64,000 nucleotides of DNA from Dicyema japonicum (Eukaryota > Dicyemida > Rhombozoa > Dicyemidae): assembly GCA_011109175.1 (NCBI GenBank), contig RDEW01000003.1:558001-622000 (forward strand), given 5' to 3'. Under the pieces are notes generated by a model. That model did no database searches. It worked only from the letters and a program-made list of their open reading frames with translations, and was not told where the DNA came from. Positions 1 to 64,000 of this stretch are shown piece by piece (within the stretch, counting starts at the first letter, position 1; each line of letters begins with the position of its first letter). A program made the translations under genes and the position numbers.

Positions 1-566
1 CATCTTTCGAATTTGAATGGCTCACTACAAGGCCAAATAAATTTTGTCATGAACTGAATAGGCATGTTTTTGCATTCATTAAAAAAACTACATTTCTGGA
101 AACAAAATTTTAAATGGCGCTACAATCCATGTCCCTTCGCTTTCTTATCATAGCAAATATGAATCGTATCAGAAATATACTCAAGTTATTTGCGATTTAA
201 TTGAAGAATTTGAAAGACGTTTTAATAATTTCAAGGATGCCTTGCCAATCATGAAAGTATTTTCCGCTACTGCAACCGCTCCAGATGAATTTAAAATAGA
301 GCTCATTGAAATGCAGTCGAGCTCACCGCAATATTTAAGAAAAGTCAACTATTAGAATTTTAGGGTAGAATTTCAATTTTAAAATACCCAAATTTGGTTA
401 CAAATGCGTATAAAATGCGATTTGGATGAGCGTATGTTTGTGAAGCTCTGTTCAGCAAACTCACGCGGATCAAAGCAAAATTACGCAACCAATTAACTGA
501 TGGACATCTTATGCAACTCTTACATACGCCGTCATCAAAACTGAGTCCCTGTTTTGAAAGAATAGA
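1..566 (+). mobile_element. hAT transposase remnant, ZBED/GTF2IRD2-like, cut by window edge
   Basis: Frames on the + strand read through family landmarks in order. First comes LNGSLQGQ near base 15, the LN..LQG helix of ZBED/SCAND3-type hAT transposases. Then FERRFNNFKDA and ELIEMQSSS (about 200-330), and lastly FSKLTRIKAKLRNQLTD (about 455-510), the conserved C-terminal dimerisation (hAT_C) strand. Several frameshifts and stops separate these blocks, so the copy is dead. The left end lies outside the window. Bases 567-727 downstream hold nothing recognisable. Confidence 0.8.
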
Positions 567-727
567 AGGAAGCAGATTCAATTCTCACGTTAATTAACAA
601 TCACCGGCGAGATTCCGCAAATTCAAAACTAATCGGCTTAAAACCGGACAAACGTCCCAATAATAGACGAGATTGAGAAAGGCTAAAACAAAATTAAAGT
701 CGATAACAAAAATTGAAATTTTACCAA

Positions 728-1217
728 TCAAATTTTACGTAGATATTTTTTAAGGTTTTTTACACCGCTTATCAATTCCTTACACTCATACTTGTACATA
801 TCCAGGCAGGACTCCTTTATAATGTCCTATTTAAATAAAAGACAGCACAACCAGATGAGTGGCAATTTTAAGTTCTAAGAGGTCCAGGAAGTCACTGACA
901 TTTAAGGATGGATGTTCTGTTTTAAACGACAAGAATGGACACGTTGGATTGTGGCTGATATGCTCGGTCCTATTGGTTATGTGAATCAAATACCAAGGGC
1001 AGTCATTCTTATTCCAATCAGACAATTCAATTTCGCACATAAAGCACTTTGAGGACAAATAGCCTGACATGTAGAAACCTGATGAAGCCATTTTTGTAGG
1101 ATTGTTGACTTCATCGTTGTAAGGCCATGATTTGAAAGATTCAATTCTGTTCTGCAGAAAGCAGTAAAAGAATTCACTATTGCTGAAATTAAGAACAAGA
1201 TCGATGTCCAACACCAT
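728..1217 (-). CDS. BIRC5: Survivin-like single-BIR protein, 3 exons with 24- and 25-nt introns
   Basis: Removing two GT-AG introns (970-993, 24 nt; 827-851, 25 nt) gives one 146-residue frame; human survivin is 142. The BIR domain follows a short N-terminus (RIESFKSWPY, then MASSGFY) and carries the zinc ligands in the exact spacing C-x2-C-x16-H-x6-C (CFMC ... EHISHNPTC). That spacing only appears once the 24-nt intron is removed. The 25-nt intron removes a premature stop and opens a lysine-rich C-terminal helix of about 40 residues, the survivin architecture. In the family this is a chromosomal passenger subunit with Aurora kinase and INCENP at centromere and midzone; that role is inferred. 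The start is the first ATG in frame before the BIR domain. A further 5' exon is possible. Confidence 0.88.
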
Positions 1218-1471
1218 AACAAATAATTAGCGGAAATCTATTTATTTTTTAAATTATTTAATAATATATTATTTTCATTAAAATCTCAATATATTATTTC
1301 TGTCCTATAACCGGAATTTTTTATGGTTAACGGAATTTTTTATGGTGTCTTGTGGCTCACCCGAGAAGGTGTTACCCTTTCCGGAAAGGAACCAAAGAGT
1401 CAATAACTTCTCCCTACCTCTTGGGGGTTCCCGTTATCTACGTTACCGTCAATTCTGTCCTATTACCTTTT
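1218..1471. other. Intergenic, no gene recognised
   Basis: AT-rich sequence upstream of the survivin-like gene. A short direct duplication of GGAATTTTTTATGGT occurs at about 1313-1345. No coding homology or promoter motif could be assigned. Confidence 0.4.
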
Positions 1472-3720
1472 ATGTTGAGGTGGTGACGTCCCTTTTGAAA
1501 GTTATGTCTGAAAAACACGAAAATTGCAATCTAAAGGACTTCTCTCTTAACGTTCACTGTCAGAGGACTCTCTAGGTTTGGAAAAGAAAAAAAAACTTTT
1601 CACAATATAAGATATCAGTCAGATGTCTCCAAGAGACAAAAATATCGAAGGAGTTTGAAGAACAACACGGAAAGTTTAAGTTAATCTTTCTCTCTGGGGG
1701 ATCAAAACAATACGGACTAGGATTCGCTGTAAGAAAGGACCTAGTCCGGCGCATATACCGTTACTGGACTATCAATGAAAGGATTGGGATTTTACAAATA
1801 ACATTGGACGATCATAACTATCATTAACGCATATACCCCACATGGTGGATGGATCAACAAGAAACCCGAGGAGATTGACGACTTTTATGCGAATCTGTCT
1901 GATGTTTATTCCAATTATGCAAATTCAACATTAATATTGATTGCCGGTGATCTTAATGCAAAAGTTGGAAATCGAATCATTATAGAAGAATCATTCATTG
2001 GAAGACATGGAAGGGGAAAAGGAACCTTGTTAGCCAGCTTTTGTCAAGCAAATAACCTATTCCTTTGTAACACTGCCTTTATGAACTCGGCAAGAGAAAG
2101 GACAATTTGGTCAGGCAAAGTCTGACGGAAGCATTGCGAAAATCTACAATCAAATAGACTACAGACAAAAAGACCGCAGTATTGTCACTGATGTCCGTGC
2201 TTATGGAGGGAGGGTCTATAATTGACAGCGATCACAAGATGGTTAGTGCCAAAGAAACTTATGGGTTTGCAAGCAAAAAATACCAAAAAACTCACAATTA
2301 ACACGGATCAGGGAAAATTAGACAAAGAAATAACTTTGGAAGAAGTGTTGACAGCAAGTTTCAATCTCAAAGTCCGGCCCAGATGGCTTAAATGGTGAAT
2401 TTTTCAAATATGGAACGCAAAAACTACACAAAATAATTGGATCATAAAAAAAACGTACAGTAAAGGAGCCACCTTGCTACTTGAAGAAGGACTATTGATA
2501 CCAGTACAGAAGCCAAACAAAAAACGGGGAAAGTTGAGAACCTAAGACCAGTGGTCTTAACCAAAGAATTGTGGAAGATACTAGCCAATATTACGCTTCA
2601 AAGAATGGAGGGACTCCTAGACTCGTACCTGTCGGCTTATCAAAGTGGCTTCCGCAAAGGGAGATCAACGTCAGATGTTATATGAAGCCACAAATGGAGA
2701 AGTGCGACTGTTCAAAAATTTAAAATAACGACAACCATTCTGGGGATTGATATGTCAAAGGCCTTTGATTCCGTCAACAGGAACAAGCTGCTGCAAATAC
2801 TGGAGCACTTCTTGAAGGGCTCAACAATTAGGATGTTCAGGACACTCCTGACGGACACAAGTTTGATGGTCAGGACTGGGAAAGCTTTATCGAGGACATT
2901 TGAAACGACAATTGGTACCCATCAAGGAGATCCATTAACCCCGATTTTGTATTTTATTTTCTGGAGGCAGCTCTACGAGACTTGAAGCCTCATATCGGAG
3001 AAGGAACGAGCATAATAGCATATGCGGACGACGTGGACTTTATTTCGAATAACAAAGAAGAGTTAATTGCACTTTTGGAGAAAATGCCTGATAAAATGGC
3101 TAAATGGTCACAAACACAAACAAAACCGAAATCACGGAACTAAAAAGAAGTGAGGAAAGGACCGAGGAGCACTGACGTAGATCAAAAAAACTAGGATCCC
3201 TTCTCGGTGACACCGAAGATATAACACGAAGGAACACACTATTGCCGGTGAGACAATACAATGCCCTTATGAGGCCAATCCTATTATGTAATGCCGGTAC
3301 AGGGCAGGAACTCGAAAAGTTGAATTATTTTCACAGAAATCATCTCCCAGCACTTTTTTCTTCCCGAAGCTTTTTCAAAATGCCGTCCGAAATCTTACAA
3401 AAGAGAACAGGAACTGAGCCAATATCATGTGAAATTACTGATTCAATATGGAGGCTGTTTGGACACATACTCCGCTACGATATGGGGACCCCTGCCAACA
3501 TAGCAATGGAGGAGTATTTTGTCTTATAGGCTTCGCGTTTTCGCGGCCGGCCGAGGACAACACTGCCGGTAATCTTAAATAAAGATCTCAGAAGGATTGG
3601 AAAGTGCTTAAAGATGGGGATGATCTAGATATGCTACGGAACATGGCAACGGATCGAAAAAGATGGGCGATGTTAATTAGGTTGTTACCTTTTCGTGTTG
3701 CACGTGCTTTTTCATGATCT
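1472..3720 (+). mobile_element. LINE family A copy 1 (APE endonuclease + RT), decayed
   Basis: The 5' block TTGAGGTGGTGACGT (1474) matches the start of copies at 50172 and 26970. Endonuclease pieces: CLQETK-like, YGLGFAVRKDL, IAGDLNAKVG (1937-1970) and FLCNTAF. RT pieces: MSKAFDSVNRNKLL (2752), THQGDPLTP and AYADDVDF (about 3020). The C-terminal part includes RLFGHILRYD and a GRPR motif near 3550. Stops and frameshifts break every domain, and the RT thumb is partly lost near 3180-3240. The order EN-RT-C-terminal domain is that of APE-type non-LTR elements (RTE/CR1-like); the clade is not resolved. Confidence 0.85.
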
Positions 3721-3955
3721 TGGCATCGCCTACGTGCTTATCATAATATAACCGTCAATATAAAACGCACGTGACTAGTGGGCCATGACTGTAAAAATTC
3801 TTTTTGTATATGTTGTAGGTTGAACAGTGGAGTAGGAGATTCCTAGAAAATTTGGGCCTCTCTTAAGACCGGTGGATCACATGGGGTCTCACAGGATTCA
3901 CGAAGGCACAGTTTTTCAGCCATGGTTCATTTGATGACTTTCTAAGAACGACTAC
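3721..3955. other. Spacer between LINE A and LINE E
   Basis: No coding similarity seen. GC is slightly above the surroundings. It may be 3'UTR of either retroelement. Confidence 0.3.
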
Positions 3956-5010
3956 TAAAGACATACGCCTGCATGATAAAAATACTGGATTCAAGGAAAT
4001 TTGGCGATAAGATAAATGGAAATACCGATTTTTGACCGAGTTTAGTGATGTAACCCTTCAGATCATCTTTATGCTCAGTGAGTCAAATCAATATGGCAGG
4101 AGATTTCCTATAGGGGTCGACTCAGCTCCCAAGATATCTTGCTATTTTCACCTGACTCCTTTTTCTTCTACGCACATTCCAATGTTTCACGGTCATGAAC
4201 TTCTTAAGGGCCATCGACGAGAAGCTGAGGACTGCCGGTGAAGAAACACTCAGCATTTCTTTTGATAAAACTGATAATCCAATGAAAACTACCGCTTATC
4301 TACGGAGGAATAGGAATACGCTTACTACTAGATCTCGCCTTCCCGGCTTTTCTATCTTCGACATATGCTTCCAATGGTCTCATACGCCAGATCCTACGCT
4401 ACATTAACGGATTTGAAGCTGAACCAGTGATTTGGATGGCTCGGGATGTCTGGACTCGATTGAGCGTGGGATTCCCGAAGAACGCTAATAAACAACGAGA
4501 CTGGGACAAGCTTTCATGCTCATAGATCATAGACGCGATAAACCTGAACTTGACCACCATCATCTGGCTTGTCTGGCTTCTGCATTGACGAACGAAAGTG
4601 TTGCATGGCTCAGAGCATTACCATGCACCTCACTTGGGACACTATTTGATGACGACAACAAAAGGATTGGGGTTTCCGCCCGCCTCGGAATGGATGTTTG
4701 CGCGATCCATCTCTGTCAACGCGAAGGGTATTCACGTTCTCTCCTCCAGGATGAGTGCTTAAAGGGATCCCAAACACACCGCAATCAACGCAATTATTGC
4801 GTAGAGACTTCCGAATGTCCTGCCAAATTGGAGCCTCTTGGACTCGCCCTAGCCAGCAAAACAACAGATGGAATAAATCTTTTTCCACGGGAAAGCGGTA
4901 GATACATTTCTTGGGAGGCCACCTGTTTGGATAGCCTCTCTTCTTCCAACTTGTAATAACAGCAACTAACCCAGGATTTGCTTCGGAGAAGACTGAGACC
5001 ATAAAGATAA
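3956..5010 (+). mobile_element. LINE family E, C-terminal polyprotein fragment
   Basis: Broken frames carry landmarks of a widespread non-LTR C-terminal region: FLRAIDEKLRTA (4195), a LALPAFLSSTYAS-like segment (about 4340-4370), LPCTSLGTLFDDD and RIGVSARLGMDVC (about 4600-4700), then a DGINLFPRESGRYISWEATC box (4860-4930). The last box resembles the PDG...W...G...W.AT core of a C-terminal nuclease-like domain; this comparison is from memory of the family, not a search. No intact RT palm is seen. It probably belongs with the C-terminal piece at 6060-6401, split by about 1 kb of unrelated sequence. Confidence 0.65.
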
Positions 5011-5239
5011 AAAGATACGAATTTTTGAACCACTCGTCATGGAAACGTCAGGAATCATAAGAAGCAGATCACTGATCCTACTAAACAGAATCGGAAGCGG
5101 AAAATGACAGGAGAAAGGAGCCGGCTCATTTAGTGCATTTTCTTGTAAATTAGTTGTTAACCGCTAGTTTTTGCATTAAACCGTTTTTATTTACAAAAAG
5201 TTAGTTAACTGCACTTTCGCATTACCCATGAGCATATGA

Positions 5240-5475
5240 ATATGGTTCCGCTAGTTCTGTTCTCTTCACTATCCGTTCTACCAGTTTTCTCCATTTAACT
5301 TTCCTCCTCGCACGTCTCCGCAGTTAACTGAGGAATCCAAGCATAAGGTCACATGTCGGTGTTCGAAGCGAGTCCTCTGAAGTTGAAAGATGTGATTGTA
5401 AATCGGGTAGAATAGACAGACTGAGAGTAAGATTATTGGAGAGATGTAATAAAAAATACCGGCATAGTCCACAAA
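5240..5475 (-). repeat. Dispersed repeat, copy 1 (pair with 63060-63290)
   Basis: About 200 bp align with 63060-63290 in the same orientation: shared GTAACTTTCCTCC/TTAACTTTCCTCC, GCATAAGGTCAC, and GGGTAGAATAGACAG at the right end. The minus strand can be read as a basic R..GKL..E segment like those upstream of some retroelement RTs, but the assignment is weak. It marks an otherwise unidentified interspersed family. Bases 5476-5848 hold nothing else recognised. Confidence 0.55.
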
Positions 5476-5848
5476 TAACGATACATCTTGAAAATTGAAT
5501 ATTTCAATTATTAGAAGACCACGTGAGAATTAATCGAAAAATTGCCTTCTCAAGAAGAGCGTGGAGAAATCTAACATGGAAAATTGTCCACGGTGTTGTA
5601 GAAGCGACAAGGAGATAACTTTCTTTTATTCGCGTTTTGCAAAAATAATAATAATTATTTTTGTACCACATTAACGAAATCATAGTCAAGTTGAGGTCTC
5701 TGTTAAAGCCTTCTGAGTCACATGAGTAGTTAGTTTGAAGTCACCGTGATCTTAGGAACTTTTTTATTTCATACTCAAAGTTCAGAAATTCAATTCGGGT
5801 TTGTTATTGTGCATGGTATAATCAATATGTGCTAAAACGCGGAAAATA

Positions 5849-5970
5849 TGGAAAACGGTAAACTCACTCAAAGACCCTATGGGATAGAATTAGAATTAGT
5901 GAAACTGGAATCATTTAGTACTACTTTAAATGAACAACCTCCCACTGGATGGGTTTCCCAGCTGCATACA
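5849..5970 (+). CDS. Possible first exon of an unrecognised gene
   Basis: An ATG opens a 41-codon frame (MENGKLTQRPYGIELELVKL...) that ends in TAG just after PPTGWVSQLHT. A 21-nt GT-AG segment at about 5950-5970 could be an intron and would extend the frame by about a dozen codons before the next stop. No family is recognised and the next exon cannot be fixed. LINE E sequence begins about 100 bp downstream, so this could be a truncated gene or chance. Confidence 0.22.
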
Positions 5971-6059
5971 TAGGAAGCCTTGGTTATTTCTCACCGTCGC
6001 CTTTTCTGAAAGGAGACTGGGGATGGATGTGGAGCCTCAAATCTGGCACGTTTTTAACA

Positions 6060-6401
6060 AGAATTTATTTGATTTTAAAGGATAACAAACCTCTTTTAAT
6101 CGGTTCAGATACCTGGAACAGCTGCTTCAATTGCGGAAAACCTAAAATCAAGAAATATTCTTGCCTCGGGGACCGGTACCGATTTACTCCTGTTGCCCTC
6201 GAGTCATCAGAGCCGTTGGATCCAAAGACGGCTGAGTTCTCGCGTGAACTTGGAGAAATGCTTGCCAGAAAAAAGGGATCAACGAGAAGGGTTCTGGCAG
6301 AGAGAAAGGACTGGAGTGGCCATACTCCGAGGGAACTCATTTGCGATCCATGCAGCAGGCTTCCTCAATTAACTTTTGTTTCTATGTCAAAAAACTCTTA
6401 A
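6060..6401 (+). mobile_element. LINE family E, extreme C-terminus
   Basis: The frame contains KIKKYSCLGDRYRFTPVALE followed by PLDPKTAEFSRELGEMLA. This is the (Y/F).F.PVA.ET.G..G......F...LG signature found at the end of many aquatic-invertebrate retrotransposon polyproteins. Similar pieces occur on the minus strand at 46975-47296 and 61137-61347. The frame ends at TAA 6399-6401. Confidence 0.65.
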
Positions 6402-6414
6402 AATAAAAAAAATT

Positions 6415-6484
6415 GAATTAGAACGGTTCCGCAAAAAATTAGCCCTAAAGGGTTCCGTGAGCAATTTAAGGCTGAACCACTGGT
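6415..6484 (-). repeat. hAT-like terminal sequence
   Basis: Read on the minus strand from 6484 it begins CAGTGGTTCAGCC and continues to GCTCACGGAACCC. This resembles CAGTGGTTC.CAACC ends of hAT elements. No partner end or transposase was found. Confidence 0.35.
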
Positions 6485-6529
6485 TTACAGTGATAGCGCA
6501 ATTATTAATAGTAACTATCATACGTGCAG

Positions 6530-6625
6530 CTGGCTGCTGATCTTCCAAGTTTTTTTTTCAATTCTGGACCGGACGGGATTCGAACCTCGAATCTTACGCT
6601 CACTTTGTTTATAACATCAGGTTTC
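6530..6625 (-). repeat. tRNA-like SINE fragment (type 2)
   Basis: The minus strand carries GGTTCGAATCCCGTCC, a good Pol III B box/T-arm, followed by GGTCCAGAATTGAA. A related piece is at 61740-61870. No A box or full cloverleaf was found, so it is not called a tRNA gene. Confidence 0.45.
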
Positions 6626-6627
6626 CA

Positions 6628-6819
6628 ATGTCTTCTAAATCCATCACTCGCCTATTTTCACATCTCAGGACTCGACCTGTTTTGGAGACGCGTTTCCTAA
6701 CGGTCGCAAGTTCCTTAATATTAGAGAAGCTGTATAAACTTTTCTTAGAATTTCGATCCATTTTAAAGTTTTTGACTTATTCTGAATATTTGACTTTAAT
6801 AATATTTTTAATTATTTAG
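6628..6819 (+). CDS. Small unrecognised ORF, possible targeting-peptide exon
   Basis: A 63-codon frame starts MSSKSITRLFSHLRTRPVLE, basic and amphipathic like a mitochondrial presequence. A 22-nt GT-AG segment (GTCGCAAG...ATATTAG, about 6703-6724) could be an intron. It ends 51 bp before the carboxypeptidase ATG. No homology recognised. Confidence 0.2.
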   Translation: MSSKSITRLFSHLRTRPVLETRFLTVASSLILEKLYKLFLEFRSILKFLTYSEYLTLIIFLII

Positions 6820-6870
6820 TGGCAAACCCAAATAGTAATAAAATTTTTAAAATTTAAGATCGAAACCAAA

Positions 6871-8405
6871 ATGAATACCGTATTTGTTTTGTTAACAATC
6901 TTCGGTGTCGGATACATATTCCACTACAATAACTCTAAAGCTCCTCAGGTCGATAGAAATGAACCGTTGATACTTACTGACTATTTAAATAACGGGAATA
7001 CAGACATTGCCAGAGAACTGAGTAGAGTCGAACCTTTCCTTGATAATATTGAAAGTTATTCTGGATTCTTCCGTGTTAGCAATGATTGTGTCCGAAACAT
7101 GTTCTTTTGGTATTTCCCAGCGAGAGTATTGACTTAAATTATGTTTAAGAACGGAAATACTTCTGCTCCCCTCTTAATATGGCTGCAAGGAGGTCCTGGT
7201 GCATCATCATTATTTGGTCTTTTTATTGAGAACGGTCCTTATACTCTGGATTCCGATGAAAACTGTAGAATCTAATATTCAGTCTAGTGGTCCTTCGAAA
7301 AATATCGTGGACACAAGAATATTCCGTTCTCTTTATCGACAATCCGGTACCTGGATATTTTTGACGTAAAGGTTGGAGCAGGATTCAGTTTTTCGGATGA
7401 AAAATGCTACTTAACTAACGAAGATCAGGTGGGTCTCTACTTGCTAAGGTAATCTGTTCACTGAAATTAGAACTATGCAGCAATTCTATCAATTATTTCC
7501 AGCTTTGAGACCTAACCCACTTTATATTACCGGGGAATCATACGCTGGGAAGTATATTCCAACCATGGTCAACACCATCCATGAATACAACCAAAATAAC
7601 CCAACCCCAATAAACTTGGCTGGAATGGCAATCGGAGATGGTCTGTGTGATCCCTACAATGTGAGTTCACTGTATTCAATGAAAGATGCTGAACTATGGA
7701 ACGTACTTCAATAGGATTGGACTTATTTTCGACAACCAAATGTGGCGATTTGACGATTTATTCAAGTTGGTTCGCCAAAGTATTGAAGCGGGGATTACTA
7801 CCAAGCAAGTAGGGTACCACCATTGTATAAACATTTCACAGTACAAAGACGAAATATTTCATCTTTATTACAATATGACTGGACTCGAAAATGTTTATGA
7901 TTACTATGCGGACAATGTCTGTATTCTACTTATTTTAGGATATCACGTGGGGACCTTTCGAAAAATTTCTGAATGATAACTCTCAAAGACTCCACGCTGG
8001 AAACTTAAAATTTGAAATGACATCATCCCCAGTGTTCGACGCACTTTATGCGGACAGAGCGAAATCAATGTCCCCCACCATTGAAAAGGTCATCAACGCG
8101 GGATACAAAGTACTTACAAGTGACTGAATGTAGAGCCTCTTTTTTTCGGGACAATTTGATATCATCGATCCCTACCCATCTACATCCGCGTTTATAAGGA
8201 ATCTTAACTGGAAAGGCAAGGAAAATTTTGCGGTTGCTCCCCAAAATATTTGGTACTCAACCAATGGCCCTAAAGGGTCAATGGGTATTACAAATATTTC
8301 GGAAATGTCATGCAACTGATTGTGAGGAATGCAGGACATATGGTACCCATGGATCAACCTGAGGCTGCCATCGAAATGCTCAATTTATTCATTTACGGCT
8401 TTTAA
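6871..8405 (+). CDS. Serine carboxypeptidase (S10, vitellogenic/CPVL-like), 9 exons with 22-25-nt introns
   Basis: Removing eight GT-AG introns (7126-7149, 7265-7287, 7347-7371, 7449-7470, 7661-7685, 7917-7938, 8110-8133, 8253-8275; 24, 23, 25, 22, 25, 22, 24, 23 nt) gives one unbroken frame of 448 residues, the usual S10 size. It has a hydrophobic N-terminus (1-17, signal peptide or anchor), FFWYFPA then [10 protein letters not shown] (oxyanion loop), and IDNPVGAGFSF spanning a splice. The nucleophile Ser lies in GESYAGKY near residue 192, Asp in SGQFDIID near 375, and His in NAGHMVP near 427. Each splice restores a conserved block, so this is an intact gene. In the family it cleaves C-terminal residues in lysosome or secretory pathway. 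A 33-nt in-frame GT-AG stretch at 7809-7841 may be a ninth intron; I kept it as coding. Confidence 0.94.
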
Positions 8406-9300
8406 TTCGTAATCTAACAGGATTCACTTTAAACTAACTTTCATTTTCAATAATTTGACATTTTATTAACAAAACGATTTATTGCCCAGTCGAATAATCA
8501 ATCCCACAAATATTTACTATCAAATTCTGAATTCCATTGGTTTATCAGACAAAAACATTTATTGAGTTTCTCCTTCCATTGGATGGGTCCCTGGAACTAA
8601 AAGGACTGGATGTTTTCTTATCGTTCTTTTGATTCTGGGTGGATTTTTGTGCTGAAAAATCTATTTCTATGACCATGGAAACTTTTTCATATTTATTTAG
8701 AACACCTGGATCAACGGAAGAAAAAGACAGAAATAAGGTCAAACAGTTAGGCGATCCCAGTTCCCTCAACCAACTTCACCGTCCAACTTCTTTGGTTTCG
8801 AAAGAAACTTCTCTCATTCTGCAGAAGAATCCGATTGGAGAAGTGAATTTTTTTTACAAATTGGTTTTTTTTGCGAATCGGGTTTCCATCTTCCTCAGAG
8901 ACGCGGAAGGATCCAGTCTCGAAACTATCCACTCTCACATAGATCCTAGTTGACCCTTTGGATTTTGACCCAATCCGACAGACTAGGTCGTCCGTCTCCT
9001 AGTTTCCTAAAGCAAAGTGGACAAATAAATGATCCTCCAAGACGCTTCAGTACTTCCTTCTCTTCTGATCCTCAGCTTTTGAATGATAGATTGAACAAAA
9101 GCAATTCATGTTTTATTTCCATCTGAAAGTAGCATTATCTTGCACTATCACTGCTCACAATAAAAAATCGATTCAATGATAACAAATAAGATTAATTTAT
9201 CACCATTAATTTGACTGGTTATGTCGAATTGCAATAAAATTACTTTTTTATATCTTGGTCAGATATTCATCCTTCTTTGTCACTTCAACCATGCCAATTC
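8406..9300 (-). other. Coding-like region, unresolved
   Basis: Two minus-strand open stretches (8747-8938 and 8545-8769) look protein-like: charged, starting around IYVRVDSFETGSFRVSEEDG and ending SSPFSSRDPSNGRRN before a stop. Upstream at about 9005-9050 a segment reads SFICPLCFRKLGDGRPS, finger-like. Short GT-AG candidates exist (for example 23 nt near 8700), but no combination gave one clean frame. It could be a decayed host gene or one with base errors. The overlapping + strand ORF at 8639-8953 is taken as its shadow. Confidence 0.25.
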
Positions 9301-9309
9301 GGAGTGCGG

Positions 9310-11290
9310 AAAAAAAAGGTCAAGCGGAAAAAAAGTCAAGTCCGTAAGGGGAAAAATAGTCAAGCGGAAAAAAAGTCAAGTCGTCTTTTTTAGTTTATAT
9401 CGTATTTTTATAGCATTAATAGCATTTTTCAATTTTTAACATTTTTTTCAACACTTGACTTTTTTTTCCATTTGACTTTTTTTTTCCAATTATCCATTTG
9501 ACTTTTTTTTCCAAATGAAGATAATATCAACTAACAAAGGAGGAAGAAAAATTTGTTTTAAGGGTTATATGTATACAAAGCACTCGGTGACAAAAAACTA
9601 TATAATTTTTAAATGTGTGAAAAAATCTTCACAAGGATGCAGAGGAAGCCTAAGAACAGATTATAATTTTGAATTTACCAAAGAAGGGATCTCTCACAAT
9701 CACGAATTTGACGAAAGTCAAATAAAACTGATGAAATTGTGCAACGAAACAAAAACTTATTGCTAAAACGAGTCAAGAAAATCCCTTACAAATTTATTCA
9801 AAAATTGTGTCTCAATGTGAAACAGCAACCAGAATTATTCTCCCTTCTGCAGATTCTTTCAAGCGAACACTAAGGAATCAACGCTTGTTCCAAAAAATAT
9901 TTTCGATCTCGGAGATATTCCATCGTCTTTAACTTTAGCTCTTGGTCCAGATTCAGAAAATTTTTTAATTTATGATAATCAAAGAAGAACCGATAGAATA
10001 TTAATATTCAGCACCAAAACTAATTTAACGTTATTGGCGAATTCAAAATCATGGTATATGGATGGAAATTTCTCCATGGCACCATGTATTGTCAAGCAAA
10101 TCTATTTAATCAGGATTCAGTTAAATGCCAGTGCAATTACAGTTATTTATGGAATATTACCTCATAAATCACGAAAGATTTACGAGGAATTTTTTGAGGC
10201 TATTCAAAATGCAATTCATAATTTGAATTTGGAATTTTGTCTTGAAACTATTATGACAGACTTTGAAGATTCGGTATTTCGAGCTGTCCTTGCAGCAATG
10301 ATAGACGCTCTTGCGTTTTTACCCATTCAAGATATGGAAGAAGGAATAGAATTCCTAATGAATAATATGCCAGAAAATGTTCCAGATTCAAAATATATAT
10401 TAGATTATTTTGATAGAACATATGTTCGCGGTTATTATCGTTGCTTAAATGATCGAGAAAACCCTTAGCTGTTAGAATACAGCACATTGCTCCATTGTTT
10501 CCTCCAAATTTATGGAATGTGTATGAAGCTACACTCAATAATAAAGAAAGAACAAATAACTATTGTGAAGAGTGGAACAATAAATTATACAATTTGACGG
10601 GATATCGTCATCCATCGATGTGGAAATTATATCGTCATTCCAAAAAAAAGAAAAAAATGACGAAAACTATTATTGACCAGGATTCCTTTGGAAAAAGAAT
10701 TTCAACAAGAACAAATAAAAAAACGATTGATAGACAAAAAAGGCTTTTAAATATATGTCTGGATCGCCAGGACGGAAAAAAACAGTAGGAGAAAAAAGCA
10801 ATTGCATGGAATATTAAATATTCTTTTGATTCACATTAAATAATCCCTTGATTCACGTTAAATAAAAATCATATGTTTATAACATTTTAAAAAAAAATTT
10901 TAAAGGTAGAAAAAATCTGTTTTATTTTTAGAATTTATTTCCACCACGTGTAGTTTTAGTTGTGGCGGGACATTTTAATTCATTTAACATTAGCCAAAAT
11001 TAACTATTTAAATAATTTGTTATTCTAAACTCGCTTACTTTAAAATGAAACGATCATGAATAAAAATCTTAATTTATAAACGGATAAAATGTCAAGTCCG
11101 AAACGAAACTTGACTTTTTTTCCATTTTGCGCTAAATTTCGAAAATTTATAAGGGAAAAAATTTCAAAAATGGAAAAAAAGTCAAGCGGAAAAAAAGTCA
11201 AGTATTGAAAAAATTATAAAAAAATTAAAAGATGCTAGTAGTATCAGAAAAATGCGATATAAACTAAAAAACAACTTGATTTTTTCTCCT
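9310..11290 (+). mobile_element. MULE 1 with about 105-bp inverted repeats and TTGACTTTTTTTCC motifs
   Basis: Left 9374-9474 and right 11181-11286 form an imperfect inverted repeat of about 100 bp; both encode the same TAGTTTATATCG core. A 14-bp motif, TTGACTTTTTTTCC or its complement, recurs about ten times: left 9308-9385 and 9452-9514, right about 11092-11206. Repeated subterminal motifs are typical transposase binding sites. Between them lies a FLYWCH-MULE transposase. The 64-bp tract outside the left repeat suggests a ragged or duplicated end, so exact ends are uncertain. No target duplication could be fixed. Confidence 0.75.
9515..10787 (+). pseudogene. MULE transposase with FLYWCH-type finger, frameshifted
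   Basis: The N-terminal finger spans 9515-9740: FKGYMYTKHSVTK, FKCVKKSSQGCRG and a HNH close. After frameshifts the DDE-like core follows: SKSWYMDGNFSMAP (10040-10085), then ETIMTDFEDSV (about 10250), FLMNNMPENVPDS and YFDRTYVRG. The C-terminal RTNNYCEEWNNKL is the (R)TNN..E.(W/H)N signature of MULE transposases. The conserved Trp of FLYWCH is replaced in this copy. At least three frameshifts or stops break it. Confidence 0.8.
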
Positions 11291-12334
11291 ACAATCGCCA
11301 ATTCATGACGTAGCATGTCCAATGCTGAACACATATTGTGATTGATTAATCGGATTAAGATAGGAGTCCGCTGATCACTTGTCAACACTAGATGTTTTGT
11401 GTCAGAAAAAACAAGACGCTGGGTTTTTTGATGCAATCATGCACTGTTTCTGGAACTAGAAGACCTAAAAATGAAGGTCGTTAGTTTTTTAGTTGCTTGA
11501 AGCTGGTTCGTATTCTAACGCTTAGAGGGACTATTAATGAAATTTCTGCAGTGGTCATAGGATGGCTGAGCTACTTTGTGGGTAGCGTTCAACTCCAACT
11601 GTAATCTCCTTGACCACTCTGTCATGATAGGGTCTTTTGATTCGGAAAGTAATACAGAGGCCCCGAGAGCTCGGAAAGAGTTAAATGAAAAATGTTTCTA
11701 AAGACAAATACAGACACATCACAAATCAAAGGATAAGAGAGGTTCCATAAATCTACCACGCTTCTTGGCTTGACGACTGACGCCGTCATCAATGATACCT
11801 TACTGTGGAACCGAATTTTCTAACCGGTGACTCACACGCAACCAAAATGCAAGAAAAAAAGAGCTCTCTTAAAGTCTATGCATCATTCCTACGGTTAATT
11901 ATCATTACTGTCCTTTCCTTCTTAAAATATTGTACATCTTCGCTAAGTGGAGGTTCAGAAGTATACTAGATTGTAATTCTAATGAGATTGAAGATGTAGT
12001 GTAAATGGGAGTTGATTTATCACGACAATGTGACACCAATGCCTAAGTCGTCTTAGTTACTCAATAATGCCCGTACTATCCCACCCGGAAAGGTTATAGT
12101 TCAAAGCCCTATATGGGTCCTTCGGATCTGAAAACAGTGTCATTTGGAAAGATTGTTGGGGCGGCACATCTGCTAAACAATAAAACAGATGTCCAAAGGT
12201 GAGCTCAGACGGAACAAAAATCTGCCATGGCGCGAATTGGACGCCTTATTTGCATGTTCTGTACGTAAGCGTGGCCTATCGATCTCTGCTTTTAAAAACT
12301 TTAGCTAAAAGTGAGAGAAAAGTTGCCAAATGAA
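11291..12334 (+). other. Mixed spacer with a SINE-1 remnant near 11755-11850
   Basis: At 11761-11830 the sequence GGCTTGACGACTGACGCCG, then TCATCAATGATAC and CTGTGGAACCG, matches the body of the tRNA-derived SINE-1 family (compare 29420 and 55060). The rest of the interval shows no recognisable coding or repeat sequence. Confidence 0.45.
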
Positions 12335-12425
12335 CTAGGAAGATTTATGGCTCTATCATTCCAACAATCTGAAATTTGGTTCTCTATTTCCTCAACGAAC
12401 TAAAGAGTTAAAACGAGAAGTTTTA
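12335..12425 (+). mobile_element. LINE family D fragment
   Basis: About 75 bp beginning CTAGGAAGATTTATGGCTCT match 35755-35830 nearly base for base, inside the family D RT. It encodes part of the RT between the AFDS and FADD boxes. Confidence 0.7.
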
Positions 12426-12484
12426 TCCAGTCAGCTGTGTAAAAAAGTAATCTCAAGACCATGATAAATTGAGACAAAATACAG

Positions 12485-12663
12485 GATGAAGGTTTATGAG
12501 TAAGAGCACTCCTCTGCTAATTCTCAAGTTGTGCAAGTGGCAAGCCAGTGAGTACATCTCACTCGAATCTAACAGATTTTTTCAGACTCTGATGTAGAGA
12601 TGGGGAATGAGAGGGAGTTGATAGTACATTGTTCATGTAAGAGAAGTAGGATTACATGGGTCT
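12485..12663 (+). mobile_element. LINE family B 3'-end fragment, strongly diverged
   Basis: Aligns with 17575-17750 and 21420-21590: GAAGGTTTATGA, CACTCCTCTGCTA, and CTGATGTAGAGATGGGGAAT. These encode the last residues of the family B protein. It abuts the satellite array. Confidence 0.65.
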
Positions 12664-14835
12664 GAATTAGAAATATTAAAAGGATTAAGAGCAAATTCTA
12701 TCTTGTCGAATTCGATTTAGAGAATATTTTTCAATTTCATAATTTTGTGAACGAAAATCGATATTTGACCTGTTTGAATATTTCATCAAAAAGAAATGAA
12801 ATTATTTTTTTAATTATTTGTAATTCTTGTTGAATAATTTGATAGCGAGACTGTATTTGACGCATTAAAATTTATAATAATTTTTTGACCAACGATCAAT
12901 ACTTAATCAAATTTCTTTAGCACATACAGATTTAGAAATATTAAGAGGATTAAGAGCAAATTCTATCCTGTCGAATTCGATTTAGAGAATAATTTTCAAT
13001 TTCATAATTTTGTGAACGAAAATCGATATTTGACCTGTTTGAACATTTCATCAAAATAGAAGTCAAATTATTATTATCTATTATTTGTATTTCTTGTTGA
13101 ATAATTTGATAGGGAGACTGTATATGACGAAGTAATTTTTATGATAATTTTTTGACCAATGATCAATACTTAATCAAATTTCCTCAACACAGACAGACTT
13201 AGCAATAGTAAGAGGATTAACAGCAATTCTATCTTTTCGAATTTGATTTAATGAATATTTTTCAATTCATAATTTTGTGAACGAAAATCGATATTTGACC
13301 TGTATGAACATTTCATCAAATAGAAATCAAATTATTATTATTTTTAATTATTTGTATTTCTTGTTGAATAATTTGATAGGAAGACTGTATTATGACGCAT
13401 TAAATTTTATAATAATTTTTTGACCAACGATCAATACTTAATCAAATTTCCTCAACACAGAGAGACTTAGCAATAGTAAGAGGATTAGCAATTCTATCTT
13501 TTCGAATTTGATTTAATGAATATTTTTCAATTTCATAATTTTGTAAACGAAAATCGATATTTGACCTGTATGGACATTTCATCAAATAAGAAGTCAAATT
13601 ATTATTCTTTATTATTTGTATTTCTTGTTAATAATTTGATAGGAAGACTGTATTTGACGCATTAAATTTATAATATAATTTTTTGACCAAACGATCAATA
13701 CTTAATCAAAATTTCTCTAACACATACAGATTAGAATATTAAGAGGATTAAGAGCAATTCTATCTTGTCGAATTCGATTTAGAGAATAATTTTTCAATTT
13801 CATAATTTTGTGAACGAAAATCGATATTTGACCTGTTTGAACATTTCATCAAATAGAAGTCAAATTATTATTATTCTATTATTTGTATTTCTTGTTGAAT
13901 AATTTGATAGGGAGACTGTATATGATGAAGTAATATTTATGATAATTTTTTAACCAATGATCAATACTTAATCAAATTTCCTCTAACACAGACAGACTTA
14001 GCAATATAAGAGGATTAACAGCAATTCTATCTTCGAATTTGATTTAATGAATATTTTCAAATTCATAATTTTGTGAACGAAAATCGATATTTGACCTGTT
14101 TGAACATTTCATCAAAAAAATGATCAAATTATTATTATTCTTTATTATTTGTATTCTTGTTAAATAATTTGATAGCAAGACTGTATTGACGAAGTAATTT
14201 TATAATGATAATTTTTTGACCAATGATGAATACTTATTCAAATTTCCTAAACACAGACAGACTTAGCAATAGTAAGAGGATTAACAGCAATTCTATCTTT
14301 TCGAATTCGATTTAACAATATTTTTCAATTTCATAATTTTGTGAACGAAAATCGATATTTGACCTGTATGAACATTTCATCAAATAGAAGTGAATATTAT
14401 TATTATTCTTTATTATTTGTAATTATTGTTAAATAATTTGATAGGAAGACTGTATTTGACGCATTAAAATTTATAATAATTTTTTGACCAATGATCAATA
14501 CTTATTCAAATTTCCTAAACACAGACAGACTTAGAAATAGTAAGAGGATTAAGAGCAATTCTATCCTGTCGAATTCGATTTAGAGAATAATTTTCAATTT
14601 CATAATTTTGTGAACGAAAATCGATATTTGACCTGTTTGAACATTTCATCAAAAAGAAATGATATTATTATTATTCTTTATTATTTGTAATTCTTGTTGA
14701 ATAATTTGATAGCAAGACTGTATTTGACGCATTAAATTTTATAATAACTTTTTTGACCAACGATCAATACTTAATCAAATTTTTTCAACACATACAGACC
14801 TAGCAATAAGAGGATTAACAGAAAATTCTATCGAA
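12664..14835. repeat. Satellite array, eight monomers of about 266 bp
   Basis: The anchor ACGAAAATCGATATTTGACC occurs at 12751, 13015, 13281, 13547, 13814, 14077, 14345 and 14614, giving spacings of 263-269. Each unit also has GAGGATTAA, an AATTTGATAG...AGACTGTAT block and TTTTTTGACCAA. Monomers fall into two types by GTCGAATTCGATTTAGAGAAT (units 1, 2, 5, 8) against TTCGAATTTGATTTAATGAAT (3, 4, 6, roughly 7). Many single-base length differences occur in A/T runs. No ORF runs through. Confidence 0.93.
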
Positions 14836-15852
14836 GTTATAAAAAAATTTTCGAGTTATGCTCAACATATGGTATAAAACACGTCAGGGGACGTCCTAGG
14901 TGTCCTTGGGTGCAGGGAAAAGTCGAGTGATTTCTTCAAAGAATTTGAATTTCAAGTGGATAGACATAATTGAATAAATTACAAGTTCATATAATTCTGT
15001 CCACTTTTCATCAACTTTCACTCTCCTTTTAAAATGATTCCAATAAAACCATAAATAATCATTACTCAGAAAAGGAAATGAATGAAATTTTCAAGCGAAT
15101 TGATTCATGGAATGAAGAAACACAAACTGAACCAACTGAATATCTTGCATGGTTTTGGTCATCAAATGAAACTTTAAAAACAAAAACAATTTTAAATTCA
15201 AACAATGCTGAAAGAAATATGTTAACAAAAAATGTGGAAGAATTATATTTATATTTTTAACATCGGTGATCGAGTGTTAGAATGGTCTATCCTGATAATA
15301 GTAATAATAAAAAACACGAATAAGTGGTTTAAACGAATACATTGATACATTCATAAATCATGTTAAAGGAGTATCTGCTACAGGAATGATTGATCTAAAA
15401 TAAAATAGCAGAGATTTACCGGGAAAACGCTCTGGGATGCTCTCAGTACTGAAGAAGACATGATCCTAACACCTGTTAAAGACATTGTAGAAAAAAGGAT
15501 CGATGGGATCCAACGATAAAAGGTAACTAAATGGAGTGTGGATGCATCAGAAGTGTCCAGGCCGCATAGGCAAACACGTTTAAATATCCTTAAAATAACT
15601 CCTTATTTATTGTGGAATAAATTGGTTTTGGTTATGGTTTGGATGAGAATTGAGCGAATTTGGATTTGGATTGGAAGTTGGCCTGGTCATATTTAAAGAC
15701 GAAGGAACCTATTGCACTGCAAGGGATTCTCCTCAAGGCGAAGAAACGTATTACAATTCAAATAAACCTATTCTACAAAAACGAAGGAACTTTTTGGGGG
15801 ACGCAGAAGCCAAATGGTCAAAATCTCCAGATATTCTCCAAGTTGGACTTAG
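14836..15852. other. Spacer after the satellite; one unrecognised ORF
   Basis: A 60-codon + frame at 15078-15260 (MNEIFKRIDSWNEETQTEPT...) is polar and low in complexity. Nearby 24-nt GT-AG candidates exist, but no homology or consistent exon chain was found. At 15420-15510 a frame reads LSTEEDMILTPVKDIVEK, also unidentified. It may hold a degraded host gene. Confidence 0.2.
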
Positions 15853-16105
15853 TACCCACACCAATTGATTCGTATCCGGGTCTACACGAGACTTTGTTAC
15901 CCAGGGCATTGATCCCTACAGGACCTGGGACTACTGTGGATGTCATACTGGAGTTGGTACTTACAAGGGGGTTACCCACACCAATTGTTCCCTAAATTCG
16001 AATAAGGGGGATCTACATGGGACTTTTGTTAACCACATCATCGGTCCCTGCAGGACGGTTTGGGACCACCGTGGAATAACATACTGGGGAAAAGACCTAC
16101 AAAGG
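15853..16105. repeat. Imperfect tandem duplication, unit about 125 bp
   Basis: TACCCACACCAATTG starts both units (about 15853 and 15973). Each continues through a CTACA(C/T)G(A/G)GACTTTTGTTA-like block, GATCCCT/GGTCCCTGCAGGAC and a CATACTGG(A/G)G box. It sits just upstream of LINE C and could be its 5' region, since 5' tandem repeats occur in some Jockey-type elements. Confidence 0.6.
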
Positions 16106-16259
16106 GAGAACTAACTGTAGATGGGCGTACTGGCTTTGTACCTACAACATTCTGGAGATAACTTAGTAATTGGATGGATATCAAGGAGAAGGGGTACCCG
16201 GAGGAACAGTCCAGGCCAACCGGCGGACTGGTAGTTACCTATTCCATAACTTGTTGTTT

Positions 16260-17185
16260 TAATTCATTTTCATTTTCAGGATTGAGAGCTGGAAAATCCT
16301 GTATGGATTGCATCTACAAGATGCACTCAACGGTATTGAGAAGTCTGGAATTCAAGAGACAAGTCAACCTAGTATGTCTTGATCTGTCTAAAGCTTTTGA
16401 TTGCGTGTGGCATGAAGCCCTACTATCAAGGCTAGCAGCTGCGAATATCCATAAGAAACACTTCATATGGATAAAGAACTTTTTAACGGAACGAACTTCC
16501 CGAATACGTGTCGGACCATATATGTCAAAAGATTTTGCATTGAAGAGGGGAGTTCCACATCTATCTTGAGCCCGCTGTTATTCAATATATTTTTGTCAGA
16601 CTTCCAAGTTCCACAGATATGAACACCAAGATGTTGATATATGCGGATGACATTCTAATCATGGATACTTCTGGAAAATCCAATTTATCGGAAAATAGAC
16701 TCAGGCTATTCGTTGATCAAGTTCAGGACTGGTGCTCCAAGAGAGAGATGACACTCTCTACCGAGAAATCGAGCCATATGAGAGTCAGTCGCCTACGGAG
16801 GCATCGTGTACAGCCTTATTCACTTGGCATCCCAAAAGTGAATTCACTTCGCTACCTCAGGATAGTCATCGATGGAGAAGGTTCCTTCATGGAAGATATC
16901 AGACGAAGAAGGAAGAAAGCGCTACAAGCGCTTTTCTGTACAAGGAAGCTATCCGTAAGCTTGGAGACCTTCCTATTTGTTTTCACGAGAGTTATTCTGC
17001 CGGAACTATTGTATGGATCTAAGTATGGTTTTTTTCACGCCATAGAGATAGAATTATACTTCTTAAAAAATGTCTCTCTATCGACAATAAATAGGACGCT
17101 AGAGACATTTGGATATATTTTTAAAAAGATTCAATATGTACCTATAACGAGAAATTCTACAATAAATATGGAAGAAATTTTATAG
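16260..17185 (+). mobile_element. LINE family C (Jockey/I-like) RT fragment
   Basis: Frames contain CMDCIYKMHSTVL, VCLDLSKAFDCVWHEALLS (palm box A, 16370-16430), KRGVPHLS with a frameshift in the G(V)PQGS.LSP box, IYADDILIMD (16640-16665, catalytic YADD) and WCSKREMTLSTEKS. After this the frame fades at 17185. No endonuclease is seen upstream. Confidence 0.8.
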
Positions 17186-17224
17186 ATGAAATGGGAGTCA
17201 ATTGTTACAGATCCAAATTTGGAA

Positions 17225-17800
17225 GATCTATAAAAGGAGTTACTCCGAAAAATATATGTATGACAAAACAAGTAACCTTAATAACCTTAATTAAAGGAAG
17301 TAACCTTAATTGAAGTGGGTATTACCTCACAAGACCGAGTGAAGCAAATTGAAGTTAAGAAATTTCACAAAGATGACATGCTTGCAAATGAACTTTTTCT
17401 CTCGATGAATGCCAAGTGAAGATTATTCCAGTGGTTTTAACATGGAATGAAGTTGTCTCAAGATACTTAAAAAATATATGGATAAATTATCTATTGAAGA
17501 ATCAACGAGGACTTACATCCAATTGGTTGTGCTGAAGAGAACGCTCGAAGGTATGCTCATTGAACATAAGCATGGAATGAAGGTATACGATGAAGAGTAC
17601 GCCTCTGCTACCTCCCACTTGTGGACCTAGCATGCCGTGAAGACAGCCCACTAGACTCTAACGGAGATATTTCGACTGAATCTGATGTGGAGATGGGGAG
17701 TAACAGGGAGTTTATGGCACACTCTTCTTCTAAAAAAAGAACAGGAATTACCAACAATCTGATCAAAATCCGCTTAATTAGTTAATTTACTCGTTATAAA
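17225..17800 (+). mobile_element. LINE family B, restriction-like endonuclease and 3' end
   Basis: Starts inside the nuclease core: a frame reads LIEVGITSQDR (about 17300), the E-x-G strand of the PD-(D/E)xK fold, then VKIIPVVLTWNEVV and a C-terminal tail. The last 400 bp are nearly identical to 21300-21630. Upstream RT is absent, so this is a 5'-truncated copy. Confidence 0.75.
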
Positions 17801-18650
17801 TAAATATAAAATTTGATATGTGACAATACATCAATTCACAAGAGCGAGCAACTAAAAAATGTTGTATTCGGAACTGGTATCCAATTAATTTTTGTGACCA
17901 GTTCAGAATGAGATACGGTTGAATACAATATTCAATGTACCGATTTTGTAGCTGAGTAAAATAGACAACCTTCATAACAAAAAACTAATTAATTAATTGA
18001 TTTATTTTTCATTAAAAAATTATTGATTTCTAACGGCTTTAACGCCACGTATAACGTCTACAACGGCTCGTTTAACGGCTCATATTCAACCGGTCACAAT
18101 TACTATTTATTTTCTGACTTTTTATTGCTGTAATTTTTATAACCCAAAATCACCTAATTAAAGAAATTAATTAGGCGATTCCGACAACTCTGAAAAAGCT
18201 CCTCAACTATTCCCGATGTTGGACTTTTGATCCAGCACAACTACGGATTGGTCGGGAGGCAGTGATTCCCATATATTCCTCCGGTGTGATGTATTTTCTA
18301 ATTCATAAAAAATGCTATAAAATAATAAATGCTATTAATATAATAAATGATAATGTTTTTTTAAATATATATTAAAAAAATCAATTAATTAACATCATAA
18401 AACGTGTTTTGGTTGACTGTCATACAAAAGAATACTAAATAAATGTATAACAAATCGAAGATATATGTTCTACGATTTAAATATGAATTTGTAATTCGAA
18501 TGATCTACTGTTTTGTTCCCTATGCAATAAAATAGTCGATTCAAAAAAATTTACAGTCGATATCCATCAGCTTCTATTCAATCATCACAAAGCTGAGTAT
18601 TGTTTATATTTTTGAATATTTAGATTCAAAATCTTCTATTTAATCAAAAT
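17801..18650. other. AT-rich spacer
   Basis: No gene recognised. At about 18151-18177 a short palindrome CCTAATTAAAGAAATTAATTAGG could form a hairpin. AACGGCT is repeated near 18034-18090. Confidence 0.3.
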
Positions 18651-19085
18651 TAATGGAAACTTCAGAAATTGATGACTCCTTTAAGCTATCTCTCGCAAAG
18701 ATGTTTATATAAGCAGACAACTCACTCATAAAATTAAATCTGGATTGTGTTAGGACGTTTTTTAAAAACTTAAATATTGATCAACCATCTGAGTATGCAT
18801 GACGGATGAGCATGCAAACTTTAGCCTCCAAAAAGATTGAACATTTAGTCAGATATTCAGAGTACTAAAATTCCTTGATTATAGAAACGAACGAGTTTTT
18901 GGACGACAATTTTATTTCATCAATCAAAAGTTCTACACAAAGACCTAGAAGATATCTTTTCAAAGTTATCGGATGTCCCCCAGATGTTGTTACCCATGGT
19001 TATCTAAAACCTGGATAATTTTTAGATTGGGTAGTTGGTTCAATGCCGCAAACACCATTTCGAAAATGATGACGCAGTATATGAT
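18651..19085 (+). CDS. Unrecognised gene candidate with 22-27-nt introns
   Basis: From an ATG at about 18653 (METSEIDDSFKLSLAKM) a single frame continues past two in-frame stops. It then joins cleanly across GT-AG segments of 23 nt (GTACTAAAA...TTATAG, about 18873-18895), 22 nt (about 18930-18951) and 27 nt (about 18999-19025). The result reads ENERVFGRQFYFINQ, KYLFKVIGCPPDVVTHDWVV, GSMPQTPFRK. VVTH.WVV..S recalls a BRCT C-terminal helix, but this is weak. Two unexplained stops (TAA, TGA) mean the first exons are misread or the gene is decayed. Confidence 0.33.
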
Positions 19086-19329
19086 ATATAACATCTACAC
19101 GGTACTATTAAAGGAACAGTAATTTTGAACTATGCAGGATTGGCAATGTTGCTCAGAGTCGTAGCTGAAAAAATACAATACATAAAGCAATAAAAACATG
19201 AAAGATTTGGATTTTGTGGAAGATCCAGCGAAAGAAAGACATATTTTAAGTTGAGACAACAAAATAATAAATTACTGGCAGAATTGAATAAGAAATTCCA
19301 AATATAACAGGAAGTGACTATCATCATGA

Positions 19330-21640
19330 TTTATGCGGATGCCCTGTAACTACATGTGCAGCGGAGAGGGCATAAAAAGTTAAATGTTTCGATGAGAAAA
19401 ACAGAAAATATATTTTACTATATTTTAAATATAAAATGCTATAAAAAATCCACACTAATTACGAGTTACAGTCTACTTAAAATCAAAGAGTGGATGCGAT
19501 GGGTCAAATAATTTCTTTATTAAGAAAATGGAATCTTTACATGGCTTTTTATGTACTGAGATTAACCGAATTATTAATGGGGAATATATGCCTGAAGGTT
19601 GGTTTTATACTGGAATAACCTATTTAATTCATAAAAAAGATGATTGTGAGACTCCTAAAGACTTACGTCCTATAACATGTATGCCAACATTATATAAACT
19701 ATTACCAAATGTGTTAATTCCAAACTCTCAGATTTTGTGGATTCGTTTGGGCTATTATCTGACAATCAGCTGGGAACGAGGAAACGTTGTCAGGGCGCTA
19801 AGGAACAGGCCTTTATTAATCAATGATTAAATAAGGAGTATGGATACGCCCGCTTGGGTTGATGTAAGAAGGCCTTCAATTCTGTTGACCATGAATTTTT
19901 ATTTCATCTATTTGACTGTTCAAGAATACTCCATTGGATTGTTAACTTTGTAAAGACCATAGTCAAGAAGTGGACTGTAGATCTCCACTTAGATGAAAGA
20001 AGAATTGGTTCTGTATAGCTGGGACGTGTAATTCTGCGAGGAAATTGATTGTCCCTTAACGATTTGGTATGGTAGTGGAACTCTCGAACAGGATCCTTAA
20101 TTCTATGTTCCCAAGACTCCAAATTAATCAGAAGGATTCTATTACTATGGTTTATCCTACAAATCATTTGTTGTTCATTGATGACCTAAATCTATTTGGG
20201 CGAAAAAAAGATACTGTCACTAAAATGATGATAGTTGTTCGCAATTTCTTTCATGTTGCCGGCTTGGAGATGAATTCGGAAAAGTCAGTCTCTACTGTAA
20301 ATCGTTATCATGTTGTGAGACTCTGGAAGGAGTCAGTGGATATCGATATTTGGGTGTTTTTGAAAACGAAGGGAAGTAATGTTCTTAAAAACAAAGTTAT
20401 GGAGTCCATACTTGAAAATGCTAAGAAAAAAATAACCATGCTTTCAAAAACAAAGTTAAATTCTGTAAACTTTTTTCGTGAATTGATGATTTTGACCAAC
20501 AAATACGGCAATTGCTTACTTCACTCGAGTTGCACCTCAAACCTGCAAATAAAGAGAGGCTGTATTTGGACAAAAAGACTTTTGGAAGAGGACTTTCCTC
20601 GATTTCGTTTAAGAGCGAATTAATACTTTTCCAGTTCCTTAAAAGTTTGGAAAAACAGTCGACTGTGTGTTTGCGAAGGTCGGGAATTCTAGAGTAATAA
20701 AAATAAAAAATGGCATTTGGCTACAATCGCAGGATTTCTTGCCTCTAAATATGCAATTGACGACAGGGAAAGCATGGATATTAAGTCCAACAAGGACACT
20801 CAGAGGAAATATTTATTAAATAAAATTATTGCAGAACACTACACTCAATTTTGTTCAAATGTATGATGAACCAAATGTCGACCTATATACTTCCTCGGAA
20901 TAATTATCCAAGGGAAATAACGGCCCACGGAGCGAACATTGTACTGTCTTTTGCAAGATAGGAATTTGTTTTTTGCACACACGGGGTCATTATGCAACCA
21001 TTGTAAAAAAGCAAGAAAACTGTTGATCATTTGGCCATTCAGTGTGGTAAAATGCTAAATAGTGATTATCTCCGAAGACATAATGAAGTGGTAAAGTGCA
21101 TCCATCTTCATCTTTGTCAAATTTATGGAATCAAAAAAAGCAGGAAATTAAAAGGACATTCGGCTCAGTCAATATTGACGAATCAAAATGTCGAAATTAG
21201 AGTTGATACGTCGATTATGACAGAAACAAAAGTACAATACAATAAACCTGATATTTTTGAAAATTATTCCAGTGGTTTTGACATAGGATGGAGTTGTCTC
21301 AAGATGCTTCAAGAATGATATGGATAAATTATCTATTGAAAAATCAACGAGGAGTTACATCCAATCGGTTGTGCTGAAGAGAACTCTCGAAATTATGCTC
21401 ATTGAACATAAGCATGGGATGAAGGTATACGATGAAGAGTACGTCTCTTCTACCTCCCAACTTGTGGAACTGACATGCCGTGAGGACAGCCCACTGGACT
21501 CTAACGGAAATATTTCGACTGAATCTGATGTGGAGATGGGGAGTAACAGGATGTTTTTGGCACACTCTTCTTCTAAGAAAAGAAGAGGAATTACCAACAA
21601 TCTTGATCAAAATCCGCTTAATTAGTTAATTTACTCGTTA
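19330..21640 (+). mobile_element. LINE family B copy, nearly full-length but frameshifted
   Basis: RT boxes in order: PEGWFYTGITYLIHKKDD and DLRPITCMP (19590-19680), a KAFNSVDHEF palm A box (about 19870), LLFIDDLNLFG (20170-20205, catalytic DD), GLEMNSEKS and NKERLYLDKKTFGRGL. Then a CCHC-type finger (DHLAIQCG...YLRRHNEVV, 21030-21090) and the nuclease start VQYNKPDIF. Directly after KPDI about 200 nt present in the other copies are missing, which removes the E-x-G nuclease strand. The order RT-CCHC-endonuclease is that of R2/NeSL-like elements. Confidence 0.82.
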
Positions 21641-22042
21641 TAACAAATAATAAATATTTTTTAATAACAAAAATTTTTTAACAATTAAACAAATGTCAGT
21701 TGAGGAAGCCTGCTGCGTGGATTGCGAACGAGTTCCCTCGGAGTATGGCTATTCCGATCTTTTGTCTTAGCCATAACCCTTCTCCTTGATCCCTTTTTTT
21801 CTGGCAAGCAATCCTCCGAGTTTTTGCAATAATAAATATTAAAAAATATATATTTTTAAAATGGAATTATTATTACAGTAAAATCTCCCAAATTTGCCAT
21901 TTTTGGTTCCAGCATTTTTTGCGGCTAATTTCAGAATTTAATCAATAATTTTATATAGTTATTGGGTAACTTCTCATTGATGTAAAAAAACTAAATTTGA
22001 TTTATTACAAAAAAATTATTTTAAAAAATTAAGTATTAAATT

Positions 22043-22273
22043 TTATCGAAAAAATTCTATTCCCATTTGCTTCTTTTTTATATTTCTGTTATTTTCATTA
22101 AATCTTCTATGGATGTAATAAGGGACGACGTCCTCTTCGTTTTCAACGTTCTCAAGAAGATCCTTTTCAATTTCGCTTAACTTGGATGCTATTTCATTCT
22201 TTTTTAGGAATTTCAATCCACTAGTTTCTTCATGGATGATAATTTCATTATCATCAATTAATGATGTTATTTC
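22043..22273 (-). pseudogene. Tigger 1 transposase, C-terminal part
   Basis: Frame DDNEIIIHEETSGL...YYIHRRFNENNRN ends at 22043. It is open up to the MULE junction. If the MULE and one copy of its 8-bp duplication are removed, the frame continues into KNAIDEKEITSL on the far side (27530-27560), typical acidic Tigger tail sequence. Confidence 0.65.
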
Positions 22274-22545
22274 GGTTCCCATTTATAATGGCCTCTTTCA
22301 AAATGGCCTCCATTCAAAATGGCCTCCAATAAATTTTTTCAGGTTTATGATGAGTTCATCAATAAACATCACGAAATATTTTTCCAAGGTCCTCGACATC
22401 TTTAGGTAAAAAAGTCATCTTTTTTAAATCTTATAAAAATTGATTTTAAACGGTCCTATGGGTAAGTGGAACATTTTACCAAGGTCCTCGACATCTTTAG
22501 GTAAAAAAGTCATTTTTTTAAATATTTTTATATAACTTTAAAATG
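22274..22545. repeat. MULE 2 left terminal inverted repeat
   Basis: Contains AATGGCCTC three times (22286-22325) and then two copies of a unit with CCAAGGTCCTCGACATCTTT and AGGTAAAAAAGTCAT (22384-22420, 22476-22515). It is the inverted counterpart of 27155-27528. Confidence 0.8.
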
Positions 22546-22579
22546 AAAGATTTATTTTCAAAAGAAAAAAGGAAAATGA

Positions 22580-23986
22580 TTATAAATGTTAATAGAATAC
22601 ATATTCTACTAAATTGAATATATATTCTGTCGGATCCATGTTAAGTAATATTTGTTCTTGAACAAATCTCAATATATTTTCAGATAAAGCGATATATTTA
22701 GTTTTTCTAAGAATTCTTTCTCCATTTTGTAATTTAAAAAATTTTATCATTATGTTTTCTTCTTTTATCAATTTCTTTACAAAATTTCTTGGCGTCTTGT
22801 TTAGTGTCCAAATGTACTTCTAAGAACGTCGTACCAGCCTTCAATTGAGATATTTGTCCGAGGTCAGTCCTCATATAAATTATCCAGATTATTCCAATAA
22901 TTAATTGGAAATCTTGGAATTAATGCATTTTCTTGATTTCCGATATAATTGATCTAAAAATATTGATTAAAAGTGTTCTTTACAGTATGTGTAGGAATAA
23001 AGGAGAGGTATTTCAACAGTTTTAGAAATCTATCGTTAATTTTAAATCATATTTAACCTATTTATATCTTCATTATTTCTGTCGTTAAAAATTTTTAATT
23101 CCAATATTTTTTTATTAATATTTTGTCCTAGATGGAACATGCAGCAATTTATCCGGGCGTTTGGAAATGATTTTTGAAAAGAATTTATTGCTCCTTTTTC
23201 AAAATCTGAGACAATAACTCTTGGTTCTAAATGCGGAATGAGACGTTTAATTATTTGAAGCATTGTGTCATATTCATTTTCAGTTTTTGATGTTAAAAGA
23301 CAGAATATTATTGGAATTACATGGTGATTAATTATTACCGATATTGTGAATAATTGCTTCCAAGGAAAAAGGGCAGACAGAAAAAGTCCCATCAATAGAC
23401 CATATTTTATGATTTTTTAATGGTGTCGTCATTTCAGAATTAAAAAAATAACCATAGTTGTCTCAACATCTGAAAAGTTAATCATTAATATACCAATATT
23501 TTGGCGAAAACTGTGTCCAAACTGATAGAATCTATGCCCTCGTAAGGTATACATTAAATTCTCCTCAATAATAAGAACTGAATCATCACTTTCGTGTGGG
23601 ATACTTTTTCTTGTTTTATTAATCAGTTGTTCCAGAGAAGAATGAGTCCCTGTCAAAGCAATAGTTGTCAAATTTTGTCCAAGCAGAGAATTATTAATTA
23701 TCTGTCTAGGACCCATGTCACATAAGAGTGATTTCTGCTTTATGTCCTCCCGTATTAAGGCTCTCTTGACAAATTCACTCCTTAGAAGATGATTATGGTG
23801 CTTCAGACTCCAAACTTCATCACAGGATTGAATAGTTTTTACAGATCTAGGACAAGTACGATCTGAGCACCTCCAATATGTGCTTTGTCCCTTTTTGTAT
23901 TTTAAATGAAACAGATTTCCATCATGTTCTAAACTTCTATTTCCCTTTTGGTTAACGAGAAACGGTATGCAATAATAGTAAATCAA
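22580..23986 (-). pseudogene. MULE 2 transposase (FLYWCH + MULE core)
   Basis: Minus-strand order: FLYWCH finger with STYWRCSDRTCPRSV (Trp kept) and HNH (about 23890-23790), then a long helical segment. The core begins SALFPWKQLFTISVI (23370-23320), continues PRVIVSDFEKGAINSF with the catalytic D (about 23215), and CMFHLGQNI (about 23130). The C-terminal part (22960-22790) reads INYWNNLDNLYED and RTN in shifted frames, the RTNN..E.WH region. Several stops and frameshifts show it is dead. Confidence 0.82.
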
Positions 23987-24044
23987 TTATTATTATAAAG
24001 CACAACGTCTTGCTATTGGATATGACAAAACCAGTGCAGTACCA

Positions 24045-26970
24045 AACATTAATTTTTTAGTTAATTTTCTTCACTTTTCAGGATCCTGAGCCAAATCCCT
24101 CAAGTAGTCCAGGTCATCTCCCGTAGTTAGAGATAATCCTATTCTCTTCAGGTCTTCATTCAGTGTCGTGGCCAGTGATGCTCTCGGACGTCCTCGGAAC
24201 TTCACCTCCTCGGTTTGAAAGTATTCCTCCATGGCAACATTAGCTGGAGTTTCGTTATTTCCCCGAAGGATGTGTCCAAATAGGCTCCAACGAAATTCCA
24301 TGATGTCTAGTGAAATCGGTTTAGAAGACGTAATATAGTATAGTTCTTGACTTCTTGTTATCATACGGTCCCAGCACGAATGAATCTTTCGTAATTGCCC
24401 CCGATGGAAGGAGTTTAGTTTTTCAATGTCATTTAGGGTTAATGACCAAGAACTTGCATTATATAGGAGTATTGGTTTGACTAACGAATTGTATAGTCGA
24501 GTTCTGATCTCTCGATTCAAGCCCTTCTTTCTTAGAAACCAATTTCTTCTCAAGTTGTATAAGGCCGTATTTGCTTTAATCTTCCGTGCAATGATGTCTT
24601 CTTTATCTCCAAGCAGGGATCCCAGCTTTTTAACCTTTCGCCAATGCTCTTCCAGAATAGATTCCTTCCTCATCAAAGTTGTCAGCTCTGTCTTGTCTTT
24701 GTTGATATTTAGTGACCATTTTTCGAATACTCTTGGTGCCGTCTCGAGTAATCCCAATAGGGCCTCCCCATTTTGCGAGACGAAGTCCACATCATCTGCA
24801 TAAGCTAGGATGCTAGTTCCCTCCACAAAAAAGGCTTGAGATCCCGTAGCGCAGACTCAAGATATGCAACAAAGAGGAGAGGAGACAATGGATCTCCTTG
24901 TGGAGTCCCAGTATTTGTCGAAAATGGCATGGCTTGAGTATTTCCAATTTTAACAGTTAGTTGTGTTTCAGCCAGTAGTGCCCTAATCATCGAAACTGAC
25001 GAGGCGTCGAATAGACCCGTGATAGATTCCAATAGTTTACAACGGTTTACTGAATCAAACGCTTTCGATATGTCAATCCCAAGGATCCCAAAAGATGTTC
25101 TAAATCTTTGAATGGTTGAACATCTCCATTTTAGGCTCCATAAGACGTCTGCCGTTGATCTCCCCTCGGGGAATCCACTATGGTATGGTGAAAAATAGGC
25201 TTCCAAATTCTCTCTTACACGTTCGAGAGTGATAATAGCCAGGATCTTCCTGATAACATTCATTAGGATGATCGGTCTCAAGTTTGTTACTTTTCCTTTC
25301 GGCTTATTTGGTTTGGGAACCGGAATCAAATAACTCTCTCCAATAAGTAACAACACACGTTCTTCAAACATTTTGTTCATGATCAACGCAATGATTTCGT
25401 AGAGGTAGTCACCGCCGTGTTTGAATAGTTCAGGACGTAGTCCATCCGGGCCCGCACTTTTATCAGGTTTCAGCCTTTCACATGTTAATTTCACCTCATA
25501 AGGTGCAATTTTCATTCCCAAATGAATGCCGAAATCACATTCTGAGTCGTATTTAGCCCCGACCTGAAGTGATCAGTAACCAACTCGGCAATCTCAGATG
25601 GGTTCATTATTCGTCTTCCATTTTGGTCGTATAATATAAAGGTACTCTTCTTATTGTGACATTTAAGTAGCCTAACGGCTTCGTAGTATCCCCTGTTACT
25701 TTTTAGCCCTTCCAGATGCTCTAATTTGTTTAAGGCATCACATCTAGTGGCAGTCCTCACTGCTTTCTTTATTGACTTATGCATTCTTGCTTTTTCTTTT
25801 CTGAGTTCATCTATTGTAAATTTATTCATAGTTTTCTTTTCCTGCATTTGCAGTCGAATTTGCCTCTGCAGTTTGATTAGATGAGAGATATCTTGACTTG
25901 CACTATTCACATTTATCCAGCTTGGAATCTCCATATACATTTCATCATATGTTTTATGCATCACCATTGATACGTTTTTCCATGCGTTTAAACATGATTG
26001 GTTCGTGTTAATATTCTCCAATTTGTTGGTTATTCGTTTTCTGTATATCTCCTTAATTTGTGGATCTGAGAAATTAATAGTCTTATTGTAGGCGTATTTT
26101 TTGGGTGGGTAGTATATTTGGAGTGTTTGTAATAGCTTACTCGAAATTTCGCAATGACCATCTTATGGTCAGTGTCAATGGACGAACCTCCGTAAGATCT
26201 CGCATTTGTCAATAATCTCTTATCTTTGCATCGACATATTATATAATCGATCTGGTTAAAAATATTGATTATTTCTCCGTTCTTTTTCTTGGTTGTCCCA
26301 CACCAAGTCGTCATATGTCTTGCAGCGTGAGCGAATGCTGTATTACATAAGAACAAATCGTTTGACCGACAGAAGTTTCCTAACAGCGTTCCAGGAAGGT
26401 TTCTTTTCCCCCTGCTGAATCTCCCCAAGAACGTTTCGTCGGTATCTGTTCTCCTCCCCACCTTGGCGTTCATATCACCAGCTATAAATAAAAGTGCGGA
26501 GTCGGCCAATTCTAAATATAAATCTGATAAATCTGAGTAGAAGTCATCAAATAGAGCCGGATCTTTGTTAATCCAACCACTGTGAGGTGCGTATACATTG
26601 ATAATGGAGACAATGTCAGTGCTTGCTTTGGCATTCATGAACTTCATTTGTAGAACTCCGATGCGGTCATTAACTGCCCATACTCTGTAGATATGGGGAG
26701 AAATTCCATTTTGATGGCAAAACCCAGTCCATAGTGCCTGTTGACAGTCGAAAGAAAGATCAATTTGAATTTACCACATGTTTCTTCGTGGTTATCTTGG
26801 ATTTTGGTTTCCTGTAGGCAACCGATTGCGACATCGAAATTATGTAAGTCTTGACAGAGGGAGGTCCTTTTCCAAGAAGAGGTTAGGTCAGCGAGAATTT
26901 CTCCAAAAGATAAGGTTCGTACTTTTCAGACATGTTAATACTTTATTAGAGCCACGTCACCAGCTCAACC
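24045..26970 (-). mobile_element. LINE family A copy 2, least decayed copy
   Basis: Starts at GGTTGAGCTGGTGACGTGG (26970 downward) with ATG at 26933. Endonuclease: CLQETKIQ, YGLGFAIK, FIAGDMNAKVG (26490-26455), QIDYIICR and GSSIDTDHK. A linker (26021-25512) leads to RT: PDKSAGPDGLRPELF, GILGIDISKAFDSVN (25090-25045), TPQGDPLSP, ILAYADDVDFVS (24810-24775, catalytic YADD). The C-terminal domain has WSLFGHILRGN and FRGRPRASLATTLNEDL. Only a few frameshifts separate the parts, so it is younger than the MULE around it. Confidence 0.9.
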
Positions 26971-27154
26971 AATGAGTAAATCAATTAATTAATTAAATTA
27001 TTCAAAAGTTTTTTTATTGTTTGTTAAATAAAGTGGGGTGTTCAAAAGTTTTATTATAATAAAAGAAATTAAAAGAGACAATAACTTATTAAATTTAGTT
27101 TTAATAAAAATAATTAATTTTTATTCCGAAGTCAATTAGTATCTTAAAATCATA

Positions 27155-27528
27155 GGGTTTGGAGGACTTTGGTAAAATGTTCCGCTCACCCATAGGACCT
27201 CTTAAAATCAATTTTTATAAGATTTAAATAGATGATTTTTTTTACCTAAAGATGTCGAAGACCTTGGTAAAATGTTCCGCTCAACCATAGGACCTCTTAA
27301 AATCAATTTTTATAAGATTTAAATAGATGATTTTTTTACCTAAAGATGTCGAAGACCTTGGTAAAATGTTCCACTTACCCATAGGACTCCTTAAAATCAA
27401 TTTGTATAAGATTTAAAAAAGATGATTTTTTTACCTAAAGATGTCGTTTCGCTAAAATCTCTTGATGTTTATTGATGAACTTACCAAAACCTGAGAAAAT
27501 TAATTGGAGGCCATTTTGAATGAACCCG
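27155..27528. repeat. MULE 2 right terminal repeat with tandem units of about 100 bp
   Basis: Three head-to-tail copies of GGTAAAATGTTCC...CCATAGGAC...CTTAAAATCAATTT...TTTTACCTAAAGATGTCG begin near 27171, 27267 and 27359. The left terminus has about two copies in inverse orientation. Confidence 0.85.
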
Positions 27529-27540
27529 GTTATTTCTTTT

Positions 27541-28950
27541 TCATCTATTGCATTTTTTCAGAATAATGTATAGACATAAATTATTCGATTTCAATCGGAT
27601 GGTGAATATCCGTATTAGATAATATTTCTTATGTTCACATTCACTAAAAGTGTGCAGTACACGATTTTTTAGAATTTGAAAACAATTTTGATTGTTTTAG
27701 GTGATACATTTCCCAGGCCATTTTTATAAATAGAACATTGTTTTTAAGGTTCAAATTGTTATGATTCATAAACTGACATGTTTTTTTCTAATAATCTACT
27801 AAGATAACTGCAATTTGTGTCTATTAAAGTAGACTTTAAATGTTTTGATAATTCCCAAATCCATTGGCTGAATTATTCCTGTAGCATTTTTAGGAAAGAA
27901 CATTATTTTAATATTTTCCAAATTAGATGGTTAACAATGAGAAGACAATTATCTATAAGAAGCAAAATTGATTTCTTCTCTGCCCTCAAAAGGTTATCGA
28001 AATTTATCATCCCCTTAATAAAAATAAATCGGTCATCCATGTTGTTTTGGAACTGTAATACGAAGCAGAACACCGATAATTATATATTTTTGAAACATCT
28101 TGGCATTTTTGATTTTTCAATCAATAAAGGCTTTAATTTATGATTTCCATACATATTTGTGCATAACATCACTGATCTTTGAAGTTCTTGTATCCTCCGA
28201 CGGAGTCTTGCAGATACTTCTGGATGGAATAAGTTTGTAAAAAATCCCAGTTCATCAAGATTATAAATCTGATCACAGGTATATGACTTTGAATCCTTTT
28301 GAATTTTTTTGAGAAACCCTTCAATATCGACACTTTTCTTAGTGCACATTTTCCCACGTAATTTCCTCATCCGAAATCCATGCCTTTTCTTAATTTTGGA
28401 TAAAAATCAAAAAGAGTTTTGAAAAAAAGAAATTTTATTATCAAATGAATAAAAATTATAAGTTTTGAAATAGTCGTGAGAAAGATGTTTAACGTAGAAT
28501 TCTGTTTTACTGGATATTAATTCATCGTACAACAATGCACCTTAAAATTTAAAAACACTAGAATACCTTTTGATTCCATCTAATCCGCTCAACAAGCTTT
28601 TCATCAAGTTGCGGGAACTTTGACTTTTTGACTGTTTTTGTTGAGGAATTTTTAGTTTTTTAATTGTTCAAAAATTGACTCACAAGATATTAAGATATCG
28701 TTAACTTTCCTTCGACAAATTTTCACTTAAAAAAAGGAAAATTTATTGGTGATTTCTTGGCATGATAATACGTTTTGTCGTTTTTATAACCCAATATTTG
28801 CACTTTTTGTTCGATAGTGAGTCTTTTAATCGACCACTAGAATCACAACGAGCTATGCTACTTGAATGAAGTTTTATTGTTTTAATTTTCAGTATTTTTT
28901 TATAATCTTTAAAAAATTCTGGCAAATTTCGGAATTGGCAAATTTCCACT
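27541..28950 (-). pseudogene. Tigger 1 transposase, DDE core and N-terminal part
   Basis: The frame at 28370-28080 has QIYNLDELGFFTNL (first catalytic Asp region), then RSVMLCTNMYGNHKLKPLLI and KSKMPRCFKN, the Tigger/jerky pattern V.LC.NM.G..KLKPL.IGKS..PRCFKN. Further frames at 28949-28743 are basic and may be the DNA-binding end. Stops and frameshifts throughout. Confidence 0.8.
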
Positions 28951-29129
28951 AAAATTGGAATATTTCTTTAAAAATGGAAAATCTGAGAATTGGCAAATTT
29001 AGGAGAGTTTACTGTATTAGCAATGTCCGCGGAACCAGAAAAGTTAACTAATTTGAAATTCCACTTTTGCCATGCATCTCTAGATACGCGCTGTGAGTTA
29101 TTTCCATCCTCCCCTGTTTCTCGCATAAA

Positions 29130-29680
29130 AATGGAATAAGCTGTGAAATATACTTAAAGATTCATTGAACGTAAGTGCGTATAATAACATGATTTGAAAA
29201 TTTCATGATGCTTATACCCATTTCAATTGGTGGAGTGAATTTTGTTTTAACTTTTGTCGTTTTAAAATAAGGTCTTGAGTTACATACTGTATTTTTTACT
29301 CATCATTACTAGATCTTACGTTAATAACTGTGATTGCTCAGAGTCCGGAAAAAAATCCAGATTCGAATCTCGCTACTGAATATTCAGTTTGAAAGTTCTT
29401 CGCGTGATACTTAAAGCTTGACGAGTGTCGCCGTCATCAGTGAATAAAGACCTCACTAAAACGACTCAAGAACATTTCAACGATTAACTAGCACAACTGT
29501 TCTTTACTCCAATAAAGTGTGTCCCTTAAGCTAAGCAGTAAGTATTATGCCTCCCGTTATGGGATATTATCATTCCTCGATCTAAGGTTAAACCAATTAC
29601 TAATGGACAGTTTGCTTGAATCAACGATTCAATCAAAATGGAATAAGCTGAGAAATATACTAAAAAAATCTTTGAATATC
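29130..29680. repeat. About 500-bp insertion between 40-bp direct repeats
   Basis: AAAATGGAATAAGCTG.GAAATATACT occurs at 29130-29156 and again at 29636-29662 with matching flanks. Between them lies a SINE-1 copy and unassigned sequence. The arrangement upstream of actin looks like a duplication made during insertion or repair. Confidence 0.6.
29345..29530 (+). mobile_element. SINE-1 copy
   Basis: B-box-like AGATTCGAATCTCGCTACTG (29382), then GACGAGTGTCGCCGTCATCA, CTCACTAAAACG and the 3' end CTGTTCTTTACTCCAATAAA with AGTGTGTCCC. It matches the family body at 31155-31460 and 55050-55205. Confidence 0.65.
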
Positions 29681-29775
29681 TAAAGACGACAACTAATTAT
29701 GCATTAACTCGGTAATTTCTGTATTTGAAAATAATTCGAGTATATAAATTTTATTGCAGCGATTTGGCGATAACC

Positions 29776-30973
<1,198 letters not shown>

Positions 30974-31141
30974 TCTGGTTTAGCTAGTTATTTGGGTTTT
31001 TGAAAAGAATTTTCAGATTTTTTTAATTTCATAATTTTTTAGTTTAAATGGAAATATTAGAATTTCTTAATATTGTTATGAATAATTTCCAATAATGGTT
31101 AATTTGGAGTATGTCGCGAGCGCTCAGAGTGACGACAATGA
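30974..31141. other. Actin 3' flank
   Basis: AT-rich sequence after the stop, no clear AATAAA. GTCGCGAGCGCTC near 31111 is a short GC-rich palindrome. Nothing else recognised. Confidence 0.3.
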
Positions 31142-31154
31142 CAGGTGCCAACAT

Positions 31155-31460
31155 AATAATAGCCTTTTTCACGGAGCCGTAATATTAGCTCCGCATAGGC
31201 GGGACACACACTTTATTTAAGTAAAGAACAGTTAATTTTAACTAATCGGAGAACCAATGAATGATTTTCATTTCTTTTTCTTGTGTATGGGTTTTTTTGA
31301 CTATCCAGTTCCGCAGTGAAAGTCCACTGATGAAGGAGTCACTTGTCAAGCCTTTTTTCATCGTAGATGCGTGGAACCTTCCACCAGGGTTACAGCAGCA
31401 AGAATCGAACGTGTAACCTAAGTCACTTTTAGCCCGACACCTAACCACTATGCCATCCGG
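31155..31460 (-). mobile_element. SINE-1, complete tRNA-derived copy with 13-bp target duplication
   Basis: Flanked by CAGGTGCCAACAT at 31142-31154 and 31461-31473. Read on the minus strand it starts CCGGATGGCATAGTGGTTAG (Pol III A box) and has ACGTTCGATTCTTGC (B box) about 50 nt on. The body contains CCTTCATCAGTGGACTTTCA and AGTTAAAATTAACTGTTCTT. It ends in a GCGGAGC...GGCTCCG hairpin. At 306 bp it is the reference copy for this family. Confidence 0.85.
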
Positions 31461-31699
31461 CAGGTGCCAACATCTGTCATGTTAATTGAAAATTAATCAA
31501 TTCTATACTTAAGTTTTGGAATAATTTGTGCATTTTTATATAAAATCATTATTTTTACTAATAGAAATTAATCTTAGGTAATAAATAATAATTATTATTA
31601 TGAGTAAAAGTATTTTATAAAATATTTACACCAATTTTTGCTGGCATTCCATAATTTTTGACAATAAAATCAAAAAACTAACCCACTAATCACGTTTTT

Positions 31700-33027
31700 C
31701 TGATGCCTAACAAAATCACCATAAAAATACTGATGATTACAACAAAATAAAATCCATCCTCGAAGGACACGAACTAAATATATCAACTGCTCGGAAGTAT
31801 AGACTAAGAAAGATGGTTGAAAACCTCGTTTTAATAGACGGAGAGCTCTATCTTCAAGATTCTTTATCTAATCACAGGCTTGTACTTGCCTCAACCAACA
31901 CAGAGGAGATGCAAATAAACGCAGAAGAGATGACGCTAACCATTGTGGACACAATGCATTGGAAGAATTGTGTTGAAAACGATTCTGTTTTGTTAAAAGA
32001 GATATCATTCGTCAGGTGATAAGAGACTGCGATATATGCCATTCTGCGGTACCACTGAAACAATATGACGACGTAAGTCATATTTTAGTCGGATGTACCG
32101 AATGAAAGATTTCAGATTGATCTGATTTACCTTAAAGGTATAAGATTATGTTATCTCCAAGGTTTGTAAATGATAATGATCATTTTTTGGTTATTAACGG
32201 TCATTGACGTCTATTCGAAATATGCCATCACAAGGAATCTTAGAAATAAAAGTGGCATTTAAGTCGATGAAAAATTAAAGACATTTTCATGGATTATGGC
32301 CCGTGCAGATATTTACAGTCTGATAACGGGACAGAATTCAAAAATCTTCACATTTATAATTTATGTAAAGAATTCAAAATTACTCAAATCATGGAAGGCA
32401 GAACAATCCTCAGAGTCAGGGGATAGTTGGACGATTTAATCAGACGATCACAAGGAGTTTATTCAAATTGATGGCTTTGGATGATAAAAAAGTGAATAAA
32501 ACACATTCGAAAGGCTGTGTTTTTGTAAAATCAGAGAGCTCATTCATCCACATGTAAATTGGATTTTTTTATTTTCTAGGCGTAGTCCATTCCAAAGATA
32601 TCGTGGTATTCCTGGATTCCACACAGTTGTGGAATCAGATGTCAAGGAAATTCCAAAAAATTTTAATATGGAAGAATTGAAAGTTGTAGAAAATCCCGAC
32701 ATTAACAATAAAGGTATTTTATTTTTATTAGTAAAGATGATGAGTACCAGTTTAACTTTAAGAGGGTGAATTTGCAGTCTTCATATTATAGAAGAATGAA
32801 TCGGAAGATGGGAGTGGATCGATAAAAATATGAGTTTGATGTTGGAGATATTGTATTCTATTTTTAATTACTTAAATGGTCGTATTCAAAAAAATTATGG
32901 GACGAATACTTCTCTTCGATTGAAAAAATTTGAACATCCGTATAGGGATCCAATAACAATTGTCGAGAAATTGTCTAATAATTTTGTCAAGGTCAAAGAA
33001 TCTTCAAATCATCCTTGGAAGCCATAA
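31700..33027 (+). pseudogene. Integrase of a Ty3/gypsy- or Ginger-like element, decayed
   Basis: Zinc-binding HHCC part: TMHWKNC then CDICHSA (31950-32045). Core: VIDVYSKYAITRN (about 32200, first D), LQSDNGTEFKNL (32310-32345, second D), and PQSQGIVGRFNQT (32415-32445). The catalytic Glu expected after QG.V is Gly in this copy. A C-terminal part (LKKFEHPYRDPITIVEKLS) resembles an integrase tail domain. Frameshifts occur throughout, and no RT, gag or LTR was found nearby. A related integrase is at 43341-44063. Confidence 0.7.
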
Positions 33028-33079
33028 ATCAAGAATGGTTCTATACAAGATGTATAAACATTGACAAAATTTCCTGACT

Positions 33080-34440
33080 ATTGAAAACGTAGAAGCGATT
33101 TCAACATCGCGGTAGTTTTTCGTTTTTTGTTATTTAATTTATAAAAACACTTCGAGTTCACACAAACACCAAGATATTGCAATTGTTCCATGCATTCGAT
33201 TGCTCCAGTATTAAAACACATTTTTGACTTATTTTTGTTGTTTACATTACATAAACTAGTACCCTTTTCAAGAGATAAGGATAAACCTTTATCTCGGCAC
33301 CAACATTTAATTTTTCAATTTGGGTTGAAACACATGTCCTGGAAATCGATTTATTAATGATAAGATCAAGCAGAAGTATATTATCAGCATAAATAATTTC
33401 GAATTTAAGTGTTCAATCTTCGGAATGTCACACATAACACAATTGAAAAGGGGACTTAAAACAGATCTTGTGGTACCCCTTTTTTTAACAAAATTTTCTT
33501 CGATATATGATTTCCAACAGGTATAAAAAATTCTCTACCAGAAAGAAAATCTTTCATTCACACAAGTGCCTTTCTTCCAACATTAAAATTTGACAGTCTT
33601 CAACTACTCAGCATGCCAAACGCTATCAAAAGCCTTTGATATGTCCAGGCATACCGCTGTAAGACATTCTCTATTCTTCTTAGCAACACATATAAAATTT
33701 GATAACATTGAGACATAATCTCCAGTCCCTCTAGTAGGGCGGAAACCCCACTGATCATCGAGAAAATTTTTTTTATCTTCAAAATACTTTGATAATCTGT
33801 TGAAAATAATTTTTCCATGATTTTTGAGATGCTACATATAATGCTCATTGGCCTACAGTTTTCTGGATTTAAACTAGATTTTCCTTCTCGTACAAATGGC
33901 TTCTTCCACGTTGAAGGAACATGTCCAGAACACCAAAAAGAATTAAATAAAGTCCATAACGTTTTCAATAATGGTATTCAAGCATTTCAGAAGACAGTCA
34001 GGGGGACAAAATCCCATTCCGGAGCTTTATTTTTGCATCCATTAAAATCAAGAATTATCTCCTCCATAGAATTCGTCCCACACAAGCGAAGATGGCTCCT
34101 CTTCAAGAAAACTAGTATGTATGCCTGTGGGATTAATTAATAGAGGATCCAATTCTTGTACCTGCAAGTTGTTGTCTTAAGACATCTGGAACTTTTTCTA
34201 TCGGAAACCAAGAGCCGTCACGAGACATAATTTATCTCTTCACTTTTCCTATCCAAAGAATTCATTTTAGAAAAAAGTTTCCAGAATTTAGGATTATTAC
34301 GATAGAGTTTTGAGCATTCTCTCTTCCATCTATCTTCTTCAATAATTTTTGATACTTTTATCAATACATTCGTAATAGACTTGATTCTCTCTTTATGACA
34401 ACAAGAATCTTGTGGATCCAACATCGTCTCAATTTACCTT
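33080..34440 (-). mobile_element. LINE family C, RT part, decayed
   Basis: Minus strand from 34424: RWKRECSKLYRNNPKFWKLF and SKMNSLDRKS (typical linker before RT), then VPSTWKKPFVREGKSS and NPENCRPMSIICSISKIMEK (33900-33840), a WGFRPTRGTGD-like segment, and CLDISKAFDSVWHAELLK in a shifted frame (about 33640-33600). The thumb fades before 33080. Confidence 0.78.
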
Positions 34441-34574
34441 CCAAATTTCTCATTTCATGAAGCAAACGACATTCCCCCATTCATTAATTTATTGTTATGT
34501 GGAGATAGAAATCTCCCTCTTCCATAATCAAGATAGTTTAATATAAAATTTCTTAATTTTACATCCATATCCAC

Positions 34575-35860
34575 ATGAATTTAAAATTTTCAATTCCAGA
34601 CATCGTACAGCCCAATGACCTATTAGTATGTGGAGACCTGAACGCGAAACATCCGATGTGGTTCCAAAACCAACCGGAAGACGCCAGAGGAACCCACCTG
34701 CTATCGACGCTGAAACAACTTGTAATATTAAACAATCCCGTATTCAACACAAGAACCCCTTACAGAGCAAAGGAAAGAACTTCCCTCTTATTTCGTTCAT
34801 TGAAAAGAAAACTATGTTATGGCCAGAATACAAAAATGTCAACTGGAGTTTGTTCTCACACTTCGTCGACTATAACCTGCATGGTTTTGACCCTAACAAC
34901 TTCAACTCTCTCGATAACGCTTTACTCTACTTCAATAGTGTACTGCGTGAGGGCATGAAGACTTTTATCAAAAGAAAGCCAGTCTACTTCACGAAAAGCT
35001 CTCCGCGCACCCAACTCACTTACGAAGAAAGTAATAGCCTAAAAACCTACAGAAACAGTCTTGGGAAACCAGGACGAAAATTCGAGCCTTGAAAAGTGAT
35101 CAGATACAAGGCTAAGATAAAACCGCCTCCTTGCGAAGATCTAGAGAACAAGAACTTTTTAAACAAGATTATAAAATTTTAATCCTCCGTGAGCTTTATC
35201 CCACATCAAAAAACTGAGGGTCTATCCACATCCTCAACAAATTCAAAACCCGAGGCAATTTCGAACAGCCTTTCGATGGACGTCGTGCAGAGAAGCTATT
35301 CAAAATCAGAAATCGGCTTACGCAAGTGGTCCAGATGGAATTCCTCCAATTGTACTTAAAAAGATAGGCTCCTACATCATCTTGGACTTGACCAGAATTT
35401 ACAACCTCTCCATCAGTAGGAACTCGATTCCCACTATATAAAAATTTACCATATTTGGCACATCATAAAAACCTGGACGGCTGAAGGACTCACCAGCTTT
35501 GTACAGACCAATAACCATCCTGTGTGCCACCTCTAAAATCCTGGATAAACTCATTCTTGATCAGAATAAACCTTACCTCCCAGACATATTCTTCCAACAT
35601 GGATTTAAGAAAGATTGTTCCACAACAACCCATTTAACTAGCTTGACAAAATCATCAAGGAAGGCCTTCAACGTAAACCTCGGCATCAAAAGACTATTAT
35701 GTGTACAATTGACATACAGAAGGCTTTTGACTCAATACCAAGGAAACTACATACTAGGAAGATTTATGGCTCTATCATTCTAACAACCTAAAATTTGGTT
35801 CGCTATTTCCTCAACGGACTAAGAGGAAGAGTAAAAAGCTATCTGGATAAGCTATCTGAG
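34575..35860 (+). mobile_element. LINE family D, endonuclease to RT, decayed
   Basis: Endonuclease: LLVCGDLNAKHPMW (34621-34660), then STLKQLVILN and Jockey-type spacing. Linker RKPVYFTKSSPRTQLTYEES. RT: YRPITILCATSKILDKLI (35500-35550), FFQHGFKKDCSTT, and IDIQKAFDSIP in a shifted frame (about 35700-35730). The piece around 35755-35830 recurs at 12335. Transcribed away from the LINE C at 33080-34440. Confidence 0.78.
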
Positions 35861-35984
35861 GAAGAAAGCAACATTCCTTCGGATTTGGATGAATTGTTTC
35901 CATACAAAGCCAACGGGAAAATTATGTTATATCAACATTGTTGTCATCAAGACAGTTGAAAGTATTCCATGCAATGGCTTTAAA

Positions 35985-37445
35985 CGTATTTATGTAGTTC
36001 TTTTAATGTGTCCATTTTGAGAATATCGGGTTCTTGAATTTTATATTTTCGGTTGAGGAATTCTATGATTGTGGCCATATGAGTTTTCTTTGATTTGATG
36101 GCCCGTAGAATTCTTACTTCCTCAGACAATATCATGATTTATTTTTAACATCCCATAGGAATTGGAGGAGCATGCGTTCACTTTTGTGTGTAATGGAGAC
36201 TAGACCCCTTCCGAGCTGATCTCTTGGTATATAAAGTCGTTCTTTGTTTCCGGGTTTAAAGTAGATCTTATGATTTACAAGGATTTGCGTATATCCTTGT
36301 CAATGAGTTCAAGTTCAGTCGGTTCGATATCAGTTAATCCGATGTAATAGTTGTAGAGAGATAAGGCATGCTCATTCATGGCCTTGAACAGGTTCCCAGA
36401 ATTTAATTTTGTTACTGCCAAGTTGTCAATTCTATTCTTAACTCCATCAAAAATTGTCTTTAGAACTTTGTTTTTCAAGACAATGCTATTTTTGTCCACC
36501 AACACACGAAGGTATTGATATCCCTTCATTCCATCCAGCATTTGGCTTAGGAGCTCAACCCAGAAACATTAGTAGCCGATATTTCTGCATTTGGTTCAAG
36601 TCCAGCAGCTTCGAAGAAAATATTAACTTCAATCATCATAAAAAAACATTGTATCTTCTTTGTGGGAAAATATTTTCAAGTCGTCCATGAACAGTCGATG
36701 ATTTGTGGTGTACGCAAGAGATCCTCGATCAGGGCAATCTATGGTCACCTTTGGGTACTTTGCATTCAAAATCCTGCTGAAAGGGTCCAACAGAAGTACA
36801 AAGATTTGTGGTGACAACGAATCGCCTTGCAATCCCTCGCTTCAATTCAACTTCTCCAATTTCTTTTTAATGAAAGTTGAGTCTGAATTTCCATTTGGTT
36901 ACCAAATTCTTAATGAAACTCACGATCCAGTATGGCAGTCCAGAGTTGTCCATGACTTTGTATAACAAGTCATGATTGCAGAACGTTGCGCTCAGTCAGA
37001 AGGAAATAATTAAGTAAAATTTAAAAACGGATCAATTTCACACTTTTGAGGATCAAATGTTATCAAACTACGACTCAAGGAATTATGGAGAGATATGTCT
37101 GCAATATTATCACTTTTGAATGTATTCCTCGTTTCATAAGTTGCGAGTCTCTTCTCCAATATCCTTATCCTGTGCTTGATTATAGTAGTAACTCTCTTAA
37201 GTTCCCCTTTTGACTTCTTACATCCATAAGGTGTCAATTGATGTATTGCCATATTGAAGAGTTAATCCCGAGAGAATTTCTGTGTTGAGAAGTTGGAAGG
37301 GGACTTTTTGGTAGGCTTCCGTAATACACGAGGCATGGATTTTACTCTATTAATTTGTACACAAAATTCACTTGAACAAACTCTAAAATTAGAGATTTCT
37401 GTGCTGTGTGCATTATTCCCAGGATATCGATTTGGACATACCAAA
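35985..37445 (-). mobile_element. LINE family B copy, RT region
   Basis: Minus strand: ELKRVTTIIKHRIRILEKRL (37200-37140), MQGDSLSPQIFVLLLDPFS (36830-36775; the G(D)SLSP box), HRLFMDDLKIFS (about 36690-36655, catalytic DD), NSGNLFKAMNEHALSLYNY, IGLTDIEPTE, and further down NKERLYIPRDQLGRGL in another frame. The nuclease end is missing. The order and wording match the copies at 19330 and 55210. Confidence 0.8.
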
Positions 37446-37479
37446 CCTTCATTGAAGAGATGTTAAAAAGCCTGATATT

Positions 37480-37735
37480 ATGTGCACGTTTTAACAAATT
37501 TATTTAAGGAAATTTCATTAACCAGAAACACTGTTGTTGGACGAATTGATGAAATGATGGTTGATTTGAAACAAAGTTGAAGTCTGCTTTATCAAAATTT
37601 GAACACTTTTAAGTTGCTATTGAAGAGACCGTTGACACAGCTAGACAGCTTGCAGTTTTTATCAGGGCTTATGGCAGGGTATTTAATATTTACGGATAAC
37701 TGATTGAACTTATTTCAACACATAAGTTGATATAA
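37480..37735 (+). mobile_element. hAT (ZBED-like) fragment, paired with 62100-62345
   Basis: The frame reads LFKEISLTRNTVVGRIDEMM (37495-37560) and, after a frameshift, a DTARQLAVFIR.Y-like segment, the core of ZBED-type hAT transposases. About 240 bp match 62100-62345 in inverse orientation with high identity. Confidence 0.75.
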
Positions 37736-37737
37736 AT

Positions 37738-39224
37738 GAGTGATCACTAGGGGGTGATAAAGTTAATAAAGTTAAAATTTTAATATTTTCTATTAAAATT
37801 TAAACAAATTCTGTTTTTTTCATTATTTTTAAACGTTCTCCCTTTATATTTTAGAAAATTATAAAGTTAAAAAGTTAAAAAAAATAAATCGTAAGGTTAA
37901 ATTTTTTTAACTTTATTTTTTAATTATTTCAACAAATTATTATTTTACTATTAATTAAATATTAAACAGCATGTAGTTTACACGTTTTTTTATGCCAAGT
38001 ATTTCTAAGTCTTTTCTGACTATAGCAACATTAATTGTTAACGAATTTCCAAGAGAATTTTAATTACATAATTACCATGAGTTATTTTGTAAACTATGCT
38101 TAACGACAGTGAATGCTCAAAAAAACACTTTGTTAACCTTTACAGGTCGTCAAGAAACATAAAATTTCCGTTGGTAAGGATTTTTCGATGATATTGATAG
38201 ATCGTTTGACAGGATTTAGCCAACAAAAATTAAATTAATCTGAATTTAGAGACTGGGATTTGAAGGTGACTAAGACTCTTCTGAAATGTGACATTCCGCT
38301 TAACAAATTATCAATGCCTTTGTTCATTGATCTTTTCAGATGGAACCAAATTTCCCTTCCTTTGCAATCACAAGCAAGGAACTGTGTCAAATATAATACA
38401 AATGAATACATAGCTTCGTTCAGGGGCATATTCAAGTATTTCATCAAATTTTATTTTCTAGAGAAAAAAATATTTTTGCGATAACCGATGAAACTCAAAT
38501 CAGAAACAAACCGCAGTTTTGATGGGATCAATCAAACTGCCTAAAATTATTTATTTGGTCTCATTTAAGCCTGCACCTACAAAATTATAGCACAGATTGT
38601 TGATGATTCGATCCAAAATATAATAATTGAACGAGACAATATTATGCTTCTTATTTCTGAGCTGCAAGGTATATGACAGCCGGTATTGTTTTAATTTATC
38701 TATGATTTAGCTGGGAATATTTTTAAAATTTATATCCTAATCATTTTCATATTTTGCATAATTGTTCAATGGTGGTCAAAAAATCTTATCCAGAGGTAGA
38801 TTAAGTGATAGCTAACGTGCAAGCTTCTATTAAGAAGAACCAAAAGCTAAAATTGTTATTTTCCGAAATTTGAATTTTTTCCAAATTCTTATTGACGAGA
38901 TGGGGTACCTGGTTGAAAGCTGCATCTTTTTATTCAAAAAATTTAATCCCAATGATTAACATTTTGAGTTAATTGAAGACGAGGAATTTAAGTAGCTAAC
39001 AAGAAAGCATTAAAAAGTGAAAAAATAGTACAGAGCTTATGCGCAATTTCGCATAACTGATCACATATTCCAGGTTGTTCTTATAAAGTAATTTATCACA
39101 TAGAAAAATATTACAATTTGAAACTAACGAGTGTACAATAGAGTGCGCATATTAGACACTTGGTGCAATAGATTTTGAGTAGGATGAAACTGAGGTTAAA
39201 AAAGGTTTGCCCTAGTGATCACTG
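37738..39224 (+). mobile_element. hAT element, CGGBP1-like type, with AGTGATCACTAGGG ends
   Basis: Left end GAGTGATCACTAGGG (37738) and right end CCCTAGTGATCACTG (39210-39224) are inverted. Inside, the + strand reads LLKCDIPLNKLSMPLFIDLF (38280-38335), then VDDSIQ...IERDNIMLLIS, HFHILHNCSMVVKKSYPEV (38745-38800) and TRWGTWLKAASFYSKN (38900-38935) in shifted frames. That is the order in hAT relatives of CGG-repeat-binding protein transposases. Several frameshifts; about 1.5 kb. Confidence 0.75.
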
Positions 39225-40142
39225 ATCAGTTAACCATGCGGTTAATTGGTAGGAGGGTCGTGGTGGTAAATCACTTATACTGCACTTTGCTTCATAATGA
39301 ATAAAAACACTTGTCTTCACTCTCGTGAGCATGTGCGAGGTGAGGACTCAGGAGACATCTGCAGTTCTGAACAAAAAGACTATATGATGTAGGATCATTG
39401 TTCGAATCGATGAGGGCAAATTTTTGATAGCGCCAATACTACAATAGGTCGACCCAGAACTTGTTGAATCCAAGGGTTCTGATCTCATTCGATGATACCC
39501 AGTCGTGGATAATTTTGAAGCTTGTTGGAGTATTTACTGTTTCTGGAAAGATTCATTCCTATAAAATAAAATACAGTTATTTCTTAGTGGAGAGTCATAA
39601 GAAATATGATAGCTGATTAAGTTTTTTACAAGTTTTGACTCCCAATGGAGACGATGAGGCGGGTAACCAACTAATTCGACAAAGAACTTTTAGCGAGTAT
39701 ATAGATAATTAATAAATAAAACATTTCCAACAACCAAACTAAAACCAAACTAGTAAATTCCTATATCCTGATGTGTTACACCAGAACCCTCATAAAAGCA
39801 CAGTGATCTATAGGGACATGTCGGGAAGCTGAGGTCGATTCCAGAACTCGTCATCAGCAACGAAATTGATTCCAGGAAGAAAGAATTGAGATACCTTTGA
39901 ATGCAGACCAGACATTGACGTTTTTGACTAAGGTGGATCCAATGATGCTATAAAGGGAAAAGAAGAAACCAATTATCCACGTGGCGCATGTGGCTTGTGA
40001 TAAAATAGTTTTTAACGACACAATATAATCGAAAACTAATTTTCATGCAAAAATATCTTACAAAATAGTAAAAACAAATAAATTAATTAATGTTTAATTT
40101 GGCAAACCAAGTTTTATAATAAATAATTAATAAAAGTAGGTA
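39225..40142 (-). other. Unresolved region, membrane-segment-like frames
   Basis: Minus-strand frames near 40020-39900 read SQATCATWIIGFFFSLYSII and near 39650-39540 SIGSQNL..., both hydrophobic, with short GT-AG candidates. I could not join them into one protein. The SIGSQNL piece loosely resembles SIRSQYLEK of the SLC35F-like copy at 53460. A tRNA-like GTTCGAATCGATG occurs at about 39402. A decayed membrane-protein gene is possible. Confidence 0.25.
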
Positions 40143-41150
40143 ATGATGATATACTTTCTACTGTTCTTAATTAACCTCACATATCAAAAACTCGTACATC
40201 TAAATAATGAAAACTTTGATAAAGAAGTGAATAAAGTCGAATGGTTTGTCGTGCTATTCAGTATATGATTATAATGATTGTAGAAAATACTATTCCTTCA
40301 ATCGATCAGTTAAATGGATATTATCGACTACAGAAACTTTCTACTTTACATGTGAATAATATATCCTTTGGAGTCGTAAATGCGAATTATAATAAAAAAT
40401 TGCTTAGTCGTTTAGGAATCACTTCTCCAGGGACGATAGCCTTATTTAATAAAGGAAAAAAGAAGATTATTATGGTGGACTTACATGTTAATATTAGGGT
40501 TACGAGATTTTAAAAACATGAATACTTATGTTGAAGATACAACAGGCCAAGTTTGGTTGAATAAATTCAACTATGATCACATACTTAATGAAGATTTGAT
40601 TATTATTGTGATGATTGATCGAAATAGTTCAAAAGTTTATGAATTAGCTGAACGAATTAAAATTGCTACGGCAAAACATGATGTTTATTTGAAATTTTAA
40701 TTTAGATTCAAGTATGCTTTTTAGATGTTAATCTTAAAAACTATCTTACAATTCCTGATTTTTTCAATATAAACTGGATTCCCGGCAATTGTTGGAATTG
40801 ATAGATATTCCAATGAAGAATTTTATGGATACATTATTGGCAATGAATCTATACAAACTGATTTAGTTACTTTCGTAGATATTTTGGATAACGAAGATGA
40901 AGTAGATGTCAACTATAATAAAAATTTTAAGAAGATATGCAATACGAAAGAATTCATTCATGCAGTAGACTGTATTTGTATGATTATTTGTTTTAATACT
41001 AGATTTGAAGTCTTTGGCAAATTTATAACCTTTTTAATCGGAATTTTCTTTGTAAGAATATTTGATTTTAAGATAGCACTCACGGGAATTTCAGAGAGTA
41101 TTCGCGATGTCAAATTATTTATGGAAAAAGTCATCAATAGTTTCTCTTAG
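40143..41150 (+). CDS. Thioredoxin-fold (PDI/TMX-like) membrane protein without CxxC, three 23-nt introns
   Basis: Introns 40261-40283, 40475-40497 and 40683-40705 are each exactly 23 nt. Signal peptide MMIYFLLFLINLTY, then KLVHLNNENFDKEV and EWFVVLF, the start of a PDI thioredoxin domain. Splice 1 joins this in frame to IDQLNGYYRLQKLS, so the CxxC position is replaced. ISFGVVNANYN and LGITSPGTIALF follow. A second domain (NEDLIIIVMIDRNSSKV; IPAIVGIDRYSNEEFYG) resembles a PDI b-type domain, and FGKFITFLIGIFFVRIF is a late membrane segment, as in TMX3-like proteins. About 312 residues. Two one-base indels (the A run at 40456, CCCGG at about 40780) are needed for a continuous frame. Probably ER membrane and redox-inactive (inferred). 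Confidence 0.72.
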
Positions 41151-41454
41151 ATTCGTGTTGGGTTACTGGGTTTTTGTTGTTGTTAAAGTAGAATTTTAAT
41201 TTCTTGGTGAAAATGTGTAGATTTAATAATTTTCGATCATGTTTGGTCATTGTGCTTTTGTTTAGCTGACTGATTTTAGTTTGATGTATTCATAAGCAAG
41301 GACTGTAGGAGTTGCAGCGCTAATGCAGATAGTTTAGGGAATTTTCACGACATAAATTAAGTCAGCTCTACCTCGACAGCTAGTAATCTTTCACATACTC
41401 ATATTATCTTCGGCAGATCTCACATTTATCTGTTCGACCAGAGATGTGCAGTGT
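41151..41454. other. 3' flank of the PDI-like gene
   Basis: AT-rich, no gene or repeat recognised. Confidence 0.3.
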
Positions 41455-41790
41455 CGATTAATCCTCCATGGCCAAATTTTCAGGGTTCCCCTGGTCCAGA
41501 TGTGGTATATTCCCACACAGCCTCCATGTTGCCTTCAGGATTTCGAACGAAATAGTTGCTTCGTCGTTCTCTTATAAAGAATGTCAGACGGCAGTTTCCA
41601 CAGTTGTCTTCAATTGTCTTGAACAGGTTCCCTCTGATTCTCCCATCCGTGTAATATCCCTTAAAAGTGGCTTAGTCAGCCTGACTGTGGAGCTTAAGCT
41701 CCATGACTTGTAACAATTTTAATAGATTGATCGAGTCGAAAGCATACGAGTCTAATCCCAGGAATCGAGAGCCATTGTTCTAGATTGTCA
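41455..41790 (-). mobile_element. LINE family A fragment, internally deleted
   Basis: Minus strand: FLGLDSYAFDSINLLKLLQ (about 41785-41730), the RT palm A box, then directly ATWRLCGN-P-L-QGNPENLAME (about 41550-41460), the C-terminal WRLFGHILR...PANVAME region in shifted frames. The middle of the RT is missing. Confidence 0.7.
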
Positions 41791-41839
41791 AGCATTTTTC
41801 GAGCGGACCCAATTCTTTTAGTTTCACAAACTCCGCTTA

Positions 41840-42420
41840 GTTGAATCAGAAATTTTTAAAAATTTCATCATTAACAGCACCATCAACAACATAGTGATAG
41901 ACCATACCATGTGCAGTCATTGCGGCCATTACTGAAATTTTCCTACTACGTACCTGTGGCACACTAATACGAGTATGAATACCTTGTTCAGATATCCCAA
42001 AGCGGACTTGCTGGGAGACATTGCAACCTACTTCGTCCATAAAAACTATTCGACTATCCCCAACGTCAAATAAAATGTCCCATATTCTAATCGTGTCTCA
42101 ATGGTGCATCACAGTTTCTTCACTCAGGAACAATTTTGAGAGTTTTCACTATGAAATTCATCTAGACAACGGTTGATGGTGCTTGTACTCACAAATATCT
42201 TCATCTCTTCGCACAGTTTTATTTTCAACGCCCCCAATGTCATTGTTCCATTTTCAACCTACTGCCGTATTACATTTTCCTGATCAGCAATCAAGATTGT
42301 CCCACCACGTTACCACATTTGGTCTTTCCATCCTTCAGATATCAGAAGCAATTGTACATACAGTTGTACGAGAAAGACCCATAACTCGGTAGATCTCAGT
42401 ATTGTATAGATTATTATATT
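41840..42420 (-). mobile_element. Tc1/IS630-like transposase remnant
   Basis: Helix-turn-helix IYRVMGLSRTTVCTIAS (about 42400-42350), a second HTH-like segment (KLCEEMKIFVSTSTINRCL), then the DDE part MDEVGCNVSQQVRFGIS and RKISVMAAMTAHGMVYHY (42040-41870). Frameshifts separate these blocks. The (F)MDE...N and KISVMAAM wording is that of eukaryotic IS630-superfamily transposases. Ends not found. Confidence 0.72.
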
Positions 42421-42568
42421 GATCGAAATGTCTAACTCTCGAAAAAATTAAAAAATTATTCAATTAATTCATGTCTGGAAATATGTAATCTATATTTTCG
42501 GCAGGTTCTACAATAAATTGGATAATTTTGCTTTACTACACTGTATTTCGCACTAACCATCATATATT

Positions 42569-43278
42569 GAAGTGGTCGGCAATCTTTTTAACTAAAGAGC
42601 TTTTTGGTTTTTTGCAATTAAAAATTTGAAGAGCCACTTTTTAAAATATTGAAGCATAACAAAATTATATTTAATCTAGTCTAATTAATGAGATAATTGA
42701 CCCTGCATTTCCTTCCCAAGTAGTCTTCTAAGTCGTCATTTTAACTTAAGACAAGATTCCAAATTTGTATCAGTAATTAGACTCCGCACATTGCTGGACA
42801 TCGATATTAGTAGCCTTGGCAGACTGCTTGCAATAATTAAATGTTGAACCTTTAATTTTAATATTCTTTGGAGTTCTTCAGTGAATCGCCAATTGGATAA
42901 TTTCTTTAAAAAAATCACCATATTTTGTAATAAATTGTCTCTTCAGATTTGAATTTTTGTTCTGGTTGAATGTTTCATGTTAAAGGAAAATTATTTATAG
43001 ACATAATTGAAAATCCACAAGAGAATTTATGACTAAGCGAGTAAGAATTTTAAAATTAAAATATGAAAAAATATGTAATAATTTAAATAAAAATAAAAAT
43101 TTAATAAAAAATAGCATCTAGGTATTAAACATGTAGTCTAAAATATACATAAACGTAGTTAAAAAAACATTTTGGAGGAAGAACATATGTTTTTATTGGA
43201 GATTCATTTGCCATATTGAAAGAGCCACATAAAACTCCGAGCCACAATGGCTGTAAGAGCTATTGTTGGCGACTCCTG
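42569..43278 (-). mobile_element. Short hAT element (about 710 bp) with both ends, internally deleted
   Basis: Ends: GAAGTGGTCGGCAATC (42569) and, on the minus strand from 43278, CAGGAGTCGCCAACAATAGC. Both resemble CAGGGGTTGGCAA at 61134. Flanking octamers ATATATTG and ATATTATG differ at two positions and may be a worn target duplication. The minus strand keeps only the transposase tail (ISMSSNVRSLITDTNLESCL, 42810-42751), so the rest has been deleted. Confidence 0.75.
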
Positions 43279-43340
43279 ATATTATGGATACCTTCGTATA
43301 TTGGAATCATTATCCATTCTTGATTAATTTATTATTTACT

Positions 43341-44063
43341 TCAATACAACGTAATTTCCGATTTGATCTCGTTTTCGTCATATTTACTTGTTCGCAGGTT
43401 TACCATTTTTTCATCATCAATTATTAGATTTTCATAAGCTTCATCACGTGTATTGAATAATTTGTCTTCATATAACAAAAGTGCGTCATTCTTTATCTGA
43501 AAGTGCGTGCGGATATATTGCCTCATAAAAAGATAATATGTATTATTTTAAATCGTCTGGTGGATGGTAATATTTTAATCAAAAACGATGTTTTTTATGA
43601 AAGACTTAAAAGAACCAAAAATTCCGTAGATCAACTGAATGAAGAAATCAGTCGTTTTCTACATTGGTTGAATCTTCAATTTGAAGAGCAAATATTACCC
43701 TTCGACTTGACCTTGTACCCATGGAACCCTGCTTAATAGAGAACTTTTAACACAATTTTTCCATGTGAGCATTCCGTTATCGATTTGAAGAATCAAATGT
43801 GGGCCGACAACATAAATCAGGTTTGATAACAATTCTTTTATTTCCAAACATGTTTTACTTCTTGAGAGTTCGATCATTCCATAGTTTGGGAAGGAAACGA
43901 TCACAACCAGTATCTTTTTAATAAGGAAACAATTTTGATACCCAAAAAAGTCGTTTATAGATGAGTTTCTCCTAAGATCTATGAGATCTGCAATATAGCG
44001 CTCTCTTAGACCAATCGCGATTATTGGAGTCATCGGTTGTTTGGTTGACAACAAAAAACACAC
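43341..44063 (-). pseudogene. Integrase fragment (KRBA2/Ginger- or gypsy-like)
   Basis: Minus strand: RERYIADLIDLRRNSSINDF (44000-43940), SRSKTCLEIKELLSNLIYVV, GPHLILQIDNGM (second Asp, about 43790), and VPWVQGQVEG (43710-43695) keeping the catalytic Glu. A C-terminal piece (MRQYIRTHFQIKNDALLLYE) follows after frameshifts. The + strand ORF at 43503-43736 is its shadow. Confidence 0.6.
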
Positions 44064-44520
44064 TTTCTTATTATCCCAGGGATTTCAGACTTCGCTACAC
44101 ATTTTAGTTTAGTTTTCAATTTTAATAAAAAACGATCTCTACCAAAGTGATTTTAATTGTGCTCAGCCTACAATTAATCTAAACGATTTAATTACCTAAT
44201 GTTTATCTTCAGCACAAAAGAATCGTAACTTGTAGTCCCCTCTCCGATAAGTTCATTCTTCTTCAAAAATTAATTTTTTAGCTATTTCAATAAACGATCT
44301 CTTTCTCGTCTTGATGTGTTTAACTCATGCTTCATTTCTTTAATTTTTGCATTTTCAAGGTTTCTCTTAACATTTGTACAAAACGCATTTCAGCACGCTA
44401 ATTTAATTAATATATTTTATATACATTTTTTTATAAATTAATAATATTTGTAAATTCCAGTGGATTTTTAAATATTCTTAATAATTATAAATTAGATCTG
44501 TTAAAATTTAATTTGATCTG
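44064..44520 (-). other. Unresolved; coiled-coil-like frame on minus strand
   Basis: About 44400-44270 reads NVKRNLENAKIKEMKHELNT and SRRERDRLLK on the minus strand. No family or intron chain could be fixed. Confidence 0.2.
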
Positions 44521-44705
44521 TTAGCCGCGCGGCATAGTGGTTATGTGTCGGGCAAAGTGGTTGGACAGCGGAACTTGATAGTCTAAAAGGACATACACTC
44601 AAGAAAAAGAAAAAACAAGGAAAGTGAAAAGAATTCCTTATCCTACCTCGATTATAACTGTTCTTTGCTAAAAATAAAGTGTGTTCTGCCTGTGGGGAAC
44701 GATAA
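44521..44705 (+). mobile_element. SINE-1 copy, internally deleted
   Basis: GCGCGGCATAGTGGTTATGT (A box), then a deletion through the B-box region, and the body from AGCGGAACTTGATAGTCTA, ACTCAAGAAAAAGAAA to TAACTGTTCTTTGC and AATAAAGTGTG. Confidence 0.75.
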
Positions 44706-45183
44706 CTGATTTGGCTGCTTGGAAAGTGCGAACAATTTTATTATTTTTGTAATTATTATCTGTTAAAAGAGACGATTTATCAGAATGTGACACAATATTC
44801 TTGTAGGCTTTGACAATCACTTAATGAATTTGAGAATAAACTATCTCTGAAATATGATATCTCTGGTTTATGAGGATCCTCTACAACTTCTTGATCCGAT
44901 TGATAATATTAGAATTTGGTTTTGATTTCACAATATTCGCTTTGCCACTGAGTTCATGACTTCTTTGAGATCGAAAACGGAGAATCAGACAAGAGGTAAT
45001 ATGGAATTTATAATCGAAGGTTATTGTTATTAAAGGTACCAACTCAATGTATTCTTACGAAACTTTCTACGCCCACTCAACGTGTCCTCTTTTTTTAGTT
45101 TGTCGATGATCGTATCGAGAGATGTGCTGGAGTTGTTTGCAATTAACTCCAAAGATGTTCAAGTTTGATTTTAGAAACAACTA
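44706..45183 (+). other. Spacer with a 75-bp segment duplicated at 48073
   Basis: 45038-45112 (ATTAAAGGTACCAACTCAATG...) matches 48073-48145 at about 80 percent. Both can be read as LKVP...GILTKL-like residues, so this may be an old partial gene duplicate. The rest is unassigned. Confidence 0.4.
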
Positions 45184-46864
45184 CAGTACGACCCTGCCCC
45201 AATAGAGAAGTGCCCCAAATATAGAGGGTATATATAATTCGTATTTTTAATAACAAAATATGTTGTTTTGATAAAAAAAGGATTTAATTTATTTTATGTG
45301 AAATAATCAGTTATTTTGAACCCAGTATTATACTTATTTCTTAAAATCTTTGAAATTTTTATTCTGAATTCATAGTATTTTTTGAGACCTTCAGGGCAAG
45401 TATTGAATAAAGAATTTCGAGATTATTCATTATTCTTATGAATCTTTTAAACATAACCTTCAATCTCATCATTTCCATTATACAAAGTCACATTATATTC
45501 AATTCCGTTTATTTCAAGATCCATTAACCCTGAAACATGTTTATCAATTAATTCAGATGCTTTTTTGAATTAATTTCGCGTACACATGTTCTCTGTCGTT
45601 TATTTTCTTCTAACAATTGACATCGTTGGGTGGCGTAGTGGTTAGGTGTCGGGCTAAAGTGACTTATGTTACGGGTTCGATTCTCGCTGCTGTTCACCTT
45701 CAATAGGGTCGAATAGTATTCCTTAACATCGTCAAGACATATCATTTCATAAAGAACGTTGTTATAATATGTCTTGAGAGAGTATATGATCCCCATATCA
45801 AAAGGTTGAGAAAGTGCTGTTGTATTTTTAGAAAATTTAAGAATTGATAAGTTTGAATATTCTTGAAATTTTTGGCATTATCCATAAGAATCAAATTTTT
45901 TCTGTTAATTGACCATTTCAAAGTTTTTTTTTGTAACCATTTATCAAAAATATCAATCGCCATCCAAGCATGGCGATTTAAATTTCCCGATAACAAGGGG
46001 CTTTAATTTTTCACCTTCAAGACTGCAGCATATAAGAACTGAAACTCGTTCTTTGCTTTTCGTTTTACCAAAACAATGAAGAGACAAATGATTTACATGA
46101 ATTTTTTTAACAAAAAGAAAAGTTTCGTCGCAGTTAAAATATCCTTTTTTCTCGTATTTATCAAATAAATTGTCGTAATCGTTAAATAATCTTCGATTTT
46201 ATTTCTGTCACATGAGTTCTTTTCACCCGAAATTACTTTGAACAGTAATTCATGGCGCTTTTTAAATCGATCCAACCATCCATTTGATGCTTTGAAATCA
46301 TTGACGTCAAGATTAGCTGCAATTTTTTGCAATAGTTTTGAAGAGAAATCCTGAAACTGAAATACCATCCTCCCTCAAGACTTCGAATACTAATCGATCA
46401 ATTCGAATAGAAAGATCTGATTCAAACTTCTTAGATAGATCAGTTCATCAATGAGTTCATCAAGAATATTTGTGTTTTTGATACCCCTTTTCCGATTTCT
46501 TTTTTAATTCGTGAGACAGTTCCTTTTCCAATATTGTATAATTGACAAATTTTTCTTTTTGACATATTTTCTTTCATTAAAGAATCGGAAATCTTCTGTT
46601 TCAGGTGGCAACTAAGCTTCGCAGGCATGCTTAAAAATATTTTTGATTTAAAAAAAAAAAAATATATATATAAAATTGAAATAATAAATTTTAATATTAT
46701 CGATTGAAAAAGTGCCCCGATAAGCGGGGTTTTGTATTTTAAATTTAGGCTTTCTATTGGTCAAAAAATGTAAAAAATGTAAAAATCATTCAAAATAATA
46801 TTTATTAAAAAAATCGCCCCCAAAACAGAGAAGGCCGGGGTCTTATTGGGGCGGGGTCGTACTG
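45184..46864 (-). mobile_element. Tigger/pogo element 2, 1681 bp, both ends and TA target present
   Basis: Ends CAGTACGACCCTGCCCCAAT (45184) and, on the minus strand from 46864, CAGTACGACCCCGCCCCAAT, each flanked by TA. Transposase on minus strand: N-terminal HTH (KRKICQLYNIGKGTVSRIKK, 46555-46500), CENP-B-type HTH (FKASNGWLDRFKKRHELLFK, 46295-46240), DDE core with LSLHCFGKTKSKER in a shifted frame (about 46085-46050), NRKNLILMDNAKNF (about 45905-45870). Frameshifted; a SINE head is inserted near 45625. Confidence 0.87.
45625..45705 (+). mobile_element. SINE-1 tRNA-like head nested in Tigger 2
   Basis: GGGTGGCGTAGTGGTTAGGT (A box) and GGGTTCGATTCTCGCTGC (B box), 45 nt apart. Only about 80 bp of the SINE remain. 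It interrupts the transposase frame. Confidence 0.75.
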
Positions 46865-46974
46865 TATGCATACAACCACAAGAAATTTTTAGATAAAACC
46901 AAGGTAAATAAATCTCACAATGGGAAACGATTTATTAACAAAAAAGGGATTTAGATAATTAATTTTTTCCAACA

Positions 46975-47296
46975 GGATTGCGTGTGCGTTTCCATTAATA
47001 CGGAAATCCCGATTCGTTATCTTAGCCGCAACGATTTGCGGGTTATTTTTCGGCTCACTAGTTTGCTTCCGATTTCTTTAGAAAGTTTGCAGTGTGGATC
47101 CTACGGCTCTCGGTGTTTCTATGGTCACTGGTATGAATCGGTATCGGTTTATAATGGCCGAGTACTTCTGGATTTTGGCCAATTCTGCTGCGTTGGCCGC
47201 AGATCCAGGTTTCTGACCAGATCTCAGAAGGAGCGAAGTGGAGAAGTTTACACCCCAGACCAATAATTTTTCAGTGATAAGAGATATCTGAAGCAT
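46975..47296 (-). mobile_element. LINE family E C-terminal fragment
   Basis: Minus strand: KIQKYSAIINRYRFIPVTIE followed by TPRAVGSTLQTF (47180-47080), the same terminal signature as 6160-6270, then a basic RKSLRLR...IGISV tail in another frame. It meets a LINE B 3' end at 47297. Confidence 0.65.
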
Positions 47297-47575
47297 GGGT
47301 TATCTGAAGCAGTTGGGAGTATATAAGAAGTTCCATGCCTATCTAAAGTCCACTGTATTAGAGCGGACCCTAGAGAGCTGACACTAGAGTTTAGGAGGCA
47401 GAGCCCGGAGATGCCATATGGGCAGAGGGTTCAATTGGACAAGGCGCTCTCGGAGTTGTTTTAGCAACCAGAATCGAACCTGCCTGAGGAGGCTGGCGAA
47501 CAGGCAGGCGAGGAAAGTTGTTGATTATTAAATATTAATTTTTTACTGTTTATTAAATAAAGTGGGGATTTTAAT
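47297..47575 (+). mobile_element. LINE family B 3' end, close match to 56310-56580
   Basis: From GGTTATCTGAAGCAGTTGGG onward this follows 56317-56560 with only scattered differences, through AGATGCCATATGGGCAGAGG and GCCTGAGGAGGCTGGCGAAC to the ATTAAATAAAGTGGGG tail. A 5'-truncated insertion. One-base indels break the frame. Confidence 0.85.
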
Positions 47576-47877
47576 TTAGAACTAATTTTTCCCTTGATGG
47601 AAAATTATTATAAATGTGGCCTTCCAAATGAGTTTCACACCCCTGTTCTAATCAGAGGCATCTACTGATATTCGAAATCCTGATTCCCTCCAATGCAAAC
47701 AATCTGCGTCAAATACTGTGTGCAAGGAAAGTTTAGTAAGGTTAAGTAGGATTTCCTGGACGAGATGAGTTCAGCTCGAAAGCGACGATGTATGCCGTAT
47801 GGGCGATCATAAAGCCGATCTTAATTTCTGAGCTCGATTATCTTTCCTATCAATCCATTTATGTTGAGTTGAATGAT
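47576..47877. other. Spacer
   Basis: No recognised gene. A frame reading KPILISELDYLSYQSIYVEL (about 47810-47870) is open just before the candidate below and may be part of it. Confidence 0.25.
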
Positions 47878-48143
47878 GGAAAGAGCTCGGATTAGGTTTG
47901 ATGTCTCCAGAGATGATTAAGAACGTTCTTAACAGGCCAGATGAGTATTACAGAGAGTCGTGCCATGAAAGACATTCCTCTTGGTTTGGGGTGAGCAAAT
48001 GATCCTTTCTACTGTGTGACAATTCCACAGTTATGGCCACGGAAAACGGCAAAAACACGCGCTAAAATCATTAAAGGTACCAAATCGAGGTATTCTTACT
48101 AAACTTCCGACTTTCACTAAACGTGTGTCTTTTTTTTAATTTT
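47878..48143 (+). CDS. Unrecognised small gene candidate with 26- and 40-nt introns
   Basis: From MMERARIR, removal of a 26-nt GT-AG segment (about 47899-47924) joins to TFLTGQMSITESRAMKDIPL. Removal of a 40-nt segment (about 47986-48025) joins to GYGHGKRQKHALKSLKVPNR then GILTKLPTFTKR before TAA. The result is basic and protein-like but not a family I know. Part of its last exon is duplicated at 45038. The ATG lies in a frame closed upstream, so it may also be an internal exon. Confidence 0.33.
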
Positions 48144-48198
48144 TATAATTAAAATTAATATTTTATTTTTAAAATTTCCAATTAGTCTCGTTGTGTGA

Positions 48199-48460
48199 AT
48201 GCCAGTTTACAGGCAACCTGTAGGTCAATCTGGGCCAAGTTGTTTCGATAAAATGAAGTATGGGTTTGGAGTCGGTTGCTTAGTTGGGTGCGGTTCGGGA
48301 ATATTATTTGGCTCCTTTTCTGCATTCAGGTTATCTTCTACCTAATATTAGACTCGGGTTGCGTGGAAGGGAGTTAATCGGAATGATAGGGAAGTCTATT
48401 TTTCAGGCAGGGGGAACATTCGGACTCTTTATGGCGATTGGTACCGGGATTCGGTGTTGA
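48199..48460 (+). CDS. ROMO1: ROMO1 (mitochondrial inner-membrane protein; Mgr2 homologue), one 22-nt intron
   Basis: Intron 48330-48351 (22 nt). Spliced length is 79 residues, the same as human ROMO1. The sequence reads [20 protein letters not shown], a glycine-rich helix ([20 protein letters not shown]), then across the splice [16 protein letters not shown] and [18 protein letters not shown] to the stop. Both membrane helices, the GRELIG loop and the C-terminal GIRC are conserved. In other species it associates with the TIM23 translocase and affects reactive oxygen and cristae; that is family knowledge. The intron falls between the two helices. No indels are needed. Confidence 0.96.
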
Positions 48461-48861
48461 CTGTTAGATTTACTGTTTTCTCTCGTTATTTAACGATAAT
48501 AAAATTGTTTACAACCTTGAAGTAACAGTTCTTCCATCTTTCTTAAAGATAATCCGTAATCTCCTAATAATTTGACCAAGGCGAGATTCCAACTTAGAAC
48601 CTTCCATCTTACGACGACTATTTAAAAACAATACAATTGAGGTTTGCAAGCGAATTATGACATAGGTCAAAATGAGATAGGTGCAACTCGAAATGAGAGT
48701 TAAAGGAGATATTCGTAGTCGTAATGAGTGCATAGATTTACGAGAGGTGTATTCCAATCAAAATGAGATACAGAGGTTGAAATGAGGATGACACGTAAAC
48801 ATATTGGAATGGGGTATACAAATTGATGTGAGGCAATGAGAAAATATTGGATATAAAATAA
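48461..48861. other. ROMO1 3' flank with degenerate AAATGAGA repeats
   Basis: TC(A/G)AAATGAGA-like words recur at about 48669, 48691, 48724, 48757 and 48777. Spacing is irregular (20-35 bp). No gene recognised on the + strand. Confidence 0.35.
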
Positions 48862-49105
48862 TCATCTCAGTCTTGAAGACAGACGAATATCCTAACGCAG
48901 CCAAAATCTCAGACAACCTTCTGATTAAAAACTCTAAAGATACATCGCAACGCACACAAGTACGAGCGGAAACCTTGTCCAATGAGGTCGGATACATCGT
49001 CGCTGGACTCGACAACTTTTTTGCCGGTCTTGGATTTCTTAGTTAGTAAGAAACTTTCTTTTTTTCCTTTAACTCAGTGATCCTGGAGTACTAAAATAAA
49101 TGAAT
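48862..49105 (-). CDS. Unrecognised gene candidate, C-terminal exons with 24-26-nt introns
   Basis: On the minus strand, DEDSFIL joins over a 25-nt intron to EKKK, over 26 nt to TGKKVVESSDDVSDLIGQGF RSYL, over 24 nt to VFNQK and over 26 nt to DIRLSSRLR then TGA (48862-48864). Four successive GT-AG segments in the locally typical size range keep one frame. No homologue is recognised. Upstream exons (about 49130-49240) look open but contain an unexplained TAA. Confidence 0.38.
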
Positions 49106-50171
49106 CTTCGTCTTAATAAAGAGGATTCTGTTCGTAATGTAAATTTGAGAATAAATAATCTTTCAGGTCCACATTATTCCTTATGTAAACACGATGATTT
49201 GTCACCTGAGTAAAAGAATGTTGATAAAAACGAGGAAATTGGTTATGAATATTGCTCTCAGATGAGGTCCGACACGAAATTAAATGAGGGCATGGAGATA
49301 TTATTAAGACAGTAAAGATGAAGTGTATAAGAGAATAGCAGGTTTGCGTATGAAAAGCTGTGATCTTCCTTTCCTAATTTGCTGGTTAAAGAAAGATCCA
49401 ATGAGGAGCCTAGTCCTTTGAGTTAAGACTCATGTTATGTCAACTCTCGTAGTTAACTTAAATTTCCATAATAAAAATTAAATAATTTGAGTTATTAACA
49501 TATGAACTCTAATAATAATAATAACACCAGTAACCACGGTTACACAAACTAACTAATCACGTGATTTCAGCACACTAGCAAGACCTCAACTTTACCCGAT
49601 GCTAATCCCTCGACCCCACACAAACACGTATCGGTCGGGTGACTGGATTTTCGCAGTTACGACGGCCAGTTCCATTGTTTATGCGTTTCAAGCCTTCAAG
49701 AGGCATTGGTGGCTGGAACTCTCAAGAATTCCTGCTTTCCATGATTTTGGAGCGTCTTTTCTGGCTAGCCGCAATTTTCAAGACATTTGTCCAAGAGATG
49801 TATGGGTTCCATATACCACATGCTTAAGAAATGCATGATGTGTTGTTTGTATATGGTGCTAAAAACAGTATGATTTCCGTTTTCCAAAAGCCTGTGAGGC
49901 ATTTTAGAATCAGCTTATTCCATGATTCAATGATGATTATATAGGAACTCATTCTAGGTGGTTACTATGATGACTTGCATAGTCGACCTTATTTTCTGTA
50001 TTAAATAATTATCAATTTAGATTATAGATTAATGTCGATGTGCTATTAATTGGCTTCAGAGTAACTACATCCCTTTATCCGTCCACCGACATTAGATCTT
50101 GTTTACTTTAGATATCTCCCTCGGATAAGACATCTTCGTTGACTAATATTGGATCTTATCTATCTTTTTTT
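49106..50171 (+). other. Spacer with one small ORF (49639-49827)
   Basis: The ORF MTGFSQLRRPVPLFM... contains a 24-nt GT-AG segment whose removal keeps the frame and gives RPVPLGIGGWNSQEFLLSMI then LERLFWLAAIFKT. It is unrecognised and could be a small membrane protein. The remainder is AT-rich with no match. Confidence 0.25.
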
Positions 50172-51840
50172 GGTTGAGCTGGTGACGTGACTCTATTGCA
50201 CACATGTCTTTTTCGTGCTTGTCTTCGGGATCTTTCACTATTAGCTCGTTCAATGTAAGAGGATTAAAGTCGGATACTAAAAGAAGAAATTTATGCGTGG
50301 ATCTTGGATCGTACAAGGTAACCGTGGCGTGCTTACAGGAAACGAAAGTAAAAAGCGGACTAGATGAAATCAACAATGATTTCCGCCTGATTCTGCACCC
50401 TTCGAACTGCCCACACTACGGCATGGGATTTGCAATACGAAAAAACTGAACAATCGAATCCACAAAACGTGGAGGGTGAGCGATAGAATGTGCAATTAAA
50501 ATACGATGAAAGGAACAATTACATAATCTCCATTATTAATGTATATGCACCAACTTCGGGGTGAGTATCAATCAATGGAGACGAACTAGACGACTTCTAT
50601 TCCTCCTTGTCCCAAGTATATATATCTTTGGAAACATCGTTCATAATATACATCGCCGGAGATTGGAACGCAAAGGCAGGACGTGGGAGTAGTCACGAAG
50701 AATTCATGGGAAGACATGGAAGAGGGATCAGGAACCAGTCAGGAGAATCGCTTATTGAATTTTGCAATACATTCAAACTATTTCTATACAATACTGCTTT
50801 CAGGCACTCAGCAAGACATAAGACGACATGGAGCTGCTACCGAAAGGACAAATCTGGGACTATCAAGCCTATATATAACTAAATAGATTACATTGTCTGA
50901 AAACAAGCCTACAAGGCACTGCTAACAGATTCACGGAGCTACAGTGGGTCACTAGTAAATAGTGATCACATATTGGTTGTGGCACGTATCCTTTTTCAAA
51001 CGATATTTTGGGGTTTCCAAAGCGGCTCGCATAAATATATCAGAAAAGAAATTCGTAGTGGAACAATTATGCATTGAGGGACCGACTCGGGAAAGCTATC
51101 AAAATACATTCAGAGAAAAGATCCGACAGTGGAATAAAGAAAAAATGCCTGTGGAGCTGTAACAAGACTCCATTGATGCAATAAAGTGCGCGGCCCATTC
51201 AACAGTTGGAGTAAAACCGAAGCATTTCAACGACACTATGACCACGAGCTTGAAGAACTATCCAAATTGCAGAGGAACCTACGTTTGCAGGTTGAAACCT
51301 GTCACGAACGGGCAAAGGAACACACTCTAAGAATCATGCGGAACCAATCCCTTTATAAAATAAAGAAAAGAACGAGGGAAATGAAGGAAAATAAACTTTG
51401 GAATGGCTAAAGAAGTAGAAAGCTAAAAAACGGAGGCTGTTCACCTACTACATAGAGACACGCAGTCATCAAAAATTACAATACATGATCAGTTTGGAAA
51501 GACTATGTTGAACAAAATGAAATTTATCGGCCATTTCCAGTCATTATCAGCTGGCCTTCAATCAAAAATACGGGGAAAACATCAAAAAATTGGATGGTGA
51601 AGCACGAGAACTAAATATTCTGATAACGATTCTGGAAACACAAAAAAAGTGGATACCTCGTTCCATGGAAGACCTCGCATAACTTTGCCAGAGGTTCTGC
51701 ACAAGTACCTGACCAATGTAAGACGAAAGCTAGAAACAGGAGACGATTTGGATACGCTCAGAATAATTGCCAGTAACCGTGGAGCATGTAGGAAGTTAGT
51801 TAAGAGAATTGTGGGAGAAAGAATAATCTGAAGAAAAATA
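50172..51840 (+). mobile_element. LINE family A copy 3, RT deleted
   Basis: 5' block GGTTGAGCTGGTGACGTGAC (50172) and ATG at 50204. Endonuclease: SSFNVRGLKSDTKRRNLC, VACLQETKV, YGMGFAIRKN, IYIAGDWNAKAGRG (50650-50690), FLYNTAFRHSARHKTTW. The linker (51186-51410) is present. Then the sequence jumps from the linker (about 51590) straight to HGRPRITLPEVLHKYL (51660), the C-terminal domain, so the whole RT is absent. Stops also occur. Confidence 0.85.
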
Positions 51841-52478
51841 CGGCACAGGCGGAACCTTAATAAATAAATTACTTTTTTTGTTCTTCGAATGTGCTATTAA
51901 TAATAATAACTATCTTTGACAAGATCTTAAATCAATAATGATAAACTGCTCCATCAATACCAGCAAGGGTTAAAAACACGTGCATTAATATGGTATTCTA
52001 ATCAAATTTCGGAAGTCTTCACAATTGTAGTAATTAAAGTCAAAGAAATCCTTATCAAAGGATAGATTCTTTCATTGATAACCCATCAGAGACATTTTCA
52101 ATGCGATTCGAAATACAGCAAGAAAAATTGGTCGCAAACTTTATGAAAAATCCTACTCTCATAATACCTCACATCCCTTTCTGCCTCCAACAAACCACTT
52201 ATCTTTAAATTATCTTCACTTAAATATCTATATTAAATTAATTGAGGATCTTTATCTTAATAAAAAGATCTTTTTCTTCTAGCAAAAACCCAAAATCTAT
52301 ATCGCCATCTTATTGAGTTCTCGTAGAGTAGATTCATGAGACACTCCGCAATTGTATAGAATTTGATCGGAAACATAAATTTTATAATCACATAAAGTCA
52401 AAATTCACTTAAATCAAATTTATATTTATCCAGTCTTTCAATTTATTAAAAATTTCGTAATTCCCTTCTGACTTGGTC
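51841..52478. other. Spacer
   Basis: LINE A 3' tail, then AT-rich sequence. A + frame at about 52075-52170 reads IRDIFNAIRNTARKIGRKLY, coding-like but unidentified. Confidence 0.25.
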
Positions 52479-53556
52479 TCATAAGGCTATAATCCTGCTG
52501 AGATGGTATAACAAAAAATGCAATAATATGCGAGTAATGAAACTATTAATAATTAAAACAACTGATTCATAGTGGAGGTGAAAATAGTTGTACAAATGTG
52601 TAAAAATGTTGGAAAACAGCAGGGAAATATTAAGGATCATGGCAGTGCTATATCTTAACACAGCAGGAATGACCATAAATGACCAACATGCATGTTGAAC
52701 GAGTGACTAAAACACCATCTAGACAGATTATTTAAAAAGTAACTGATTTTTTGTGTGAATTCTATTTGGGAGAGTGCCTTGTGCTCCAGAATCGATCTAT
52801 AAGTATTTTGTGGTAAAAATTAGCTGCAGGGATGATAGTAAAAACCCAAATGTCCCGAAGAATGCAAGAAAGTCAATTGGGTTGATCGCCTTGACAGAGT
52901 ACTCCTGATAGACGTTGGAGAAGCCGTAATCGACAAATCCAAAAAAACAGAAAATAAGTGCATTAATTTATCTAAATCCTAAATATTAATTTTAAATTAA
53001 TTTTTTTTAGTCTGGTTAACTACCTGAATATTCATACAATAAAATATTCCCACAGATAATGCAACTAGATCCTCCGATTATCAATATCACACATATAAAG
53101 TGAACATGCCTATAGCTGACTCTTATCATGGCAATTGAAACCACAGAGACAGTTACAATTATAAAGGAATTCATCAATTAACTTTCCAAATTCATATTTA
53201 CCTGGATATTTGTGATATTAACGGTTTGATATGATTTGACCACCAGAAAGTTCCCTTCTAAGCGGTAAGTGAGGCGGCAACCAAAACTAACCAGTAATTT
53301 CTCAAATAAATAAAAAGAGACTTTAAAATATCCACTGGTTTGACAAACTATTTTTGAACAGCCAATATGAACAAGTAGAAACTGAAATGATAAAGTAAAG
53401 GAACAGATTTTGTGCTGCGAATAAATATTTGAGAATACTTAGTGGGACTATGAATGAATGCTTTTCTAAGTACTGACTCCTAATGGAAGTACCGAATAAG
53501 GCCAAGGAAATAAACTGAGTTAAAAACAGACTTATTGACGTTTTTTTCGTAATCAT
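52479..53556 (-). pseudogene. SLC35F1/F2-like solute carrier, 5' end removed by Tigger 3
   Basis: Membrane-segment order matches SLC35F proteins: LTQFISLALFGTSIRSQYLE (53520-53460), a second TM, then EGNFLVVKSYQTVNITNIQ, LIDEF, YRHVHFICVILIIGGSSCII, the signature SNVYQEYSVKAINPIDFLAF (52910-52860), FGTFGFLLSSLQLIF, EHKAL, and late PAVLRYSTAMILNISLLFSN (52670-52615). A 28-nt and a 24-nt intron join some blocks; a 20-nt and a 45-nt one are less sure. At least three one-base shifts or stops remain, so it is probably dead. The first exons are missing: the Tigger end starts 4 bp upstream of the apparent ATG. Confidence 0.68.
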
Positions 53557-53559
53557 GTA

Positions 53560-55046
53560 CAGTAAACCCTATTAATCGGAACTTTAATGATCAGAATTTT
53601 TTAATGAGTTAGCAAAGTTTTACAAAGTTTTTTTTTTACAAACGCTTCAAAAAAACCGAAACTTCATAATCCGCAATCCGAAAGACATTTACTAAAAATT
53701 TCGGATTAATTTATTTTTTTATCATACATTCAAATAAATTTAAATTAAATATCTACAATTACCACGTGGTTAGAAAAAGGATAGAAAGTTTCTATTGCAT
53801 GGAAAAGTAATATTTGTGAAATAACAAAAACATAAATAATGAATCTCAGAGAATTATCTTATATTTGTGAAATAAAAATGAACCTTTATTTGGTAAATTC
53901 TACACTTTCAGAAATTCTAAAAAACCGTGAAAATTAAAAGATTTTGAAAATACGATTAACAAGTCAAGACAGCCAAGTGGTAAACATCATTAACTTGATA
54001 ATTCACTTTTCGAATGTATGAAATTAATGGTTTTTAGGAAAAAATCATTTCGCAAGATAAAGTAGTAATGAAAAGATTAAAATCAATGATTTTGAATGTA
54101 GTAAAGGCCACACAGATTTAGAGGAAAATTTAATATTAAACTAAATCTCCTCACAGAGAAGCTAACTGCTTAACATAAGATGAAATTAATTTGAATGGAC
54201 AAAATATGATTCAGTTAAAAATTGACCCTGAAGATTTCTAAATGGGTGAAACTTGATTTTTTTCAATCTTTCCCTTTTAAAACAATTTCATTTAAAAATA
54301 GAAAGGGCATTAATCATCAAAAGTGAGAATCACTATAGCTCTTTGTGCTAATGCAACTGGAACCATTAAAATTAATTTTTTTTATTTACCATAATTAAAG
54401 ACCAGGATTTTTAAAAGATTTTCACTTTGAAAATTATTGTACTATGCAAATAAAAGGGTTTTGAAGACAAGAGAACTTTTTGATGTTTTCATCAGTCTTC
54501 ATAGTGATGAATTAAAATGATACAGTAAAAGTTCTTTTTACTGATCGATAATTTTCTTTTCAATTTTTAAAGAAATTTTTTGAAAATTGAAATTTTATTC
54601 CTTCCAAAAACACAATTGCTCATTTTCAACCATGGATGCAGGCATAATCAAGAACTTTAATCATATTATAGAAAAAAGCTTATTTTGGCTTATATGGAAG
54701 CCCTGATTTGGAAAAAGAATTTTTGTGAATTTACAGAAAACCATCATTATGTTATCACACACGAGTGAAAGAACATAAAATTGTTTTAAAAAGACTGAGG
54801 CAATTGAAAGTCCTGATTAATGTGCTAATAAAGATATAGTGCAAGATCTTGTTTTGAATGGGCATCGAAAGAACTGACATGCTAATGAATCAGAAATAAC
54901 TCAAACAGAAGTGCTCGACGAGAACGAAATCGTCATTCTTTGTGAAATTAAAACACAAAAATTAACTACAATGAAATTAATATATTTATTTTTTTACAAT
55001 CCGAAAGTCATCCAAATTTTTTTTGTTCGGATTAATGAGAATTTAC
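53560..55046 (+). mobile_element. Tigger/pogo element 3
   Basis: Left end CAGTAAACCCTATTAATCGG at 53560 after TA (53558-53559). The right end, GTAAATTCTCATTAATCCGA on the minus strand from 55046, lacks the last CA(G), where a SINE fragment abuts. Inside, + strand: HTDLEENLIL (54110), VRITIALCANATGTIKI (54325-54375), TMDAGIIKNFNHII (54630-54670). The last two are the Tigger V..ALCANATGT and QPMDAGII.NFK motifs. No open frame is left. Confidence 0.8.
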
Positions 55047-55049
55047 GAG

Positions 55050-55205
55050 TGACTTGACGAGTGCCGCCGTCATCAGTGTACTCTCACTGCGGAAATGGAT
55101 TGTCTAGAAAGGACCCACACACAAGAAAAAGAAAATAGAAGTGAAGATCATTTTTTGGTTCTACGATTAGTTAAAATTAACTGTTCTTTACTTAACTGAG
55201 ACAAA
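55050..55205 (+). mobile_element. SINE-1 body, 5'-truncated
   Basis: GACTTGACGAGTGCCGCCG, TCATCAGTGTACTCTCACTG, CACACAAGAAAAAGAAAAT, and AGTTAAAATTAACTGTTCTT at the 3' end. It begins at the Tigger 3 end, so the SINE either inserted there or was joined by deletion. Confidence 0.75.
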
Positions 55206-55209
55206 GCGA

Positions 55210-56580
55210 CAAATTACTGAAGGCATCCGTAAAAGAGCAGCGTTATTGTGTAAGACGTCTCTAAATGCAAGGAATTTGTTCCTAGCATTAAATGAGTATG
55301 CTGTCTCGCTGCTAAACCACTACATAGGTGTTGTGGAGTTTGAGCCCAAAGAGTATGATGAGATGGATGTTATGATCCGTGGAGTACTCAGAGAGAACCA
55401 TGTCCATGTGTTGGCAGCCAATAAGGAGAGACTATATTTACCCCGTGATAAATTCGGCCGTGGACTGTGTGGAGTAGTCCAACTAAGTGAGCGTATCCTA
55501 ATGCGAATGCACGACACCCTGATAGCTGGGTCAAGTGTGTCTGCTAGGAAGCACGCCATAATAACGACCGAGAAAACACGGGCAACCCACCTAGGCACTA
55601 TCAGACCTTTTTTGTCTGCTAAGTATGGTGTTGATGATGGTGGGCTAGTAAATGTGAAGGCGTTGATCGAATTACAATATAATAATTTGATGGAAAAGAT
55701 CAACTTAAAAAGCCTTCATAAGGTCCTCTTCAGAGCATTGGACAACCCACATGTCGACCTTAAGTCGTCGACAATATGGCTAAAATACGGTGACAACTCA
55801 CCTCGATCAGAGGCGCTGTACACTATATTTTTTAGTGTCGATCAACAAATACATGTCCCCATTGTAAGTCAAGGAGCATGTCGGTTGATCATTTAGCCAC
55901 TCGGTGCGGATCCATGCTCTGCCACGACTATGTGTGGAGGCACAACGAGGTAGTAAGGAGTCTTCATCTTCTACTATGCAATAAGTATGGTATTCGCCAC
56001 ACCAGAAAGTTGCGGACTCATAAGGTGCAATCTGTAGTAGAGAACACCAGGGTCCAAATTAAGGTAGACAGTGTTATCCGTACCTCGGTGCTAGTCAAGC
56101 ACAATAAACCGGACATTGTGGTACACGATAAGGAGTCTGGCCAAGTCCTTATCATAGAGGTTGGCATCACGTCTCAAGACCGTTTGCAGACTGTGGAGGT
56201 GGAGAAAAAAAGGAAGTATGACTTTCTTGCAAACGAGATGGGGCAGATGCTTGGTTGCAAGGTCCTCGTTATTCCTATAGTAATGACGTGGGAAGGAATT
56301 GCAACAAAGTACCACAAGGGTTATCTGAAGCAGTTGGGGGTAGATAGGAAGCTCCAGGCCTATCTACAGTCCACTGTGTTAAAGCGGACCCTAGAGAGCC
56401 TGACACTGGAGTATAGGAGGCAGAGCCCTGAGATGCCATATGGGCAGAGGGTTCAATTAGACAAGCGCTCTCGGAGTTGTTTCAGCAACCAGAATCGAAC
56501 CTGCCTGAGGAGGCTGGCGAACAGGCAGGCGAGGAAGGTTGTTGATTAAATATATTAACCTTTTTTATTGTTTGTTAGAT
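55210..56580 (+). mobile_element. LINE family B copy, 3' half, best-preserved REL endonuclease
   Basis: Open from 55246: NEYAVSLLNHYIGVVEFEP, NKERLYLPRDKFGRGLCG, then one frameshift near 55880 into DHLATRCG...YVWRHNEVVRSLH (CCHC finger). The nuclease reads VKHNKPDIVVHDKESGQVLI and IEVGITSQDR (56098-56185), giving PD...E-x-G, then LVIPIVMTW. The protein continues to 56549. The order RT thumb, CCHC, restriction-like endonuclease is that of R2/NeSL/Utopia-like elements. Only one frameshift in 1.3 kb makes it the youngest B copy here. Confidence 0.88.
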
Positions 56581-56599
56581 TATAATTTGAGAGAAATAA

Positions 56600-57430
56600 T
56601 ATGCATTCATAATCAGATTAATCCTTACCTCCAGGACTTGTCCTTCCAACATGGTTTTACAAAGACTCACTCACAACTACTAACCAAACATTCTTAACAG
56701 AAAATCATAAAGGAGGGGTTACAATGCAAACCTCGGCATCGAAATAACCTTATGTGTTTTATCGACATACAGAAGGCTTTTTACTCGATTCCGAGAAATT
56801 ACTCACTACGAAGATTTATGACTAACATTCAAAAACTTGAAAAATTGGCTTCCAAACTTCCTCAACTGACGAAGAGGTAGAGTAATTTCACATTCAACAT
56901 TTTCCTTCACTAAATTTCTGCCGAATGGGGTCCCACACTGTCACCCATTCTCTTCAACTATTTATGAGCGATTTGCCTTCGAATAGCAGCGACGATATCT
57001 GTTCCTCGCTTATGCTGACGTCATAATCCTGGCAACAAGAGACCAGTATATCCACATAGAGGGTCTCAGTTTACAAGAGTTACTTGACAATCTGAACTAT
57101 TGGCTTATGAGGAACATATTACACACAAGTCGTGAAAAGTTGAGCTCAATGAATTACTTCCAATCGAAGACCGACAACTCAGCACCTTTTTTGACTCTTA
57201 ACAAGATATCAATTCCCTCCACAAACTCAATCAAAATACTTGGAATCACATACGACCCCATTATGACCTTCAGCAAACACATAAGCAACGTTATCTCCTC
57301 TTCCCAACGAAAACTAAACTTCGTAAAAACGCTATTAGATACTAAAAAACTGTTTCCACTCAACATCAAATCATCTTTACTTCCAATACATACAACCACC
57401 AATCGGCTTCTGCTGTGCGGCATGGGGTAA
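56600..57430 (+). mobile_element. LINE family D copy, RT part
   Basis: Shifted frames: LSFQHGFTKTHSQ, CFIDIQKAFYSIPR (56755-56795), a GPTLSPILFNYL-like box (56930-56965), YADVIILATRD, then SIKILGITYDPIMTFSKHIS (57220-57280), the Jockey RT thumb. Parallel to 34575-35860. Confidence 0.78.
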
Positions 57431-58149
57431 TAGCCTATCCTATACCAACCTAAAAAAATAAACTCTAAGAAATAGTAACGATGGAACAATTTTTTAAAAA
57501 AAAGATGGAGGCGAGGGTCATTCTCCCTGTGGCTCTCGACAAAAATCTTAAGATCATTGAAAAGAAACTCGAATGTACAGAAGACCAACGAACACTTCCA
57601 ATGGAAAAGGCTCGCTGGAAATTGCTGGATCTTGAATCGTGTGGCAAAAATGGGATTTTAGTTTATATAAAATTGTTTGGTGTGGTGAGCATGTGTTTAA
57701 TAATCATATCAGGCCACACCTTATAGTTAACATGTCATCATAACACTGAATCGTTAATTAGAAATACCCGTTTAGTGACCGCGTTATCTCGGTAAAATGT
57801 GGCTATTTGATAAGATTTTTTGTTGGTGTTGTTATGTCCCTTCCTTTTCGATTAGAGTTGGGTCATGTAGACAACCTTTCTTAAGTGACAAGGTGGCATA
57901 TAAATGGGTCAGTTTCCTACATTTTACTAGGAAGGTTCCCACAACTGCAAAGAATTGACGTTTTCCACCATTTATTCTCGTTCTGGAAAAACAAATATGA
58001 CTTTGAAGATATTACTTGTTAACAATAACTGGATACACTTAATTAGTTGGTAATTGTTAACTTCATTCTAGGTGTATCCGGAGTTAATACTAATTATTAT
58101 GTAATCCAAAGAAACACCGTCTTAACCACTAACTAGTATTCAGGTGATC
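57431..58149. other. Spacer
   Basis: A + frame at 57481-57726 (MEQFFKKKMEARVILPVALD...) is unrecognised. At about 58030 and 58071 GGATACACTTAATTAG and GGTGTATCCGGAGTTAAT form a weak inverted pair. Nothing else assigned. Confidence 0.25.
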
Positions 58150-58460
58150 CCGCATCTCTCAAAAGTCTATCTTTTCTCGATGGTCCGACCGTGACTCCAC
58201 ACATTTTCTATACGGACCGGAGTCTTTTATCCTTCCTCTTCTGAAATTGCCTCCAGTTGTCTTTATGATAGACTCATGTTTTCTGGGGACAATTTCTCTA
58301 TCCGTATATTTTTCCAGTAAATTGATTGCTTTTGAATGGATCTCTTGAATTTTTATTAGGTTCGTTGCCGCACGGTTAGATCCCCACGCAGCACATGCAT
58401 AGCCTATTGTTGGCTCGATATCCTGCTTGTAGAGGGTCCCGACACCTGGTGGTTAAATTC
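58150..58460 (-). mobile_element. LINE family C/Jockey RT 3' fragment
   Basis: Minus strand: TLYKQDIEPTIGYACAAWGS and NRAATNLIKIQEIHSKAINL (58435-58320), the Jockey/I post-RT segment (Y...I.P...Y...AW......L..IQ). A tail of charged residues follows. Confidence 0.7.
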
Positions 58461-58510
58461 CTCCATAGGTATATGGAAACGATGCCTAAACAAAGAAGTC
58501 GAGAAGGCTT

Positions 58511-59618
58511 CTAGCGGTTCAGCCTGCGGAAATTTCGCTCTTTAGATAATAATTTATCCAATAAAAAATATATCTCAACAAACGATGATGTGGAAGGACA
58601 CTTTTTCAGATAGTTGTACAAACGAGAAATGTGTTGGTTTTCCACTTTTGTGATAGAAAGCACTTGATTAACAAATAATCTGATTCCAGTACTTCCCGAT
58701 TCCACATAAATCGTCACCTATATGCAATTTCTGAATGTGTTCAACAACGTCTCGCGATCTATCGCAAAATCCCTTAGAACAACGTCAATTGACAGATAAT
58801 CGAAGAGTTGGAAGCGACAAGATATTAAAAATATTTTCTTGGGATCAGAAATTCTTCCAATAAGTGTATTCACATATTTCCGTCCCCGGATATCAGTTTC
58901 GTCAATCAATAAATTTTTTTCAGATCTATAATAAATGCAAATAAAACCTAAAAAATAGCTTAATTCTGTCAAGCTGCTTCTGGCATAAAATTTCTACACT
59001 TTTTCGGCAAGCGTAAGTAGAAGGAAGATTATGTCCAATACTCTCATACAAGTCTCGTAAGCCTTTACTGTTCAACTTATACAAGTGAATACCGGATTCG
59101 ACAAAAGCCTTAGTGACTTCATCGACCCATATGTCGGCAGATGGGAAGAGAAAATAAGTTAGTTTTATTGTATACCTGTAAAATAATAATAGAAATAATA
59201 AACCTGCTAATTTGATATGCTTCTTAAAATGTGATTCAATAAAAAATTGTTTTTTTCAGCAAATGTCCAGCTACAAATGTCCCACATAAATTACAAGAGA
59301 GATTTCCTTGTGAATTGATAGAAAATTCATTGGAATATTTTCTAACAACAGACTTAGTCTTTGCAGTGTCATTCTTGATTGAACGCAACATGAAGTGAAT
59401 GATGATAATTGACTCCACGCGAGTATTTTATTTAAAAACTCGAAAATTAAAAAAATAAAAATAAATAAAAATTTTGACCTTTTTTGACTTTTTTTGACTT
59501 TATCACTTTTAATTTATATAATATTTTTTTGATTAAAAACTACATTTTTATAAGTTTTAAACAATTTTAAAGAACATATCAATTTTTGACTTTATTGACA
59601 AAAATCTCCCTAGTGATG
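58511..59618 (-). mobile_element. hAT element, CGGBP1-like type, copy 2
   Basis: End CACTAGGGAGATTTTTGTC on the minus strand from 59615, like 37745. Transposase: RKYSNEFSINSQGNLSCNLC (zinc finger with C..C, 59345-59285), then VTKAFVESGIHLYKLNSKGL, LPSTYACRKSVEILC (59120-58985), LLIDETDIRGRKYVNTLIGR (58920-58860), DVVLRDFAIDRETLL, and VNQVLSITKVENQHISRLYN. Frameshifts at 58975 and 58718. The other end was not found. Confidence 0.78.
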
Positions 59619-60119
59619 AGTTTGATATTTTGACTTCTAATTAAAATGTGCAGTAAATTTATAAAAAGCTAAATTCTGGATCAACTTTCATCTTTTATTT
59701 CATCTTTTTTGTGACCTTTGTCTCTAAAAAATAAAGCGATTTCTTGCTTGAGCAAATAAAATCTTTTGAGCACTTTATGACAACCAACGGACTGCTGCTA
59801 GAGGGAAATCCGTGAACTGATTATCCATATCTTTTAGCAGTTGAGTGAATTGCCGATGGTTGAGAGCATTGCCTACGATAAAGTTAACTATTTGTCACCA
59901 CAGTAAGCACGTGACTCAATTTCAAAGTATGGACACAAATTTTGCTGATGAAAAACTCAGTGAAAATGATAAATCTGGAAAAGATTTCTAGGGTTATATC
60001 TGGCGCCACCAGAGATGATGAACCACACGACGCACGCTAACAATTAAAGCTCGCTGGAGCTGAAAGGGAAGAGGACTATCAGAAAATCAAACATATATTC
60101 TTCAATTCATGTAGCCACT
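59619..60119. other. Spacer
   Basis: A frame TQFQSMDTNFADEKLSENDK (about 59920-59975) is open on the + strand but unidentified. No repeats recognised. Confidence 0.2.
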
Positions 60120-61134
60120 TAGCACCACATCAACGTTGGCGATGTAAATAATTAAAAAATAATATGAAAATAATTAAAAAACGGATAGAAAACGTCTTTT
60201 TCTATTTAATGGACTGAGACTTTTGCACTCATATCAGATCACCTTCCAAAATGTTTCCTTTGGCACAAAACCTTCGACCATAACAAAAAGTCAAATTTGG
60301 AGAGACACTTTAATCCAAAAAATGGTGATTTTTTACAAAAATATCAAATTGGCGATGCACGCAAACTAGCTTTGAACTCCAAAAAATAATAAAATTGAAA
60401 GTTCAATCATATTGGAAGACTATTTTTATTCAAGCTTCATTGTCAGTTATGTGATTGCAAAAAAAGAAGAAACGATCAGAAATTGTGAATACACAAATCC
60501 TGATTTCTAAAATTGTCAACAACAATTCCAAAATTTTACGAATAAAACAGAGATTATAAATCCATTTAAAAACACACCGTTGTCCGCAAAAACAATAAGA
60601 TGGCTTGGTATGTGATGACCTTAAAATAGCTTCTGCAATTTCGATGAGAGTAGAAGAGTCTTGTGACATTAAGGATACGACTCAGGTTTTTATGAACTAA
60701 ATATTATATTATGTGTCCCTATTAATACCTTATGTTTCTAGAGACTTTCTTAGAGAAGAACTTTTGACGTTATTTCTGTAAAGGGTCAAATCTGTGGAGA
60801 GGACATTGCCGGTGCCAATCTTGAATACATGGAGACCAGATTCATCATATCGTCTCACGATATTCGGGTCTATTTATTTGTGTGAACAGGCGTTTTCACA
60901 TGAATTTGATCAAATCAATATTAAGGAGTCAAATTACCGATGTAAATTTGGAATCTTCTCTTGTTAAAAGTGACAAATCAAGACCCAGACATAACACTAT
61001 TAGCGAAGGAAATAAGCGGTCAATTAAATATAATTTAACTATGTTTTAGTATTTTAAAAAGTGGCTTTTCAATTTTTTTAATTTCCAAAAAAACAAAAAA
61101 ATGGCTCTTTGGCTTAAAAAATTGCCAACCCCTG
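60120..61134 (+). mobile_element. hAT (ZBED-like) element, internally deleted, with 3' terminus
   Basis: N-terminal BED-type finger: HNKKSNLERHFNPKNGDFLQ and KYQIGDARKLAL (60280-60370). Then GEDIAGANLEYMET (60800-60840), IYLCEQAFSHMNLIKSILRS (with one frameshift) and QITDVNLESSLVKSD (60930-60975), the hAT C-terminal strand. The 3' end ATTGCCAACCCCTG closes at 61134. The catalytic middle is missing. It is inserted against a LINE E fragment. Confidence 0.8.
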
Positions 61135-61136
61135 GC

Positions 61137-61347
61137 CTAGACGACTTAAAAATTCCAGCGTCGCAGGCGCAAGGGAACCAGACGTCTTAGCGGCGAATGG
61201 AACGAACAAAAAATTATTGGTTAGGACCGTGTCCTTTGCCAGTTTCAACCTCAAGACTTTTCCAGCGTAGAACAGTAAATTAAAATATAAAACAGTGAAA
61301 ATTTTAATATTTAAGGAATTTAAATCGATTTTATTTACAGATGGCAT
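61137..61347 (-). mobile_element. LINE family E C-terminal fragment
   Basis: Minus strand: NNFLFVPFAAKTSGSLAPAT and LEFLSRLGQGLA (61220-61120), the same end signature as 6160-6270, cut off where the hAT element begins. Confidence 0.62.
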
Positions 61348-61739
61348 CGGTTTGGGGCCCTACTTTCTGAAGAAACGTTTAATTTATTAACCCCGGATAC
61401 GCCGATTTTGTCTTTTATATAAAAAATCGGCGATTTGATAATTTTTTACTCTTTATTCAACTACTGCACTCACATTATATCCCAATGTCCTCTTGTTATA
61501 TCAATCTAGTTTCTAACTTCAAAAGGGTGCTTTTCCAGCACAGTTAACCCAGCTGAAATTTGCTTGGATGTTGATAGGACAGTGGAAGTCAACACATTAT
61601 GGGGACATGCTGGGAGTTTTTTTCAATTCCCCAAATCTATGAATATATGTTTTTTAGAATCTTTTCTGAGAGGTTACAATATCACTGATAATCACTTGAC
61701 ACCATAATTCCTGGAATACAATTCCCTGGTGTTTTTCCT
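61348..61739. other. Spacer
   Basis: AAAATCGGCGATTTGATAA near 61425 and GATACGCCGATTTTGTC near 61396 form a short inverted pair. No gene recognised. Confidence 0.25.
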
Positions 61740-61870
61740 ACTGTGCAGTTGACAGATGATCCTCTGAGTTCTTTCAATTTGGGGATGACGGGATTTGAAT
61801 CCGACTCTTCTTTTGTTCAAACTTCGAATTTCTTATATCGCCCGCGTCTTTCACATCGTCCATGGCCGCA
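61740..61870 (-). repeat. SINE type 2 fragment
   Basis: Minus strand GGATTCAAATCCCGTCATCC followed by CCAAATTGAA resembles GGTTCGAATCCCGTCCGGTC and CCAGAATTGAA at 6590-6560. Confidence 0.4.
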
Positions 61871-62099
61871 AGAAGAAAGCGTAGACAGTTAGTGTAATAG
61901 AGCAGGCATGTTAAACTCAAAAAGCTCCTGGGGCCCAAATAATTTGAGTATACAAGCAGGCAACACTAACAAATCAAACTTGATGACTGTGCATCAATAA
62001 ATGAGCATGCAAGTATACTCAAATCAAATCGTAGTCATGCAGTGTCTGTTCGAATTTTCAAAAATGTTTTCGCCCGATGTAGTGTCATGCATTGAAATC

Positions 62100-62830
62100 A
62101 GTTCAATCAGTTATCCGTAAATATTAAATACGCTGTTATAGTCCCTGATAAGAACTGTAAGCTGTGCTATTCCAGCAATGTCAACGGTCACTTCAATAGC
62201 AACTTAAAAGTGTTCAAATTTTGATAAAGCTGACTTCAACTTTGTTCAAATCATCGCCATTTCATCAATCCGTCCAGCAACAGTGTTTCTGATTGATGAA
62301 ATGTCCTTAAATATCTTTGTTTCAACGTGCACATAATATCATTCTTTTTGACATAATTTTTTAATAAAATTTTTTCCTCTGTAAGTATGCTACCCATGGC
62401 GATGATTCGGCTAGTTCATAGCTTGCAGTAACAGAAGCGACATTGGCTTACTATATTTTTGTAAAATTGCCCATTGCCATGCCATTTTGCTATCAATTCT
62501 TTGAGTCTTGAAACAAGCATCATTTCATCATATTCATCGCAAGATCGAGGGTTGTACTCTTTGGTGTTGCAATGCTAACTCTTTTGGTGTGGCAATGCTG
62601 TTGGAAACTAAAAGTTGTATAAAACATTTTACAAAAGTGCTCCTCCAAACAGAAGGAAGGACGCTCCTAGTAGGACAGCACCGTTGTTCTGGGCGAGAGT
62701 AAAGTTTAAGCACGTGAACGTCTTCTGACCAAGTAGAAAGCTCATAAGCGCTGCCTGTCATTCTAACGCCGATGAAAGAAATCAACTGCTTTTCTCTGAT
62801 AGTCTCATTTAAGTCTGCTTCCAAACACTA
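62100..62830 (-). mobile_element. hAT (ZBED-like) fragment, inverse partner of 37480-37735
   Basis: Minus strand 62345-62100 reads TFHQSETLLLD in one frame and the FKDISSIRNTVAGRIDEM equivalent in another, matching 37495-37735. Upstream, ASYELAESSPWVAYLQR (62425-62375) recalls the ASY.vA..iA segment before the catalytic core, and an open stretch 62824-62534 ends NSIATPKELALQH, possibly part of the BED-finger region. Stops and frameshifts throughout. Confidence 0.65.
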
Positions 62831-63059
62831 ATATGATTTCAAACTTTAAAGATTACTAATTCTGATAATGTTCTAAAAAATAAAAAATTATAACTTTTTT
62901 TCTAAAACAAGCGAAATAATTAGTCTTTTCCGATTGTGTTTCCTCATTAATTACATTTCTTTAATCTCTTTAGATAAATTGAGTCATCTGCTGATGCTCC
63001 AAACAATAATATAGAAGAAGGTCGTTATATCACATCGAATAGTTTAATAAAATGTACTC
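62831..63059. other. Spacer
   Basis: AT-rich; nothing recognised. Confidence 0.3.
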
Positions 63060-63290
63060 CCACATTACCCATATTTAGGGATCTGTTTGTGCCGCTGTCT
63101 TCCTATTCGTTCAATCAATTTTCTCAATGTAACTTTCCTCCACGGTTCATCCATGAATCGATGCATAAGGTCACCTGTTTAGAGTTTGGAGACAGTCGTC
63201 TGACGTTGAAAGTTGTGATTATAAAAGGGTAGAATAGACAGAAATTACGATAAAGAGATAGACATTATTAGAAACGTGTTAACCACTAAC
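63060..63290 (-). repeat. Dispersed repeat, copy 2 (pair with 5240-5475)
   Basis: Shares ATGCATAAGGTCACCTG, TGAAAGTTGTGATTATAAA and GGGTAGAATAGACAG with the copy at 5240-5475, same orientation. Confidence 0.55.
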
Positions 63291-63368
63291 TTATGTATGA
63301 GGTTAGCTGTTTAGAAAATTACAAATTGTGTAAAATTAAATTAATTAAAATAAAAAATATTAAAATAT

Positions 63369-64000
63369 TTGAACATACAAATTTATTATTTTATTTTGGT
63401 TGCCATAAATTTTGTTTCTGAAGATGTTGAAATTCTTCATCACGTTCTCAAGAACTTACCAAATGTCTTTTCTAAATGGTTCTTAGTTGTCAACCAAGAC
63501 AAAACTGAATATACAAAATTTGTACGAGTTGTACGCACTTACGATGAATTATGGAGAAGGCATAAAAAAGTTGGTTCACTACTCGGAGACTCAGAAGATG
63601 TTACCCACAGAAAAATCCTTTCCACTGCTGCGTATAAAAAAATCTTAACTATCTGGCGTTCTAAGAAGAGCATAACTACGAATACAAAGCTAAAATTGTA
63701 TAAAACATTCGTAGTTCCAGTCCTGTGGACATGTGGGATTACGAAACGGGAATGGACAATCTGGATCAATTTCATAGAAACCAACTAAGAAACATCTTGA
63801 GAATACATTTCCCGAAAAAGATATCAAATTCAGAACTGTACAAAAGATGTGGCTTAAGGCCATTATCAGAGGAGATTCTCAAGGCTAGGTGGAGACTTTT
63901 TGGTCACATCTTACGAATGGATATGTTGACTCCACCAAACATTGCAATGGAGAACTATTTCGCACAACTGAAGGGATCATTCTGTGGCAGGCCTAGAGTG
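63369..64000 (+). mobile_element. LINE family A copy 4, RT C-terminal part, cut by window edge
   Basis: Frame: VINQDKTEYTKFVR-like segment after the YADD region (63490), then HKKVGSLLGDSEDVTHRKIL, a thumb, and in shifted frames LRNILRIHFPKK, RWRLFGHILRMDM and GRPRV at the edge. Lines up with 24700-24200 and 3040-3550. Truncated on the left at about 63369. Confidence 0.82.

Follow-up and report, generated by a model that had tools for sequence, protein, structure and literature searches.

The genes sampled here very probably carry U2-type spliceosomal introns that have been reduced to about 23 nt, with little variation in length, and are removed by a canonical-looking spliceosome, in what is probably a dicyemid. 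Dicyemids are tiny animal parasites, and since introns of 26-27 nt from this group are already in print, as the earlier note had stated, the ultrashortness itself was known. What appears to be new relative to the literature we found is a weak TNAY signal, the A of which lies 6-7 nt before the last base of the intron.

Within the window, the whole 64,000-nt stretch of DNA that was analysed, the S10 serine carboxypeptidase (CPVL-like) gene (6871..8405, plus strand) has eight introns of 22-25 nt, at 7126..7149 (24 nt, acceptor AAG), 7265..7287 (23 nt, TAG), 7347..7371 (25 nt, AAG), 7449..7470 (22 nt, TAG), 7661..7685 (25 nt, AAG), 7917..7938 (22 nt, TAG), 8110..8133 (24 nt, TAG) and 8253..8275 (23 nt, AAG). 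Reading by hand and spliced alignment to nine homologues, with intron lengths of 8-3000 nt allowed, gave the identical set, and the spliced product is an unbroken 448 aa matching PF00450 (E 3.3e-92). The actin gene (29776..30986, plus strand) has three introns ending in TAG, of which the first (29899..29924, 26 nt) and third (30397..30422, 26 nt) were likewise obtained both ways and the second (30141..30163, 23 nt) by hand. Machine alignment of the window actin returned 26, 34 and 26 nt, the 34 comprising the 23-nt intron and an adjoining frame break, and spliced alignment of a near-identical copy (L038) returned 26, 23 and 26 nt with a middle intron identical to that of the window. One 22-nt intron ending in TAG is found in each of two further genes, ROMO1 (48199..48460, plus strand; intron 48330..48351; PF10247, E 5.3e-21) and the survivin-like BIR gene (728..1217, minus strand; intron 827..848; PF00653, E 2.7e-15). 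The gene termed PDI-like (40145..41150, plus strand) has a weak thioredoxin-like start and frame breaks; its pieces gave nothing significant against Pfam (best match thioredoxin, E 0.0022, under the cut-off), and one piece had zero matches in the PDB up to E 1. As the gene thus lacks a significant family match, its three hand-read introns (40261..40283, 40475..40497 and 40683..40705, plus strand, each 23 nt and ending in TAG) are plausible at most.

Seventeen window introns had been claimed; 16 were located and the seventeenth was not found, and 13 (eight in S10, three in actin and one each in ROMO1 and BIR) are well supported. The four AAG acceptors stand, the TAG count among the 16 falls from 13 to 12, and the reported lack of CAG is true of the window and does not extend to the genome, where CAG ends 24 of 151 introns. 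The statement that conserved motifs are restored throughout by splicing was too strong, in that the S10 frame is unbroken but the actin gene keeps two single-base breaks (near 30170 and 30840) and two were also seen by eye in the PDI-like gene.

Shortness is typical of the sampled genes across the genome. Protein-guided spliced alignment, run without a length preference on 39 loci (two window genes, 13 actin or actin-related, nine CCT/HSP60 and 15 AAA genes), called 170 introns in 38 of them, with a median of 24 nt; 153 are shorter than 30 nt, three of these (10, 11 and 17 nt) being doubtful. The ROMO1, BIR and PDI-like introns lie outside the 170, and the counts leave out 15 proteasome loci (L072-L086) and a locus (L088) that duplicates part of the window. 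The 151 introns of 18-33 nt that were kept have a mean of 23.84 nt (SD 1.81), a median of 23 and a mode of 23 (48 introns); they spread over 21-31 nt, and 132 measure 22-26 nt, the range that had been given for the window genes. Mean length differs by gene set, from 25.2 nt in actins to 23.1 nt in AAA genes. Nineteen calls were dropped before lengths and motifs were counted: 34 nt in the window actin; 78 in L031; 39 and 52 in L037; 50, 67 and 36 in L040; 11 in L043; 40 in L044; 42 in L046; 34 in L050; 10 in L051; 949 in L060; 788 in L063; 17 in L064; 44 in L067; and 34, 47 and 28 in the decayed copy L071. About ten of these (34-78 nt) could be real introns of greater length. Because most CCT and AAA loci were aligned to paralogues, an individual junction in those genes may be misplaced. 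Protein-guided alignment took the place of an ab initio gene finder, which used a generic codon model over a broad span of lengths and could not place the introns; the 'introns' that an ab initio run over the whole window placed within transposon frames were not counted.

Are these segments introns at all? They might instead be small insertions that transcripts retain, in pseudogenes or in genes distorted by faulty assembly, and single-base frame breaks (17 in all, spread over 15 of the 39 loci, with some in the window actin and the PDI-like gene) point that way. Homopolymer errors are an unsupported source for the breaks, 10 of the 17 lying near a run, compared with 47% of random window stretches. 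Yet GT-AG ends beat three decoy dinucleotide pairs and the absence of any intron in 24 of 24 loci, and in a second set of 15 loci they beat two decoys in 13, the two misses being L070, in which no intron was called, and the decayed L071. The segments moreover occupy a narrow range of lengths, recur at shared positions among actin paralogues (codons 41, 113 and 191 of the reference) and are present in core genes of single copy, CCT and the proteasome ATPases among them, whereas random insertions would give neither GT-AG ends nor narrow lengths, common positions and occurrence in core genes. Unspliced insertions are therefore highly improbable, and the animal presumably splices at the predicted sites.

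The sequences that would be read by the spliceosome, and those that would read them, point to U2-type introns. U12-type donors are of the RTATCCTTT type; here the consensus donor is GTAWTT, and a start of GTATCC was seen in only 2 of 151 introns, so that the U12 assignment was rejected. The usual G at position +5 is missing from the donor, and the last exon base is G in 63% of the introns sampled. For U2 snRNA, 22 of 25 matches exceed the cut-off and GTAGTA stands in all five copies read; for U6, 9 of 10 exceed it and ACAGAGA stands in all three copies read. The 11 U1 matches all fall under the Rfam cut-off (best 69.0 against 69.5), and the one 5' end read, ACTTACCTG, is unchanged. Among the protein factors, the best piece of U2AF1 is 66% identical to the human query, SF1 retains its helix-hairpin and KH regions, and U2AF2 scores 341.5 bits when spliced against a cut-off of 310.3 (best unspliced piece, 82.6), in a model in which some joins were made by hand and one intron, about 68 nt long, was placed ab initio. 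Judged by sequence, then, U2, U6, the one U1 5' end, U2AF1, U2AF2 and SF1 look ordinary, and with canonical U1, U2 and U6 recognition sequences and GT...AG ends that best restore homology the introns would belong to the U2 type.

A weak, position-fixed, branch-like TNAY signal is present in these introns. After removal of identical or near-identical sequences, 147 of the 151 remained, and 68 of them have a TNAY that puts the A 6-7 nt ahead of the final base, where 21.4 are expected, a count reached in none of 2000 shuffles. Over the wider interval of 5-9 nt it is found in 97 of 147 (50 +/- 5.6 expected) and is absent from 50, while six have no A at all in that interval. At 6-7 nt, a T stands at the second position upstream of the A in 70%, compared with 48% elsewhere, but a following pyrimidine is hardly commoner (63% and 59%), so that the signal is carried by the A itself and by that T. 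An unbiased scan of three-letter patterns put the same 6-7 nt site in first place (z 6.7; best of 100 shuffles, 5.3). The loop has its mode at 16-17 nt and the tail at 6-7 nt, about three quarters of the change in intron length being absorbed by the loop.

Our inference is that branching occurs at this enriched A. Alternatively, the A could form part of a 3' splice-site consensus that reaches further into the intron, the branch point lying at another place, a possibility to which the weakness of the signal and its absence from a third of the introns lend something, and which we consider the less probable by a good measure. The enriched A goes together with a T at the second base upstream, a pairing that is the core of animal branch sites; the GTAGTA of U2 is unchanged; and hardly any intron lacks an A in the region. 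In the ciliate Stentor coeruleus the branch A lies at a similar distance, judging from the part of that report available (PMC9505925). No prior description of such a signal in dicyemid introns was found in the literature that our search could reach, Ogino et al. (2010), on 40 genes of D. japonicum as cited in PMC6543705, lying beyond it; the accessible part of a 2008 survey that includes D. acuticephalum introns reports no branch signal (PMC2483917), unlike what is seen here.

If the A is indeed the branch point, U2-type introns of about 23 nt would be removed, through a weak TNAY branch site chosen largely by its distance from the 3' end, by a spliceosome in which the recognition parts examined look canonical. 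The lariat loop would then be some 16-17 nt, with the branch A separated from the terminal AG by just 4-5 nt, which leaves no room for the usual polypyrimidine tract, and donor recognition would lean on the exon side (AAG) together with the GT because the intron-side +5 G is gone. We give about even chances to the full form of this reading, an animal spliceosome of ordinary parts and fixed geometry in which the A sits some 16-17 nt away from the donor end, U2AF1, U2AF2 and SF1 are kept, the +5 G is lost with the one U1 5' end read unchanged, and the tract lacks the length for U2AF2 to bind normally. In that case Slu7, Prp18 or other second-step factors would be expected to be altered or missing, as in Stentor, for which the available text reports that neither was found (PMC9505925).

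Parallels with other short-intron systems are instructive, as far as the portions of the sources at hand allow. Dicyemids are among the three lineages named as having the shortest known introns (PMC2483917), with 26.2 +/- 1.9 nt in Dicyema acuticephalum (n=16; PMC2222250) and a median of 27 bp, two thirds being under 30, in Dicyema sp. (PMC6543705). Like these, the present genome has uniform, very short spliceosomal introns in an intron-rich animal, although with a mode of 23 and a median of 24 (170 calls) they are 2-3 nt shorter, in gene sets that differ. For D. japonicum a mean of 38 bp has been published, derived from gene models based on TopHat (PMC6736024). Stentor has 15-16-nt introns in 18% of its genes and shares with this genome the snRNAs, U2AF1, U2AF2 and SF1; its weakly conserved branch A lies close to the 3' end at a set distance, much as the putative one does here (a tail of 5 nt there, 6-7 here); its introns are of two lengths only, in contrast to the spread here, and its last exon base is not usually the G that predominates here (PMC9505925). 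The Bigelowiella nucleomorph (18-21 nt) and Paramecium (mean 24.8 nt), both quoted in PMC2222250, are similar in extreme, near-uniform shortness but belong to other lineages and are reported without a branch signature (PMC2483917).

A dicyemid or close relative, as had been proposed, is the best reading of the host, supported though not proven. The genome measures 64.7 Mb and the window has a GC content of 35%, where the figures for Dicyema japonicum are 67.5 Mb and 36.7%; four loci exceed the cut-off for the PAX domain, as expected for an animal, and published dicyemid intron lengths are close. The renal organs of octopuses are the habitat of dicyemids, according to the part of PMC2222250 available, and a protein from an Octopus sinensis assembly (P0030) is 59% (over 206 aa) and 67% (over 90 aa) identical to the window S10, far closer than the other 119 homologues among the matches listed (36-45%). 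The case for a dicyemid is built from intron length, genome size, PAX and a single homologue labelled as Octopus, and the introns could be genuine in a host of another kind, such as an orthonectid, some other reduced animal or a lineage not yet known in which introns shrank by convergence. Against such a host, which we hold unlikely, stand the closeness of P0030 and the orthonectid Intoshia linei, with a median intron of 57 bp and most above 30 bp in the accessible part of PMC6543705.

The annotated P0030 skips from precisely S10 intron 5 to precisely intron 7 and gains six residues at intron 8, bearing out in one case the warning that gene callers would fail on such genes. Standard annotation can thus mangle them, and a parasite gene may sit in the database entry of its host. 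A genome in long contigs, rich in such introns and with readers of their splice sites that look ordinary, lends itself to comparison and experiment on the changes that would be needed to splice 23-nt introns in an animal.

Introns of the genes in the window (G000:C115:558001-622000) were derived by hand and then checked with a purpose-written spliced protein-to-DNA alignment, in which any GT-AG intron between 8 and 3000 nt long carries the same constant cost, so that the aligner has no bias to short introns. In the S10 carboxypeptidase gene (6871-8405) hand and machine placement were identical for all eight introns (24, 23, 25, 22, 25, 22, 24 and 23 nt), and the spliced product of 448 aa has an unbroken frame and a Peptidase_S10 match (E 3.3e-92). 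The actin gene (29776-30986) has three introns of 26, 23 and 26 nt, the second of which was called as 34 by the aligner, joined to an adjacent frame break, and was recovered as 23 nt in a near-identical actin copy, locus L038. ROMO1 and, on the minus strand, the BIR (survivin-like) gene have one 22 nt intron each, and the 'PDI-like' gene, for which no significant family match was found, has three probable introns, each of 23 nt. The earlier note had claimed 17 window introns of 22-26 nt; 16 of these could be located (eight S10, three actin, one ROMO1, one BIR and the three probable 'PDI-like' introns). Single-base frame breaks number two in window actin, with two more by eye in the 'PDI-like' gene; the earlier note says nothing of these breaks. 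The window also holds an isolated fragment with a eukaryotic large-subunit rRNA match (11960-12324, 100.9 bits), an A+T-rich tandem array (12667-14832; 268 bp unit, 8.1 copies, 89% matches) and, by eye, broken LINE-like endonuclease/reverse-transcriptase frames on the minus strand (23429-26647) and on the plus strand (about 1500-3700), one frame giving a sub-threshold Exo_endo_phos_2 match.

Across the Dicyema japonicum genome under study (64,672,829 bases in 191 contigs, with four PAX loci; size and GC content resemble the 67.5 Mb and 36.7% published for this species, PMC6736024), loci for intron calling were picked through family searches for actin, CCT and AAA, and 39 were aligned (2 window genes, 13 actin/actin-related, 9 CCT/HSP60 and 15 AAA) against human beta-actin and nine S10, nine CCT-delta and six PSMC5 homologues. 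Introns were called in 38 of the 39, 170 in all, with a median of 24 nt and 153 below 30 nt. The 151 introns of 18-33 nt retained for length and acceptor counts (19 were left out) average 23.84 nt (SD 1.81, median 23, mode 23 with n=48), 132 lying within 22-26 nt, and end in TAG (92), AAG (30), CAG (24) or GAG (5); average length per class is 25.2 nt for actin, 24.2 for Arp, 23.6 for CCT and 23.1 for AAA. Of the 147 non-redundant introns, 142 would cause a frame break or an in-frame stop if left in, and decoys (TG-GA, GA-TG, CT-AC or no intron) all scored below GT-AG in 24/24 loci. Among the 15 AAA loci GT-AG outscored TG-GA and CT-AC in 13, the failures being L070, which yielded no intron call, and the decayed copy L071. 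Seventeen frame breaks of one or two bases are spread over 15 of the 39 loci, one shared by window actin and another aligned locus (L029) at the same CCCC run; homopolymers are not clearly enriched at them, and they represent either assembly errors or decaying copies.

Short dicyemid introns were reportedly also described in a 40-gene survey of D. japonicum. Published lengths are 26.2 +/- 1.9 nt (n=16; PMC2222250) and a median of 27 bp with two thirds below 30 (PMC6543705), so shortness itself is not new, and the shorter mode seen here may be partly due to gene choice. Among 120 S10 homologues listed, 119 are 36-45% identical to the window peptidase; the other, P0030, filed as Octopus sinensis CPVL, reaches 59% (206 aa) and 67% (90 aa). 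Its sequence breaks off precisely where intron 5 of the window gene lies and resumes precisely at intron 7; it is also scrambled from intron 2 to intron 4 and has 6 additional residues at intron 8. P0030 is probably a dicyemid gene or contig inside the octopus assembly, and its annotation appears to have been defeated by tiny introns, with exons skipped there.

A positional signal resembling a branch site is present in the 147 non-redundant introns. The motif TNAY was counted 68 times with the A placed 6 or 7 nt before the last intron base, whereas shuffling the interiors intron by intron predicts 21.4; in none of 2000 shuffles did any adjacent position pair reach 68. At 5-9 nt the motif is present in 97 introns against 50 +/- 5.6 (500 shuffles), leaving 50 introns lacking it there. 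T-N-A-T at 6-7 ranked top among all 3-letter patterns, gapped or ungapped (z 6.7, against a best of 5.3 in 100 shuffles). A alone is found at distance 6 in 77 introns and at 7 in 60, against 42. T stands two bases 5' of the A at 6-7 in 70% of cases, against 48% beside A's at least 10 nt away, and the pyrimidine directly 3' (63%, against 59% for other A's) is therefore not special. We infer that the branch is this A at 6-7 nt, probably selected more by distance than by sequence; this would give a loop of mostly 16-17 nt and a tail of 6-7 nt, extra intron length going chiefly into the loop (slope 0.75). The donor is weak: exon AAG (G at -1 63%), then GT, with A at +3 in 48% but G at +5 in just 22%; 5 of the 147 introns start with GTAAGT or GTGAGT. 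This agrees with the weakest known 5' boundary, reported by a 2008 survey that used the Dicyema acuticephalum introns and, in contrast to the signal described here, found no branch signature in them (PMC2483917). No prior account of this branch geometry, or of the recognition factors below, was found in the literature searched, subscription papers being mostly outside it.

Several of the factors that would read these introns are present. U2 snRNA has 25 matches, 22 above cut-off, with GTAGTA in 5/5 copies read (six of the 22 lie on the contig of the window), and U6 has 10, 9 above cut-off, with ACAGAGA in 3/3 read. None of 11 U1 matches passes the cut-off (best 69.0 against 69.5); the one 5' end read is ACTTACCTG. 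A single U12 match (G000:C68:163471-163599, 85.4 bits) is above cut-off, and a minor spliceosome may persist. Two introns, in aligned loci L041 and L046, begin with GTATCC, resembling U12-type donors. U2AF2, modelled ab initio with hand-made joins (introns of 22-28 nt plus one of ~68 nt), reaches 341.5 bits to TIGR01642 when spliced (cut-off 310.3), against 82.6 for the best unspliced piece; SF1 scores 113.2 bits for its helix-hairpin and 38.8 for KH, and the best U2AF1 piece is 66% identical to the human query. Readers of the branch and 3' end are thus kept, though the likely branch-AG gap is just 4-5 bases, and U2AF2 would find no usual tract there. Slu7 and Prp18 are second-step factors important at long branch-to-AG distances. 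Both are absent from the Stentor table of PMC9505925, and for that reason it is proposed that they may be dispensable in this dicyemid as well.
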